Positions 1-64,000 of a DNA stretch of 64,000 nt are shown here, piece after piece. A program made the translations under genes and the position numbers. The notes under the pieces are model-generated. The model was not told where the DNA came from, ran no database searches, and saw only the letters and a list, made by a program, of their open reading frames with translations. Each line of letters begins with the position of its first letter. Position 1 is the first letter of the stretch. This stretch comes from Bolinopsis microptera (taxonomy: Eukaryota; Ctenophora; Tentaculata; Lobata; Bolinopsidae), in assembly GCF_026151205.1 (NCBI RefSeq), contig NC_087084.1, forward strand, positions 1,960,312-2,024,311, given 5' to 3'.

Positions 1-1176
1 CCGAGGTAAGGGTCTAGCTGCCTTCCTCAAGTAATGTTACCATGGTAACACTACCATATAAGGTAATGTTACCATGGTAACCATGCTATCTAACACCCAC
101 CTGACACACTAATCTCTGTCAGGATGCACCGAGGTAAGGGTTTAGCTGCCTTCCTCAAGTAATGTTACCATGGTAACACTACCATATAAGGTAATGTTAC
201 CATGGTAACACTACCATATAACGTAATGTTACCATGGTAACCATGCTATCTAACACCCACCTGACACACTAATCTCTGTCAGGATGCACCGAGGTAAGGG
301 TTTAGCTGCCTTCCTCAAGTAATGTTACCATGGTAACACTACCATATAAGGTAATGTTACCATGGTAACACTACCATATAACGTAATGTTACCATGGTAA
401 CCATGCTATCTAACACCCACCTGACACACTAATCTCTGTCAGGATGCACCGAGGTAAGGGTCTAGCTGCCTTCCTCAAGTAATGTTACCATGGTAACACT
501 ACCATATAAGGTAATGTTACCATGGTAACCATGCTATCTAACACCCACCTGACACACTAATCTCTGTCAGGATGCACCGAGGTAAGGGTTTAGCTGCCTT
601 CCTCAAGTAATGTTACCATGGTAACACTACCATATAAGGTAATGTTACCATGGTAACACTACCATATAAGGTAATGTTACCATGGTAACCATGCTATCTA
701 ACACCCACCTGACACACTAATCTCTGTCAGGATGCACCGAGGTAAGGGTCTAGCTGCCTTCCTCTAGTAATGTTACCATGGTAACACTACCATATAAGGT
801 AATGTTACCATGGTAACCATGCTATCTAACACCCACCTGACACACTAATCTCTGTCAGGATGCACCGAGGTAAGGGTCTAGCTGCCTTCCTCAAGTAATG
901 TTACCATGGTAACACTACCATATAACGTAATGTTACCATGGTAACACTACCATATAACGTAATGTTACCATGGTAACACTACCATATAAGGTAATGTTAC
1001 CATGGTAACCATGCTATCTAACACCCACCTGACACACTAATCTGTCAGGATGCACCGAGGTAAGGGTCTAGCTGCCTTCCTCAAGTAATGTTACCATGGT
1101 AACACTACCATATAAGGTAATGTTACCATGGTAACCATGCTATCGAACACCTACCTGACACACTAATCTCTGTCAG
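1..1176 (+). repeat. Nested tandem array of decoy 3' splice sites in an SF3B1 intron
   Basis: The unit is 128 bp, or 160/190 bp when extra 32-bp sub-repeats are present. Each unit ends with the same acceptor (CTCTGTCAG) and the first ~36 nt of the SF3B1 exon that genuinely starts at 1177. Decoy exon starts are at 123, 283, 443, 571, 731, 859 and 1049, with a partial copy at position 1. In each decoy the exon copy breaks off after the Leu-Lys codons into an in-frame TAA. The sub-repeat contains the perfect palindrome GTTACCATGGTAAC, present about twenty times. Each exon copy also holds GAG|GTAAGG, a good 5' splice-site match. The array continues beyond the left edge of the window. Confidence 0.93.
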
Positions 1177-4100
1177 GATGCACCGAGGTAAGGGTCTAGC
1201 TGCCTTCCTCAAGGCTATTGGTTATCTTATCCCGCTTATGGACGCAGAATACGCCAGATACTACACTCAGGAGGTGATGTTGATTCTGATTCGAGAGTTC
1301 CAGTCCCCTGACGAGGAGATGAAGAAGATCGTGTTGAAGGTACGTGTAGTCAACAGCTACATAGCAACAGCTACATAGCGACAGCTACATAGCAACAGCT
1401 ACATAGCAACAGCTACATAGCAACAGCTACATAGCAACAGCTACATAGCAACAGCTACATAGCAACAGCTACATAGCAACAGCTACATAGCAACAGCTAC
1501 ATAGCAACAGCTACATAGCAACAGCTACATAGCAACAGCTACATAGCAACAGCTACATAGCAACAGCTACATAGCAACATCTACATAGCAACAGCTACAT
1601 AGCAATTAGCAACATAGCAATTAGCAACAGCTACATAGCAGCAGCTAACGTAGCTCTCATCATTTGAAAATGTTATTTGACACATTTCTGTAAGGGGATT
1701 TCAAAAAGGTGGATGGCTAATATTTTGATGAATTGATATTTTGATGAATTATATTAAAGGAAAGGCGACTATTAAGATATTGTTCAGGTAGTAAAGCAGT
1801 GTTGTGGTACTGATGGTGTAGAGAGTCAGTACATCAGGGAGGAAATACTTCCAGAGTTCTTCAGGTTAGTCGTTACTATGGTTACTATTTACTGTATTTA
1901 CTGTATATTTTAATACTATTTACTGTATTTTGGTAGGGACTATTTACTGTATTTTGATCTCAATATCTCCCAGCCTCTATTTTAATTAACATTCTGTTTA
2001 TAATTCCAGGAATTTCTGGAATCAGAGAATGGCACTTGATCGTAGGAATTACAGACAGTTAGTTGACACAACTGTAGAACTCGCTAACAAGGTTTGTCAT
2101 TTAGCTAACCCCTCAATTTCGTTTACTCTACCTTAATCTAGCTCAGTTTAATTCGGAATATAATTAAACTTATAATTCAATAATTTCATTAAATATAAAC
2201 TTATTTTAATTACTTTAATTATTTTAATTTAATTAAACACACCAGGTAGGAGCAGCTGAGATAATAGTGCGCGTGGTGGATGACCTGAAGGATATAATGT
2301 ATAATGTATAATGTATATTGTATAATGTATAATGTATAATGTATAATGTATATTGTATATTAAACACACCAGGTAGGAGCAGCTGAGATAATAGTACGCG
2401 TGGTAGATGATCTGAAGGATGAGAACGAGCAGTACCGTAAGATGGTGATGGAGACGATAGAACAGATCCTGACCAACATGGGAGCTACTGATATTGATAA
2501 TAGGTTGGAGGAACAGCTTATAGATGGTATCCTCTACGCTTTCCAGGTAATTAGTAATTAGTAATTAGTAATTAGTAATTAGTAATTAGTACATGGGGGC
2601 TACTGATATTGATAATAGGTTGGAGGAACAGCTTATAGATGGTATCCTCTACGCTTTCCAGGTATTTTCAGTTTTACATTGTCCGTTATTCCTGTAATTA
2701 TTCCTTTCGTCAGAAAATATTTCTTAATTTGTCACTGACTCGACGGTAACTTTACGCTAGAGAAGCATAAGGTTAGTTAGGGTTTGATTTGAAATGCTTA
2801 ACTTTCGTTTACTTCATTTGCTTCTGCGGCATTTTAATTGTCCAGATATTATACCAATGAAGACAGAACTGATAAAACTAAAATTCACAAAGAAAATTAA
2901 AGTACAAAGTATCAAAATATGACTGCCAACTACCATCTTAGTAACGTTTCTTAATGGAAAAACTGAATATTTTAAAAAGTCGTAGCTTTCAATCAACAGC
3001 AGACTGCTTTACTACATTTGGATAAAAATTGGCAGAAAATTGCGCCAAAAGAAAGTACAGTGAATAAAAGTATTAAGGTATCAGTCTTGGACAAGCAGCC
3101 CCAAATAAAGGGAGTTTGTATCAACGCTCCCTCCTTAACTTCAAGACACTCTACAGCAATCTCCCCACTTAATGCTTGTACCCAGCAAGCGTACGCTCGA
3201 AGAACCTTACTTACGGCTATGAGTTGAACAGGAAGTGTCAAGAAAAGGTATTTGGAGTGACAGTCATCAACCCCTCTGTCTCTCTTAACGTTGGTCAGCC
3301 AGAGTTTAGTGAGGAATACCCTGGAGTTGATGACCACCGCTAGGCCGGCTATAACAGCCATTAGTGTTGCGTTCAAGAGGACCAGCCAGTCGGATTTAGT
3401 TGCGTATTTATCAGCATAGAAATACTCCAGGAAGAGCTCAACCCCATCTTCAAATATCAGAGCGATGAGAGTTATCTTACTTCTGTTCACCAGGGCTACT
3501 GCTTGTATACACTCCTCCAAGATACGGCGGTTTGAAGATGGGGAATCTGTCAGTTTGGTGAGAACCTTTGATTGGTTGCAGATGACATAGTTACATTGGA
3601 GAACCAAGAAGGCTTTCAAACATCCGAATATGGAGAACACGAGTATAGCATTGTTGACAGCTTTATTCCTCGTGATCCGGTTATCTAGGAGGTTCCCTGT
3701 GGCCAGTTCAAGCTTGTAGAAGTAACTCAAGTCAAGGAAAACATCCAGACAGTCGTAAAGCATGTAGGCTACAGGTAGGACCCACCAGTACACTATAAAT
3801 GAGATCTTCAGTGCTCCACGCTGATCTGTTACACAGGCAAGGCACTTCTGGATACACCCCAGGATATCAGTGTTTGCTGGGAAAGTGTCGAGGTGGAACA
3901 AAAAGGAGTGGTATGTTCTCCAGACGCTTCTAGTCATGTAAACAATCACTACAAAATAGATCACTGCGACAAAAACCGTTGGCAAAATTACAATTTTCAG
4001 ATGTATAAAATCAGTTTCAGTCATCCAATCTCTGGGTTCCCACGCTTTGTGAACTCCACAAAACGTCACGTTGTTTTTTCCAAAGCTAACACAGTTTTGA

Positions 4101-5948
4101 GTATTGTCCTTGTCCATTTAGCTTGTCTATTTGTCTATCTGCTTAGTGGACGAGGGATAATAAGATCAGTATTTTGTATGCAATAGTCATGGGGGGGGGG
4201 GGGGGGGGGGGGGGGGGCTTTACATTGTCCGTTATTCCTGTAATTATTCCTTTCGTCAGAAGATATTTCCTTATTTGTCACTGACTCAATACAGCGGTAA
4301 CTTACCGTTAGTTAGGGTTTGATTTGAAATGTATTATAACTTTCGTTTACTTCATTTGCTTCTGCGGCATTTTACTTGTCCAGATATACCAATGAAGACA
4401 GAACTGATGAAAACTAAAATTCACAAAGAAAAATGTAAGAAAATTAAAGTACAAAGTATCAAGACATGACTGCCACTGCCAACTTAGTAACGTTTCTTAA
4501 TGGAAAAACTGAATATTTAAAAAAGTCGTTCAATCAACAGCAGACTGCTTTACTACACTTGGATAAAAATTGGCAGAAAATAGCGCCAAAAGAAAGTACA
4601 GTGAATAAAAGTATTAAGATATCAGTCTTGGACAAGCAACCCCAAATAAAGGGAGTTTGTATCAATGCTCCCTCCTTAACTTCAAGACACTCTACAGCAA
4701 TCTCCCCACTTAAAGCTTGCACCCAGCAAGCGTACGCTCGAAGAACCTTGCTTACGGCAATGAGTTGAACAGGAAGTGTCAGGAAGAGGTATTTGGAGTG
4801 ACAGTCATCAACGCCTCTGTCTCTCTTAACGTTGGTCAGCCAGAGTTTAGTGAGGAATACCCTGGAGTTGATGACCACTGCTAGGCCGGCTATAACAGCC
4901 ATTAGTGTTGCGTTCAAAAGGACCAGCCAGTCGGATTTAGTTGCGTATTTATCAGCATAGAAATACTCCAGGAAGAGCTCAACCCCATCTTCAAATATCA
5001 GAGCGATGAGAGTTATCTTACTTCTGTTCACCAGGGCTACTACTTGTATACATTCCTCCAAGATACGGCGGTTTGAAGATGGGGAATCTGTCAGTTTGGT
5101 GAGAACCTTTGATTGGTTGCAGATAACATAGTTACATTGGAGAACCAAGAAGGCTTTCAAACATCCGAATATGGAGAACACGAGTATAGCATTGTTGACA
5201 GCTTTATTCCTCATGATCCGGTTATCTAGGAGGTTCCCTGTGGCCAGTTCAAGTTTGTAGAAGTAACTCAAGTCGAGGAAAACATCCAGACAGTCGTAAA
5301 GCATGTAGGCTACAGGTAGGACCCACCAGTACACTATAAATGAGATCTTCAGTGCTCCACGCTGATCTGTTACACAGGCAAGGCACTTCTGGATACACCC
5401 CAGGATATCAGTGTTTGCTGGGAAAGTGTCGAGGTGGAACAAAAAGGAGTGGTATGTTTTCCAGACGCTTCTTGTCATGTAAACTAATCACCACAAAGTA
5501 GATCACTGCGACAAATACTGTTGGCAAAATGACAATTTTCAGATGTATAAAATCAGTTTCAGTTATCCAATCTCTGGGTTCCCACGCTTTGTGAACTCCA
5601 CAAAACTTCACGTTGTTTGTTCCAAAGCTAACACAGTTTTGAGTATTCTCCTTGTCCATTTAGCTTGTCTATCTGCTTAGTGGACGAGGGATAATAAGAT
5701 CAGTATTTTATATGTAATAGTCATGGGGGGTGGGGGTAAAATAAGGTGAGGTTATATGAAGTTGTAACACAATTGTCATAGCCGATATCTCAAATTATCC
5801 CAGAATAAATCAAAGTTGAGATAAACTCTAACATCAATCGAGTTTATTAAACGTAATATATTTATTACTATTAAGCGGACAATAAATGATCATCATGTAA
5901 CAGATTCATTGAAAGACACAATATTTTAAACAGATCGCTCATGCACTC

Positions 5949-5990
<42 letters not shown>

Positions 5991-8900
5991 TGTTTAATAA
6001 ATGCCTGGTTAAAATGTGTAAACGAAAGAAAGTCTGCTTATCATCCTGCTAATAAGATTATTTCCAAAATGTGTGATGTCACAAAATTACATAAGCATAA
6101 ATGTTTAATATCGACTATATCATGATAAAGTTCAATCAGTGAACATTTTTTATTTTAGTACTGGAACCCATCGATCAGTCTGATTGGCTTACTGACCTCT
6201 GAATCTGACTACGAAATTAACACTAGAGTTGTGTTCGGATTACAATAATATTTCACATGTTACCGCTCAGATTCACTTACTAACCCTCCTTCCGTCTCCA
6301 GGAACAAACCACCGAGGATGTGATAATGCTGAACGGATTCGGTACCGTAGTTTCCTCTCTTGGTATCCGAACAAAACCTTATCTACCCCAGATCTGTGGT
6401 ACAATTCTGTTCAGGTAAAATCCGGATTGAAGTATTGTTTATGAGTCGCATGGTTGCAATGTATTCTTGTGTAAAATAGTATTGATCCCGTTTGATGCTC
6501 TTATCAGGAAAGGAATTTACTCTATTCCGTTCAGGCTGAACAACAAAACTGCTAAAGTACGTCAACAAGCAGCAGATCTGATATCTCGTATTGCCCCGGT
6601 GATGATGGTGTGCGGAGAGGAGAAGCTACTCGGACATCTGGGTGTGGTACTGTACGAGTACCTAGGGGAGGAGTATCCGGAGGTACTGGGCTCCATTCTC
6701 GGGGGACTTAAAGCTGTGGTTAATGTCATTGGAATGCACAAGATGACACCTCCTATCAAAGATTTGTTGCCCAGGTTAGTTGATGATTGTTTTTAGGATA
6801 ATTGTTATTTCTCAAAGTTAATGGGAATAGACCATGCTGACCCACCAGATGAATTTCTCAAAGTAATTTACGCACTATAAGACAATTCAGGAGAACAATG
6901 AAAACGGTATAACAAATCCCTTTTTCACTCAATGAACACAGAATTGCCATTGGGAGCACTCTTTAACACACGAGAAGCACCATTTTATATGTCTACATTA
7001 TTGAATATTTATTCTGTTTACAAAAGTATTGTGATTGAAATGTAAATGTGTTCAGGTTGACTCCTGTCCTGAAGTTTACAAAAGTATTGTTATTGAAATG
7101 TAAATGTGTTCAGGTTGACTCCTATCCTGAAGTTTACAAAAGTATTGTTATTGAAATGTAAATGTGTTCAGGTTGACTCCTATCCTGAAGTTTACAAAAG
7201 TATTGTTATTGAAATGTGAATGTGTTCAGGTTGACTCCTATCCTGAAGTTTACAAAAGTATTGTGATTGAAATGTAAATGTGTTCAGGTTGACTCCTATC
7301 CTGAAGTTTACAAAAGTATTGTGATTGAAATGTAAATGTGTTCAGGTTGACTCCTATCCTGAAGTTTACAAAAGTATTGTGATTGAAATGTAAATGTGTT
7401 CAGGTTGACTCCTATCCTGAAGTTTACAAAAGTATTGTGATTGAAATGTAAATGTGTTCAGGTTGACTCCTATCCTGAAGTTTACAAAAGTATTGTGATT
7501 GAAATGTAAATGTGTTCAGGTTGACTCCTATCCTGAAGTTTACAAAAGTATTGTGATTGAAATGTAAATGTGTTCAGGTTGACTCCTATCCTGAAGTTTA
7601 CAAAAGTATTGTGATTGAAATATAAATGTGTTCAGGTTGACTCCTATCCTGAAGTTTACAAAAGAATTGTGATTGAAATGTAAATGTGTTCAGGTTGACT
7701 CCTATCCTGAAGTTTACAAAAGTATTGTGATTGAAATGTAAATGTGTTCAGGTTGACTCCTATCCTGAAGTTTACAAAAATATTGTTATTGAAATGTAAA
7801 TGTGTTCAGGTTGACTCCTATCCTGAAGTTTACAAAAGAATTGTGATTGAAATGTAAATGTGTTCAGGTTGACTCCTATCCTGAAGTTTACAAAAGTATT
7901 GTGATTGAAATGTAAATGTGTTCAGGTTGACTCCTATCCTGAAGTTTACAAAAATAGTGTTATTGAAATGTAAATGTGTTCAGGTTGACTCCTATCCTGA
8001 AGTTTACAAAAGAATTGTGATTGAAATGTAAATGTGTTCAGGTTGACTCCTATCCTGAAGTTTACAAAAGTATTGTTATTGAAATGTAAATGTGTTCAGG
8101 TTGACTCCTATCCTGAAGTTTACAAAAGTATTGTGATTGAAATATAAATGTGTTCAGGTTGACTCCTATCCTGAAGTTTACAAAAGAATTGTGATTGAAA
8201 TGTAAATGTGTTCAGGTTGACTCCTATCCTGAAGTTTACAAAAGTATTGTGATTGAAATGTAAATGTGTTCAGGTTGACTCCTATCCTGAAGTTTACAAA
8301 AATATTGTTATTGAAATGTAAATGTGTTCAGGTTGACTCCTATCCTGAAGTTTACAAAAGAATTGTGATTGAAATGTAAATGTGTTCAGGTTGACTCCTA
8401 TCCTGAAGTTTACAAAAGAATTGTGATTGAAATGTAAATGTATTCAGGTTGACTCCTATCCTGAAGTTTACAAAAGTATTGTGATTGAAATGTATAGTAA
8501 ATGTATAGTAAATGTATAGTAAATGTATAGTAAATGTGTTCAGGTTGACTCCTATCCTGAAGTTTACAAAAGTATTGTTATTGAAATGTAAATGTGTTCA
8601 GGTTGACTCCTATCCTGAAGTTTACAAAAGTATTGTTATTGAAATGTAAATGTGTTCAGGTTGACTCCTATCCTGAAGTTTACAAAAGTATTGTTATTGA
8701 AATGTAAATGTGTTCAGGTTGACTCCTATCCTGAAGTTTACAAAAGTATTGTTATTGAAATGTAAATGTGTTCAGGTTGACTCCTATCCTGAAGTTTACA
8801 AAAGTATTGTGATTGAAATGTAAATGTGTTCAGGTTGACTCCTATCCTGAAGTTTACAAAAGTATTGTTATTGAAATGTAAATGTGTTCAGGTTGACTCC

Positions 8901-11900
8901 TATCCTGAAGTTTACAAAAGTATTGTTATTGAAATGTAAATGTGTTCAGGTTGACTCCTATCCTGAAGTTTACAAAATTATTGTTATTGAAATGTAAATG
9001 TGTTCAGGTTGACTCCTATCCTGAAGTTTACAAAAGTATTGTTATTGAAATGTAAATGTGTCCAGGTTGACTCCTATCCTGAAGTTTACAAAAGTATTGT
9101 TATTGAAATGTAAATGTGTTCAGGTTGACTCCTATCCTGAAGTTTACAAAAGTATTGTTATTGAAATGTAAATGTGTTCAGGTTGACTCCTATCCTGAAG
9201 TTTACAAAAGTATTGTTATTGAAATGTAAATGTGTTCAGGTTGACTCCTATCCTGAAGTTTACAAAAGTATTGTGATTGAAATGTAAATGTGTTCAGGTT
9301 GACTCCTATCCTGAAGTTTACCAAAGTATTGTTATTGAAATGTAAATGTGTTCAGGTTGACTCCTATCCTGAAGTTTACAAAAGTATTGTTATTGAAATG
9401 TAAATGTAAGAGTTCAGTAATTACACTTTTCAATACGTTAGTGCTCGCTTATCAGTTACTTATCATTACGTTGATAAGACTTGCTTGGATTTATGGATTC
9501 CTGGTTCGCTAAGATTTTAATTTTTTTGATAAGCTTCTAAATCATATTCGTCTTTCAACACAAGACTGTCAGTCTTCTAGAATTTTGTTTTGATTTGTGT
9601 ATTAAGCTGATGTATTTAATCTTACTTCCAGCTCTATAATTTCGTGTGGAGTATATTTTTAGAGTTATTTAGGTTTTATATTAGCAGATTTAGGTATATA
9701 ATTATTCTATATAATTGTATGTATAAATACTTGAGTAAACGTTAACCAGTAAACAAAGCTGGCTCCCAAACAAACATGTGTTCAGGTTGACTCCTATCCT
9801 GAAGTTTACAAAAGTATTGTTATTGAAATGTAAATGTAAGAGTTCAGTAATTACACTTTTCAATACGTTAGTGCTCGCTTATCAGTTACTTATCATTACG
9901 TTGATAAGACTTGCTTGGATTTATGGATTCCTGGTTCGCTAAGATTTTAATTTTTTTGATAAGCTTCTAAATCATATTCGTCTTTCAACACAAGACTGTC
10001 AGTCTTCTAGAATTTTGTTTTGATTTGTGTATTAAGCTGATGTATTTAATCTTACTTCCAGCTCCATAATTTCGTGTGGAGTATATTTTTAGAGTTATTT
10101 AGGTTTTATATTAGCAGATTTAGGTATATAATTATTCTATATAATTGTATGTATAAATACTTGAGTAAACGTTAACCAGTAAACAAAGCTGGCTCCCAAA
10201 CAAACATGTGTTCAGGTTGACTCCTATCCTAAAGAACAGACACGAGAAAGTACAGGAGAATTGTATAGACTTGGTAGGAAGGATCGCTGACAGAGGCTCT
10301 GAATATGTGTCAGCCAGGTCAGTTACCCGCTACTATAATTAAGTGATTAAGTAACTAATTGATTATTTACTGTAATTATTAAATGAATACATAATTTACC
10401 CATTATTGTGGGCATATCTTCAGTTTTCAATGCTTAGATGCTTATGTAGGTTGTGGTCTATATGATTGATTAATTATATATGATTGTTTCATAACGGGAT
10501 TGGCTAATAACATAAATAGTTAATTAGTAGTTGTGCTAAATTGTTAATTTTTCGCCAGAGAGTGGATGAGAATATGTTTTGAGTTACTGGAACTGCTCAA
10601 AGCCCACAAGAAGGCCATCAGAAGAGCCACGGTCAATACTTTTGGTTACATTGCTAAAGCTATAGGTTCGTTCATTTTATTTTTATTCATTTATTTTATT
10701 CAGCCGAATTCTAAATCTCTCGGATATCATTTTAAAATTCGCCGTTGTTTTGTTTTCTAAAGGAGAAGAAAAATAGAAAAGGTATCTCCTAAATTACTAG
10801 CACATGAACCAAAACATCTAAAACTTGAAAATAAATAACTAAAAACATTCCCCACATTCCTCCAGGACCTCACGACGTGTTGGCAGTACTCCTCAACAAC
10901 CTCAAAGTGCAAGAGAGACAGAACAGGGTGTGTACAACGGTTGCCATAGCGATTGTCGCGGAGACCTGTTCTCCCTTCACTGTCCTACCCGCACTGATGA
11001 ACGAGTACAGAGTCCCGGAGTTAAACGTGCAGAACGGAGTCCTCAAGAGTCTCAGTTTCCTCTTCGAGTATATTGGTACGTGTCTTTTTAGGAGTCCTGT
11101 AATGCAGGCAATGCTGGACTCCTTTTTGCCGGGTTTCATCTTATAATTCCGTTATTTTACACAAAAAATAACTTAACTTGTCTGTAACAGATTATCATTT
11201 AGTAATGTCAGGAGTCCTGTAACCATTGTAATGATAATGCTCGCTATTACTCATAACATAACTTATAACATTGTAATAAGACTTGAATGACCTCTCTAAA
11301 TTGTTTTATCAAAGGTGTTACATTTATTAAAATTATCTCTAATTACTCTCTAATTACTCTGCAGGTGAGATGGGTAAGGATTACGTGTACGCTGTGACCC
11401 CACTTTTAGAAGACGCCCTCATGGACAGAGATCTCGTCCACAGACAAACAGCTTGTGCCGCTATCAAGCACATGTCTCTAGGTGAGCCTGACATACTGAA
11501 CCATGATTAGGATTTAGGAGTGTAAATAACGGGAACTTTGAGTGGTCAATGTTCTCAGTGAACCTTAATACAAATAAATTGTCCCAGGAGTGGTTGGGTT
11601 GGGGTGCGAGGACGCTCTGATTCACCTTCTTAACTACGTTTGGCCCAACATATTCGAGACGTCCCCTCACGTTATAAACGCAGTTATTGAAGCTATTGAA
11701 GGGTTGCGATGTGCTCTGGGTCCTGTCAAAGTTCTGCAGTACACTCTTCAGGGACTCTTCCATCCTGCTAGAAAGGTTAGAGTTCTCACGTGGTATGACG
11801 TCACGTCACGTGGTATGACGACACCAGACACGTGATGACGTCATGTGGTGTGATGAAATGTCCCGCTAGAAAGTTTAAAAGTTGCTCAAATTATTTTCCG

Positions 11901-12110
11901 TCATCGTTTTTTGCCCCCTCAGCTTCGGTGATTATGATCAAATCCAAAACACGAATAAAACCCTCCTTTTTTCAGGTACGAGATGTTTACTGGAAAGTTT
12001 ATAACGGACTTTACATCTCCGCTCAAGACGCCCTCGTCCCAGCCTTCCCTCGCATTCCTGACGACGAGAAGAACTCTTATATCCGGCACGAACTGGAGTA
12101 CTTTTTGTAG
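1177..12110 (+). CDS. SF3B1: Splicing factor 3B subunit 1 (SF3b155), C-terminal ~569 residues
   Basis: HEAT-repeat scaffold of the U2 snRNP SF3b complex, which holds the branch-point helix in the nucleus. Exons: 1177-1339, 1788-1864, 2010-2091, 2373-2546, 6302-6414, 6535-6774, 10216-10317, 10559-10665, 10866-11075, 11365-11481, 11588-11775, 11976-12110. All are GT-AG and phase-continuous. The product tracks the family closely: [18 protein letters not shown] near the start, then [71 protein letters not shown], and ends ELEYFL-stop. The 5' half, including the region of human cancer hotspots, lies outside the window. Oddities: several exon edges are copied into adjacent introns (1-1176, 2246-2372, 2591-2662, 7056-10215), and intron 2547-6301 hosts antisense genes. 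Identity is very secure; individual splice sites are inferred. Confidence 0.97.
1340..1640 (+). repeat. 14-bp intronic tandem repeat
   Basis: About twenty copies of ACAGCTACATAGCA follow directly after the 5' splice site at 1340 and fill most of the 448-bp intron. The unit includes intron sequence only, unlike the exon-edge arrays. Confidence 0.9.
2246..2372 (+). repeat. Truncated duplicate of an SF3B1 exon start plus ATGTATA-type repeats
   Basis: The acceptor context AAACACACCAG and the first ~48 nt of the exon beginning at 2373 are present first at 2246-2293. They run into an AT-rich tandem repeat (units of ~7-10 bp), and the same acceptor recurs before the full exon. The copy differs at a few silent-looking positions, so it is not a fresh assembly echo. 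Confidence 0.85.
2547..2662 (+). repeat. Duplicate of an SF3B1 exon end with its donor
   Basis: After the donor at 2547 there are several copies of GTAATTA. The last ~72 nt of the same exon (from ACATGGG) then recur at 2591-2662, again followed by GT. So this exon is flanked by a truncated copy of its 5' end upstream and of its 3' end downstream. Confidence 0.85.
2993..4117 (-). CDS. Intronless multi-pass membrane protein, family not recognised
   Basis: A 374-residue open frame beginning [13 protein letters not shown]. It has roughly seven or eight hydrophobic segments, about residues 40-62, 103-131, 152-178, 211-232, 243-266, 288-312 and 350-370. Acidic positions sit within or next to membrane stretches ([14 protein letters not shown] and [19 protein letters not shown]), and the tail is Cys-rich. 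Its length and intron-free structure suggest a complete gene nested antisense in an SF3B1 intron, between exons ending 2546 and starting 6302. A second near-identical copy lies upstream of it on the same strand. The paired acidic motifs resemble several small multi-TM families, but I cannot assign one. A retrogene origin is possible but no poly(A) trace was seen. Confidence 0.75.
   Translation of the reverse strand: MDKDNTQNCVSFGKNNVTFCGVHKAWEPRDWMTETDFIHLKIVILPTVFVAVIYFVVIVYMTRSVWRTYHSFLFHLDTFPANTDILGCIQKCLACVTDQRGALKISFIVYWWVLPVAYMLYDCLDVFLDLSYFYKLELATGNLLDNRITRNKAVNNAILVFSIFGCLKAFLVLQCNYVICNQSKVLTKLTDSPSSNRRILEECIQAVALVNRSKITLIALIFEDGVELFLEYFYADKYATKSDWLVLLNATLMAVIAGLAVVINSRVFLTKLWLTNVKRDRGVDDCHSKYLFLTLPVQLIAVSKVLRAYACWVQALSGEIAVECLEVKEGALIQTPFIWGCLSKTDTLILLFTVLSFGAIFCQFLSKCSKAVCC
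4191..4217 (+). repeat. 27-bp poly-G tract
   Basis: Uninterrupted G run at the junction between the two units of the 1.5-kb tandem duplication. Confidence 0.95.
4534..5659 (-). pseudogene. Frameshifted tandem copy of the multi-pass membrane gene
   Basis: Second copy of the gene at 2993-4117. The N-terminal ~59 residues (start at 5659) match in one frame and the remaining ~314 residues match in another frame (4534-5478). The break is near 5480-5490, where this copy has one extra T relative to the first copy. The rest is nearly identical, with only scattered substitutions, so the copy is young. It is either a recent pseudogene, expressed from the internal Met at 5478 without the first membrane segment, or affected by a base-calling error. 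Confidence 0.75.
5952..5987 (+). repeat. (AG)n microsatellite
   Basis: About 17 AG dinucleotides in the SF3B1 intron. Confidence 0.95.
7012..9404 (+). repeat. 58-bp array of ~40 decoy 3' splice sites in an SF3B1 intron
   Basis: Each 58-bp unit ends in TGTGTTCAG followed by GTTGACTCCTATCCTGAAG, which is the acceptor and the first 19 nt of the exon that truly starts at 10216 (residues R-LTPILK across the junction). The copy then diverges into intron-like sequence. Decoy exon starts run from 7056 to 9356. Units differ mainly by GTGATTG versus GTTATTG, and one unit near 8490-8530 has an ~38-bp internal expansion of TATAGTAAATG. This is not a CRISPR array, since there are no variable spacers. Confidence 0.96.
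9356..10215 (+). repeat. Two 430-bp direct repeats ending in the SF3B1 acceptor
   Basis: 9356-9785 and 9786-10215 are near-identical blocks. Each starts with the exon-edge copy (GTTGACTCC) and ends AACATGTGTTCAG. The second block therefore supplies the acceptor actually joined to the full exon at 10216, while the first supplies one more decoy at 9786. Confidence 0.93.
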
Positions 12111-15100
12111 AGGAATGTTATCAGTTATGTAGAGGATATGACAGACAATCGCATAAATAATCTTATCGCATTCTTTATCTTATGCCATACAAGTTATCAC
12201 TGTGCAGTGTGCGCGCTACCACCTTTTAATTTTATATGTCCCATTTTCGTTCGTTTCACTAGAGACGGCCGAATGGTTTGTAAACATTTTTAAAACAGCT
12301 GTGCTGATTTTAAATCTTGATTAGTGACAGACTTGAGCAATATTTCAGATCATAAATAACGGTGCCTCTCTTTTATCTATTCTAATGTTGAACATTTTTG
12401 TCGATAAGAAGCAGTATTTATTAACTTCTAACTGGAACTGAAAGTTGACCCTTTTCCCATAAATGTACCAAAATGTACAATGAAATTCTGTCATGTGATA
12501 TTTTGTATCATTATGCAGAATTTGTTTTATTTGTTATTATAAAACAAACTATTTTTATTTGTGTACAGTGTAAATTTCCGAGCGTGCTAAATCACTCTAC
12601 AGTCGATCTTCGAGATTGTTCTAAAAGGGCCCCCGACAGTTGAAACCAGCTTGAATAGATGTATTTTCGGACGCTGATTCAGAATCACCCCCCATGACAT
12701 AGGGTTAAAATGCTCCCCTGCCGAGATATTGGCGAAAAACTGTCTTGATCACGTGATATGACCGTATATGGAAGTTGGTCGAATTTCTCGTTAGGGTTAG
12801 GGTTTCAGCATATGCTTTTGTTAGGGATTGGGTTGGGATCAGATAAGAGGGTTAGGGTTTCGAATAGTCGTTCAGGGCCAGTTAGAGAACGGGTTGAAAA
12901 AGTCACGTGACAGTCGAGTGTAGAGTGATTAATCACTCGAACTTTGAAATATTTCTAAAAGGCTTCCGACGAAGGCAACTAGTGCTACGAAATAGCGCGC
13001 GCCGGGCTAGTCCATTATAAACCAGCAAACCTTACTTCCTGGCGATATTACTACAGGTAAAATTGCGTCTTCACAGCTTGTTCATGTTGAGCTTAGCGCG
13101 CGCTCGTAAGTTCATCGCATTTGCACGCTTCAAACATTCCGAGAATGCAATTGCACCACGTTTCCTGGGGACCTCAGGCTATCATGTTTATTAATCTCTA
13201 ACGAATAGAGATTAGGCGGAATGACAGGCTGAGCGCGGCCCAGTCAGTAAAGGTGCAGCTATAAGCGCCGCACACAGAATTTGTTTAATTGTTATCTTAC
13301 ATGATTACATGTCATATTTCTTAATTACTTGAGCCAAAATTTCAGAAGCAAAATAATTAAAAAGATATCTCTGCTCTGCCGTGAACATTACGATCCAATT
13401 CAATAACGGAGAGATTCTAAAAACCGCGCGCTGCGCGCTTATTATTTTTGATTGAGCGCGCGCCTCTGTGAACATCAGTATAAGAACCACTCAAGTTTGA
13501 AATACTAAGCAGTACGCAGTTCTGCGTAAACATTTGTAGCATAAGTTTCATTCAACTACCCAACTATGTGACATGTAATTAATTGTTTTAATGTTTAAAG
13601 CAAAACGTATATTAATTTTAATGATAATTGACTTAATTCACGATGTCAATCCTTCGCATTTCGCAGATCTGCATACGATCTGGTTGCAAGAAGATGCGCG
13701 GCGCGGCCAATAAGTGCATTGCGCTACAAGTTCATTAACAATAGGTAAGTGTCCGTTGACTAAATGAACATTTTGTGGAGCCCGAATTCAAATCCTCCGA
13801 TCTCCAAAAGACTTTTATACTGAAGTATGGAGCACGGTCGATTTGAAGTTTTATTTAAATTGCAAAAGCTTGACGGATGACACTCGTTTAAATTTCTTCG
13901 AAGTAGCACGCGCTGGCCGGTTAGTGCATTAATATTTATTTAATATATGCACAATGTAATGCTAAAGCCAGGCTTAAATTTATTTTTTCATGCGCTAATA
14001 GTGCTACATAGTGTGATGATATTTTGTAAACATGTGTGATGATGTGATGTTATACATTTTACTTTAATTTTAGTTGTTACGGTACTATACCAAGTATAAG
14101 CAAAGTTGGTTTATTATTTAAAAGTCATACCACATACACATTTAATTAGGTAGTGCGCCATCGACAGTGAGTCGCGCGTGCCGACTGTAGGTGGTAGGAT
14201 GGTTTTTTAGCGCTAATTTCGGCCAGCACAATTTTCTTCAAACAAATAGATATTAAGTATCCTTCCTGACCTCCGATTGCAACAAAAATTGGTAAGCTTA
14301 CTCATAGACTTACAAGAAAAGTGTCCGAAAAGTTTAAAGCATATCCAACCATCAGACATTATGTTACAGCTAAAAGCAGCGTATTTTGCCCCATTTTGAT
14401 CACTATATCAACTCCGATATCCACCAAATTTTTCGGACAGTTGTGAAAGCCCTATTGGAAGGTCGTCGCCAATTTTCAGAATGATCTCATTCAAGGAACT
14501 GAAGATATATCCAAATAATACGACAAAAATCAACGAATTTGGTCAAATTTGGCCAAATTACGCGACTTTTACAGCTAATTTTGCTCCAAAAGCCGCGCAC
14601 CATCAAATATGGCACGTAGGCGAAACTCACTGATCTTTCTAAAAAGGTATGACAAATTTGGTATTGTGAAAATTCTCACAGTCTCTAGAAAACAATGGTA
14701 CAAAAATTTTTAAAATCCGAGCAAGTTTATTTTTATGTTGCACCCCCTAATTTAATAATTATGATAGGAATCCAATTTAGTAAATATCATAGTTCAGCTT
14801 TACAAAATATCGTTTCAGCAAACACCAAGAAACGCGGTTTGTTTAGATGTCATTTAAAAATCACTATTAGTATTATTCAGGTAATTTAGTAGTTTATAAC
14901 TTGGGGACCCCAGATTGATTGACGATGTCAACCTTGCTTTAACCAAAGCCCTCTCGCTTGCAGTAACAAGCGCGTCACGCAGTACGGCAGTACGCGTATA
15001 CACATGGCTATGTGAAATGTCAACCCATCGAGATCGTTGCTCTGCGAAGCAAAGCAACGATCTTCGATGCGAAGCAATTGATACCGCTTCGCGCGCGAAA

Positions 15101-15864
15101 AGTGGCATGCAACGTATGCAGTCAACAAAGCAAGAATGCTAGTTTGCGCGGCGCGTCGAACATCGAAGCGGCGAAGTCCTCCAAACCCCAGGCTACTATG
15201 TTCATAAACCGCCAAATAGAGATTCGGCGGAATGACAGGCTGAGCGCCACCCAGTAAGTAGTTTGGTAATCACAATCACTGCTCCATAAGTGAACACAGA
15301 ACAAATTTCTTGAATTGAAAACTTTTTGAGTTATACTGCCAATAGTTCTAATATAACATGACTGTATTTCAAATGATTTATAAACAAAGAATTGGCAGTT
15401 TCAGGATCATCTCAAAACACATCAAATAGAATATTATTAAATCGTGGCGATGTACAAATGACTTACTATACGTACTTGCTCTCTGAAGCCTGTTTTATTT
15501 AGCTATCGACAAACAGTTTATATACATTCAATTAAATCAAGTGATGCAATTGGCAGAGCTCACAATAATAATAATAATAAATTAATGTTATTTTTATACA
15601 ACACCAAAAGGTTAAATAATTTAAATTTAACCCTTATGCACAGCTGTAAATGACACTTAAATTAACGAGAGTGTGCATCTTTGCCTTAGACGGAGTAACA
15701 GTAACTGATGATAAAGATTATATCTGAAAATCCAATACAGTCATACCAAACAATCTGGGCAACATAAAAGTAGAGACAGTGAACAAAAGTGTTGTAATTG
15801 GCAGAGCACAATTCATTGCTACCAATAATTTATTTAAAATTTTTTTTTTTACAAAACACATGAT
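12111..15864. other. Gene-poor region after SF3B1
   Basis: No supported gene. It contains degenerate TTAGGG-like sequence (about 12788-12870) and GC-rich islets with GCGCGC within AT-rich DNA. An ~120-bp dispersed repeat occurs twice in the same orientation (about 13165-13285 and 15175-15305, sharing CGGAATGACAGGCTGAGCGC). A hairpin lies at 15032-15062 with perfect 10-bp arms (GATCGTTGCT / AGCAACGATC). Short open frames here overlap each other on both strands and lack recognisable domains. Confidence 0.6.
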
Positions 15865-16159
15865 CTACTCCATTATAGGGGCAGGGATGAGGTTGTATGA
15901 GACTTCTGATAGCTGAATCTCACGTTTTGTGTCCACCTTCTTTCCTCGGTACCCTCGTAGAGCAATAAGAGTTGTTCTCAACATTGCAAATCTTATCCTT
16001 GTTCTTACATGTCTTACTACATCGCAGTACCTCTGTAACCATCGCAGTACCTCTGTAACCATCGTAATTAGTAAATACAGAATACTTCGTTGGGAGGGTT
16101 TAAATAAGACTTCTACCAATTGAAGTATGTGATAAGTTGAGATATTAGCTGGAAATATT

Positions 16160-16630
16160 GGAGGTATTTTGTTTGTGTTCGTGACCTGTGTGTTTAGAAC
16201 ATGTGCCAGAACACGTTGTATAGATGAACAAATCCTAGGGAGGGAATTCTTTGAAAAAGAGCATACAAAGCCGTTGTTTAACAAGAACGGCCTTCTTACC
16301 GTCCACAACCTGTACAAATACACATGTCTATTAGAACTGTTCAAAATTGTCAGATTAGAATTCTCAATCTCACTCCTATCTTTACTCCAGAGATCACCAT
16401 CACAAAGACGTTCAGACCAGTTCATCACCCCAAACCCATCCTCCTCTTTCATTTATCAATCAACAAAAATGTGGAACGACTGTCGAAAAATTGACAGTTT
16501 GATAAGCTTTACTAAGTCAACAAACTTAGTTAAAGTAACACTGAAAAGTGAGCTACTCAAGATACAGTCCAGGTACGAAGAATTAGAATGGACAGAATTA
16601 AACTTCGATAAGAATGAGCTTGTGTTTTAA
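16160..16630 (+). pseudogene. LINE ORF2 C-terminal fragment
   Basis: The frame around 16169-16630 carries FFEKEHTKPLFNKNGLLTVH and NLYKYTCLLELFKI. It aligns with the C-terminus of the complete LINE ORF2 at 19418-22822 (HFEKEHTKPIFN, NLYKYHCILEFSKI) and also shares a KMWN/KLWN motif further on. No reverse transcriptase core is present upstream, so this is a 5'-truncated or decayed relative of the same element family. The antisense 195-aa frame over this stretch is its shadow. Confidence 0.8.
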
Positions 16631-17709
16631 AACAGAGTCCTTTGACTTTGTTATTTTAAAATTGAAGAATCGTTTGGCCACAACTCACTTCGTTCGCATT
16701 ATAGATTCACATTCACTTTCACCATCACGCACAGTACAGGGTCATACCTCAATACCAAATTATTATAGGGCACAAGAACAAATTTGTTTACAATTATCAA
16801 AATTTGTTGAGCCCAGCAGCTTTCTTTCCTCTCTTCCCCCGTCGTCTGGAGTGTGTGATTTTTGTCGATGTCCGAGCTCTTATATTTATCTTTAGTTTAT
16901 GGTTAACTTTCTGTGATTGGACTCGGTATTTTCGTCCCGGCCGAGTGGGACGATGCTTGCTCGCCAGTTAAGCTATACTATTGATAACACTAATTTCTAC
17001 AAACTGTAGAATATTAAATATAAAATGTGTCCAGTATGGCGCAAATGCATACTTTGATTATTTTTCGACGCCGTCGAGTTTTAATACTTTCAACACTACT
17101 ATATAACAAATAATTTGAGGATGTCCAATATGTCCATGGCTTGCTAAAGTCAACTGCATCGGGGGTACTATGATGGTCCAGGGGGTGCTGAAACAGAAGA
17201 CTGGCACTCTTAACCTGTTAAGAAGTTAAGTAGTTGTAGTGAATAATGTTTCTGTTTGGCAATGTATAACTCCATTCACACCACAATCCACAATTGGACA
17301 ATTGGACAACCCTGATTAATGTGTAGATAGTGTTGAAAGAATTTTGGACTTAAAACTTGAACATCACTTCTGATAACTTTTGGGGCTGTGCTCCAAGAAC
17401 AGGCTGACATATATGGCTTATGGATTATATATATAATGTATTCTGATTAAATGATAGGGCTTGCCAGTCCAACCACCTCATATTTTTCATACTCACCCAC
17501 TCTCTTGTCCCATGTGTCGTAGTCCGTCAGTCTGTTCAATTTTTCAATCAATCTCTTGAATCATTTTGACTAATCCAGTTTACACTTTCATTGTTTTCCA
17601 CAACAGAACATTTCAAACTGCTTTCTGCTCTTCCTTCTTTTCAGTGAGTGTGCTAGTTGGACGTGAAGGTGCCCCCTGGTCTGCCTGGTACCCCCATTGC
17701 CTCTTCACC
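16631..17709. other. Untranslated DNA upstream of the LINE ORF1
   Basis: No gene seen. Part of it is probably the 5' UTR of the LINE whose ORF1 starts at 17710, but I could not place the element's 5' end or a target-site duplication. Confidence 0.45.
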
Positions 17710-19359
17710 ATGATGGAAACCCCCACTCACCCAGAAAATGGTGAGACTCTTCAATCTGTTCCGGACCAGACTTCTTCTACCACGGTTCCGGACCAGACTA
17801 CATCCAACACTCCTACCGTCATTGGAGATATTGACGAAGTACTGAAGGACGTTGAAAAAATAATTCTTTCAGAATACCACGAATCAGAAGAACATAAAAA
17901 TTGTAGTAGCCTTCTAAGTTTCTTCTCAAATGGGTCTGCCCCCCTCGACAACTTTCTGTTGACCCATTCGCAGAGCCTACGCTCAGAGATAGACATAATC
18001 AAGCTAAACATTTGTAGCATTCTCAAAATTGATATCAACAAATTTGCAATCATTACACCATCCATGGTTAAGGGTTGTTCTTCTCTTAAAAAAATCACCC
18101 TTGCAGAGGGTCTCCTATCCTTGCTTGGGCTTGCTGAAAATGTTTGTGCTGTAGTGAGTGGCAAGAAATGTGACGATGCTAAGTCCCCTTCCTACTTGTC
18201 AGCTCCCTCCAGCATTCTAATGGGTCATACTACCTCAGACGAAAGCTCCATACACAAGTCCTTAGAAGCCATTCAGACGTCCATTAAAAACTTGAAAGAC
18301 AATGATAGCCATCTTAGGACTCTCGACTCCATCAACACAAAGCTCGCTGAACTAAAACTAGACATCAACTGTTTTAAAAACAGTAGATCATCAAATGTGT
18401 CCACTCCTGACCTTCCCATGCCACCTTTCAACATAGGGTCACCAGCAGCATCTGAGACAGTCAATGAACAGCTCCTTCTGGATGCGCAGAAGCATGCAAG
18501 TGCAGAGGATTCCAAGTCCAAGCACATTGTGTCGTATGTCCCGGACTTCATAGACACAGACTTAAACACTAAGCTGCTGGTTTTCCTTAATCAACAGAAG
18601 GAAGCCTTTGATGGCAACTCAGAGAATGGCCATGACGTTCTGAGCTTTGGTGAACCGTACGACTACCCTGGAGCTAAAGCTGCAAAGCCCAAATCAACAG
18701 AACTCCCTGAGGTTCTTGCTGAGCTAGCCTCTAAAATAAAAGATCAGCACCCAGGATCAGTGACTAACCAGTGCCTGATAAACCGATACACCGACGAGAA
18801 CAGCTTCCTTCCTAAGCACTCTGATAACGAACAGTCACTGGTCCATGATAGTTCCATCTTTACAGTATCCTTAGGAGGAGAATGCTCTGTCAAGTTCACA
18901 AAAAAAAGTGATCTTGAAGGGGAGATTGTAGAGACAGTAGAGGGATGCAGTCTCTATGTTATGAGCAAACAGTCTCAGTTTCACTGGGACCACAGAATTG
19001 ACAAAAGCACGGAAAAGAGACACCTACGATATAGTATCACCTTCCGATACATAAGCAGTAGCACCAATGCGACACTGATTATTGGTGACTCCAATACCCG
19101 GTACCTCCGATTTGGGTCTGGAAAAGGAACATTTGGACACCGCTTGCCTGGAAGAAGAATAGAATGCTTCACCATAGATAAGCTAGATCCTACCCTTTGT
19201 GTAGGTTATAAAAACATTATAGTTCATTGTGGAGTAAACAACATCAAGAATGATGGGGGGAATGTTAAATATTGGGCAAATGAGCTGAACAAAAAGCTCA
19301 AGACTATAAGTGAATTGTATTTGGTAGCCCTGTTGACGGGAGATCATTCAGTGATGTAG
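17710..19359 (+). CDS. LINE ORF1: AlkB-like oxygenase plus SGNH esterase-like protein, frameshifted near its end
   Basis: The first good start is the ATG at 17710 (context CACCATGATGG), giving 549 residues. The N-terminal ~300 residues are Ser/Thr-rich, partly helical and unrecognised. Residues ~315-447 look like an AlkB-type 2OG-Fe(II) dioxygenase: NRYTDENSFLPKHSDNE with H370 and D372 as HxD, FHWDHRID with a candidate third ligand at H425 or H428, and RYSITFR (440-446) matching the RxSxTFR signature. Residues 456-512 start an SGNH hydrolase: IIGDSN (Ser461) and HCGVNNIK. The frame breaks near 19327-19331. In the adjacent frame the SGNH tail continues (PVDGRSFSDVVNAKARGRF) to a TGA at 19419-19421 overlapping the ORF2 ATG. 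The domain calls are motif-based. Confidence 0.8.
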   Translation: MMETPTHPENGETLQSVPDQTSSTTVPDQTTSNTPTVIGDIDEVLKDVEKIILSEYHESEEHKNCSSLLSFFSNGSAPLDNFLLTHSQSLRSEIDIIKLNICSILKIDINKFAIITPSMVKGCSSLKKITLAEGLLSLLGLAENVCAVVSGKKCDDAKSPSYLSAPSSILMGHTTSDESSIHKSLEAIQTSIKNLKDNDSHLRTLDSINTKLAELKLDINCFKNSRSSNVSTPDLPMPPFNIGSPAASETVNEQLLLDAQKHASAEDSKSKHIVSYVPDFIDTDLNTKLLVFLNQQKEAFDGNSENGHDVLSFGEPYDYPGAKAAKPKSTELPEVLAELASKIKDQHPGSVTNQCLINRYTDENSFLPKHSDNEQSLVHDSSIFTVSLGGECSVKFTKKSDLEGEIVETVEGCSLYVMSKQSQFHWDHRIDKSTEKRHLRYSITFRYISSSTNATLIIGDSNTRYLRFGSGKGTFGHRLPGRRIECFTIDKLDPTLCVGYKNIIVHCGVNNIKNDGGNVKYWANELNKKLKTISELYLVALLTGDHSVM

Positions 19360-19417
19360 TTAATGCCAAAGCTAGAGGCAGATTTTCCCCACGACCACGT
19401 AGATCTATACTTCAGTC

Positions 19418-22400
19418 ATGATAGTTAAATTGATATGCGAAATTTGCTGCTGCTGCAATAAACCTGTACGAGCTGGACACCCTTTCATAATTTGTCAGAT
19501 GTGTGACAAAATAATGCACAAAAAATGCAAAACTAATGACAACATAGTCAAATTTCGAGATGAAATATACTGCAAAGTCTGTATTGAAGCCAACGATATT
19601 ATTCGATACAACCCTTTCTACCAAGCTCCCCACTTTGCTAACAACGGCCTTATTGATGATGAGCCAGTTAATTATATTGAATCTATCTACAACAGCTCAA
19701 AAATTCTTGAAAACTGCAAAACATTCTCCATAACAGAGTTGAATGCCACCACCCTGCCTGGAAATTCAGTCGAATATATGTCCACTTTATTCCTCAACAT
19801 TGATGGGAATGCAACAAACTTTGACAACTTTGCAGTTGAGCAGTCTAGTATAAACCACAAGTTTTCTGTTATTGGTCTTGCAGAAACAAACACTGATGCT
19901 GACAATGGAACACTATATCAGCTCAGTGGATACTCCTCGTGTTACCAATGCCGTTATTTCTGTCAAGACAAAAACCAGTTCAAGGCTAAAGGATCAGGAG
20001 TTTGTCTTTACCTGAAAAACTCTCTAAACTTTAATAAGATTACTGGATTATCTCTCTGTAATGAGCACATAGAATCACTGTTTGTATCTATCACCAGTAT
20101 GAAAGACCCAACCGTTGTAGGGGTTATCTACCGTCCTCCAAACGCATCACTTGAACTGTTTAACGAAGCATATGAACGTATTCTCTCTAAACTGAATGGC
20201 AAGAAGGTATATATCCTTGGGGATTTCAATGTTAACATTTTAAACCACCCATCTTCATCAGAGGACAAATTCCAAGAAATAATATTTAACAATGGCTTTA
20301 TACCAACCATATCAGTGCCAACTCACCATATGCCTGGTTGTTCCAGGACTTGTATTGACAATATCCACACCAATGTATTAGACCAATCCCTTATCTCTGG
20401 TGTCATATCTGACAAGATCTCCCATCACCACCCTATATTCACTTTTGTTAAGCTTTCCCCCGACTCTGTGTCACTATCTGATTCACCAGACAAAATTACT
20501 ATACACTACGACTATAGTAATGCTAACCTAGAGAAGCTCTGTCTTGAAATAGAAAACGATTTGGATAGGTTCCACTACAGTTGTGACACATTTGACTCTT
20601 TTATGCAGCTATTTCAAGAAAAAATAGACTTGTCTTGCAAACTTCTAACTCCAAGAACCACTAAACGTAATAGCATAACCAACCCTTGGATTACCCAGGG
20701 CCTAATTAATTCCATCGAGAAGAAAGCTAGATTGTATTTCGAATGGAAAAAGACTTGTACATTAAAATTACCTGACGGGGATCCGAACAAGCACATTTGC
20801 TACAAGGAATTCGACAAGTTTCTCAAAAGCTCAATAAATATGGCAAAGGCTATGTGCTACACTAGAAAATTCGAAAAGTACAGCATGAACTCTAAAAAGA
20901 CGTGGGAAGTTATTAATGAACTCCGTGGTAAAACTATGTCTCGATGTAAGGACGATTTTGTCATAAACGGTCAGAGAGTTACCTGCAGACGAATAATTGC
21001 TAACAAATTTTGTGAATATTTTACATCTCTTGCAAGTAATCTCAATAAAAATGTACTGTCGAACAATAGTATTTCTCTGGAACCAATTGAATCATTTGCT
21101 CAGTTCATGTCAAATTCAGTATCTGACTCCATTTATCTGGAAGAAACTAATAAAGACGAGATCATCGAGGTGATCAAAGATTTTCAAAATGGCAAGGCGA
21201 GTGACATACCAATAATTGTTGTAAAGAAATCATCAAAGCTTATAGCTGGTACCTTGGCCAGGCTTTACAACACATGTATACAAAGTGGTACATTCCCGAC
21301 TATTTTTAAAACTGGTAAAGTTATTCCCATTTACAAGAAAGACAATAAGGAATGTATCGAAAACTATCGGCCTGTATCAATATTACCTTTATTTGGAAAA
21401 ATTTTCGAGAAGATCATTTACAAACGGCTCTATAATTTCTTCACATCTAAAGGTGTACTGACAGACTCACAGTTTGGATTTAGAAAAGGTCATTCCACCA
21501 CTCATGCTCTACACAAATCTATAGACTCCGTTACAAAGACTCTAGCTGGCAATAAACATGTCTTAGGAATATTCATTGACTTAAGCAAAGCCTTCGACAC
21601 CCTTGACCACAACATTCTTCTAAGCAAATTAAACTCCTATGGTATTAGGGGCACAGCACTTACCTTACTTAAAAGCTATTTGACTAACAGAAAGCAGTAT
21701 GTTATGTATAACGATGTACCATCAGAAACACTGGATGTGAAATTTGGGGTACCACAGGGGTCAATTCTAGGGCCGTTACTCTTCCTACTGTATATGAACG
21801 ATATAGTGAACTGTTTTTCTGACAGTGAGGTGAAATTTGTACTTTATGCTGATGACACTAATATCTTTATATCAGGACCATCTAGAGAAGCAACATACAA
21901 AAAAGCAAACTTAGTTCTTAAACATGTGTCGATTTACATGAAATGTAATCTACTCCATATCAATATGTCTAAATGTTGCTACATCCATTTTAAACCTGCC
22001 TCTGAATATGATGAGACCTGTGCAAGGACCAGACCATTTGCTAACCTGCTAGATGAGTCTAGGTCAATATTCATCGATGGTAAGGTTATTACTAAAGTCA
22101 AGGATACCAAATTCCTAGGTATTGTTATAGATAGTAAGTTAAACTGGGCTGCCCATATGCACTACATTCGTAAAAAACTTCGGTCCATGACTGGTGCAAT
22201 CTGTAGAATTCGACACTCGATACCTGGTGAACTATATTTGAAAATATATAATGCTCTCTTTGAATCACATCTCAGTTATGGTATAAGTGTTTGGGGCGTT
22301 GTCCTTAAAGAACGATCAAATGACAGTCTTTTTATCACACAGAAGCACTGTGTAAGGATCCTTTTTGGTGATCTCGACTCATATTTAGATAAACAATCAA

Positions 22401-22822
22401 CATGTGCACGTACTAGACCGTATGGTATGCAAAAATTAGACCATAAACACTTTGAAAAGGAGCATACAAAACCCATTTTTAATAGACTAAAAATTCTAAC
22501 GGCTCAAAACTTGTACAAATATCACTGCATTTTAGAATTCTCTAAGATTATCAAGTACCACTGCCCCTACTCCCTTTATGAGGCCATCAACATTTCAAAC
22601 CGTGCAACGAGTCTAACTGTTATTCTTCTAAATAAATCAAATACCTTTTTGTTTAATGCAGCCAAGCTTTGGAACACAGTTCATAAAAAAATTTTAACTT
22701 CAAGCAATTGCCTAGAAACTTCCATTAACTTGATAAAATTGAGAACCAAAGCACTATTAGTACAATCACAGGCAGCTGACTTAAAAGATACCTGGACTCC
22801 AACCAATTTTAAATTGCAGTAA
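19418..22822 (+). CDS. LINE ORF2: endonuclease and reverse transcriptase
   Basis: Intact 1134-residue protein. Residues 7-55 form a Cys-rich finger (CEICCCCNKPV, ICQMCD, HKKC, YCKVC) of PHD/RING-like spacing. Residues ~125-350 form an APE-type endonuclease (GLAETNTDADNG, GVIYRPPN, GDFNVNI near 268, SDKISHHHPI). Residues ~640-890 form the reverse transcriptase: FGFRKGHSTTHAL, FIDLSKAFDTLDH (Asp721), GVPQGSILGPLLF, YADD at 810-813. The C-terminal tail after ~1000 (HFEKEHTKPIFN) recurs in the fragment at 16160-16630. All catalytic motifs look intact. It nicks target DNA and reverse-transcribes the element RNA there. Its start overlaps the reconstructed ORF1 stop as ATGA, suggesting termination-reinitiation. 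Confidence 0.96.
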   Translation: MIVKLICEICCCCNKPVRAGHPFIICQMCDKIMHKKCKTNDNIVKFRDEIYCKVCIEANDIIRYNPFYQAPHFANNGLIDDEPVNYIESIYNSSKILENCKTFSITELNATTLPGNSVEYMSTLFLNIDGNATNFDNFAVEQSSINHKFSVIGLAETNTDADNGTLYQLSGYSSCYQCRYFCQDKNQFKAKGSGVCLYLKNSLNFNKITGLSLCNEHIESLFVSITSMKDPTVVGVIYRPPNASLELFNEAYERILSKLNGKKVYILGDFNVNILNHPSSSEDKFQEIIFNNGFIPTISVPTHHMPGCSRTCIDNIHTNVLDQSLISGVISDKISHHHPIFTFVKLSPDSVSLSDSPDKITIHYDYSNANLEKLCLEIENDLDRFHYSCDTFDSFMQLFQEKIDLSCKLLTPRTTKRNSITNPWITQGLINSIEKKARLYFEWKKTCTLKLPDGDPNKHICYKEFDKFLKSSINMAKAMCYTRKFEKYSMNSKKTWEVINELRGKTMSRCKDDFVINGQRVTCRRIIANKFCEYFTSLASNLNKNVLSNNSISLEPIESFAQFMSNSVSDSIYLEETNKDEIIEVIKDFQNGKASDIPIIVVKKSSKLIAGTLARLYNTCIQSGTFPTIFKTGKVIPIYKKDNKECIENYRPVSILPLFGKIFEKIIYKRLYNFFTSKGVLTDSQFGFRKGHSTTHALHKSIDSVTKTLAGNKHVLGIFIDLSKAFDTLDHNILLSKLNSYGIRGTALTLLKSYLTNRKQYVMYNDVPSETLDVKFGVPQGSILGPLLFLLYMNDIVNCFSDSEVKFVLYADDTNIFISGPSREATYKKANLVLKHVSIYMKCNLLHINMSKCCYIHFKPASEYDETCARTRPFANLLDESRSIFIDGKVITKVKDTKFLGIVIDSKLNWAAHMHYIRKKLRSMTGAICRIRHSIPGELYLKIYNALFESHLSYGISVWGVVLKERSNDSLFITQKHCVRILFGDLDSYLDKQSTCARTRPYGMQKLDHKHFEKEHTKPIFNRLKILTAQNLYKYHCILEFSKIIKYHCPYSLYEAINISNRATSLTVILLNKSNTFLFNAAKLWNTVHKKILTSSNCLETSINLIKLRTKALLVQSQAADLKDTWTPTNFKLQ

Positions 22823-23107
22823 TTAAATTGCACATGCAGCAGCACACACCTAATATCACTATCATGATTGAACTATAAGCTGATAAGCTTTCAGATCCAT
22901 TTTTAACCACTTGATGTAATGTTTTTAATAATTAAATATTTTATTTTACAAATTTATATCAGATCGAACCTATATTTGATAATCGAACCTATATTCGATA
23001 ATCAAACCTGTATTCGATAGTTAAATTTATGCGATAAATTGATATTGATATTATTATTGTTGAATGAAGTTAACTCCTGAGATAAATTTTATTAATTTTT
23101 TAACAAA

Positions 23108-23292
23108 GGGACTTGGAGTATAAACGACCAAGTTCGCATAAATGCCTACCCAACCAAGAATTTAGGAGGCAAGGGTGGGTGCGTAAACTTTACGGTCTGC
23201 ACTCTCCGATCCTGTATCACCCTGGATTCTTTTTGACGTATTTTTGTATTAGGTATATACCTTCTATCCATTCTCTTGCTACTCCAAGTCCC
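23108..23292. repeat. 185-bp inverted-repeat element beside the LINE 3' end
   Basis: Perfect 13-bp inverted ends: GGGACTTGGAGTA at 23108-23120 and TACTCCAAGTCCC at 23280-23292. The interior contains a second pairing (ACCCAACC / GGGTGGGT type). It could be a small MITE or a structured LINE 3' terminus; no target-site duplication was recognised. Confidence 0.6.
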
Positions 23293-24330
23293 CTAAGATA
23301 TCTGGTAAAAAGGTCCTGCTAGTTATATATAAAATATATTTATGTTTGCTTTAATTGATACTAAATAAAATTGTTGTTTTCTTGAAATTGTTGTTTTCTT
23401 GGTGAGAGTTATCCGAAATAACTGCATGCCCCTACGATTGCGTCACCACTGGTGAGCAAGCATTTGTTTGTTGTTTAGTTGTGTTGAAAGGGAACATTAC
23501 TTGATTAATTCATCCATTCGGATTTTAATAACGATGAGCTATGATATATACCGTTCATCTTATATTATTGGATCAATTTTATTATATGATAAGATTTTAC
23601 AAACGAACTTGGCACACAAAAGATTATAATGCGGAGGTTGGCTGGCTCTTTTATAATAAATACGACACTCCAATTTACAGAATGCCTGCTATAGAATAAA
23701 ACAAATAAATATTATCAGACTATACATGCAGCATGTGTAACTGGTGGATAAGCCCTCGGTAAAAACGGATCCGGAAAAGTCATTGTGGCACTCGGGTCCT
23801 TGGCATTGTCGTCGGTATATTGTCCATTACCTACGTTCTGCTTTCATAGTTTAAACAATAGTGAGTTCTAAATATACAGCTTTAAACCGACTAAGTATGA
23901 ATGAATGAAATACCTGACAATCTACACTCCTATAAAAATTAAAAAAGCATGAGTAACTCGTAGTGATGTACGATTTCTAGAAACTTTAAATTAAATTTGG
24001 CGCTCACAGGTCCTCATGATCATGTGATCGCCGCATGAGGTTTTGTAAATGCGCAGGGCACCTTCGAGCTTATATTATTCACCTTACTGAGGCAGTCAAC
24101 CAACGCGCGGCTTTATTTTTATGATATGATATGTTTTGATTGTTATTAATAAATACCAAAATTTAAATTTGTTTTCCTAAAAAAATTTGTTTTCCTGTCC
24201 TTACATCATTATATATGGGCATTATGTGTTTGTGACCAGTCCCCAATCTTAGTAAAACAAAATTTTTGTCCGCGTCCAGCTTCTATATCGTGTTCCGGTC
24301 CGGTTTCCGAACATTTGGCCGGATTTTTAG
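23293..24330. other. Non-coding AT-rich intergenic DNA
   Basis: No gene or recognisable element seen, apart from short poly-T-rich direct repeats (TTGTTTTCTTG twice near 23371-23401). Confidence 0.5.
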
Positions 24331-24999
24331 CTACCTTACTCGGGAATATTATAGCGGGTTAATTTATGACTGGGAAAATTAATGACCGGGAAAAATATGG
24401 CGGACTTTCCCAAAACCCGCCAAATTTTCCGGTCATGTATTTACCGGTGGCCGACCTTTCAAGTTTTTTTTCAGAGATCAACAAATTTTCAACCGAAATT
24501 TCTGTTTTTGTTACTTGTTAAAGAAGTTATTTCAATTTACAGTTACTGATATTACTCAGAAATAGAAAAAAAGACACGTCTATTTAAAGGAAAATAAATC
24601 TATAGCAATAATAAGTCAAATCTTCATTAAAGCGTATTCTCATTCTCATTATCGCTAATGTCCCCTCTCTTCTCTACGATTCACTGATTCATGGGCAAGA
24701 GAAGTGAGAATCACGGTCCACCCTGAAATCTGATTTCTATAACCAAATTGTGATTTTTATAACGAAATTATGGTAGCAACCGCCAATAAAGTTACAGCCC
24801 TCCATCCACTGCTTCAAAAGTCTTCTCTAGCACATATGAGACTTCAGGTAAAATATGATGATCACCACCCCCTTGGAACCCCATAATCTGAGTCGGCGGG
24901 TTTTTTTATGACTGGTAAAATTTTTGACCGGGAAAAATATGGCGGAATCTTCCAAAACCCACCACTTTATCCCGGTTATAATAATCCCGAGTAAGGTAG
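24331..24999. mobile_element. ~670-bp non-autonomous element with ~28-bp terminal inverted repeats
   Basis: Left end CTACCTTACTCGGGAATATT at 24331; the right end is its imperfect inverse, ending GAGTAAGGTAG at 24999. Subterminal segments (GACCGGGAAAAATATGGCGG) occur as two direct copies, about 24384 and 24928. There is no coding capacity. A target-site duplication was not identified, so the class is unknown. Confidence 0.7.
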
Positions 25000-26115
25000 A
25001 TATTTCTTTTAAAAATGTATTTCCGATATCCTGACATGCATATTTTTCGTCAAATCCTTAAAAAATTATGTTTTACATCGAGGTTAAACCACTTTCTTAA
25101 ATCTGATAACGAACGGTAGCTCTTGTATTGCTCTTTATTACGATCCAGTTTTGGATCAGATGGGAACTATTGTGTCCAGTGATGAAGTGTGCTTGCATGC
25201 GGAGCAGGTACTGTTGTGCCCTAAATCGGGAACTATTGTGCTTCGATGTTCAGACTTGGACGACAAAAAGGGAACTACTGTGTCTCACATGTGCCATTGC
25301 ATTCAATGGATCTGGTTTGATAAGCCAATTGCGTATCATTTCTGGTAATAACTTGTGTATATAATTGTCTAGTCTTTACGCACTGCTTGTTGATTTGATA
25401 TTTTATCTATATGTCTAGATCTAAAGAGACAATTAGCAAAATCTGAAAAATAGACTCGAATTTGTTTATATACGTATAATTTATTATAAATTATAATTTA
25501 TTATGAATTATAATTTATTATGTCATTGCCCACGTTAAGGGGCCTGTTAATAATCAGTTAAATTATTAACTATTTTAGATTTAATAATAATAACTATGTC
25601 TACTGCTAAACAGAAACCATCATCAGTCTGGTTTTATGCTTGTCAATTCTGAATTCTGACATAATATGTTTTATGTAAGTCATATTCTCTATGACGAACT
25701 TGCTGCTTGCATATCAGAATTCTAACTTTTATCTTTTATTTGGATGAAAATTGATTGAAGTTTAGTAAAAATTGAGATAGAGCACGAAAGCTGTAAACTC
25801 TGTCTTGTTGTGTAACTCCACATGGCTTTTAGTATTATAATTGATAAAAGCCCAAAAAATAAGGATTAGTTTTCCAGTTCTAACTTAGCCTAATATTTCC
25901 CTTCTTAACAACCGGTTCTGGTCCGGCAAAATCCAGCTAACCATAAAATAGACTAATATTGCGGCAAAATCCGGTCCAGCAGCCAAAACCCCAGACTGGT
26001 TGGTTGCTAGAATCCAGTAATCATATCACCTTTCATTCCACTATTCAAGTTGAAATCTCACATTTTGCTCTCAACAGACAGAAAAATGTATAAGGGAACT
26101 ACAAATTCATAAAAA
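25000..26115. other. Region upstream of the TMC gene
   Basis: No gene. There is an imperfect tandem of GGGAACTATTGTG-like 12-13-mers (about 25161-25275) and an AT-rich TATAATTTATTA tandem (about 25480-25520). It presumably contains the TMC promoter and 5' UTR, but no convincing core motif can be named. Confidence 0.4.
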
Positions 26116-29100
26116 ATGGTGAAGAGGAACACGATAGAAGTTGACGATGCAGAGGACCTTGTTGATGATGACCTTGTCGATGATAACCTGGTAGATGAAG
26201 AACTTGAGATTCTTTTGCGGGTGAAGCTTTTTTAGAATCTATCAGCTGTTGTGACCAATTTCCCCATTTCGATGGAAGTTATCACTTGTTCCAATAATTG
26301 GAAGATTCTAAAGTTACATGTTTTATCATATAAAAGTATCTCTTGTATTCTTTGTATTCCCTGTAAAACTTATACATCTTGTATTTCATTGAACTCTGTC
26401 TATTCTTGTCATCTTCTTATTCCATTTCAAATTCATATCAAATTCTTATCAAATTCCTATATTATTGACAAGGTTGCATAATGCATTGTTAGATTCTATG
26501 ATTACAAATCGTAAATGTAAATTCAACACTATATGATTTGTTTTGCCTGCAAATTTGCGGAAGAGTTTATTAAACTGTAATATCTTGATTTCAGGAACAA
26601 GCGACTAAAGAAGCAGAAAATCAAATCAATGAGCCTGTTCCTGCCCCAGCTCCGAAGCTTGTCTCCAGGCAAACCCAAACTGTTAATCTGACTATATCTG
26701 ACCGAGAAATGAACATGACCCAGTTGCAGGTTCCAGGGGCAACGTCAGCCAGAACACTGACAAGGCAACTCAGAACTGGGAGAGGGACCATTAAGCGATC
26801 TACTATGCAAAAATCTGGTAGGAACTTTGCAAACTTCTCGATAAGGCCTTCATGGGTGTTGTTATGTCTTGGTTAGCTGTAGGTGACAAGATCACATGTT
26901 TCATAATTGTTTAAAAACTATTTGTAATGTTTGCTGATTTTTCAGCCATGAATGTGCATATGGTGACAGATGAAGACGAAGAAGAAGTAGACACTTTTCA
27001 TAAAATGGAAGCTGGGATATCTGATAACAGGTATAGGATAATTTTAATTTTACCCAAACATAGTTGTGCATGTGGTCAATTGGCCAAATAAGCCAGCACC
27101 TATAGAAACCATAATAAATCGTTATTGTATAATACAGCTAAAAAAATCATAACCCTAAGTCTAATTTCTAACCATTGATCATTATATGGCTGCTATATGA
27201 ATCTCTGATTAATTCCTTTTTTAACAAGACTGCTCCCATATTTAAAAATAATTAATAACCGTTACACTTGTACTCCTTACTTACAATGTAAATTAAGAAA
27301 ACATTTCAGCCTATGTTCAATGTAATATTTACATAATCACATGTGCTGCATAATTGAGCAAGAGAATCTTGCATAGCATCAACTTTGTTTGCATGTTAAT
27401 CTATAACCCCCTACCCCTTAACACTAAATACATTGGGTTGCAGGACTATTTTTGAATGATAAAAAATAACATCACCTATTATACTTGTTGTAATCATATT
27501 GCTTGCTGATATGTTTTATCCATCACTTGAAAAGAGCGCAGTCGGAAGCTGGTGACACAGTCTCCGTTAACCTGATGGCTAGTAGAGCAAGCAAGCGGAC
27601 TATGAGCGGCAAAATGGCCGGTCGGTTTAAATCGTTTAACAGGAGTTTGTCCCGGACATTCACTCTGAATCGTCTGCGCCCCAAGGAGTCCGGAGAACGG
27701 TAGTAGTTACGCATTCTAGCATTTTGAACATGTACTTGCATGCTGCATCAAATATACTTGCATGGATATTTGCATGCTGGATTTTATCATTTGTTTATTT
27801 AAGGATCATATAAAATTACATGCTATTATAATATTATTACGGTGTACAAGGTTAACTGAGTTAATGAAAAGTTATTTCTCATTTCTCAACTATAAATATT
27901 ATTGCAAAACCTGGCAGCATATAACTTAACTTACGTTTATTATTTTGAAAGACTCAGTTACTTCGATACTATTATATATTTACATAGGGCGCTGATGTTC
28001 GAGTGTTCTTTGAACAAGTCGAACGGGGAAGGCTGTTAAAAGCAAAAATTCACACAATTGCCTCCTTAGTCTGTTACGTATGCTTTTAACTTTAATTTAG
28101 TAACTGGTATACTTACTATTGAGGTTTTCTTGCTGTGAATTATGGCTGCCAGCTTACGTTAATAACATGTACAGCTAAGTCTTTAATGTGCATCCTGCAT
28201 GGCTGCATGTTTTTACATTTAACACTTTTCAGATTGATATTTTTGAAGATGATATAAAAGTTATCACTATACTTTTCATCAATAATATGTAGTATCAAAT
28301 CATTTAACGTGTAAGAAACTAGATAACCATAGTTTCTTAAAATTGGGAGAGCAAAGAGTTTAACTCACACAGTCTCTTCAAATCTTGTCTTGGAGAATCA
28401 GAAATGATAACATGTTACTCATCGTGCTTTTATTTGTTAAAGCCCATACATTACAGCATTACATACATTACAGCATATATTTTGACTTTTCTCTCTATAC
28501 AAGAGAATCTAAATGTTCTTATACAGTTGCAACATATTATAGCTGTCCGAATAGTCGAGACGTCCAGCCCCAGAATTCAGAACATCATGCCTGAGGACCA
28601 TTATCCTAACCTTCACCCTAACAGCCTAATCCTAACAGCATAATCCTAACCTTAGCCCTAACCCTAACCCTAAGATTGGCCCTAACCTTAACCCTAACCT
28701 TAGCCTTGACCCCAACCCTGACCCTAACCCTAATCCTAACCCTAGCCTTACTGAGGTACAATGTTTTGGGGCACCACGACTTGGGGCTGGACGAGTTACA
28801 ATGTTATTCTGGATCATAACTTTATATTTCACAGAATACGAAGGGACAACAAACGTGCGCATATGGGGTGGTTCCAACTCCTGGTATACGACCTGAAACT
28901 GGCTATAGAGCGACAGAAACAGGAGCGCTATGAGTTTCCTCTCTTCTTGAAGAGTATTAAAACTATTCAGGTTAGATTGGTCAACTAGCGACTGTGAACT
29001 GCAGCTAGCTCGTTTTAAATTCAGAGAATAATATATTGCGATTAATTAAGGTGATTAAGTTTAGATAACTTAATCAGTTAATTAATTATTCCAGGGAGAG

Positions 29101-32100
29101 CTAGGATCATCAACAGCAGCCCTCTTTCTCTTCGTAAGATACCTCCTCATGATTAACATTGGTTCTGCTATCTTCTGGGTTGGATTCGTTGTAATTCCAC
29201 AGGTATTAAATAAATTTAAATAAATAAACAAGTTCTGACATTTATTACACGCTTCGACATTAAAATATCGAATTAAAAAAGATTTAAGTCATACAAGCGA
29301 GACTTGACATAAAACACTGTGTGTTCTCCTTTAAAGATCACTGCTGGGTGTTGAATACCTATTTTAACTCTTCTAACTTCTTTTTGGGTCAACTATTCAC
29401 TTATAGGCTATATCTAAATTGTAATACTATACGTACTTTGGGAATTGATAAGAAAGAAAATGTATACAATTTAAAACTTAATGTTTGTTTTTACCGCAGT
29501 TGTTTAACCAAGAATACCCGTTAATTGTCGAAAACGTGTTTATATTACAAACTATACCATTTCTGCAATAATTTGAAAACAGTTAACTACTCTTGAATAA
29601 GTATCTCACAATTAAATAATTAATTAAACGTTATTAATTAATTAAACGTTCTCTTTAAATAACAAATTCCCAGGCAATATATTTCGACTATTCTGGTCTG
29701 TCTGAAGAAAGCGATCCCTTTACCGGAATACAGCTGTTTCTAGGAACGGGCCGGGTGGCTAAGTCTTGGCTATTTTTCAGCGGTACTTTATTCCAATATA
29801 TTGATTATGATCTTTAAAGAATTGATATTGAGTTACTTTTCATTAATTGTAAGTTACTGAACCGTATAAAATTGAGCGTAAGATAATTAAATCATTATGA
29901 TTGATTTATCTATATTACTTTCCTCCCTGTGTCAATGGGCTTGTTAGTATATTGTATATAATTTGTATATTATATAATATACGTTCAAATTATAATACTG
30001 TATATATTATTTGTATTATATATATATAAAATAAACTTACTTGGGCTACTATTGGGTTACTTTTAAACGTTAATTTTGACAATTGACTTCGTTTAAAATA
30101 CTATTATTATCAATTAATTATAGTCGTGTCGATTGAGTCTTAAGTGGATCCAATTGAGCCTTAAGTGAATCCGTATTCCATCTGTCAAATATATTTAAAT
30201 ACATATAAACCTATAAAATGTATAAATAAATGATAAATAATAAAAGTAAATACCCTTCTACCCAGGATACGAAGAAGTGGTTAACGACAGTTACATGATG
30301 TATGTAGCCTACCTCGTCATCCACTTCACCTCAATCTTCGTTGTTTTCTTCGCTATTCTCCAGACAATCGGTAACGACACGATACGGGACGGCTCAAAGT
30401 CACAAGACCAGGTCAGGTCTCTAGCGATGAACTTGTTCGCGTCCTGGGACTACAGTATCAACTCACATGATGCGATTGAGAAACAACAGAAATCAACCGG
30501 TTCAAACTTCAAGGATTTGCTCTGTGAGCTGACAAGCGCTAAGAAGGAGCGCACTATCAAGGAACAGCGGATTATCCTCGCGCTGCGTATTCTAGCGTGG
30601 TTCATCTGGGCAATCCTAATCGCTGGTGCCATCACCGCTATTATATTTGTAGTGGACCGCTCTGATTCTGAAGAAGGCGGCTTCTTCAACGTATACGGAC
30701 CGACCATTGCCTTGACAGCCATAAACGGAGCTGTACCATTCCTAATGCAGCAGCTAACACTGATTGAGAGCTATGACATAGGACGCACTGAGCAGTATGT
30801 GACCCTGACACGTGTTTATGTAATGAGGATGATTAGTTTGATCACCTTTATTGTTACTCTTATAAAGGCTGCTGGTGATTCCGGGTCATGTCCGCAGCTC
30901 TACTGGGGTCAGGTTAGTCAAAAAATAAATATTTCTAATAAATGAATATGTTTAGTAAATAGATATCATGTTTATGTAATATCTGGATCGGAACATTATT
31001 TCTTAGACGCATAGTTGTAATGTTTCTGGGGAATAATTTATATTGATCCCGTTTGTTGCGACAAGGAAAAGGCTCCTACCAAGGAATTATTGTACGTTTC
31101 AATTGCTACCCACTATAAAGTGCCTAACATTAACCATTCCCCTGAAGGAGTTCTACAAGCTGGTAATAATAAACACTCTGAGTAATTGTGCTGCTCTCTC
31201 CAAGTACCCAGCCTTCTACTACCTCCTCAACAAGAAGACAGAGGTGGACCTACCCAGCACTCTTATGTCTCTCATCTACTTCCAGGTAAACTAGTAAACT
31301 GGTGGTGGGGGGGGGGGGGGCACACATGTCTCTCATCTACTTCCAGGTAAACTAGTCAACTGGTGGGGGGGGGGGGGCACACATGTCTCTCATCTACTTC
31401 CAGGTAAACTAGTCAACTGGTGGGGGGGGGGGGGCCCGGGGCACACATGTCTCTCATCTACTTCCAGGTAAACTAGTCAACTGGTGGTGGGGGGGGGGCA
31501 CACATGTCTCTCATCTACTTCAAGGTAAACTAGTCAACTGGTGAGGGGGGGCACACATGTCTCTCATCTACTTCCAGGTAAACTAGTCAACTGGTGGGGG
31601 GGGGGGGGGGGCACACATGTCTCTCATCTACTTTCAGGTAAACTAGTCAACTGGTGGTGGGGGGGGGGCACACATGTCTCTCATCTACTTCCAGGTAAAC
31701 TAGTCAACTGGTGGTGGGGGGGGCACACATGTCTCTCATCTACTTTCAGGTAAACTAGTCAACTGGTGGTGGGGGGGGGGGCACACATGTCTCTCATCTA
31801 CTTTCAGGTAAACTAGTCAACTGGTGGTGGGGGGCACACATGTCTCTCATCTACTTCCAGGTAAACTAGTCAACTGGTGGTGGGGGGGCACACATGTCTC
31901 TCATCTACTTTCAGGTAAACTAGTCAACTGGTGGGGGGGGGGGGCACACATGTCTCTCATCTACTTTCAGGTAAACTAGTCAACTGGTAAACTGGTGGGG
32001 GGGGGGGGGGCACACATGTCTCATCATCTCATGGTGCAGGTGTTGTTTTTTAGTCTGTGGTATGGGACGGATCTTGTTTATTTTAGTCAGTATGGCTATT

Positions 32101-35100
32101 TGGTTATTTAACAAAATCCACTATATTATTATTATAAGCTTAAATCTGGGTTTTACTATCAGTTTCTAATATACTTAAACAATTTAGGGCTGCATTTGGT
32201 TTGGAAATCTCTTCTGTCCTCTACTCAGTGCAATGGGAATAATCTCAAACCTCATCTACTTCGCCATATCGTCGGTAAGAATCTTCTTAATCTTACTTTC
32301 CCATTAATATGGAATTTCAAGGATAATGTTGAGATTTGAAGTTACGCGGTATCTTAAAGTAGTGTTAAAATCTAAAAATTACTCAAGATTGAAACTTATA
32401 TAAATTATGGAAATTTTCTTTAGGCACTCATCAAGAGCTTTGTATAAATTATGAAAATTTTTTCCAGGCACTAATAAAGAGCTGTTGCCAGCCACCCACC
32501 AAGCGTTACAACTCCAATAACTCCATGTTTTTCAACTTGTTCCTCGCTATAACGATTATATTAATGTTTGGAAGCACGGTTTTCATCATTGTTAGCATCT
32601 CGGTGGATTGTGGCCCCTGGAAGAGCCCCAAGTAAGTTATTGAATATAAATTAAAGTAAGTTATTGAATATAAACTAAAGTAAGTTATTGAATATAAATT
32701 AAAGTAAGTTATTGAATATTAAAATTATAAATGATTTTTGATTTGAAACTTTTACAAAATAGCAAATATACAAATGTACAGCAAATCGAACAAACATATT
32801 TAAATTGAATATATATACGTAGTTTATTATAAAATATAAAATATTATTCTCGAGTAATACTCTGAATCATGGTATCTTAAAACTTTAAGTCTATCAAGTT
32901 CAATGCATTATCACCAATGACTGTAAAATATTGTTTGCACTTTGTAAAGTGAGGTTTGGCACATCATTACTTACTTAGTACTTTAGTATTGAACAAAAAA
33001 CGGCATCAAATAGAGTGCATCGGACAAATCACGTGTTAACCTATAAAAACGCCCCTATCCTATCACGTGTTAACCTATAAAAACGCCCCTAACTTATCAT
33101 CATTTAATACACGTGCAGATTTAGCTCAGTAGACCATCTCGTCACGTTTTGATAGTCATAGTTGTCATATAAATTAGGCAAATATTAGTGATCAATGTGA
33201 GTATGGTGATCACATTATTAGTATAGTGATCAATGTTAACCGAGGCTTCTTGGTCAACATGAAAAAATGAAATACTACCAGTGTTTAGCTGGCAAATTCT
33301 ATGCTTTGATGATAACATGCGACTTAGCAGCATTTAGCGTTACGTTCACTTTGTCAATGAAAATAAATAAGGAATGGTACTAAGCCTAGTTTTATCAACC
33401 CTATGTTGTGACCAACTCATCAGTTTGCCAGTGCTCACCAACTCATCAGTTTGCCAGTGCTCACCAACTCATCAGTTTGCCACTTACCAGCGATTTGAAT
33501 TTATTTAAGTACAGCTTTGTATGCAGGCACTTTAGCTGTTTTTTGATAACACTATCATTAACCTTTTTAACATCACTTTTAGCTCTACAAATTTACTATA
33601 TGTTTGACACTCTGAAATAAAAGATGAAAGTGTTTTTCGTAGTTGTGATCGTTCTGGTATTCATCACTTTGGCTGAAGGAGGTAAGAAAGGAAAGCTGGA
33701 TCCAGCAGCCCGCAAAGCAGCCCGCAAAGCAGCTAAGGGCAGAGAAAAGTTGTAAAAAGAACATCAAGAAGTTTGAAGGATGTCTGAAGAATGGGTACAA
33801 GTCCGATGGATGTGCCTCTGGAGATGGTGAATTGAGCAAGAAGGACTCGAAGAAGTGCGCTAAGTTCGGAAAGAAACTAAAGAAATGTGATTACGAATGC
33901 ACGAAACCAGAGCCTACGGAGCCAAAACCAGAGCCCACGGAGCCTAAACCAGAGCCCACGGAACCGCCAGTACCAGAACTTCCGTACAATCTTGACTGCA
34001 AAAGAGCTGGATTTGACTTCTGGGGCGCTGACATAAGAAACTTTCGGGCCGCTAGCTTTGAGGATTGCGCCACAGCATGTAGCCAAGAAGTGGGATGCAA
34101 ATCTATCACTGTTAGGAATTCAGACAACCACTGCTGGCTGAAGAATAAGAACAGTGGTGACACTGGACCAGTTATCAACGCTGCTTTAACGAGCATGAAC
34201 ATGAAATGTGATCTTTCTGACCTGGATAGCAGCTGCAAAAGAGAAAACTACGATTTCTGGGGAGCAGATCTGAGAAATTTCAACTCACAAAGCTTTGACG
34301 ACTGTGCAAGACACTGCCGTGACACCGAGGATTGTCAATCCTTCACTCTTAGAAAATCAGATAATTACTGCTGGCTGAAGAGAAAGAGAGGAGGACAGAG
34401 TGGACCTAATCCTAATGGTGCCCTTATCAGCATGAACATTGACTGTGCTCCATCACACGGTCTCCAAGCTTCCGACAAGTCATGTGCTCTGGATGGATAC
34501 GACTTTTGGGGGGCTGATCTCCGGAACTTTGACTCTGATAGTTACGAGGCGTGCGCCACCGCTTGCAGTGATGCTGCTGACTGTAAGTCCATTACCTTGA
34601 GAAAATCTGATAACCATTGTTGGTTAAAGACGAAACTTGGTGGAGAGACTGGACCCTCCCCAAATGGAGGTCTGATCAGCAGGAATATGGAGTGTGACAC
34701 GTCACAGTTAGACCTGAGCTGTGCAAGGGACAACAAGGATTTCTGGGGGGCTGATCTGAGGAACTTCAACTCAGGAAGTCTGGATGAGTGCGCTCGAGCA
34801 TGCAGGATGGGACAGGATTGCCAGTCCTTCACTCTTAGAAAATCAGACAATTACTGCTGGCTGAAGAGGAAGAGAGGAGGGCAGAGTGGACCTAATCCTA
34901 ATGGAGCTGTTGTTAGCATGAACATTGATTGTTCTCCTGAGTTTAACCCTGCTTCCAGAGATTGTGCCAGGGATAACTTTGACTTTTGGGGAGCCGACCT
35001 GAGGAACTTCAGATCTGCCAGCTACGAGGACTGTAACCAGAGCTGTTTTGATGCTGCTGACTGCAGATCTTTTACTTTGAGGAAGAGTGATAACTACTGC

Positions 35101-38100
35101 TGGTTGAAGACACAGAATGGTGGACTGGGACCCCGGGAAAATGGAGGACTCATTAGTCGTAATATGAGCTGTTAACGACTCGAGTTACTGAGTTGTTGGA
35201 CTGAAAACATGCATGTTGATTGACTACCAATGATTCGGATATATATTTAAGTTATTTCGATAAGTTTATTTCTTCTTTACTTGCTTATTATCATCGTTGA
35301 TATATCACAAAAACTATTGCATGAGCTGTTATGAGATTTTGGTTTCAAATGTTATATTGTGAAATCACTCATTTCTTATCATTTGACTTTTTGTGACTCA
35401 AACAAATGAGCATTGGAATTAACATTAATACTTCACTTCAACTGCATCAAATTGTCATCATACAGGAGGTGTTGTAGCTGAACAAGTTTAATGTGGTAAA
35501 CGTAGAGGTCATTAGGGTTATTATATTAATTTGGGTTTCGATATACTGGGCTACTGGAAATTTGGGCTATATCGGTTTTCTCCTTTTATATCTGCATTCA
35601 ATTCTGTATAATTATGTATTGTTTGAAAAGATTTAGATAAAAATAAGTTCATGTGAAGATTAAATTGACCAATCATGACCTTCAATTATTATGGAAACTC
35701 CAAACTTGACCGTTTTCAAGCCGGGATGTGTACTTCGTATATACCTCATGTTACATTCCACTGGATTAAATGATATATTCATAAATATAAATATAAAGAA
35801 GGGAACTTAAACTGAAGAATGAGAGACTATAAATTATTAAACTTGTAATTTATAACGTCGCACTCACTATCACTAAGTCTGGAGAATTATAGTCGCGCAC
35901 TTAGTTAGATGAAACAAAGAGAAATTCGTAAGTATTTCAAAGTAAATTGTTACAAGTTAACTGAATTAAAATTTTTAATTTTGAATTATAATAATAATTG
36001 ATACGATTGGAAATGGTTGCAAAAATTCTAATACCACAAACATAATATCATATATATTATATAAGTTTAATGAAAACACATTTTAAATATCAATATTCTA
36101 TAACAATTACCACAACATGGTGAATTATCTAAAACAATGTCAATAAACTAATTTAAAAAATAAACTTTGTGGTCATCTACTTATATGGGCATCACGTGGT
36201 CATCTCCTCAGATTTAACACTCGTAGTCACATTTCTTCATAAGGTTTCTCTCGACTCTTGCGCACTTCTTCAACTCTTTCTTACTTAGTGGTGCTTCCTC
36301 AGGTTCTGATTCTACAGGATAAAAATACAACGTCAGTATCAGATAGTTCCTTAAGTGACAGCTAGATATTAAACAGCATTTAATCCACACCAAGCAGATC
36401 AATCAAGATCTGAAGCTTAAAAACTAATCTTTAATTGAAGATCAGTTTTTAATGTAGATAAAATTGAATCTAGACCAAATGAAAGATCACCTACCTCGCT
36501 TACTCCTAGATGGTTGGTAGCTTGCACAGTTTCCACCGGGGCAGGGTGTGTGCTGGTCTCCCGCGCAACACAAACTGTCTCTCTGAATCACACTGCCGTC
36601 ACATTGGGCACCCTGAGGAGCGTAGACCTTCTCCATGTTCGAGGCACAGCAGTGCTGGCCGTTGTAGTACACGTTAGGATGAGAAGCAGGACATTGAGGT
36701 ATATCTGAAATATAAGCTGTTTATTAAATAAATAAATAGATATGTAAGTCTTGTGAAAATAAACGTAGGAAATGTTTCTAGGAAACATTTTTAACTTACT
36801 TTGATTCATCATTATTCTTACACCTGATCATAACTTTGTACCCATTCTCAGAGATATCTTACATACGCTCTTAAGGTTCTTCTCTTAAAGTTAGTTATTA
36901 GGTGCACCTAATAACTAGATACGATGCTCCTCTTAAAATGTCCTTTTTCTTGAGGTCTACTAAGTCCGTAAGATCAACTTGCATCCTCTCTCCGGACGAA
37001 TGAACTAATTAAAGGACATCAAGATTTGAAGCTTATTTAAACTAATTATACTCATTATACTAATTATACGACCAGCTCACCTGGTGTGGGTGCTGGGTTG
37101 CTCTCACAGTTTCCACCGGGGCAGGGTGTGTGCTGGTCTCCCGCGCAACACAAACTGTCTCTCTGAATCACACTGCCGTCACATTGGGCACCCTGAGGAG
37201 CGTAGACCTTCTCCATGTTCGAAGCACAGCAGTGCTGGCCGTTGTAGTACACGTTAGGAAAATCAGTAGGACAATGATTTACAACAACTTCCTCTTCCTC
37301 TGAAATATAAGCCTTACGTATTATTATAATAATATAAATATTTTTAATAAAAAAATTTGGAAATCAAAATGTTCTATTTTATACTAGTACTGAAAAATTC
37401 TAATACAATGATACAACGAATATATATTTAAAACGGAGGAATTTTGTTGGCTAATCTATCTCTTATTAAAACAGGCTTTAAACTCACCATTGTTATCAAC
37501 AGATTCGTCACAAATAGAGTTGTAGCCCTTTTCCAAACATCCTTCAAACTTTTTGTTCATCTTGTTACATTTCCTTGCTGCTCTAGCTGCTTTGCGGGCT
37601 GCTTTGCGGGCTCCTGGATCCAGCTTTCCTTTCTTACCTCCTTCAGCCAAAGTGAGAACTACCAGAACGATCAAAACTCCGAAAAACACCTTCATTTTTG
37701 CACTACGGTGTTTGAATATATCAAAGTAATAGTAAAGGGATTCAGCTCAAAATGATATTAATAAATTTACTAGTGGTGACCTTATCACGTTAATAGAATT
37801 CTAAGGTGCCAGCATTCAGAACTGCCCTAAAACAAATGCAAGTTGTTGGTATGCTGATGAGCTGGTTCCAAGTTCTAACTGTCAATATTATAGAGGCCGT
37901 CAATGCTGTACATACAAACAAATGTATCAATCATTTCGGTGTCCGATGTACATTTTTTCCTTCAATCCTTTGAAGCGAATGATGTGCTATGTTTTAAACT
38001 GACTGCATTCAAAACCTTTTAAACTCAAATAACAATTCACGAAGAACTTTAAACAACATGTCATCTTGGACTTAAAACATGTCATTGGCATCACAATCTA

Positions 38101-41100
38101 TTAAACTATAATTTCTAAAGCTGATAAAGTTCTAATAACGATAATTTGACGCTAGTCAGTAAGTTCATGATGCAGCAACCATTCGTTATAGGCAAGTCTG
38201 GTTAGTCTTGAGTCTATATATCCATTATCTATGGAAGAAGAGTATTCATAGTTTTACTGGCTAGTTTAACTGGCTAATCTTTAACCACGAACGCCTGGCA
38301 CTATTTGAAAACGCGTACGTGTAAAACGTTAAGATATTGCCCAAGTCAATATATCTATTTTCGATGAACGTCCCCAATTAGGCCATGAGACCCATGATAT
38401 TGGCCCGGGAAATATTGGTTAATGCTGTTTATTACTCCCTGATCCGTTAAAATAAATGCCGTGTAATATTTCATGATCCCTCTATAATAGCTGAGAGAAA
38501 GCACTCAACTCTCAAGACAGCAAGACGTACTCAAAACGTAAAAAACAAAAATAAGTTAATAATTTACTGAATTCTAAATGATATGGTTTATTAAGTATAG
38601 CTGTGGTCAGTTTACTTCCGCCCTCATCAGATGAAAAGTTCACGTGTGAAACTATCCTCACCTTCCGGTAGACTCTTTATATAAGTTTATACAAGTTTTA
38701 TATATAGTTTTATATAAGTTTTATTTCTTTGTGTTTTCGGAGTCAGTTGAGCTTTTCCCTCATCACATCATGACCAATACCAGAACCACTAAAGCAATAT
38801 GGCAGAGTTTCTTTAACGTACCACCACTACTGACTAAACTATTGTGTACCAATTATAATAACCACCAAGCTCGCTATTGAAACAAAATAATTTATAAAAT
38901 TTTCTAAATAAGAAGATGTTTGGACACATTCTCAGGAGTATGGAGAACACCCCAGCCCAAACGGCTCTCTCTTTTGCAATTGAATCAGATAATTTATTCA
39001 TTGGTAGATTGGGGAGACCTAGAATGAACTTGTTATCGGTTTTAAGAAGTGATTTAAGTAATAGAAATTTGCAAATAGACAACTTGCATGAATTGAACGA
39101 AATTAGAGATATAGCTGCATGCAACAGATGTTGGGAAAATCTTTTTCAAGGGTACAGTTTACCGCATTAAGGTATTTTTAAGAATCATTTTTGTCGGTAA
39201 GATCCTGTTTTATAATAATAATAAATAATTGATACTAATAAGCAAAATAACTTATAAAATTTCCCAAAATAACCGAATATTTTATCTCAGATTCGACAAT
39301 ATGTGGGACACGTGGGGGGAAATGTCAGAAGGTTGGAACACACAAGCAAGGGAGATTGTCCATGTCATCCTCTCTGCTGCTGTCGTGGTTCCAGTTGTCT
39401 TTATACTGAGTATTGTTGTTTGGCTTCTCAGGATCATGAATGAGAAGGTACCGTTTCTTTTGCATTTTTTTTCTGGATGAAACTTTTAGCTTATATAATT
39501 ATTTTACCATCGTACATATATAATAATTAGACTAACAGGCATTAAGAATATCATCTGACCTGTTGCATTACATAATTAAGTTAATTATTAACGCATAGAG
39601 TAGCTACTTATAGCGTGTTCTGACCGTCAAGACACAGCGAGGGTACTTAAAATGTGTATTTGCTATGTTGTGTAGCTGATATTATATCACAAAGAAGCGG
39701 GTTGCGTGGAGGTCAAATAATTAAATACTCAAATCACGCTGAATTAACAAGGAGGATTTAATGTTCGGAAATCAGGATAAAACGGCCTACTCTTGAAGAT
39801 TGCAACAGTTGAGATGGATTAGACAATGATAGATTAGACTTCCACTCCACTTGACCATTTGAAATCTATAATTATTGAACGAGAAGGTCCTACAATCTTC
39901 AGGAGCATTTTAAGGTATTTTGTTTCTTCAGTAAAAATTAGTTCATTTTTACCCTGGTATACTGATTGTATCATAGAACTAGAAGGTCATTTAGAAACCC
40001 CCATAAAATAATATATTCAGATTTAAGTAACTACTATATCGCGATAGTTTTCCCGTACTCTAAAAAGGGCGTAGCTGAGGTTTAAAGATACATGAAAAAT
40101 CATCCACCCAAATTATGGTTGAAGTATAAAAGACCCTAGGGAGCACAATTAATAACTTTACAAACCTTCTAAACTCGCTAAGTTGCGCCAGGTTTTAACC
40201 AGACACAGGATTATAGATTATTGTGAGTATTACTATTAGCAACAATTGCGAAAATATTGCTAAGTAATACCGTAGTAAGTTAGAAATGGTGTCAATTGGA
40301 AAGTCGAATACTATAGAAGGAAATCTTATTAATTATATTCTTAACCAGCTTGAGTAATTATAAACGATAATGAAACGAATCAAGAAATATACGAATAACA
40401 CGCAGGGGTGTACGAAGCGGGGGCAGGGGGGGCCATCTCCCCCCCCTCATGAAATCTGGGCAAGGGGCCAAAAAGGGCCAACTTTTTAATTTAGGTTTCT
40501 AAAAATTTTTGGAAAAATAATTTTCCCGAAAATTTTCCAAGTCAAAAAATGTTTAACTCAAAAATTTTCTAAGTCAAAAATTTTCTAAGTTTTCTTGGAA
40601 ACTACTTTTGTTCATGTTTCATGCTACCCTGATCATTATGAGTCAAAAATATTTTTTTCGGTTTTCGAAGTTCGATATACGAATTTGGACTCGATGGTTC
40701 CCCTTCGTAATGAGATCTCGGAAGGCAGGCCTCCCCTTCGCAATACGAGCTCATAAGTAGGAGCTCTGCTTTCAGAGGTACGTATCGAGAATGACTCGGA
40801 CCGAAAATTTTCTAATTCAAAAATTTTCAAAGTTTTCTTGGAAACTACTTTTGTTCATGTTTCATGCTACCCTGATCATTATGAGCCAAAAATATTTTTT
40901 CGGTTTTCGAGGTTCGATATACGAATTTGGACTCGAGGGTTCCCCTTTGTAATGGGATCTCGGAAGGCTGGCCTCCCCTTCGCAATACGAGATCGGAAGC
41001 GGGAGCTCTGCTTTCAGAGGTACGTAATTTCGAGAATGACTCGGAACGAAAATTTTCGAAGTCAAAAATTTTCAAAGTTTTCTTGGAAACTACTTTTGTT

Positions 41101-41349
41101 GCTATACTACCCTGATCATTCTGAGCCGAAAATATTTTTTTCGGTTTTTTTGAAGTACCTACATTTGGAAGGTTGTGGAAGTGACACTGATTGGTTTCAT
41201 ATACTAATTATAGAAAACGTGATATTTGGTCCTCAGATTTAAAGGAAAATGCGAAATATGACGTGGAGAACTGAAAAAAAATCGCGATTTGTCGTGAGGC
41301 CCCCGAAATTAAGGCTTTGGTGCGAAGCGCCAAAAAATATTTAGAATTT

Positions 41350-41381
<32 letters not shown>

Positions 41382-44300
41382 TGAAGAAAATCATTCCTAC
41401 ACCCCTGATAACACGTACTCCAGTTAACTATATTCAAATACTGCAGTTTCAGCTGAACAGCTCGAGTAAACATGAAATACGGGTTTGTGATGTGGCAGTG
41501 TGGCGCCCGCACGGCTAACAGATTGTCCGGTTGAAGCACAGGTTTCTATGAAGTCTTATAGAGAGAAGAGAAGAAAATGAAAAAAGATTATAATGATGAG
41601 CTGTCTCTCTAATATCGTGCTAACTCTCTAATATCGTGGAGATTAAACAGAACAGAAAAATGTGCATGAAGTTTGACGTGTAATCACTGAGTAGACAAGA
41701 GTCTAAGTATCTAGAGCTGTCAGACAATACAGGTCAACTAATGGGGACGTGTGGAACACATGAGTGAAGACTATTAATAGTTCTAGTGACAACCCTGGAG
41801 GAGAAATGGGTGGTTGAAGACAGGTCATCATGTTAGCTCACAGTTGTGCCCTATATTACGACAAAAACATTATATTCATCGCCCGGCAAGAAGACCGCTA
41901 AAAGGGCTTAGAATAACTTAGCGATTGGTATGCCACGTCTCGTGACAAACTAGTTGAAGCTCAGTGTTTTGATTGGTTCAATAAGATCACGTGATTTTTC
42001 AAATTGGGCGGAGAACTAGAAGTGTGAGAGGAGAACTAGAAGTGGATAACTAGAAGTGTGCCGGTCTTCTATGTGATAAACAACACCACCACCATGATCA
42101 GCCAGTTATTCACCGAGTTTTAAGTTAAAATCTAAAGCAAATCACCAGCACACCATGGTCGCAGTTATATCGCTTTAACAATATGCCATTTCTCAGCAGG
42201 AGTCTCTGCTACTCCTTACTTACTTACTTTGGGCGATGCTCGATCGAAATCTCCTCCACTCTACGTCTCCAGATGGTTCTGTCGCACATAACTGTTCGGA
42301 GATCTTCTACCCGCAACCCTGTGTCCCTGGCTACGGTGTCAAGAAAAGAGAGTGGTCTCCTCCCACGCCTGAACTGTGGCAGCCGCCAAGGAAGGATGGT
42401 AGAGATGACCTGGTCTGAAGCTCTCATGCAATGCCCAGCAAATCTGGCACGTCTCTGTGCAACGATGGTGGAGATGGAAGGGAGGTCACCATAGATTTGC
42501 TTTAGGGTTGGATGCTTCTTCCATGAAAGATTCCTGGCTTTCATTAGGAGCCTGGTGTAGCACCCGGCGAGACGCTTCTCAAACTGCTTGTTCAAGGTCC
42601 AGGTTTCTGAGCCATACAGCAGAACAGGTTCGATGCATGCTCTGAAGAACTTGACTTTCAGCTGGTCAGAAATGCCAGAGGTCCATACCTTCTGCAGTTT
42701 GATACAGGCTGACCAAGCCATGCCTTTCCTGGTGTTGAAGTCCTTCCTGCTCTCTGCAATATATGAGCCCAAGTATTTGAAGTCATCAACCTGCTTGATC
42801 TGGTAACCGGATATTGAGTTCACGGGGGCAGCATCAGGAATGTTGTGCTACTCCTTAGTCAGTAGTAAAGACTGTTAACTGAACTTTGGGTTTTAGCCAA
42901 CGCCCAATGACAGTCTTCACTCGATGAGGAACGTGCCAACAGGGCGTCAGTTCTTTACTAAGTTGTAAGCTCAACAAAATTTGCCGGGCTAGAAGACCGT
43001 TAAATTAAAGGTCTTAGCGATCGGTGTGCCACGTCTGGTGACAAACCAGTTCAGTGACAAACCAGTTCAGTGACAAACCAGTTCAGTGACAAACCAGTTC
43101 AGTGACAAACCAGTTCAGTGACAAACCAGTTCAGTGACAAACCAGTTCAGTGACAAACCAGTTCAGTGACAAACCAGTTCAGTGACAAACCAGTTCAGTG
43201 ACAAACCAGTTCAGTGACAAACCAGTTCAGTGACAAACCAGTTCAGTGACAAACCAGTTCAGTGACAAACCAGTTCAGTGACAAACCAGTTCAGTGACAA
43301 ACCAGTTCAGTGACAAACCAGTTCAGTGACAAACCAGTTCAGTGACAAACCAGTTCAGTGACAAACCAGTTCAGTGACAAACCAGTTCAGTGACAAACCA
43401 GTTCCATTTTCTGCCGTCAAATATCGAGAGGTAGGTATTATTAATAGGTACGGATTTCAGTAAAGTAAACCGAAAAAAATATGTTAAGCTCATAGTGATC
43501 AGGGTAGCATAAACCGTGGAAAACAATCGGTTCCAGGAATCCACTTTCACAAGCATTTCTTAACGCACTCGTCTACTGACGTAACATTGTTAGCCAAAAA
43601 CGTTGTAAAAGTTGACACTACACATAAAGTTGACCACTAGAAGTAGACATATAAAACTTGACCACTAGACATAAACTTGACCACTATAGACACCCCAATC
43701 AATGTAGGGAAAACTGGAAACATTCACATGACGATGACTTACCCCACTTAAGGAATTGTGCGAGAAGATGAACAAAGGCAAAGATGAGGAAATAAAATAA
43801 TGTGTAATGTGTTATGCAAGGTTAGTTAGGCATAACTATAAGCTCATAAGGTTAGTTAGGAGTTAATTTGTTAAACTTATAAGTGACGCGGTTGAATCAT
43901 GAAATTTGGAACCATGAGAACATTGATCAATTGTTAAGACAATCTATACGGACAACAGCTCATGAGGGTACGGGGGGAGATCATACACTTAGTACCGGAC
44001 ATCACGTTGGTGGGTGGGTCATTTTTTCTTCTAAAAACACAGTTAGTACATGGTACTAACTGGTGGGTCTACTGCCCATTTTCCAGAAAAACAGTTAGTA
44101 CATGGTACTAAAGGGGGTGTCTAACCCCAAAAAAACCCATTTTACCTCAAATTTCAATTTTGGGAATGGGTTTTGAGGTTTTTATAAGTTTTTTTTTGGG
44201 TTTTTTTTTAAATTTTTAAAATTTTGTTAAGTCTTCCTTTAAAAATTAAATGAGCTCTTTAAAAAAAAGCAATTTCTGGGTGGGTATCTTATTCTATATA

Positions 44301-45374
44301 CCAAAAAACAGTTAGTACCACGATTTTTCGACAGTTAGTACCACAAAAGGCGGCAAAAGGGGTGGGTGTCTTACGTATTATCCAAAAAAACAGTTAGTAC
44401 CGCAAAGGGGGTGGGTGGGTCTAGTGAAAAATATCCAAAACTACACTTAGTCGACGTGATGTCCGGCACTTGGTACCTGATCCCCCCGGAGGGTAAAGGA
44501 ATTGGAAATAGTTTTACGAACATTGTGATAGTGAAAAACTTATAGTTATACAAAGGATACCACAATGCTGGCAACATAACACCACCTCTAAGTCGCCCAC
44601 AAAACGCCACTGGGCTGCAAAATTTTGCCACTACTCGATAGATCTAAAGATGTAAAGTGATTTAAACCTCATTCTGTCCGATAACCATAATATGCCAGAA
44701 CCACGTGCCTAAGAACAACTTGTTCACTTGAATAACTGTGGAAATTTCTGGAATCTACGAAAAAATACTCATTGTACACAATAGCATAAAATGTAAAATG
44801 TTTTAAAATAACCGTGTATAAACGGTTATGATTACAGGAGTGTCTGCTTTATTCTCGGACAATGAGCCCTCAGTCCCCACAAAAAATAATCTTTAGAATT
44901 ATAGTTAAGACTAGTAGTAAAATTTGCGAAAAGGAACTCATGGTCAGTCTATAAAACACATGAAAAGCAGTGTGCCCTTAGTCTCTAGCTTTGTCATCAA
45001 AACACGTGATTCGATCACGTGATGTTATCTCATTGTAAACAGGTAAGGGTTTATTTGTTTCATTACGTGTAGTATGGTAAATTATTAACAAAAATTAACT
45101 AATAATATTATGTAGTGGATTTGAAGTGGAACATCGAGTTCCGTTCTGGCGAGCTGGGAGGAACTTTTGAGATCGTCTGGAAGCCATAAGTTGAGTAATG
45201 CGCAAAATGGAATTAAGCTTGGTAAAAAATATCAATTTTTAACCTTATAAATTTCAGATGACGCTGAGAAACGAGATCATGGGATCCGAGCTTAACATGC
45301 TGAGAATTGACAAAGCTAATTTCTTAAAAGAAAAACGCTTAGGTTCAAATGGAAATGGGAATAAATATGACTGA
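26116..45374 (+). CDS. Transmembrane channel-like (TMC) protein, 13 exons, 746 aa
   Basis: TMC family: pore-forming, TMEM16-like fold; some members are mechanotransduction channels. Exons: 26116-26220, 26595-26817, 26946-27030, 27535-27699, 28835-28970, 29095-29202, 29674-29782, 30266-30912, 31148-31285, 32188-32274, 32468-32631, 39291-39447, 45258-45374. Every junction keeps phase. The N-terminus is acidic (VDDDLVDDNLVDEE) and cytoplasmic. Membrane part: FVRYLLMINIGSAIFWVGFV, then WLFFSGYEEV, a large exon with several TMs, and the TMC-domain signature CPQLYWGQEFYKL across exons 8/9. It continues with WFGNLFCPLL, KSCCQPPTKRYNSNNSMFF and VDCGPWKSPK. Exon 12 carries the last TM (HVILSAAVVVPVVFILSIVV) and exon 13 a charged helix. 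Weak points: the exon 4 acceptor (pyrimidine-poor) and the start. Intron 11 (6.7 kb) contains whole genes on both strands. Confidence 0.9.
28620..28750. repeat. Degenerate interstitial telomere-like (CCCTAA)n
   Basis: About twenty imperfect CCCTAA units in TMC intron 4. The antisense Leu-Gly frame over it is an artefact of the repeat. Confidence 0.9.
31286..32030 (+). repeat. Array of ~12 decoy 5' splice sites in TMC intron 9
   Basis: Each ~57-bp unit contains ATGTCTCTCATCTACTTCCA followed by G|GTAAACTAGTCAACTGG, a variable G run and CACACATG. The first 21 nt are the exact end of exon 9 (31265-31285) with its donor. Decoys lie at about 31326, 31384, 31447, 31505, 31557, 31617, 31673, 31729, 31788, 31839, 31892 and 31949. 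Read-through from exon 9 meets GTA AAC TAG at once. Confidence 0.95.
32398..32467 (+). repeat. Duplicated acceptor and exon start of TMC exon 11
   Basis: The ~43-bp unit TATAAATTATGRAAATTTT..AG plus GCACTMATMAAGAGCT occurs once as a decoy (AG at 32422-32423) and once joined to the full exon (from 32468). The exon copy is ~16 nt. Confidence 0.8.
32629..32722 (+). repeat. 24-bp tandem repeat containing the TMC exon 11 donor
   Basis: Four copies of AAGTAAGTTATTGAATATAA plus four bases. The first provides the genuine donor A|GTAAGT at 32632; the other three are perfect decoy donors. Confidence 0.9.
32723..33623. other. TMC intron 11 before the nested apple-repeat gene
   Basis: AT-rich. A direct duplicate of CACGTGTTAACCTATAAAAA lies near 33031 and 33065. 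A 26-bp tandem (CCAACTCATCAGTTTGCCAG plus TGCTCA) is present three times at about 33411-33486. The start of the nested gene's transcript is not evident. Confidence 0.55.
33624..35175 (+). CDS. Secreted protein with five PAN/apple-like repeats, intronless, frameshifted after the signal peptide
   Basis: ATG at 33624 begins a signal peptide (MKVFFVVVIVLVFITLAEGG) and KKGKLDPAARKAARKAAK, shared with the genes at 37695 and 54677. That frame hits TAA at 33753. The matching continuation (SCKKNIKKFEGCLKNGY) is in the +1 frame, so a one-base indel near 33735-33748 separates them. Downstream are a Lys/Cys module (KKCAKFGKKLKKCDYEC), a TEPKPEP linker repeat, and five ~70-residue repeats of the pattern C..DFWGADLRNF..C..C...C.S.TLRKSDN.CWLK...GP...N..C. 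These resemble PAN/apple modules (secreted protein or carbohydrate binding). It lies entirely within TMC intron 11 on the same strand. No intron is present, unlike its two paralogues. Confidence 0.82.
35176..36213. other. Spacer between the apple-repeat gene and the CC-module gene
   Basis: No gene. From 35459 it begins the duplicated segment: 35459-36200 matches 48829-49600. It contains the 3' flank of the minus-strand gene ending at 36214. Confidence 0.6.
36214..37695 (-). CDS. Secreted Cys-rich protein with two near-identical CC modules, 244 aa
   Basis: Exons on the minus strand: 37488-37695, 37081-37299, 36495-36704, 36214-36311. All internal junctions are phase 1. Exon 1: signal peptide MKVFFGVLIVLVVLTLAEGG, basic KKGKLDPGARKAARKAARAA, then CNKMNKKFEGCLEKGY. 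Exons 2 and 3 each encode one module with the shared core VYYNGQHCCASNMEKVYAPQ, then GAQCDGSVIQRDSLCCAGDQ, then HTPCPGGNC. The two cores are identical in protein, so they are a very recent duplication or under conversion. Exon 4: LSKKELKKCARVERNLMKKC and DYEC-stop. The module family is not recognised. It lies antisense inside TMC intron 11. Paralogues: 33624-35175 and 49633-54677. Confidence 0.85.
37696..38881. other. 5' flank of the CC-module gene within TMC intron 11
   Basis: 37696-38362 is partly repeated at 54678-56158 of unit B (for example GATATTGCCCAAGTCAATAT). It probably contains the minus-strand promoter. No coding feature seen. Confidence 0.5.
38912..39241 (+). mobile_element. 5'-truncated LINE tail with long target-site duplication
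   Basis: It starts with a frame at 38916 reading MFGHILRSMENTPAQTALSF ... GRLGRPRMNLLSVLRSDL, the typical extreme C-terminus of endonuclease/RT LINE ORFs. It ends in an ATAATAATAAATAA-type tail. The flanks are an imperfect ~30-bp direct repeat, 38882-38911 and 39242-39272 (ACAAAATAAYTTATAAAATT core). The insertion sits just upstream of TMC exon 12. Confidence 0.75.
39448..40402. other. TMC intron 12, 5' part
   Basis: No gene seen. In unit B the equivalent intron is only about 113 bp, so most of 39494-45187 appears to be inserted DNA. Confidence 0.6.
40403..41407. mobile_element. Non-autonomous hAT-like element with 8-bp target-site duplication
   Basis: Terminal inverted repeats CAGGGGTGTAcGAA / TTCcTACACCCCTG are bounded on both sides by the exact 8-bp direct repeat ATAACACG (40395-40402 and 41408-41415), the hallmark size for hAT elements. 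The interior has two and a half direct copies of a ~240-bp sequence (from about 40576) and a 29-C run (41352-41380). There is no transposase. A related ~180-bp copy lies inverted at 47390-47575. Confidence 0.92.
41408..42223. other. TMC intron 12, left flank of the RT fragment
   Basis: No gene. About 41881-41975 is a diverged direct repeat of 42976-43055 (GAAGACCG ... GCCACGTCT.GTGACAAAC.AGTT), bracketing the RT fragment. Confidence 0.55.
42224..42823 (-). pseudogene. LINE reverse transcriptase C-terminal fragment
   Basis: A 199-residue antisense frame without a functional start contains VDDFKYLGSYIAES, KVWTSGISDQLKVKFFRACI, PVLLYGSETWTL and KRLAGCYTRLLMKARNLSW. This is the thumb/tail of an RTE/CR1-type endonuclease-RT polyprotein. 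The catalytic RT core is absent. It lies between two diverged direct repeats in the TMC intron 12 insert. Confidence 0.85.
43038..43404 (+). repeat. 16-bp tandem array (~23 copies)
   Basis: Perfect repeats of GTGACAAACCAGTTCA. The seed unit is the end of the flanking direct repeat that also occurs at about 41940-41970. Confidence 0.97.
43966..44496. mobile_element. ~530-bp inverted-repeat (foldback/MITE-like) element
   Basis: The ~45-bp imperfect inverted ends share GGGGGGAGATCA/TGATCCCCCC and ACCGGACATCACGT/ACGTGATGTCCGGC. The interior repeats ACAGTTAGTAC several times. There is no coding capacity, and the target-site duplication is unclear. Confidence 0.65.
45118..45186 (+). other. Possible orphan terminal exon in TMC intron 12
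   Basis: After a TTATGTAG acceptor, the frame beginning at the GAT at 45119 reads DLKWNIEFRSGELGGTFEIV plus WKP-stop, coding-like in composition. A strong donor CAG|GTAAGG lies at 45041. Its phase does not fit TMC exon 12 (which would read Trp-Ile-stop). It lies at the extreme right edge of the insert and is absent from unit B. It may be chance. Confidence 0.3.
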
Positions 45375-46446
45375 TGCAGATGTACACTCATACACTTTCA
45401 TTCGAGATCATGCTATCAGAAGAAATGGATGGATTACCTTGATAATAAGATCTTCTGATACAAAACAAATAAAAGACTGAAAATATGTTAAGCTCGATAG
45501 GAGAAGATAAGAAACATTTTTCTGTATAGAGGTCAAAATAATGTGCGGAGTAATAAGATGATTAAACTGTAGTTGAACTGAATTGAGTGAATGTTAGATA
45601 GCTGGTAGACATAATAACTTAACTACTAAATTTCCCGTTAGCTAACTTTTAGTAGTTCCAGATTTGAAAATAATTAATTTTTGATATTGTTTTTTTTGCT
45701 TTTATAGCTTTTGTCTAAGGTTTTTTTCAGCATTTTTAATAAGTTTTACGAGCATGGAGCTATGACCTTAAAGAACGATAACTTAAATTAAATAATTTTC
45801 CGCATGTGTTTTTTGGATAATGAAGTGAACCTGCCACGTAGTTACGTTTTTTTAAATGATATTATTCAATTCTGCAAACAAAACCTGAATCTGAGAATAT
45901 TTTTAAGTTATATTAATTGTATTTATCAGCCATCTTGTTACTGTACACGAAATATTTAGGTATTACTGTTTAGGTAGTACTACTGTTATATCTTTGTATT
46001 TATTTATCCGTGCTTGTACATTTGTTTAGGAGAAATCATGGGCTTTGGACACAAATAAACATTAAACCTATCCACTGACATTGTAAAGTATATTATGTAG
46101 CGTAAAAATAATTCTGTCTCTGTATCTAGACTTTATAATCAAATTTTTTCGACAGTCTGACAAGACAGTTAAAGTGTGCTTTGTTCTTTAACTCAATAAA
46201 ATATATTGAGTATTATGGCAATTTAAGTCAAATTTTACAATTATTGTCTCTTCCCCTAGCAAAGTTTAAATTTACTAGCAAAGTTTAAATTTCTAGCTGA
46301 TGTGATTTTAACAACAACTGAAGAGAGAAATAGAAACAACTGATAATTTCAGACGTTGACGAGAAACTGAAGAGAAAAATAGAGAGTTACCAAGAAAGAG
46401 AAATCAAAAGTGAAACAAAAATCAAAACCAAAAGTGAAACCAAAAG
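45375..46446. other. TMC 3' UTR and spacer before ANKMY1 copy A
   Basis: No other gene. It is conserved with 56403-57586 of unit B. Confidence 0.6.
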
Positions 46447-48119
46447 ATGACAAGTTCCATGGATCCGGGTGTGATTGGAGATTTGATACGAACACTACCT
46501 CACCATCTCCTTCCACCTTGTAAATATGAGTGCAAAGGTAACTTAGACAATATTCTGCTGAAAATTGAGACAAGATGTCATATCAGGATAAATATCAATA
46601 AATACCAAGATAAATACCAAATTTGTTTTTACATAATATTTTGTTTGCTGCCATTCAGTGTACCATAAGTTCTAATGTGAGTTACCGGTTAGATATCTGT
46701 CAGTTGCCTGTTAAATATCTGTTACCTTTTAGATATCTGTTCGTTACTTCTAATTTACTTCTAAGTTACCACCATGTTACCTATTCGTTACCTCTTAGTT
46801 ACCTCTTATTTACCTCTTAGTTACCTCTTAGTTACCTCTTAGTTACCGTACCTCTTAGTTACCTCTTAGTTACCTCTTAGTTACCCCTTAGTTACCTCTT
46901 AGTTACCTCTTAGTTTCCTCTTAACTAGTTACCCATTACAGGAGGAGCTAAATATTATGGAGAGATAGTGGACTTCAAGAGACAGGGCCGGGGAATAATG
47001 ACTTACCCTGACGGAGATTTATACGACGGTAAAACATAATCATTTGGTTTTATTATTATAATTAATTAAGCAATCAGCCAGCTAGTCTGTGAATTGTTAA
47101 ATCAATCGATGATAAATCTTTTTGTTATAGTCACTCACAGTCAGCCGCTCTGACATGGTTAACCACCTTCCTTGTGTTGTTGGTTAATCATATGAGCGGG
47201 ATATAAATACCTCATTTCATTTCATTTCATTTCATTTCATTTCATTTTAAATATCTGGAAAGGATAATTATTTATGAGTCGCATTGTTGTGATTTTTAGA
47301 GTAGAACATTTTTGATAATTCCGTATTATAATATGCGACCACGGAAAATGGCTTTGCAAGTAAAAGAAACTGCTTTATAAAAACTGCTCAGCATGAAACA
47401 TGAACAAAAGTAGTTTTCAGAAAAACTTTGAATTTCGACATAGAAAATTTTCGGTCCGAGACCAGAGTCATCCCGATACGTACCTCTGAAAGTAGAGCTC
47501 CCGATTCCGAGTTCGGTTTGCAAAGGGGAGGCATGTTTTCCTAGATTGAATCGCAAAGGGGATACCTTGATACTCGATAGGTTATGAATATATTATGCTT
47601 CTTATAATTAATATAGGCTCCTTCCAATGGTCCAAATTATGCGAGAAAAATTATCATAATGTTTGTCCGTCAATGTCCGTCAATGTCCGTCAATGTCCGT
47701 CAATGTCCGCTCATGTCCCAAAAAACACGTCCGTTGTCTCATAGAATCCAAAAAGGACAGTAAGAGCAATTTCCCTTGGTCGCATATAATGCAAAATTAT
47801 TTTTGAACTCTAAACATAATTAATCTTTTTACTTTACAACTACATTATTGACCAAATTTCGTTTTTAAGGTACGTTCACTTATTCGGTATATTTCGAAAA
47901 AAAGCATGCCATATTGTTTCAACCTGCTGACTGGCAGGAGTATTATATGTATTACACAATTAAATATCTAATCAATTAAATTATTTTCTAGGTTTCTTTA
48001 ATGCGGGAGTAAAGGAAGGACAGGGAACCCAGAAGTGGTTGGACGGTTCATTTTACCAGGGACCCTTTAAAGAAGGAAAGAGACACGGGAAAGGAGTTCA
48101 CCAGTGGCCTACTGGCGAG
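46447..48119 (+). CDS. ANKMY1-like exons 1-3, upstream duplicate
   Basis: Exons 46447-46537, 46942-47028 and 47992-48119 encode the start (MTSSMDPGVIGDLIRTLPHH) and two to three MORN repeats (YYGEIVDFKRQGRGIMTYPD, then GTQKWLDGSFYQGPF and GKRHGKGVHQWPTGE). They are almost identical in protein to unit B exons 57587-58339, with all splice sites intact and the same phases. No exon 4 follows in unit A. The transcript would need to splice ~13 kb to 61131, act as an alternative first part, or be a dead-end copy. Confidence 0.8.
46660..46935 (+). repeat. TTACCTCTTAG tandem, 11-bp unit
   Basis: About fifteen copies, some diverged, just upstream of the exon 2 acceptor. The array is shorter (about ten copies) at 57817-57925 in unit B. 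Confidence 0.9.
47212..47720. repeat. Small intronic repeats in ANKMY1 copy A
   Basis: An ATTTC pentamer run lies at about 47212-47246. An inverted ~180-bp relative of the hAT-element interior lies at about 47390-47575. A 10-bp TGTCCGTCAA tandem, five copies, lies at about 47663-47712. None are in unit B, whose intron is shorter. Confidence 0.75.
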
Positions 48120-49632
48120 GTGAGGAGATTTTCAAACAATATTTTACGTTTCATTTCATAGTTTTATGATTTATTTCCAGTTTCGATTATCATTGCTATC
48201 ATTTATAATAGTGTCTAGTAAGCTAGTAATACCTTATTCAAAATCAGCCTTTCGATCAATAGTTTTCAAGAAGGTAAAAAAGAAATTGTGGGAATTTATG
48301 TAATATATAATTTGAATACGTTTTTATTACCTTCCACTTATAATTTAATGGGATAATCATCACTCATTATAAGTAAGTGTTTGTAAAGATAAGTAATCGA
48401 ATCGAGATCATAATGATATAATATTAGCGTCAAATATACTTTATACGCATGAAAAGAACCCCAATTCAGTAGACCTTTTGTCTATTATATTATAATAAAT
48501 TGATAATAAAATATATTTCTAAGTACTCTATTTTTCATGAACTCGAGACTCTAGGTTACTGAGTTATATTATTATATTGTTTATTGACGGGAAGGCTGTT
48601 AATTTAGGATAGAGTTTTTGTGGCACGTATCTCAGTTTGTTCTTTTGTAGTTGTTCTCACACAGCTGAGTATAAGTTTTACAACTTAAAAGCAGTGTTTA
48701 TAATTCAATTTATTATTATTATTTATATGTTACAGTTCTGGTCGGGGCTTTTTAAGGTATAAGCACAACCAAATCGCATTATAAATTTGGTTAGACCTTA
48801 AAAGCAATCCACTTTTCCATTATTATCATACAGGAGGTGTTGTAGCTGAACAAGTTTAATGTGGTAAATGTAGAGGTCGTTAGGGTTATTATTTATTGAT
48901 TTGGGTTTCGATATACTGGGCTACTGGAAATTTGGGCTATATCGGTTTTCTCCTTTTATATCTGGATTTATTTAGAAGCATTCATTTCTGTATAATTATG
49001 TATTGTTTGAATAGATTTAGATAAAAATAAGTTCACGTGAAGATTAAATTGGCCAATCATGACCTTCAATTATTATGGAAACTCCAAACTTGACAGTTTT
49101 CAAAGGCTCAAGCCGGGACGTGTACTTCGTATATACTTATATACCTCAAGTTACATTCCACTGGATTAAATGATCAATTGATCATAAAGAAGGGAACTTA
49201 AACTGAAGAATGAGAAACTATAAATTATTAAACTTGTATTTTTAAATTGTAACGTCGCACTCACTATCACTAAGTCTGGAGAATCATAATAGTATTGCAA
49301 AGTAATTGACAGAAAATTGCTGATAATCATTGTTACAAGTTAACTGAATTACAATTTTAAATTTTAAATTATAATAATTTGAAGGCTCGATACGATTGGA
49401 AATGGTTGCAAAAAGTCTAAAACCACAAAAATAATATAATATGGTTCAATGAAATCACATTTTAAATGTCAATATTCTATAACAATTACCACAACATGGC
49501 GAATTATCCTAAAAGCTTAAACAGTTAACTAATTCTAAAAATATAAACTTTACATGCAACATTAACTTTATGGTCATCTCTTTATACTGGCATCACGTGG
49601 TCATCTCCTCAGTGGCTTCGGCAGCAGCAGCT

Positions 49633-54677
<5,045 letters not shown>

Positions 54678-54879
54678 TTTTGCACTTCGTTTTTGAATGT
54701 ACCAAAGTAATAGTAAAGGGATTCAGCTCAAAATGATCTTAATAAATTTACTAGTGGTGGCCTTATCACGTTAATATAATTCTAAGGTACTCAAACGAAA
54801 AAGTGTGTCCTGCCATCCTACAGGCCCGCTCTTATATATCATTAAATAGTATAAACAATCTCCCACACGTCTAAATAAT

Positions 54880-55345
54880 TCCCAAACTATCCTCCTTCAA
54901 GTAACCATAACAAAGGTGCTAAAATTCACCCTCTGATAATCCAAACAGAGATGTTAAAATGAACTATCTCTAGCAATCTCTAAACAATTCCTAATAACTA
55001 TCTTCCTTGTAACCAAAACAGAGGTGTTAAAATGATCCCTCTGATAATAAAAACAGAGATGTTAAAATGAACTCTCTGCTCCCCAAAAACTTGCTAACCA
55101 AAACTGAGGTGTTAAACTGAACTCTCTGCACTACCCTGCTGTACTAAATGTCGTACAATAATATATACCCTAAAATACTACGCTAAAATACTGCTCCCCA
55201 TAACTCTCTGCTCTAAACAATTCCTAAACTATCCTCCTTGTAACCAAAACAGAGGTGTTAAAATTAACCCTCTGATAATCAAAACAGAGATGTTAAACTG
55301 AACTCTCTGCTCTACCCTGCTGTACTAAATGTCGTACACTAATAA
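54880..55345. repeat. Degenerate tandem of ~65-bp units
   Basis: Repeats built from AAAACAGAGGTGTTAAAATG and ACTCTCTGCTCTACCCTGCT, two to four imperfect copies, upstream of the kringle gene's first exon. The equivalent site of unit A lacks them. Confidence 0.65.
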
Positions 55346-55666
55346 TATGCTCTAAAATACTACCCTAAAATACTGCTAAAACGAGTACACAACATATCCT
55401 CTCCACAAAATTTTGTGGAAGTTCTCCATTGCATTGCAATGGATAACTTTACAAATTCTAATATTATATATATATTAAATTTTATACCTACAATCCTTTG
55501 AAGCGAATGATGTGCTATATTCTCAACTGACTGCATTTAAAAAGTTTTAAACTCAATTCACGACGAGCTTTAAGTTTAAACAACATTTTATCTTAAACTT
55601 GAAACATGTCATTGGCATCACAATTTATTACTATAATCTAAAGCTGATAAAGTTCTAATCTTACTA

Positions 55667-55985
55667 TCTTACTATATATAAAGCGAGACGATATATATAT
55701 ATGTGTATATATCCGTGCCATTTTACTGACACCACGGCATCAACTTTAACGCGACTTTCCGCAAAAACCGTAAAAGATATACAACTGAAACTTTTTTGAC
55801 TGGGTCAAATGCTTTAATGGCCTTCGAATCAGCATGAAAAAATAAAAAATTGGCCAAGGAATAATAATTTTAGTGCCCAAAATTTGGACTCTCAAGTGGT
55901 GTCAAAAACGCGAATTAAATAGGTAATAATTATTTTAGTCTCTCGAGTCTTGACACCACTTTAGGGTAAGACGGGTTCCTGCTAG
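55667..55985 (+). mobile_element. Possible non-autonomous Helitron
   Basis: Begins TCTTACTATATATAAAGCGA after an A and ends CTAG before a T, the Helitron insertion context. An 11-bp inverted repeat (AGTGGTGTCAA / TTGACACCACT, 55895-55905 and 55950-55960) lies upstream of the 3' end. A truncated second copy of the 5' end follows at 55986-56055. The paralogous site in unit A (about 38125) lacks it. Confidence 0.45.
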
Positions 55986-56285
55986 TATATATAAAGCGAG
56001 ACGATACATATGTGTTTATCCGTGCCATTTTACTGACACCACGGCATCAACTTTAACGTGTATAATCTAATGCTGATAAAGTTAAAGACTAATCTTTAAC
56101 CACTTAAAAACGCGTACGTGTAAAAAGTTTAGATATTGCCCAAGTCAATATAGAATTAGAAGGTACCGTTTTTTATCCCTTTTTACATTTTTTTCTGGAT
56201 GAAACTTTTAGCTTATAAGTTGAGTAATGCTCAAAATGGAATTAAGCTTGGTAAACAAATCAATTTTTAACCTTATCAATTTCAG

Positions 56286-56402
56286 ATGACGCTGAGAAAC
56301 GAGATCATGGGATCCGAGCTTAACATGCTGAGAATTGACAAAGCTAATTTCTTAAAAGAAAAACGCTTAGGTTCAAATGGAAATGGGAATAGATATGACT
56401 GA
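56286..56402 (+). pseudogene. Duplicate of TMC terminal exon 13
   Basis: Same acceptor (ATTTCAG) and frame as 45258-45374: MTLRNEIMGSELNMLRIDKA ... ending in TGA, with one substitution near the C-terminus (Lys to Arg). Exon 12 is deleted upstream in unit B, so it can be used only by long-range splicing from 39447; otherwise it is a relic. Confidence 0.8.
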
Positions 56403-57586
56403 TGCAGATGTACACTCATACACTTTAATTTGAGATCATTCCATCAGAAGAAATAGATGGATTAACCTTGATAATAAGATCTTCTGATATAAAGCAAAAA
56501 AAAGACTGAAAATATGATTAGCTCAATATATATAATAGGACTCAATATATACAATAGGACTAGGAGAAGATAAGAAACATTTTTCTGTATAGATGTCAAA
56601 ATAATGTGCGGAGTAATGAAATGTTTAAACTGTAGTTAAACTGAATTGAGTGAATGTTAGATAGCTGGTAGCCATCATAACTTAATTACTAAATTTACCG
56701 TTAGCTAACTTTTAGTAGTTCCAGATTTGAAAAAAAGTTAATTTTTGATATTATTACATTATTTTTCTTTTGTAGCTTTTGTCTAAAGTTTTTTTCCCCA
56801 GCATTTTTAATAAGTTTTTCCCCAGCATTTTTGATAAGTTCTTTTGTTCGGACGTTGAAGCCGCCCTAAGTCGAGTCGAGAGTTTACGAGCATGGAACTA
56901 TGATATGACCTTAAAAAACGATAACTTAAATTGAATAATTTTCCGCATGTGTTTTTTGGATAATAAAGTGAACCTGCCACGTAGTTACGTTTTTAAAAAT
57001 GATATTTATTATTCAATTCTGCAAACCAAACCTGAATCTCAGAATCTGAGAATATTTTTTAATTATTAATTTATCAGCCATCTTGTTACTGTACACGAAA
57101 TATTTACTATTTAAAAGTATTATTGTTTAGGTAGTACAGCTGTTATATCTTTGTATTTATTTATCCGTGCTTGTACATTTATTTGTTTAGGAGAAATCAT
57201 GGGCTTTGGACGCAAATAAACTCTGTATACTGTTAAGTATAATTTATGTAACGCAAAAAATAGTTCTGTCTCTGTAGACTTTATAATCATATTTTTTCGA
57301 CAGTCTGACAAGACAGTTAAAATGTGCTTTGTTCTTTAACTCATAAAATATACTGAGTATTATGGCAATTTAAGTCAAATTTTACAATTATTGTCTCTTC
57401 CCCTAGCAAAGTTTAATTTTCTAGCTGATGTGATTTTAACAACAACTGAAGAGAGAAATAGAAACAACTGATAATTTCTGACCGTGACGAGAAACTGAAG
57501 AGAATAATAGAGATTTACCAAGAAAGAGAAATCAAAAGTGAAATCAAAAGTGAAACCAAAATTAAAACCAAAAGTGAAACCAAAAG

Positions 57587-60500
57587 ATGACAAGTTCAGT
57601 GGATCCGAGTGTGATTGGAGATTCAATACGAACACTACCTCACCATCTCCTTCCACCTTGTAAATATGAGTACAAAGGTAAATTAGACAATATTCTGCTG
57701 AAAATTATATCAAGAGAATTATATCAATAAATACCAAGATAAATACCAAATTTGTTTTTACATTATATTTTGTTTGCTGCCATTTAGTCTTTTAGTGTAC
57801 CATAAGTTCTAATGTGAGTTACCTGTCAGTTACCTCTTAGTTACCTCTTAGTTACCTCTAAGTTACCTCTTAGTTACCTCTTAGTTACCTTTTAGTTACC
57901 TCTTAGTTACCTATTAACTAGTTACCCATTACAGGAGGAGCTAAATATTATGGAGAGATAGTGGACTTCAAGAGACAGGGCCGGGGAATAATGACTTACC
58001 CTGACGGAGATTTATACGACGGTAAAACATAATCATTTGGTTTTATCATTATAATTAATTAAGCAATTACCCAGCTAGTCTGTAAATTGTTAAAACAATC
58101 GATGATAAATCTTTTTATAATTTTATAAAAAAGCATGTTATATTGTTTCAACCTGACTGGCAGGAGTATACATTACACAATTAAATATTTAATCAATTAA
58201 TTAAATTCTAGGTTTCTTCAATGCGGGAGTAAAGGAAGGACAGGGAACCCAGAAGTGGTTGGACGGTTCATTTTACCAGGGACCCTTTAAAGAAGGAAAG
58301 AGACACGGGAAAGGAGTTCACCAGTGGCCTACAGGCGAGGTGAGAATATTTTACATTTCATTTCATAGTTTTAAGATTTATTTAAAGTTTCGGTTATCAT
58401 CACTGATTAAGAGTGATTTTAGTAAATAATAAATAATAACTAATTGAAATTCACTGTGTTAACTGTGATAAAATGTAGTAAGATTTTATAGTTTTCGGGA
58501 AATAGTGACATTTGTAGTTCTGTAACTTAAAAGATTTGACAAAGAAACAAATCACAGTTCGCATTTACTAATATAGAGAAACTTAATTACTCTTCACTTC
58601 AAACTTCAAAAAATATCAACTCACTTTATAGCATAAAACGGAATATTCACTGGCGCACTGAATGGTAATCGGTGCAGAAGATGTTTACATATTTTGTTCA
58701 AAAACTGTCCATGCTTAAAAAATGAAGTAGGGTAAAATACTCAAACAACAAAATCACCATACTGTAAATAATCTAAAATACTTATTGTTCAAATCTAGAC
58801 TTGGAAAAGTTCATAACTAATAGCTTCATATACGATCAGAAACACGTTCGTGATATTTATGAATTAAAGTCTTTACTCAAATACCTAATGCTTGCGCCTT
58901 GTTTCATATCAAGTAGAGATTCCGCTCTTAAGCATCTAATGCTTGTTTTGTAACTAGGAGAGATGTCGCCAGTCCCGTCAGAATCACAAGGAAGTTATCT
59001 GCAAACGTTTTTTTTTAATAATAAGAAAATAAATTATAATGTATGTTGTGTGTAATTTAAGTTTCCAAGAGAAGCAATACCAACAATCAGACGAAAAAAC
59101 ATTAAGTGTTATTGTACTTTACTTACTTTTGTCATCTTTCGCTCCATTTCCATCTTCTCCTTCTCCTTCTCCTTCTCCTTCTCCTTCTCCTTCTCCTTCT
59201 CCTTCTCCTTCTCCTTCTCCTTCTCCTTCTCCTTCTCCTTCTCCTTCTCCTTCTCCTTCTCCTTCTCCTTCTCCTTCTCCTTCTCCTTCTCCTTCTCCTT
59301 CTCCTTCGCCTTCGCCTTCGCCTTCGCCTTCGCCTTGACCTTCGCCTTCTCCTTCTCCTTCTCCTTCTCCTTCTCCTTCTCCTTCTCCTTCTCCTTCTCC
59401 TTCTCCTTCTCCTTCTCCTTCTCCTTCATCCTCAATCACCTCTTCTCTAGAGACCTCCAGCAAAGCAACTGCAGTCTTACCAACATTTTCAATGAACTCA
59501 AAGCAGCAAATAAACTCGCTAGACTCAGTGGCAGGATCAACAAACAACAGGAATGTTTCTTCTCCGTTCTCATAAGGCACTGAGGAATGGAACTCAAACC
59601 CCGAGTCAGTCCCAGTTATTTCAGACTCATCACTACGAAGCCATTTCGTTTTAATGGGAGCTTGGTTTGCACCAGAAAGGACACAGGAGAGTGTTCCGGT
59701 GGTCTCATCACCTGTAACGTTATAACTGTTGGGAGTAATGGTCACGTGATCAATATTCACAGTAGAGCTGACAGAACCACCTCCAATGCCAGTGAATGTG
59801 CAGGTGAAGGTCTGATCTGAAGTGATGCTACTTGCAGTGAAGACCCCTACCTTATCAGAACCCAAGAAATCCGTGGACAAGCTGTAGGACCCTTCATCTC
59901 CTGTTATGGGACTGCTGTTTTGAGACCATTGAACTGTGATACTTGCTTCAGAGGATGTGCCTGTGAGACTACACGAAACTGAGGTACTCTCACCTGTTAA
60001 TGTGACTGTGTTTTTACTACTGGTAATGCCAACCACATCAATCTGTCCTGTTTCTTCAACCGGTTTACCGCCTACTAATGCCCAGCACATCAAAGACATA
60101 TCCATCGTTAACAACTTAACTTCTATGGCCCAACTAAAAACCTGCTCGCTAGTAGTTTCTAAATCAACAATCCTGTACGAAACATCATTCATCTCAGAAT
60201 CACCTGCAGTACTTCCAATTATATTAGCCGAAGAATCTTTCCACATCTTCACCCCCACGGTCTCACCTTCATTAGCAGTTACCGAGCAAGTCAAAGTAGC
60301 AGTTTCCCCTGAGAAGACCATGTCGTTGGTAACTGTCATTTTGGCTGCTGATATGGCTGGTTGGAGAGCACATATAAAGCTCATGATGAGCAGATAGGTC
60401 AACATAACGAACCCGGATTAAATGATCTAGAATGGAATGGAAGTTTCAACCTTATTGAAGACAAACGAATGTGTGGGTAACTGAAAATATGTGAGTCGGA

Positions 60501-63500
60501 ATGTGGTAAGGATCTACAGATATAGTGGTTGCATCATGTGACCTCCGTGTGACCTCCATGTGACGTCCATTGATCACTCAATAAACTAGTGTATTGCGAG
60601 TATTCCCGTTTTAGCTTCCTTTCGTTATACGTAAAGTCGAGATTGCCTGCTCAAAGTTTAAGTTGGGTGTTCTCTGTTCAGAAACAGCTGTGGTATTTGC
60701 CTGAGTTGCAGTCATGCGTCTCGTTATGGAGCCACGGTTAGGAATTCCGTCGAATAAATGTTAATAAAACTTGACTCCAGGAATGCTTATATAACTATAC
60801 AAGGATATGATATTCAGAACTCAGATACATTCAATAATTTTACTACTTTAACCATCATATAATACATGCAGACAATTAAAATTTCTCTACTCATCCAGAC
60901 CCAATTAATTTGAGAAAGTTTGATAATAAACATTTAAACGGATAAAACGATATCACTAGCGTGCAATATAGGTGACGTCACATCCTCCCACTGTGACGTC
61001 ACACTTTATCACGTGACGTCACACTTTATCATGTGAAGTCACACTTTATCACGTGACGTCACACTTTATCACGTGACGTCACACTTTATCACGTGACGTC
61101 ACACCTCATCCCATTCTCCGGCACCCGCAGGTGTACGAAGGTGAGTTTGTGGAAGATAAGAGATGTGGTGCTGGTACGTACACCTGGCCCTCGGGGGACA
61201 AGTTTCAGGGACAGTTCATGGACGATGCTAAGGATGGCCAGGGAGAGTTCTTCTTTTCTAATGGCAACATTTTCAAGGTTTGTGGTGATCAGTGTAAAGC
61301 CCTTCGAAACTGATTCTTAAAAAAAGGTAAATTACCTCGAAAAATATTTGAAATAAAAGACTGAAAAACCGACCTAAAGGACCGTCATATCAATACCATG
61401 TAATCCCGCATGACATAATCATTCAAAGATGCGTGACGTCACAGTTTTGACTCCACCCAGTCACGTGACACCATACCTTCTCACGTGACGTCACACCACC
61501 TCAGGGGGAGTATAAAAAGGACGACAGGTCAGGGGAAGGAGCCATGTCCTACAAGAACACAACAGAAGACAGGGGTGTGTGGAGGGGTTGCTCTCTGGTG
61601 AAACTCTCTAACTCTGTTCTTCCTGCTAGTGTCCTGGATATAGAGGATCCTGCACCAGGTTCGTAGATAACTGGCTTGTTATGTGTCTTTTTTGGATACC
61701 TTTTGTAGTTTGATTTGTACTCTTGTAATGGCCAACTAACCGTCTCTTATTGCCAACTAAGTTATGATTTTACACTATACTTTAACTTCTGAAGATAACT
61801 TTTTACTTGGATACTGAGTCCTGTATTTTCACTTATATCTATGTATACTGTATAGTTTGTATGTAGTGTACATAATCTTCTACTCGGAGATTGAGTGTTT
61901 TATAGTGCTGTTCTGGTCCGAACCTAGTCTTGAGAAATAAGAAAATATATTTTAAAGTTTGCCAAAAACAGTAAGCCCAGAACTGTGAAGTGTGAACGCT
62001 CGATATAAAAAACAGCTGTTGTAGTAAAGAAGTAGAAAGTTACGCTTTACAAATCCTCTGAATCACTAACTAAAACGTTAGATTTTACAGATTGTGACAC
62101 GTGTGACATGAGGGAGGTAACACAAGGGTTTGTTACGTGTAACAGGCCGGAGGATGCTAAACCGATGGGAAATCTAGAGACTGCTTCTCAAGCCTTACTT
62201 CTCGCTGCTCTCAAAGGTAAACTTAAAATTGTTAAGATTTATTCAATTGAAAGAGAGGCTGCGTGATAAAAAGTCATAGTAGGCAATTTATTTCTGAAAT
62301 GACGAATTGAAAAAAGGTAAAAACGACTCATTTAACAACATCTAATCTTGTGACTTCATGGTAGAAGATAGGCACACTGAATTATTTCTGAAATAAAAAT
62401 CCGAATAAATGTATAAAACGACTACTTTACTAACAGGTGATAACGCAGCTACAGTCTACTTACTTCAACACACATGTGTAAGACCTGACGTCGCTGATTT
62501 CAACGGACTTACCCCTCTGATCGCTGCAAGCGTGAGTATAACATAACACTTAAAACTGAAATGAAAGTAAACATTCTCGGTGTACCCCTAAAGCCCTAAC
62601 GTGACGTCACAATTAATCACTGACGTCACACTTTATCACGTGACGTCACACTTAATCACGTTACGTCACACTTAATCACGTGACGTCACACTTAATCACG
62701 TGACGTCACACTTTATCACGCTCCGGCACCCCGCAGGTATTCTGCAAAACAAAGATAGTGAACATCCTGTTAGATAACGGAGCAAACGTGAACCAGTTGA
62801 CAGATAGTGGGGTGTCAGCTCTGGTGGCGTGTCATCTTCACCTCTACTTCAACTCCCAGTGTGGGTATAGTCTCAGACACAGGAAAGGTAGGTGTTTATT
62901 GTAACATATTATTATGTTTGTTTATTATAACATATTATTATATTTGTTTATTGTAACTAAATATTATTATTATGTTTGTTTATTGTAACATATTGTTATG
63001 TTTGTTTATTGTAAAATATTATTGTGTTTGTTTATTGTAACATATTGTTATGTTTGTTTATTATAACATATTATTATGTTTGTTTATTGTAACTAAATAT
63101 TATTATTATGTTTGTTTATTGTAACATATTGTTATGTTTGTTTATTGTAACATATTATTATGTTTGTTTATTGTAACATATTACTTTGTTTGTTTATTGT
63201 AACATATTATTATGTTTGTTTATTGTAACATATTACTTTGTTTGTTTATTGTAACATATTATTATGTTTGTTTATTGTAACATATTACTTTGTTTGTTTA
63301 TTGTAACATATTATTATGTTTGTTTATTGTAACATATTATTATGTTTGTTTATTGTAACATATTACTTTGTTTGTTTATTGTAACATATTATTATGTTTG
63401 TTTATTGTAACATATTATTATGTTTGTTTATTATAACATATTATTATGTTTGTTTATTGTAACATATTATTATGTTTGTTTATTGTAACATATTATTATG

Positions 63501-64000
63501 TTTGTTTATTGTAACATATTATTATGTTTGTTTATTATAACATATTGTTATGTTTGTTTATTATAACATATTATTATGTTTGTTTATTATAACATATTAT
63601 TATGTTTGTTTATTGTAACATATTATTATGTTTGTTTATTATAACATATTATGTTGTTTGTTTATTATAACATATTATTATGTTTGTTTATTATAACATA
63701 TTATGTTGTTTGTTTATTATAACATACGTACTATAACATACGTATTATAACATACGTATTTAATAATAATAATATTTAATTATTATGTTTGTTTCCTGTG
63801 TATTATTATTATGTTGATTTTAACTTTTTTCTGTTTGACGGATTTAAATAATAAAAGCAAGGTTAACCACTGAACATGCACCAATCTAACAGTTTTACAC
63901 GTTTTCAGAGCCTTTACACAAATCTGGAGCTAATGAAACATTAGACGGGCCAATAGAAATGTTCGCTCAGCTCGCTCTTTCCTCTAAAATAGCTAACGAA
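57587..64000 (+). CDS. ANKMY1: ANKMY1-like MORN/ankyrin protein, 5' part (357 residues to window end)
   Basis: Exons: 57587-57677, 57935-58021, 58212-58339, 61131-61277, 61505-61658, 62091-62216, 62437-62531, 62737-62887, 63909-64000 (continues). All are GT-AG and phase-consistent. The N-terminus carries about five MORN repeats (GRGIMTYPDGDLYDG, GKGVHQWPTGEVYEGEF, GAGTYTWPSGDKFQGQF, GQGEFFFSNGNIFKGEY). A linker follows (WRGCSLVKLSNSVLPASVLD), then CDTC, then ankyrin repeats (DFNGLTPLIAAS, KIVNILLDNGANVNQLTDSG). Order and motifs match vertebrate ANKMY1; its C-terminal MYND finger would lie beyond the window. The exact role is not well known; the family is linked to cilia and flagella by inference. 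Exons 1-3 are duplicated at 46447-48119. Confidence 0.85.
59119..60405 (-). CDS. Secreted Ig-domain protein with a long Glu-Gly tail, 428 aa, intronless
   Basis: Signal peptide MLTYLLIMSFICALQPAISA. Three Ig-like domains at about residues 22-120, 125-213 and 216-318, each with the B/F-strand cysteines (ATLTCSVTANEG...SLMCWALVGG; SVSCSLTG...FTCTFTG; TLSCVLSG...FICCFEF) and strand-C Trp. From ~322 to ~415 is an almost pure Glu-Gly repeat from a CTTCTC/GAGAAG hexamer microsatellite, then EDGNGAKDDKSK-stop. There is no membrane segment, so it is probably secreted with a highly acidic disordered tail. It lies wholly inside ANKMY1 intron 3, antisense. Plus-strand Ser-Pro and Leu frames here are shadows. 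Confidence 0.85.
   Translation of the reverse strand: MLTYLLIMSFICALQPAISAAKMTVTNDMVFSGETATLTCSVTANEGETVGVKMWKDSSANIIGSTAGDSEMNDVSYRIVDLETTSEQVFSWAIEVKLLTMDMSLMCWALVGGKPVEETGQIDVVGITSSKNTVTLTGESTSVSCSLTGTSSEASITVQWSQNSSPITGDEGSYSLSTDFLGSDKVGVFTASSITSDQTFTCTFTGIGGGSVSSTVNIDHVTITPNSYNVTGDETTGTLSCVLSGANQAPIKTKWLRSDESEITGTDSGFEFHSSVPYENGEETFLLFVDPATESSEFICCFEFIENVGKTAVALLEVSREEVIEDEGEGEGEGEGEGEGEGEGEGEGEGEGEGEGQGEGEGEGEGEGEGEGEGEGEGEGEGEGEGEGEGEGEGEGEGEGEGEGEGEGEGEGEGEGEDGNGAKDDKSK
59157..59427. repeat. Coding hexamer microsatellite (CTTCTC)n
   Basis: About 45 hexamers, with an internal block of CTTCGC variants (about 59303-59350), encoding the Glu-Gly tail on the minus strand. Confidence 0.97.
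60955..61110. repeat. 20-bp tandem of E-box plus CRE-like motif
   Basis: About six copies of CACGTGACGTCACACTTTAT, merging a CACGTG E-box and a TGACGTCA CRE, directly upstream of ANKMY1 exon 4. The same motif recurs singly at 61432-61500. Confidence 0.93.
62597..62722. repeat. Second array of the E-box/CRE 20-mer
   Basis: About six copies of TCACGTGACGTCACACTTWA-type units before ANKMY1 exon 8, followed by CTCCGGCACC as in the first array. The shared flank indicates one array copied from the other. Confidence 0.92.
62890..63725 (+). repeat. ~23-bp intronic minisatellite
   Basis: About 35 copies of TGTTTATTGTAACATATTAT with TGT spacer variants, between ANKMY1 exons 8 and 9. Confidence 0.95.

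Follow-up and report, generated by a model that had tools for sequence, protein, structure and literature searches.

Human F7 carries a 37-bp repeat in intron 7, and human CBS carries a 31-bp VNTR at exon 13/intron 13; in both, each unit contains a copy of the exon's donor site. These are single human loci, unlike the recurrent cases described here. In amphioxus, repeats known as "mirages" occur, and their original description is reportedly a 2002 paper in NAR. Mirages are minisatellite-like duplications of intron-exon boundaries, and the loci named include Adh3 and BflGb6, the latter having 3 repeat units in one haplotype and 6 in another (PMC3087553). Regular splicing is described as undisturbed in their presence; as regular splicing goes on, the units are said to undergo concerted evolution inside the cluster, with the boundary copy left out (PMC3087553). 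Internal tandem repeats at exon-intron boundaries are also described for human genes in segmental duplications (PMC2812944); like the repeats studied here, they are minisatellites that alter gene structure at these boundaries, but they were studied in recent human paralogs and are tied to new introns. Finally, intron gain by tandem duplication of AG/GT segments (the slash marks the splice junction throughout) was proposed by Rogers in 1989, as cited in PMC3087553 and PMC2812944. Rogers-type gain likewise duplicates splice signals, but it would make a new intron, whereas each array considered here occupies one end of an intron that already exists.

The boundary arrays of the ctenophore Bolinopsis microptera are another case of mirages, from a new lineage, with larger arrays and with a sampled rate. 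The original prediction knew of no named phenomenon that matched them; the amphioxus mirages do (PMC3087553). In both animals, the tandem units consist of the intron end, the splice site, and the exon edge, acceptor and donor boundaries are both affected, many copies keep the AG or GT, and the authentic copy joins the exon. The unit length is 10–160 bp in amphioxus and 44–190 bp here, plus one unit of 430 bp. At the same time, up to ~41 extra copies are present here, compared to the 3 and 6 units given for BflGb6, and the rate could be sampled in this other lineage, at ~4–6% of junctions. Splicing, length variation, and somatic instability are reported for the amphioxus mirages, whereas the present arrays are known from the sequence of one assembly.

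Copied exon edges in SF3B1 and TMC

The window, i.e., the whole stretch of 64,000 nucleotides that was analyzed, corresponds to bases 1960312–2024311 of contig 13 (genome of 264.65 Mb in 232 contigs) and contains the 3′ half of SF3B1 (+ strand) plus a TMC gene. Human SF3B1 (solved structure) aligned colinearly with the hand-joined exons over residues 2–352 of 352 (E = 8e-210), and this match fixed the true junctions at 1176/1177, 2372/2373, 2546/2547, and 10215/10216. For the spliced TMC piece, a match to PF07810 was obtained (E = 2.2e-14). The arrays, single copies, and exons concerned are collected in Table 1.

Table 1 Copied exon edges in the window and the exons to which they belong
Position	Strand	Feature	Details or basis
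1..1176	+	Array 1, SF3B1 acceptor side, 128/160/190-bp units	Unit CTCTGTCAG/GATGCACCGAGG..., 37 exon nt
1177..1339	+	SF3B1 exon fed by array 1	Hand splicing, human SF3B1 match
2232..2293	+	One acceptor-edge copy of the exon at 2373	14 intron + 48 exon nt, 3 mismatches
2373..2546	+	SF3B1 exon with both acceptor edge and donor edge duplicated	Hand splicing, human SF3B1 match
2591..2664	+	One donor-edge copy behind a GTAATTA array	71 exon nt (1 mismatch) + 3 intron nt
7016..9407	+	Array 2, 58-bp acceptor-edge units (tgttcag/GTTGACTCCTATCCT), ~40 copies	Repeat and copy analysis
9386..10236	+	430-bp tandem duplication; second copy reaches 19 nt into the true exon	Copy comparison
10216..10317	+	SF3B1 exon with its acceptor edge copied in array 2	Hand splicing, human SF3B1 match
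31148..31285	+	TMC exon, PF07810 region, true donor after 31285	Gene finder, PF07810
31265..31988	+	TMC donor-edge array (ATGTCTCTCATCTACTTCCAG/GTAAAC), true copy first, 12 extra, G-run in units	Repeat and copy analysis
32399..32483	+	44-bp duplication, acceptor edge of the TMC exon at 32468	16 exon nt, 2 mismatches
32630..32719	+	24-bp array whose start precedes the donor of the TMC exon at 32468 by 2 nt	Only 2 exon nt common

A copied exon edge together with its splice site had been predicted at seven boundaries. This was found at six of the seven, with 16–71 exon nt in common, and failed at 32656, where the common part is 2 exon nt; the 32656 array is an intronic 24-bp array starting at the donor, hardly an exon-edge copy. 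The eight copies predicted at 1–1176 are present (seven whole and one cut within the window), but eight is not the total number, as 10 more copies occupy ~1.3 kb upstream. Array 1 as a whole comprises 19 junction copies including the true one, with spacings of 128, 160, and 190 bp. Array 2 comprises 42 junction copies including the true one, spaced by 58 bp, once by 96 bp, and then by 430 and 430 bp, so that the expected number of ~41 agrees with the 41 extra copies counted before the acceptor at 10215. Likewise, the ~12 donor-side copies expected in TMC correspond to 12 extra copies after the true donor at 31285 (13 copies in all with the true one, spacing 53–64 bp). With one or two copies compared in each case, the common exon edge shows 0 mismatches over 37 nt in array 1, 1 mismatch over 19 nt in array 2, and 0 mismatches over 21 nt in the TMC donor array. 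The single copies anticipated at 2246, 2591–2661, and 32424 were also located, with the lengths and mismatches given in Table 1. Further cases occur in the upstream half of SF3B1, before the window, namely at the donors at -11272, -9609, and -8510 and at the acceptor at -2128.

The mean splice site score of the copies, compared to that of the true site, was 10.1 vs. 10.3 for array 1, 4.5 vs. 4.9 for array 2, and 5.4 vs. 5.4 for the TMC array. The copy at 2246 is stronger than its true site (6.0 vs. 5.0), and those at 2661 (5.2 vs. 6.6), 32424 (3.5 vs. 6.6), and 32656 (5.6 vs. 6.4) are weaker. Over a 28-nt junction segment, the identity among the internal copies of array 2 was 0.995, against 0.962 between the internal copies and the true one; the corresponding values were 0.992 and 0.996 for array 1 and 0.975 and 0.982 for the TMC array. 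Reading in frame from the true exon past its junction, into the intron that follows or upstream into the one before it, met a stop within 1–75 nt in all seven cases of the window, and because of these stops, only the joined copy would give the protein that is conserved in comparison with human SF3B1, in agreement with the prediction that this copy alone is productive. Note that the array-1 units, both at 1–1176 and upstream, also carry a donor-like GAG/GTAAGG 11 nt behind the acceptor, which is why 18 array-1 copies were called as 11-nt exons by the gene finder.

Several other features of the window may be recorded here. Two near-identical antisense copies of a gene-like ORF (~310 aa) lie on the - strand in an SF3B1 intron, at 2993–4085 and 4559–5659; the pair is a tandem duplication of ~1.55 kb, and no Pfam match was found for the second copy (4559–5659). 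A retroelement-like block on the + strand, at 17607–22819, includes a 567-aa ORF part in which a 2OG-Fe(II) oxygenase domain was recognized (PF13532, E = 3.4e-17), followed by an ORF of 1139 aa that is endonuclease/reverse transcriptase-like, as judged by eye. Interstitial telomere-like CCTAAC repeats are located at 28605–28750. The stretches 46395–48158 and 57523–58426 are similar, with MORN-like ORFs (by eye) and with AAAGTGAAACCA and GTTACCTCTTA arrays, and are probably a duplication ~10–11 kb apart. An Ig-domain protein with a long EG/GE coding repeat, derived from a CTTCTC array, is encoded on the - strand at 59122–60417.

Frequency of copied junctions and of array starts

In total, 364 kb was read: 84 kb of contig 13 (the window, extended upstream by 20 kb), 200 kb of contig 1 (C1), and 80 kb of contig 7 (C7), with the start points of C1 and C7 fixed before any sequence there was seen. 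TRF repeats covered 24, 23, and 16% of these blocks, respectively. A home-made HMM gene finder gave 272 exons, 152 of which were kept as confident; those outside SF3B1 and TMC are predictions. Exons were dropped if they scored ≤ 8, were < 45 nt, consisted mostly of repeat, belonged to genes 15 and 17, or were the retroelement exons at 17.6–21.4 kb. The set still contains gene 18, an element that bears an endonuclease, and perhaps further exons of retroelements, all of which add false boundaries; the TMC exon 32188–32274, missed by the HMM, was entered by hand. Six predicted introns with a length divisible by three and an uninterrupted reading frame were removed together with ten boundaries (286 to 276). 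The removed introns included two that had first been scored as junction arrays, at C1 78411 and 127750; the arrays there (78411–79521 with 33-bp units and 127342–127750 with 30-bp units) are open in frame and probably represent coding protein repeats.

Some of the predicted exons were checked by homology. Of 16 pieces compared with Pfam, four lacked a match at E ≤ 0.001, not counting two others, one from SF3B1 and one from TMC, that had been identified by another route. Homology to ADP-dependent glucokinase gave an alignment that runs across two junctions and starts at a third; with its three junction arrays, the ADPGK-like gene concerned (C1, 118–126 kb) ranks second to SF3B1 in the sample. 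Elsewhere, a SPARC_Ca_bdg match runs across one junction, a DDRGK match ends at one, and C2H2 finger matches flank one on both sides, with the finger across the junction judged by eye. Six of the eight junction-spanning array starts in C1 and C7 have homology support, of differing strength; the remaining two are C7 5604, where one copy lies at a distance of 451 nt, and C7 51998, at a predicted junction.

The comparison of exon edges with intron interiors that had been proposed as a check (13 exon + 2 intron nt, exact matches) gave 17 copied junctions among 282, i.e., lower than the 11.9% obtained in the interior. When a junction-centered 24-mer was looked for within 1.5 kb, copies were found for 19/280 boundaries, and the same search at comparison points gave 1343/5465 in predicted introns, 975/5544 in intergenic DNA, and 71/5874 inside exons. 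In relation to points in the same introns, 19/282 junctions were copied against ~13% of the points, and in five of five probe designs, the junctions (6.0–8.5%) stayed below the interior of the same introns (11.9–15.4%). Duplication recurs on both sides, as had been stated, with 8/140 acceptors and 11/142 donors, counted before two coding-repeat donor cases were dropped; after removal of the six open introns, 17/272 junctions were copied, and 8/188 in C1 and C7. The copied share rose from 2.6% at -60 (exon) to 6.7% at 0, 11.6% at +100, 21.5% at +300, and 25.4% at +900 (intron), and there was no junction peak in this exon-to-intron distance profile of the sample, on which ground strong targeting of the junctions is rejected. 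Chance is rejected as the principal origin of the copies as well, as only 1.2% of exon-internal 24-mers were copied locally.

Long arrays inflate the interior coverage, and only a terminal unit can cover a junction; array starts were therefore counted instead of coverage, as starts per available site, with junction-spanning starts defined by 10–50 exon nt. At the 276 boundaries, 15 such starts were seen against 5.8–6.7 expected. The number was 8/191 against 3.0–3.4 in C1 and C7 only (p = 0.01–0.03, and 0.015–0.034 with the density uncertainty included), and 9/242 against 4.7–5.0 when SF3B1 was left out (p = 0.048–0.084). Earlier versions of the count gave 17 vs. 4.8 and 16 vs. 6.1–7.0, with ratios between 1.9 and 3.5, and the version based on TRF rows gave 15 vs. 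3.6–9.3, with two of the 15 being coding repeats. Additionally, 16 of the 51 genic arrays with units ≥ 28 bp span a junction, although two of these 16 are open coding repeats. SF3B1 is exceptional, with duplication at 7/34 boundaries, the highest number in the sample. The idea that expansion is seeded at splice junctions thus found no excess by the proposed test, but an approximately two-fold excess in the finer count of starts, which is marginal outside SF3B1; such a two-fold junction excess is possible.

Origin of the arrays and competing explanations

Genome searches with the 58-bp unit of array 2 and with the TMC unit gave, among the best candidates scored, 19 and 7 matches, respectively, all at the own locus only. 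This confinement is what local duplication predicts, and a mobile unit common to both arrays is rejected, as each unit matched its own locus only among the best candidates. The array-1 unit joins the local exon edge to a 32-bp minisatellite that has a palindromic core and is dispersed in the genome; a 128-bp query gave at least 208 matches on many contigs, and among the listed ones elsewhere, mainly positions 33–83 were covered. Array 1 is a higher-order unit, in which the exon edge and the 32-bp minisatellite were amplified as one.

The arrays are probably mirages in the plain sense, i.e., ordinary minisatellite tandem duplications, the seed of which straddled an exon-intron junction and which expanded into the intron, and most of the phenomenon is explained by the very high density of minisatellites. 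Duplication of a segment consisting of intron plus exon edge would leave an intact junction, distal on the acceptor side and proximal on the donor side, and since one junction stays intact by geometry, such a duplication could be tolerated without special selection. The copy number could then rise by slippage or unequal exchange. Correct splicing would be kept due to the terminal copy alone being attached to the full exon (exon definition) and in frame; the true junction is the terminal copy of the array. The original prediction had held that repeats stopping a few codons inside exons need a special reason, either seeding or selection for tolerated forms. The stopping follows from geometry, as only the terminal unit can enter the exon, and special selection is not needed, since a tandem duplication that covers a junction will in every case leave one junction whole. 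The junction excess in the start counts and the exceptional position of SF3B1 were counted against the plain-minisatellite reading.

This excess is the ground for a rather unlikely alternative, according to which seeding is biased to junctions and arrays start about twice as often across them as elsewhere in introns, possible causes being DNA damage linked to splicing or transcription, or else short repeats of the AG/GT kind. Junction-spanning array ends are 1.8- to 3.5-fold above expectation, and the density of exonward ends per kb is 2.09 in the last 45 exon nt, compared to 0.91 over the 45 intron nt next to the junction and 1.01 farther in, at +45 to +400; however, 8 of the 26 listed ends have offsets of -1 to -7 and are probably a smear from arrays ending at the junction. 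The excess, marginal by the p values outside the discovery locus, varies in size with the measure of interior density (the TRF local expectation is 7.4–9.3 against the 15 seen). Moreover, slower decay of a selected exonic copy, with the pair diverging at about half the rate, could by itself give up to a two-fold difference. We would give a similarly low probability to the wider proposition that junctions are mild hotspots of minisatellite birth, at two to three times the intron-interior rate, that a steady few per cent of them carry arrays of fully competent decoy sites, and that exon definition, not site strength, selects the copy.

Far less probable is a function of the copies as decoy acceptors in SF3B1, a gene for a branch-site factor, where they would sense U2 snRNP activity and yield unproductive transcripts when it is scarce (autoregulation). 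SF3B1 tops the sample for duplicated junctions, the decoys of its arrays score like true sites, and decoy use would meet stops, but equal anatomy is found in TMC and in ADPGK-, SPARC-, and DDRGK1-like genes, and donor-side cases are as common as acceptor-side ones. It is just as improbable that the arrays are relics of intron creation by the Rogers-type route, which was proposed for the amphioxus mirages (PMC3087553) and would suit the several common junctions that read AG/GT. This route predicts that the intron end equals the upstream exon end and the intron start the downstream exon start, whereas in TMC intron 31286–32187, the one intron checked (by eye), the only exon matched by the array is the upstream one, and no listed repeat covers the final ~150 nt. 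False expansion of the repeats in the assembly has a precedent in one amphioxus mirage that was apparently mis-assembled in the genome draft (PMC3087553); with irregular spacings (58, 96, and 430; 128/160/190; 53–64) and variants interspersed among the units, both unlike a simple copy error, we regard this as the least probable explanation.

As mirages, the arrays constitute a natural experiment on splice-site choice, with tens of acceptors or donors of like consensus strength per intron, one of which is attached to the full exon. They also illustrate how a housekeeping gene such as SF3B1 can gain decoy splice sites from tandem repeats and yet not be disrupted. Should the two-fold junction excess be confirmed, it would suggest that the birth of repeats is linked to transcription or splicing.
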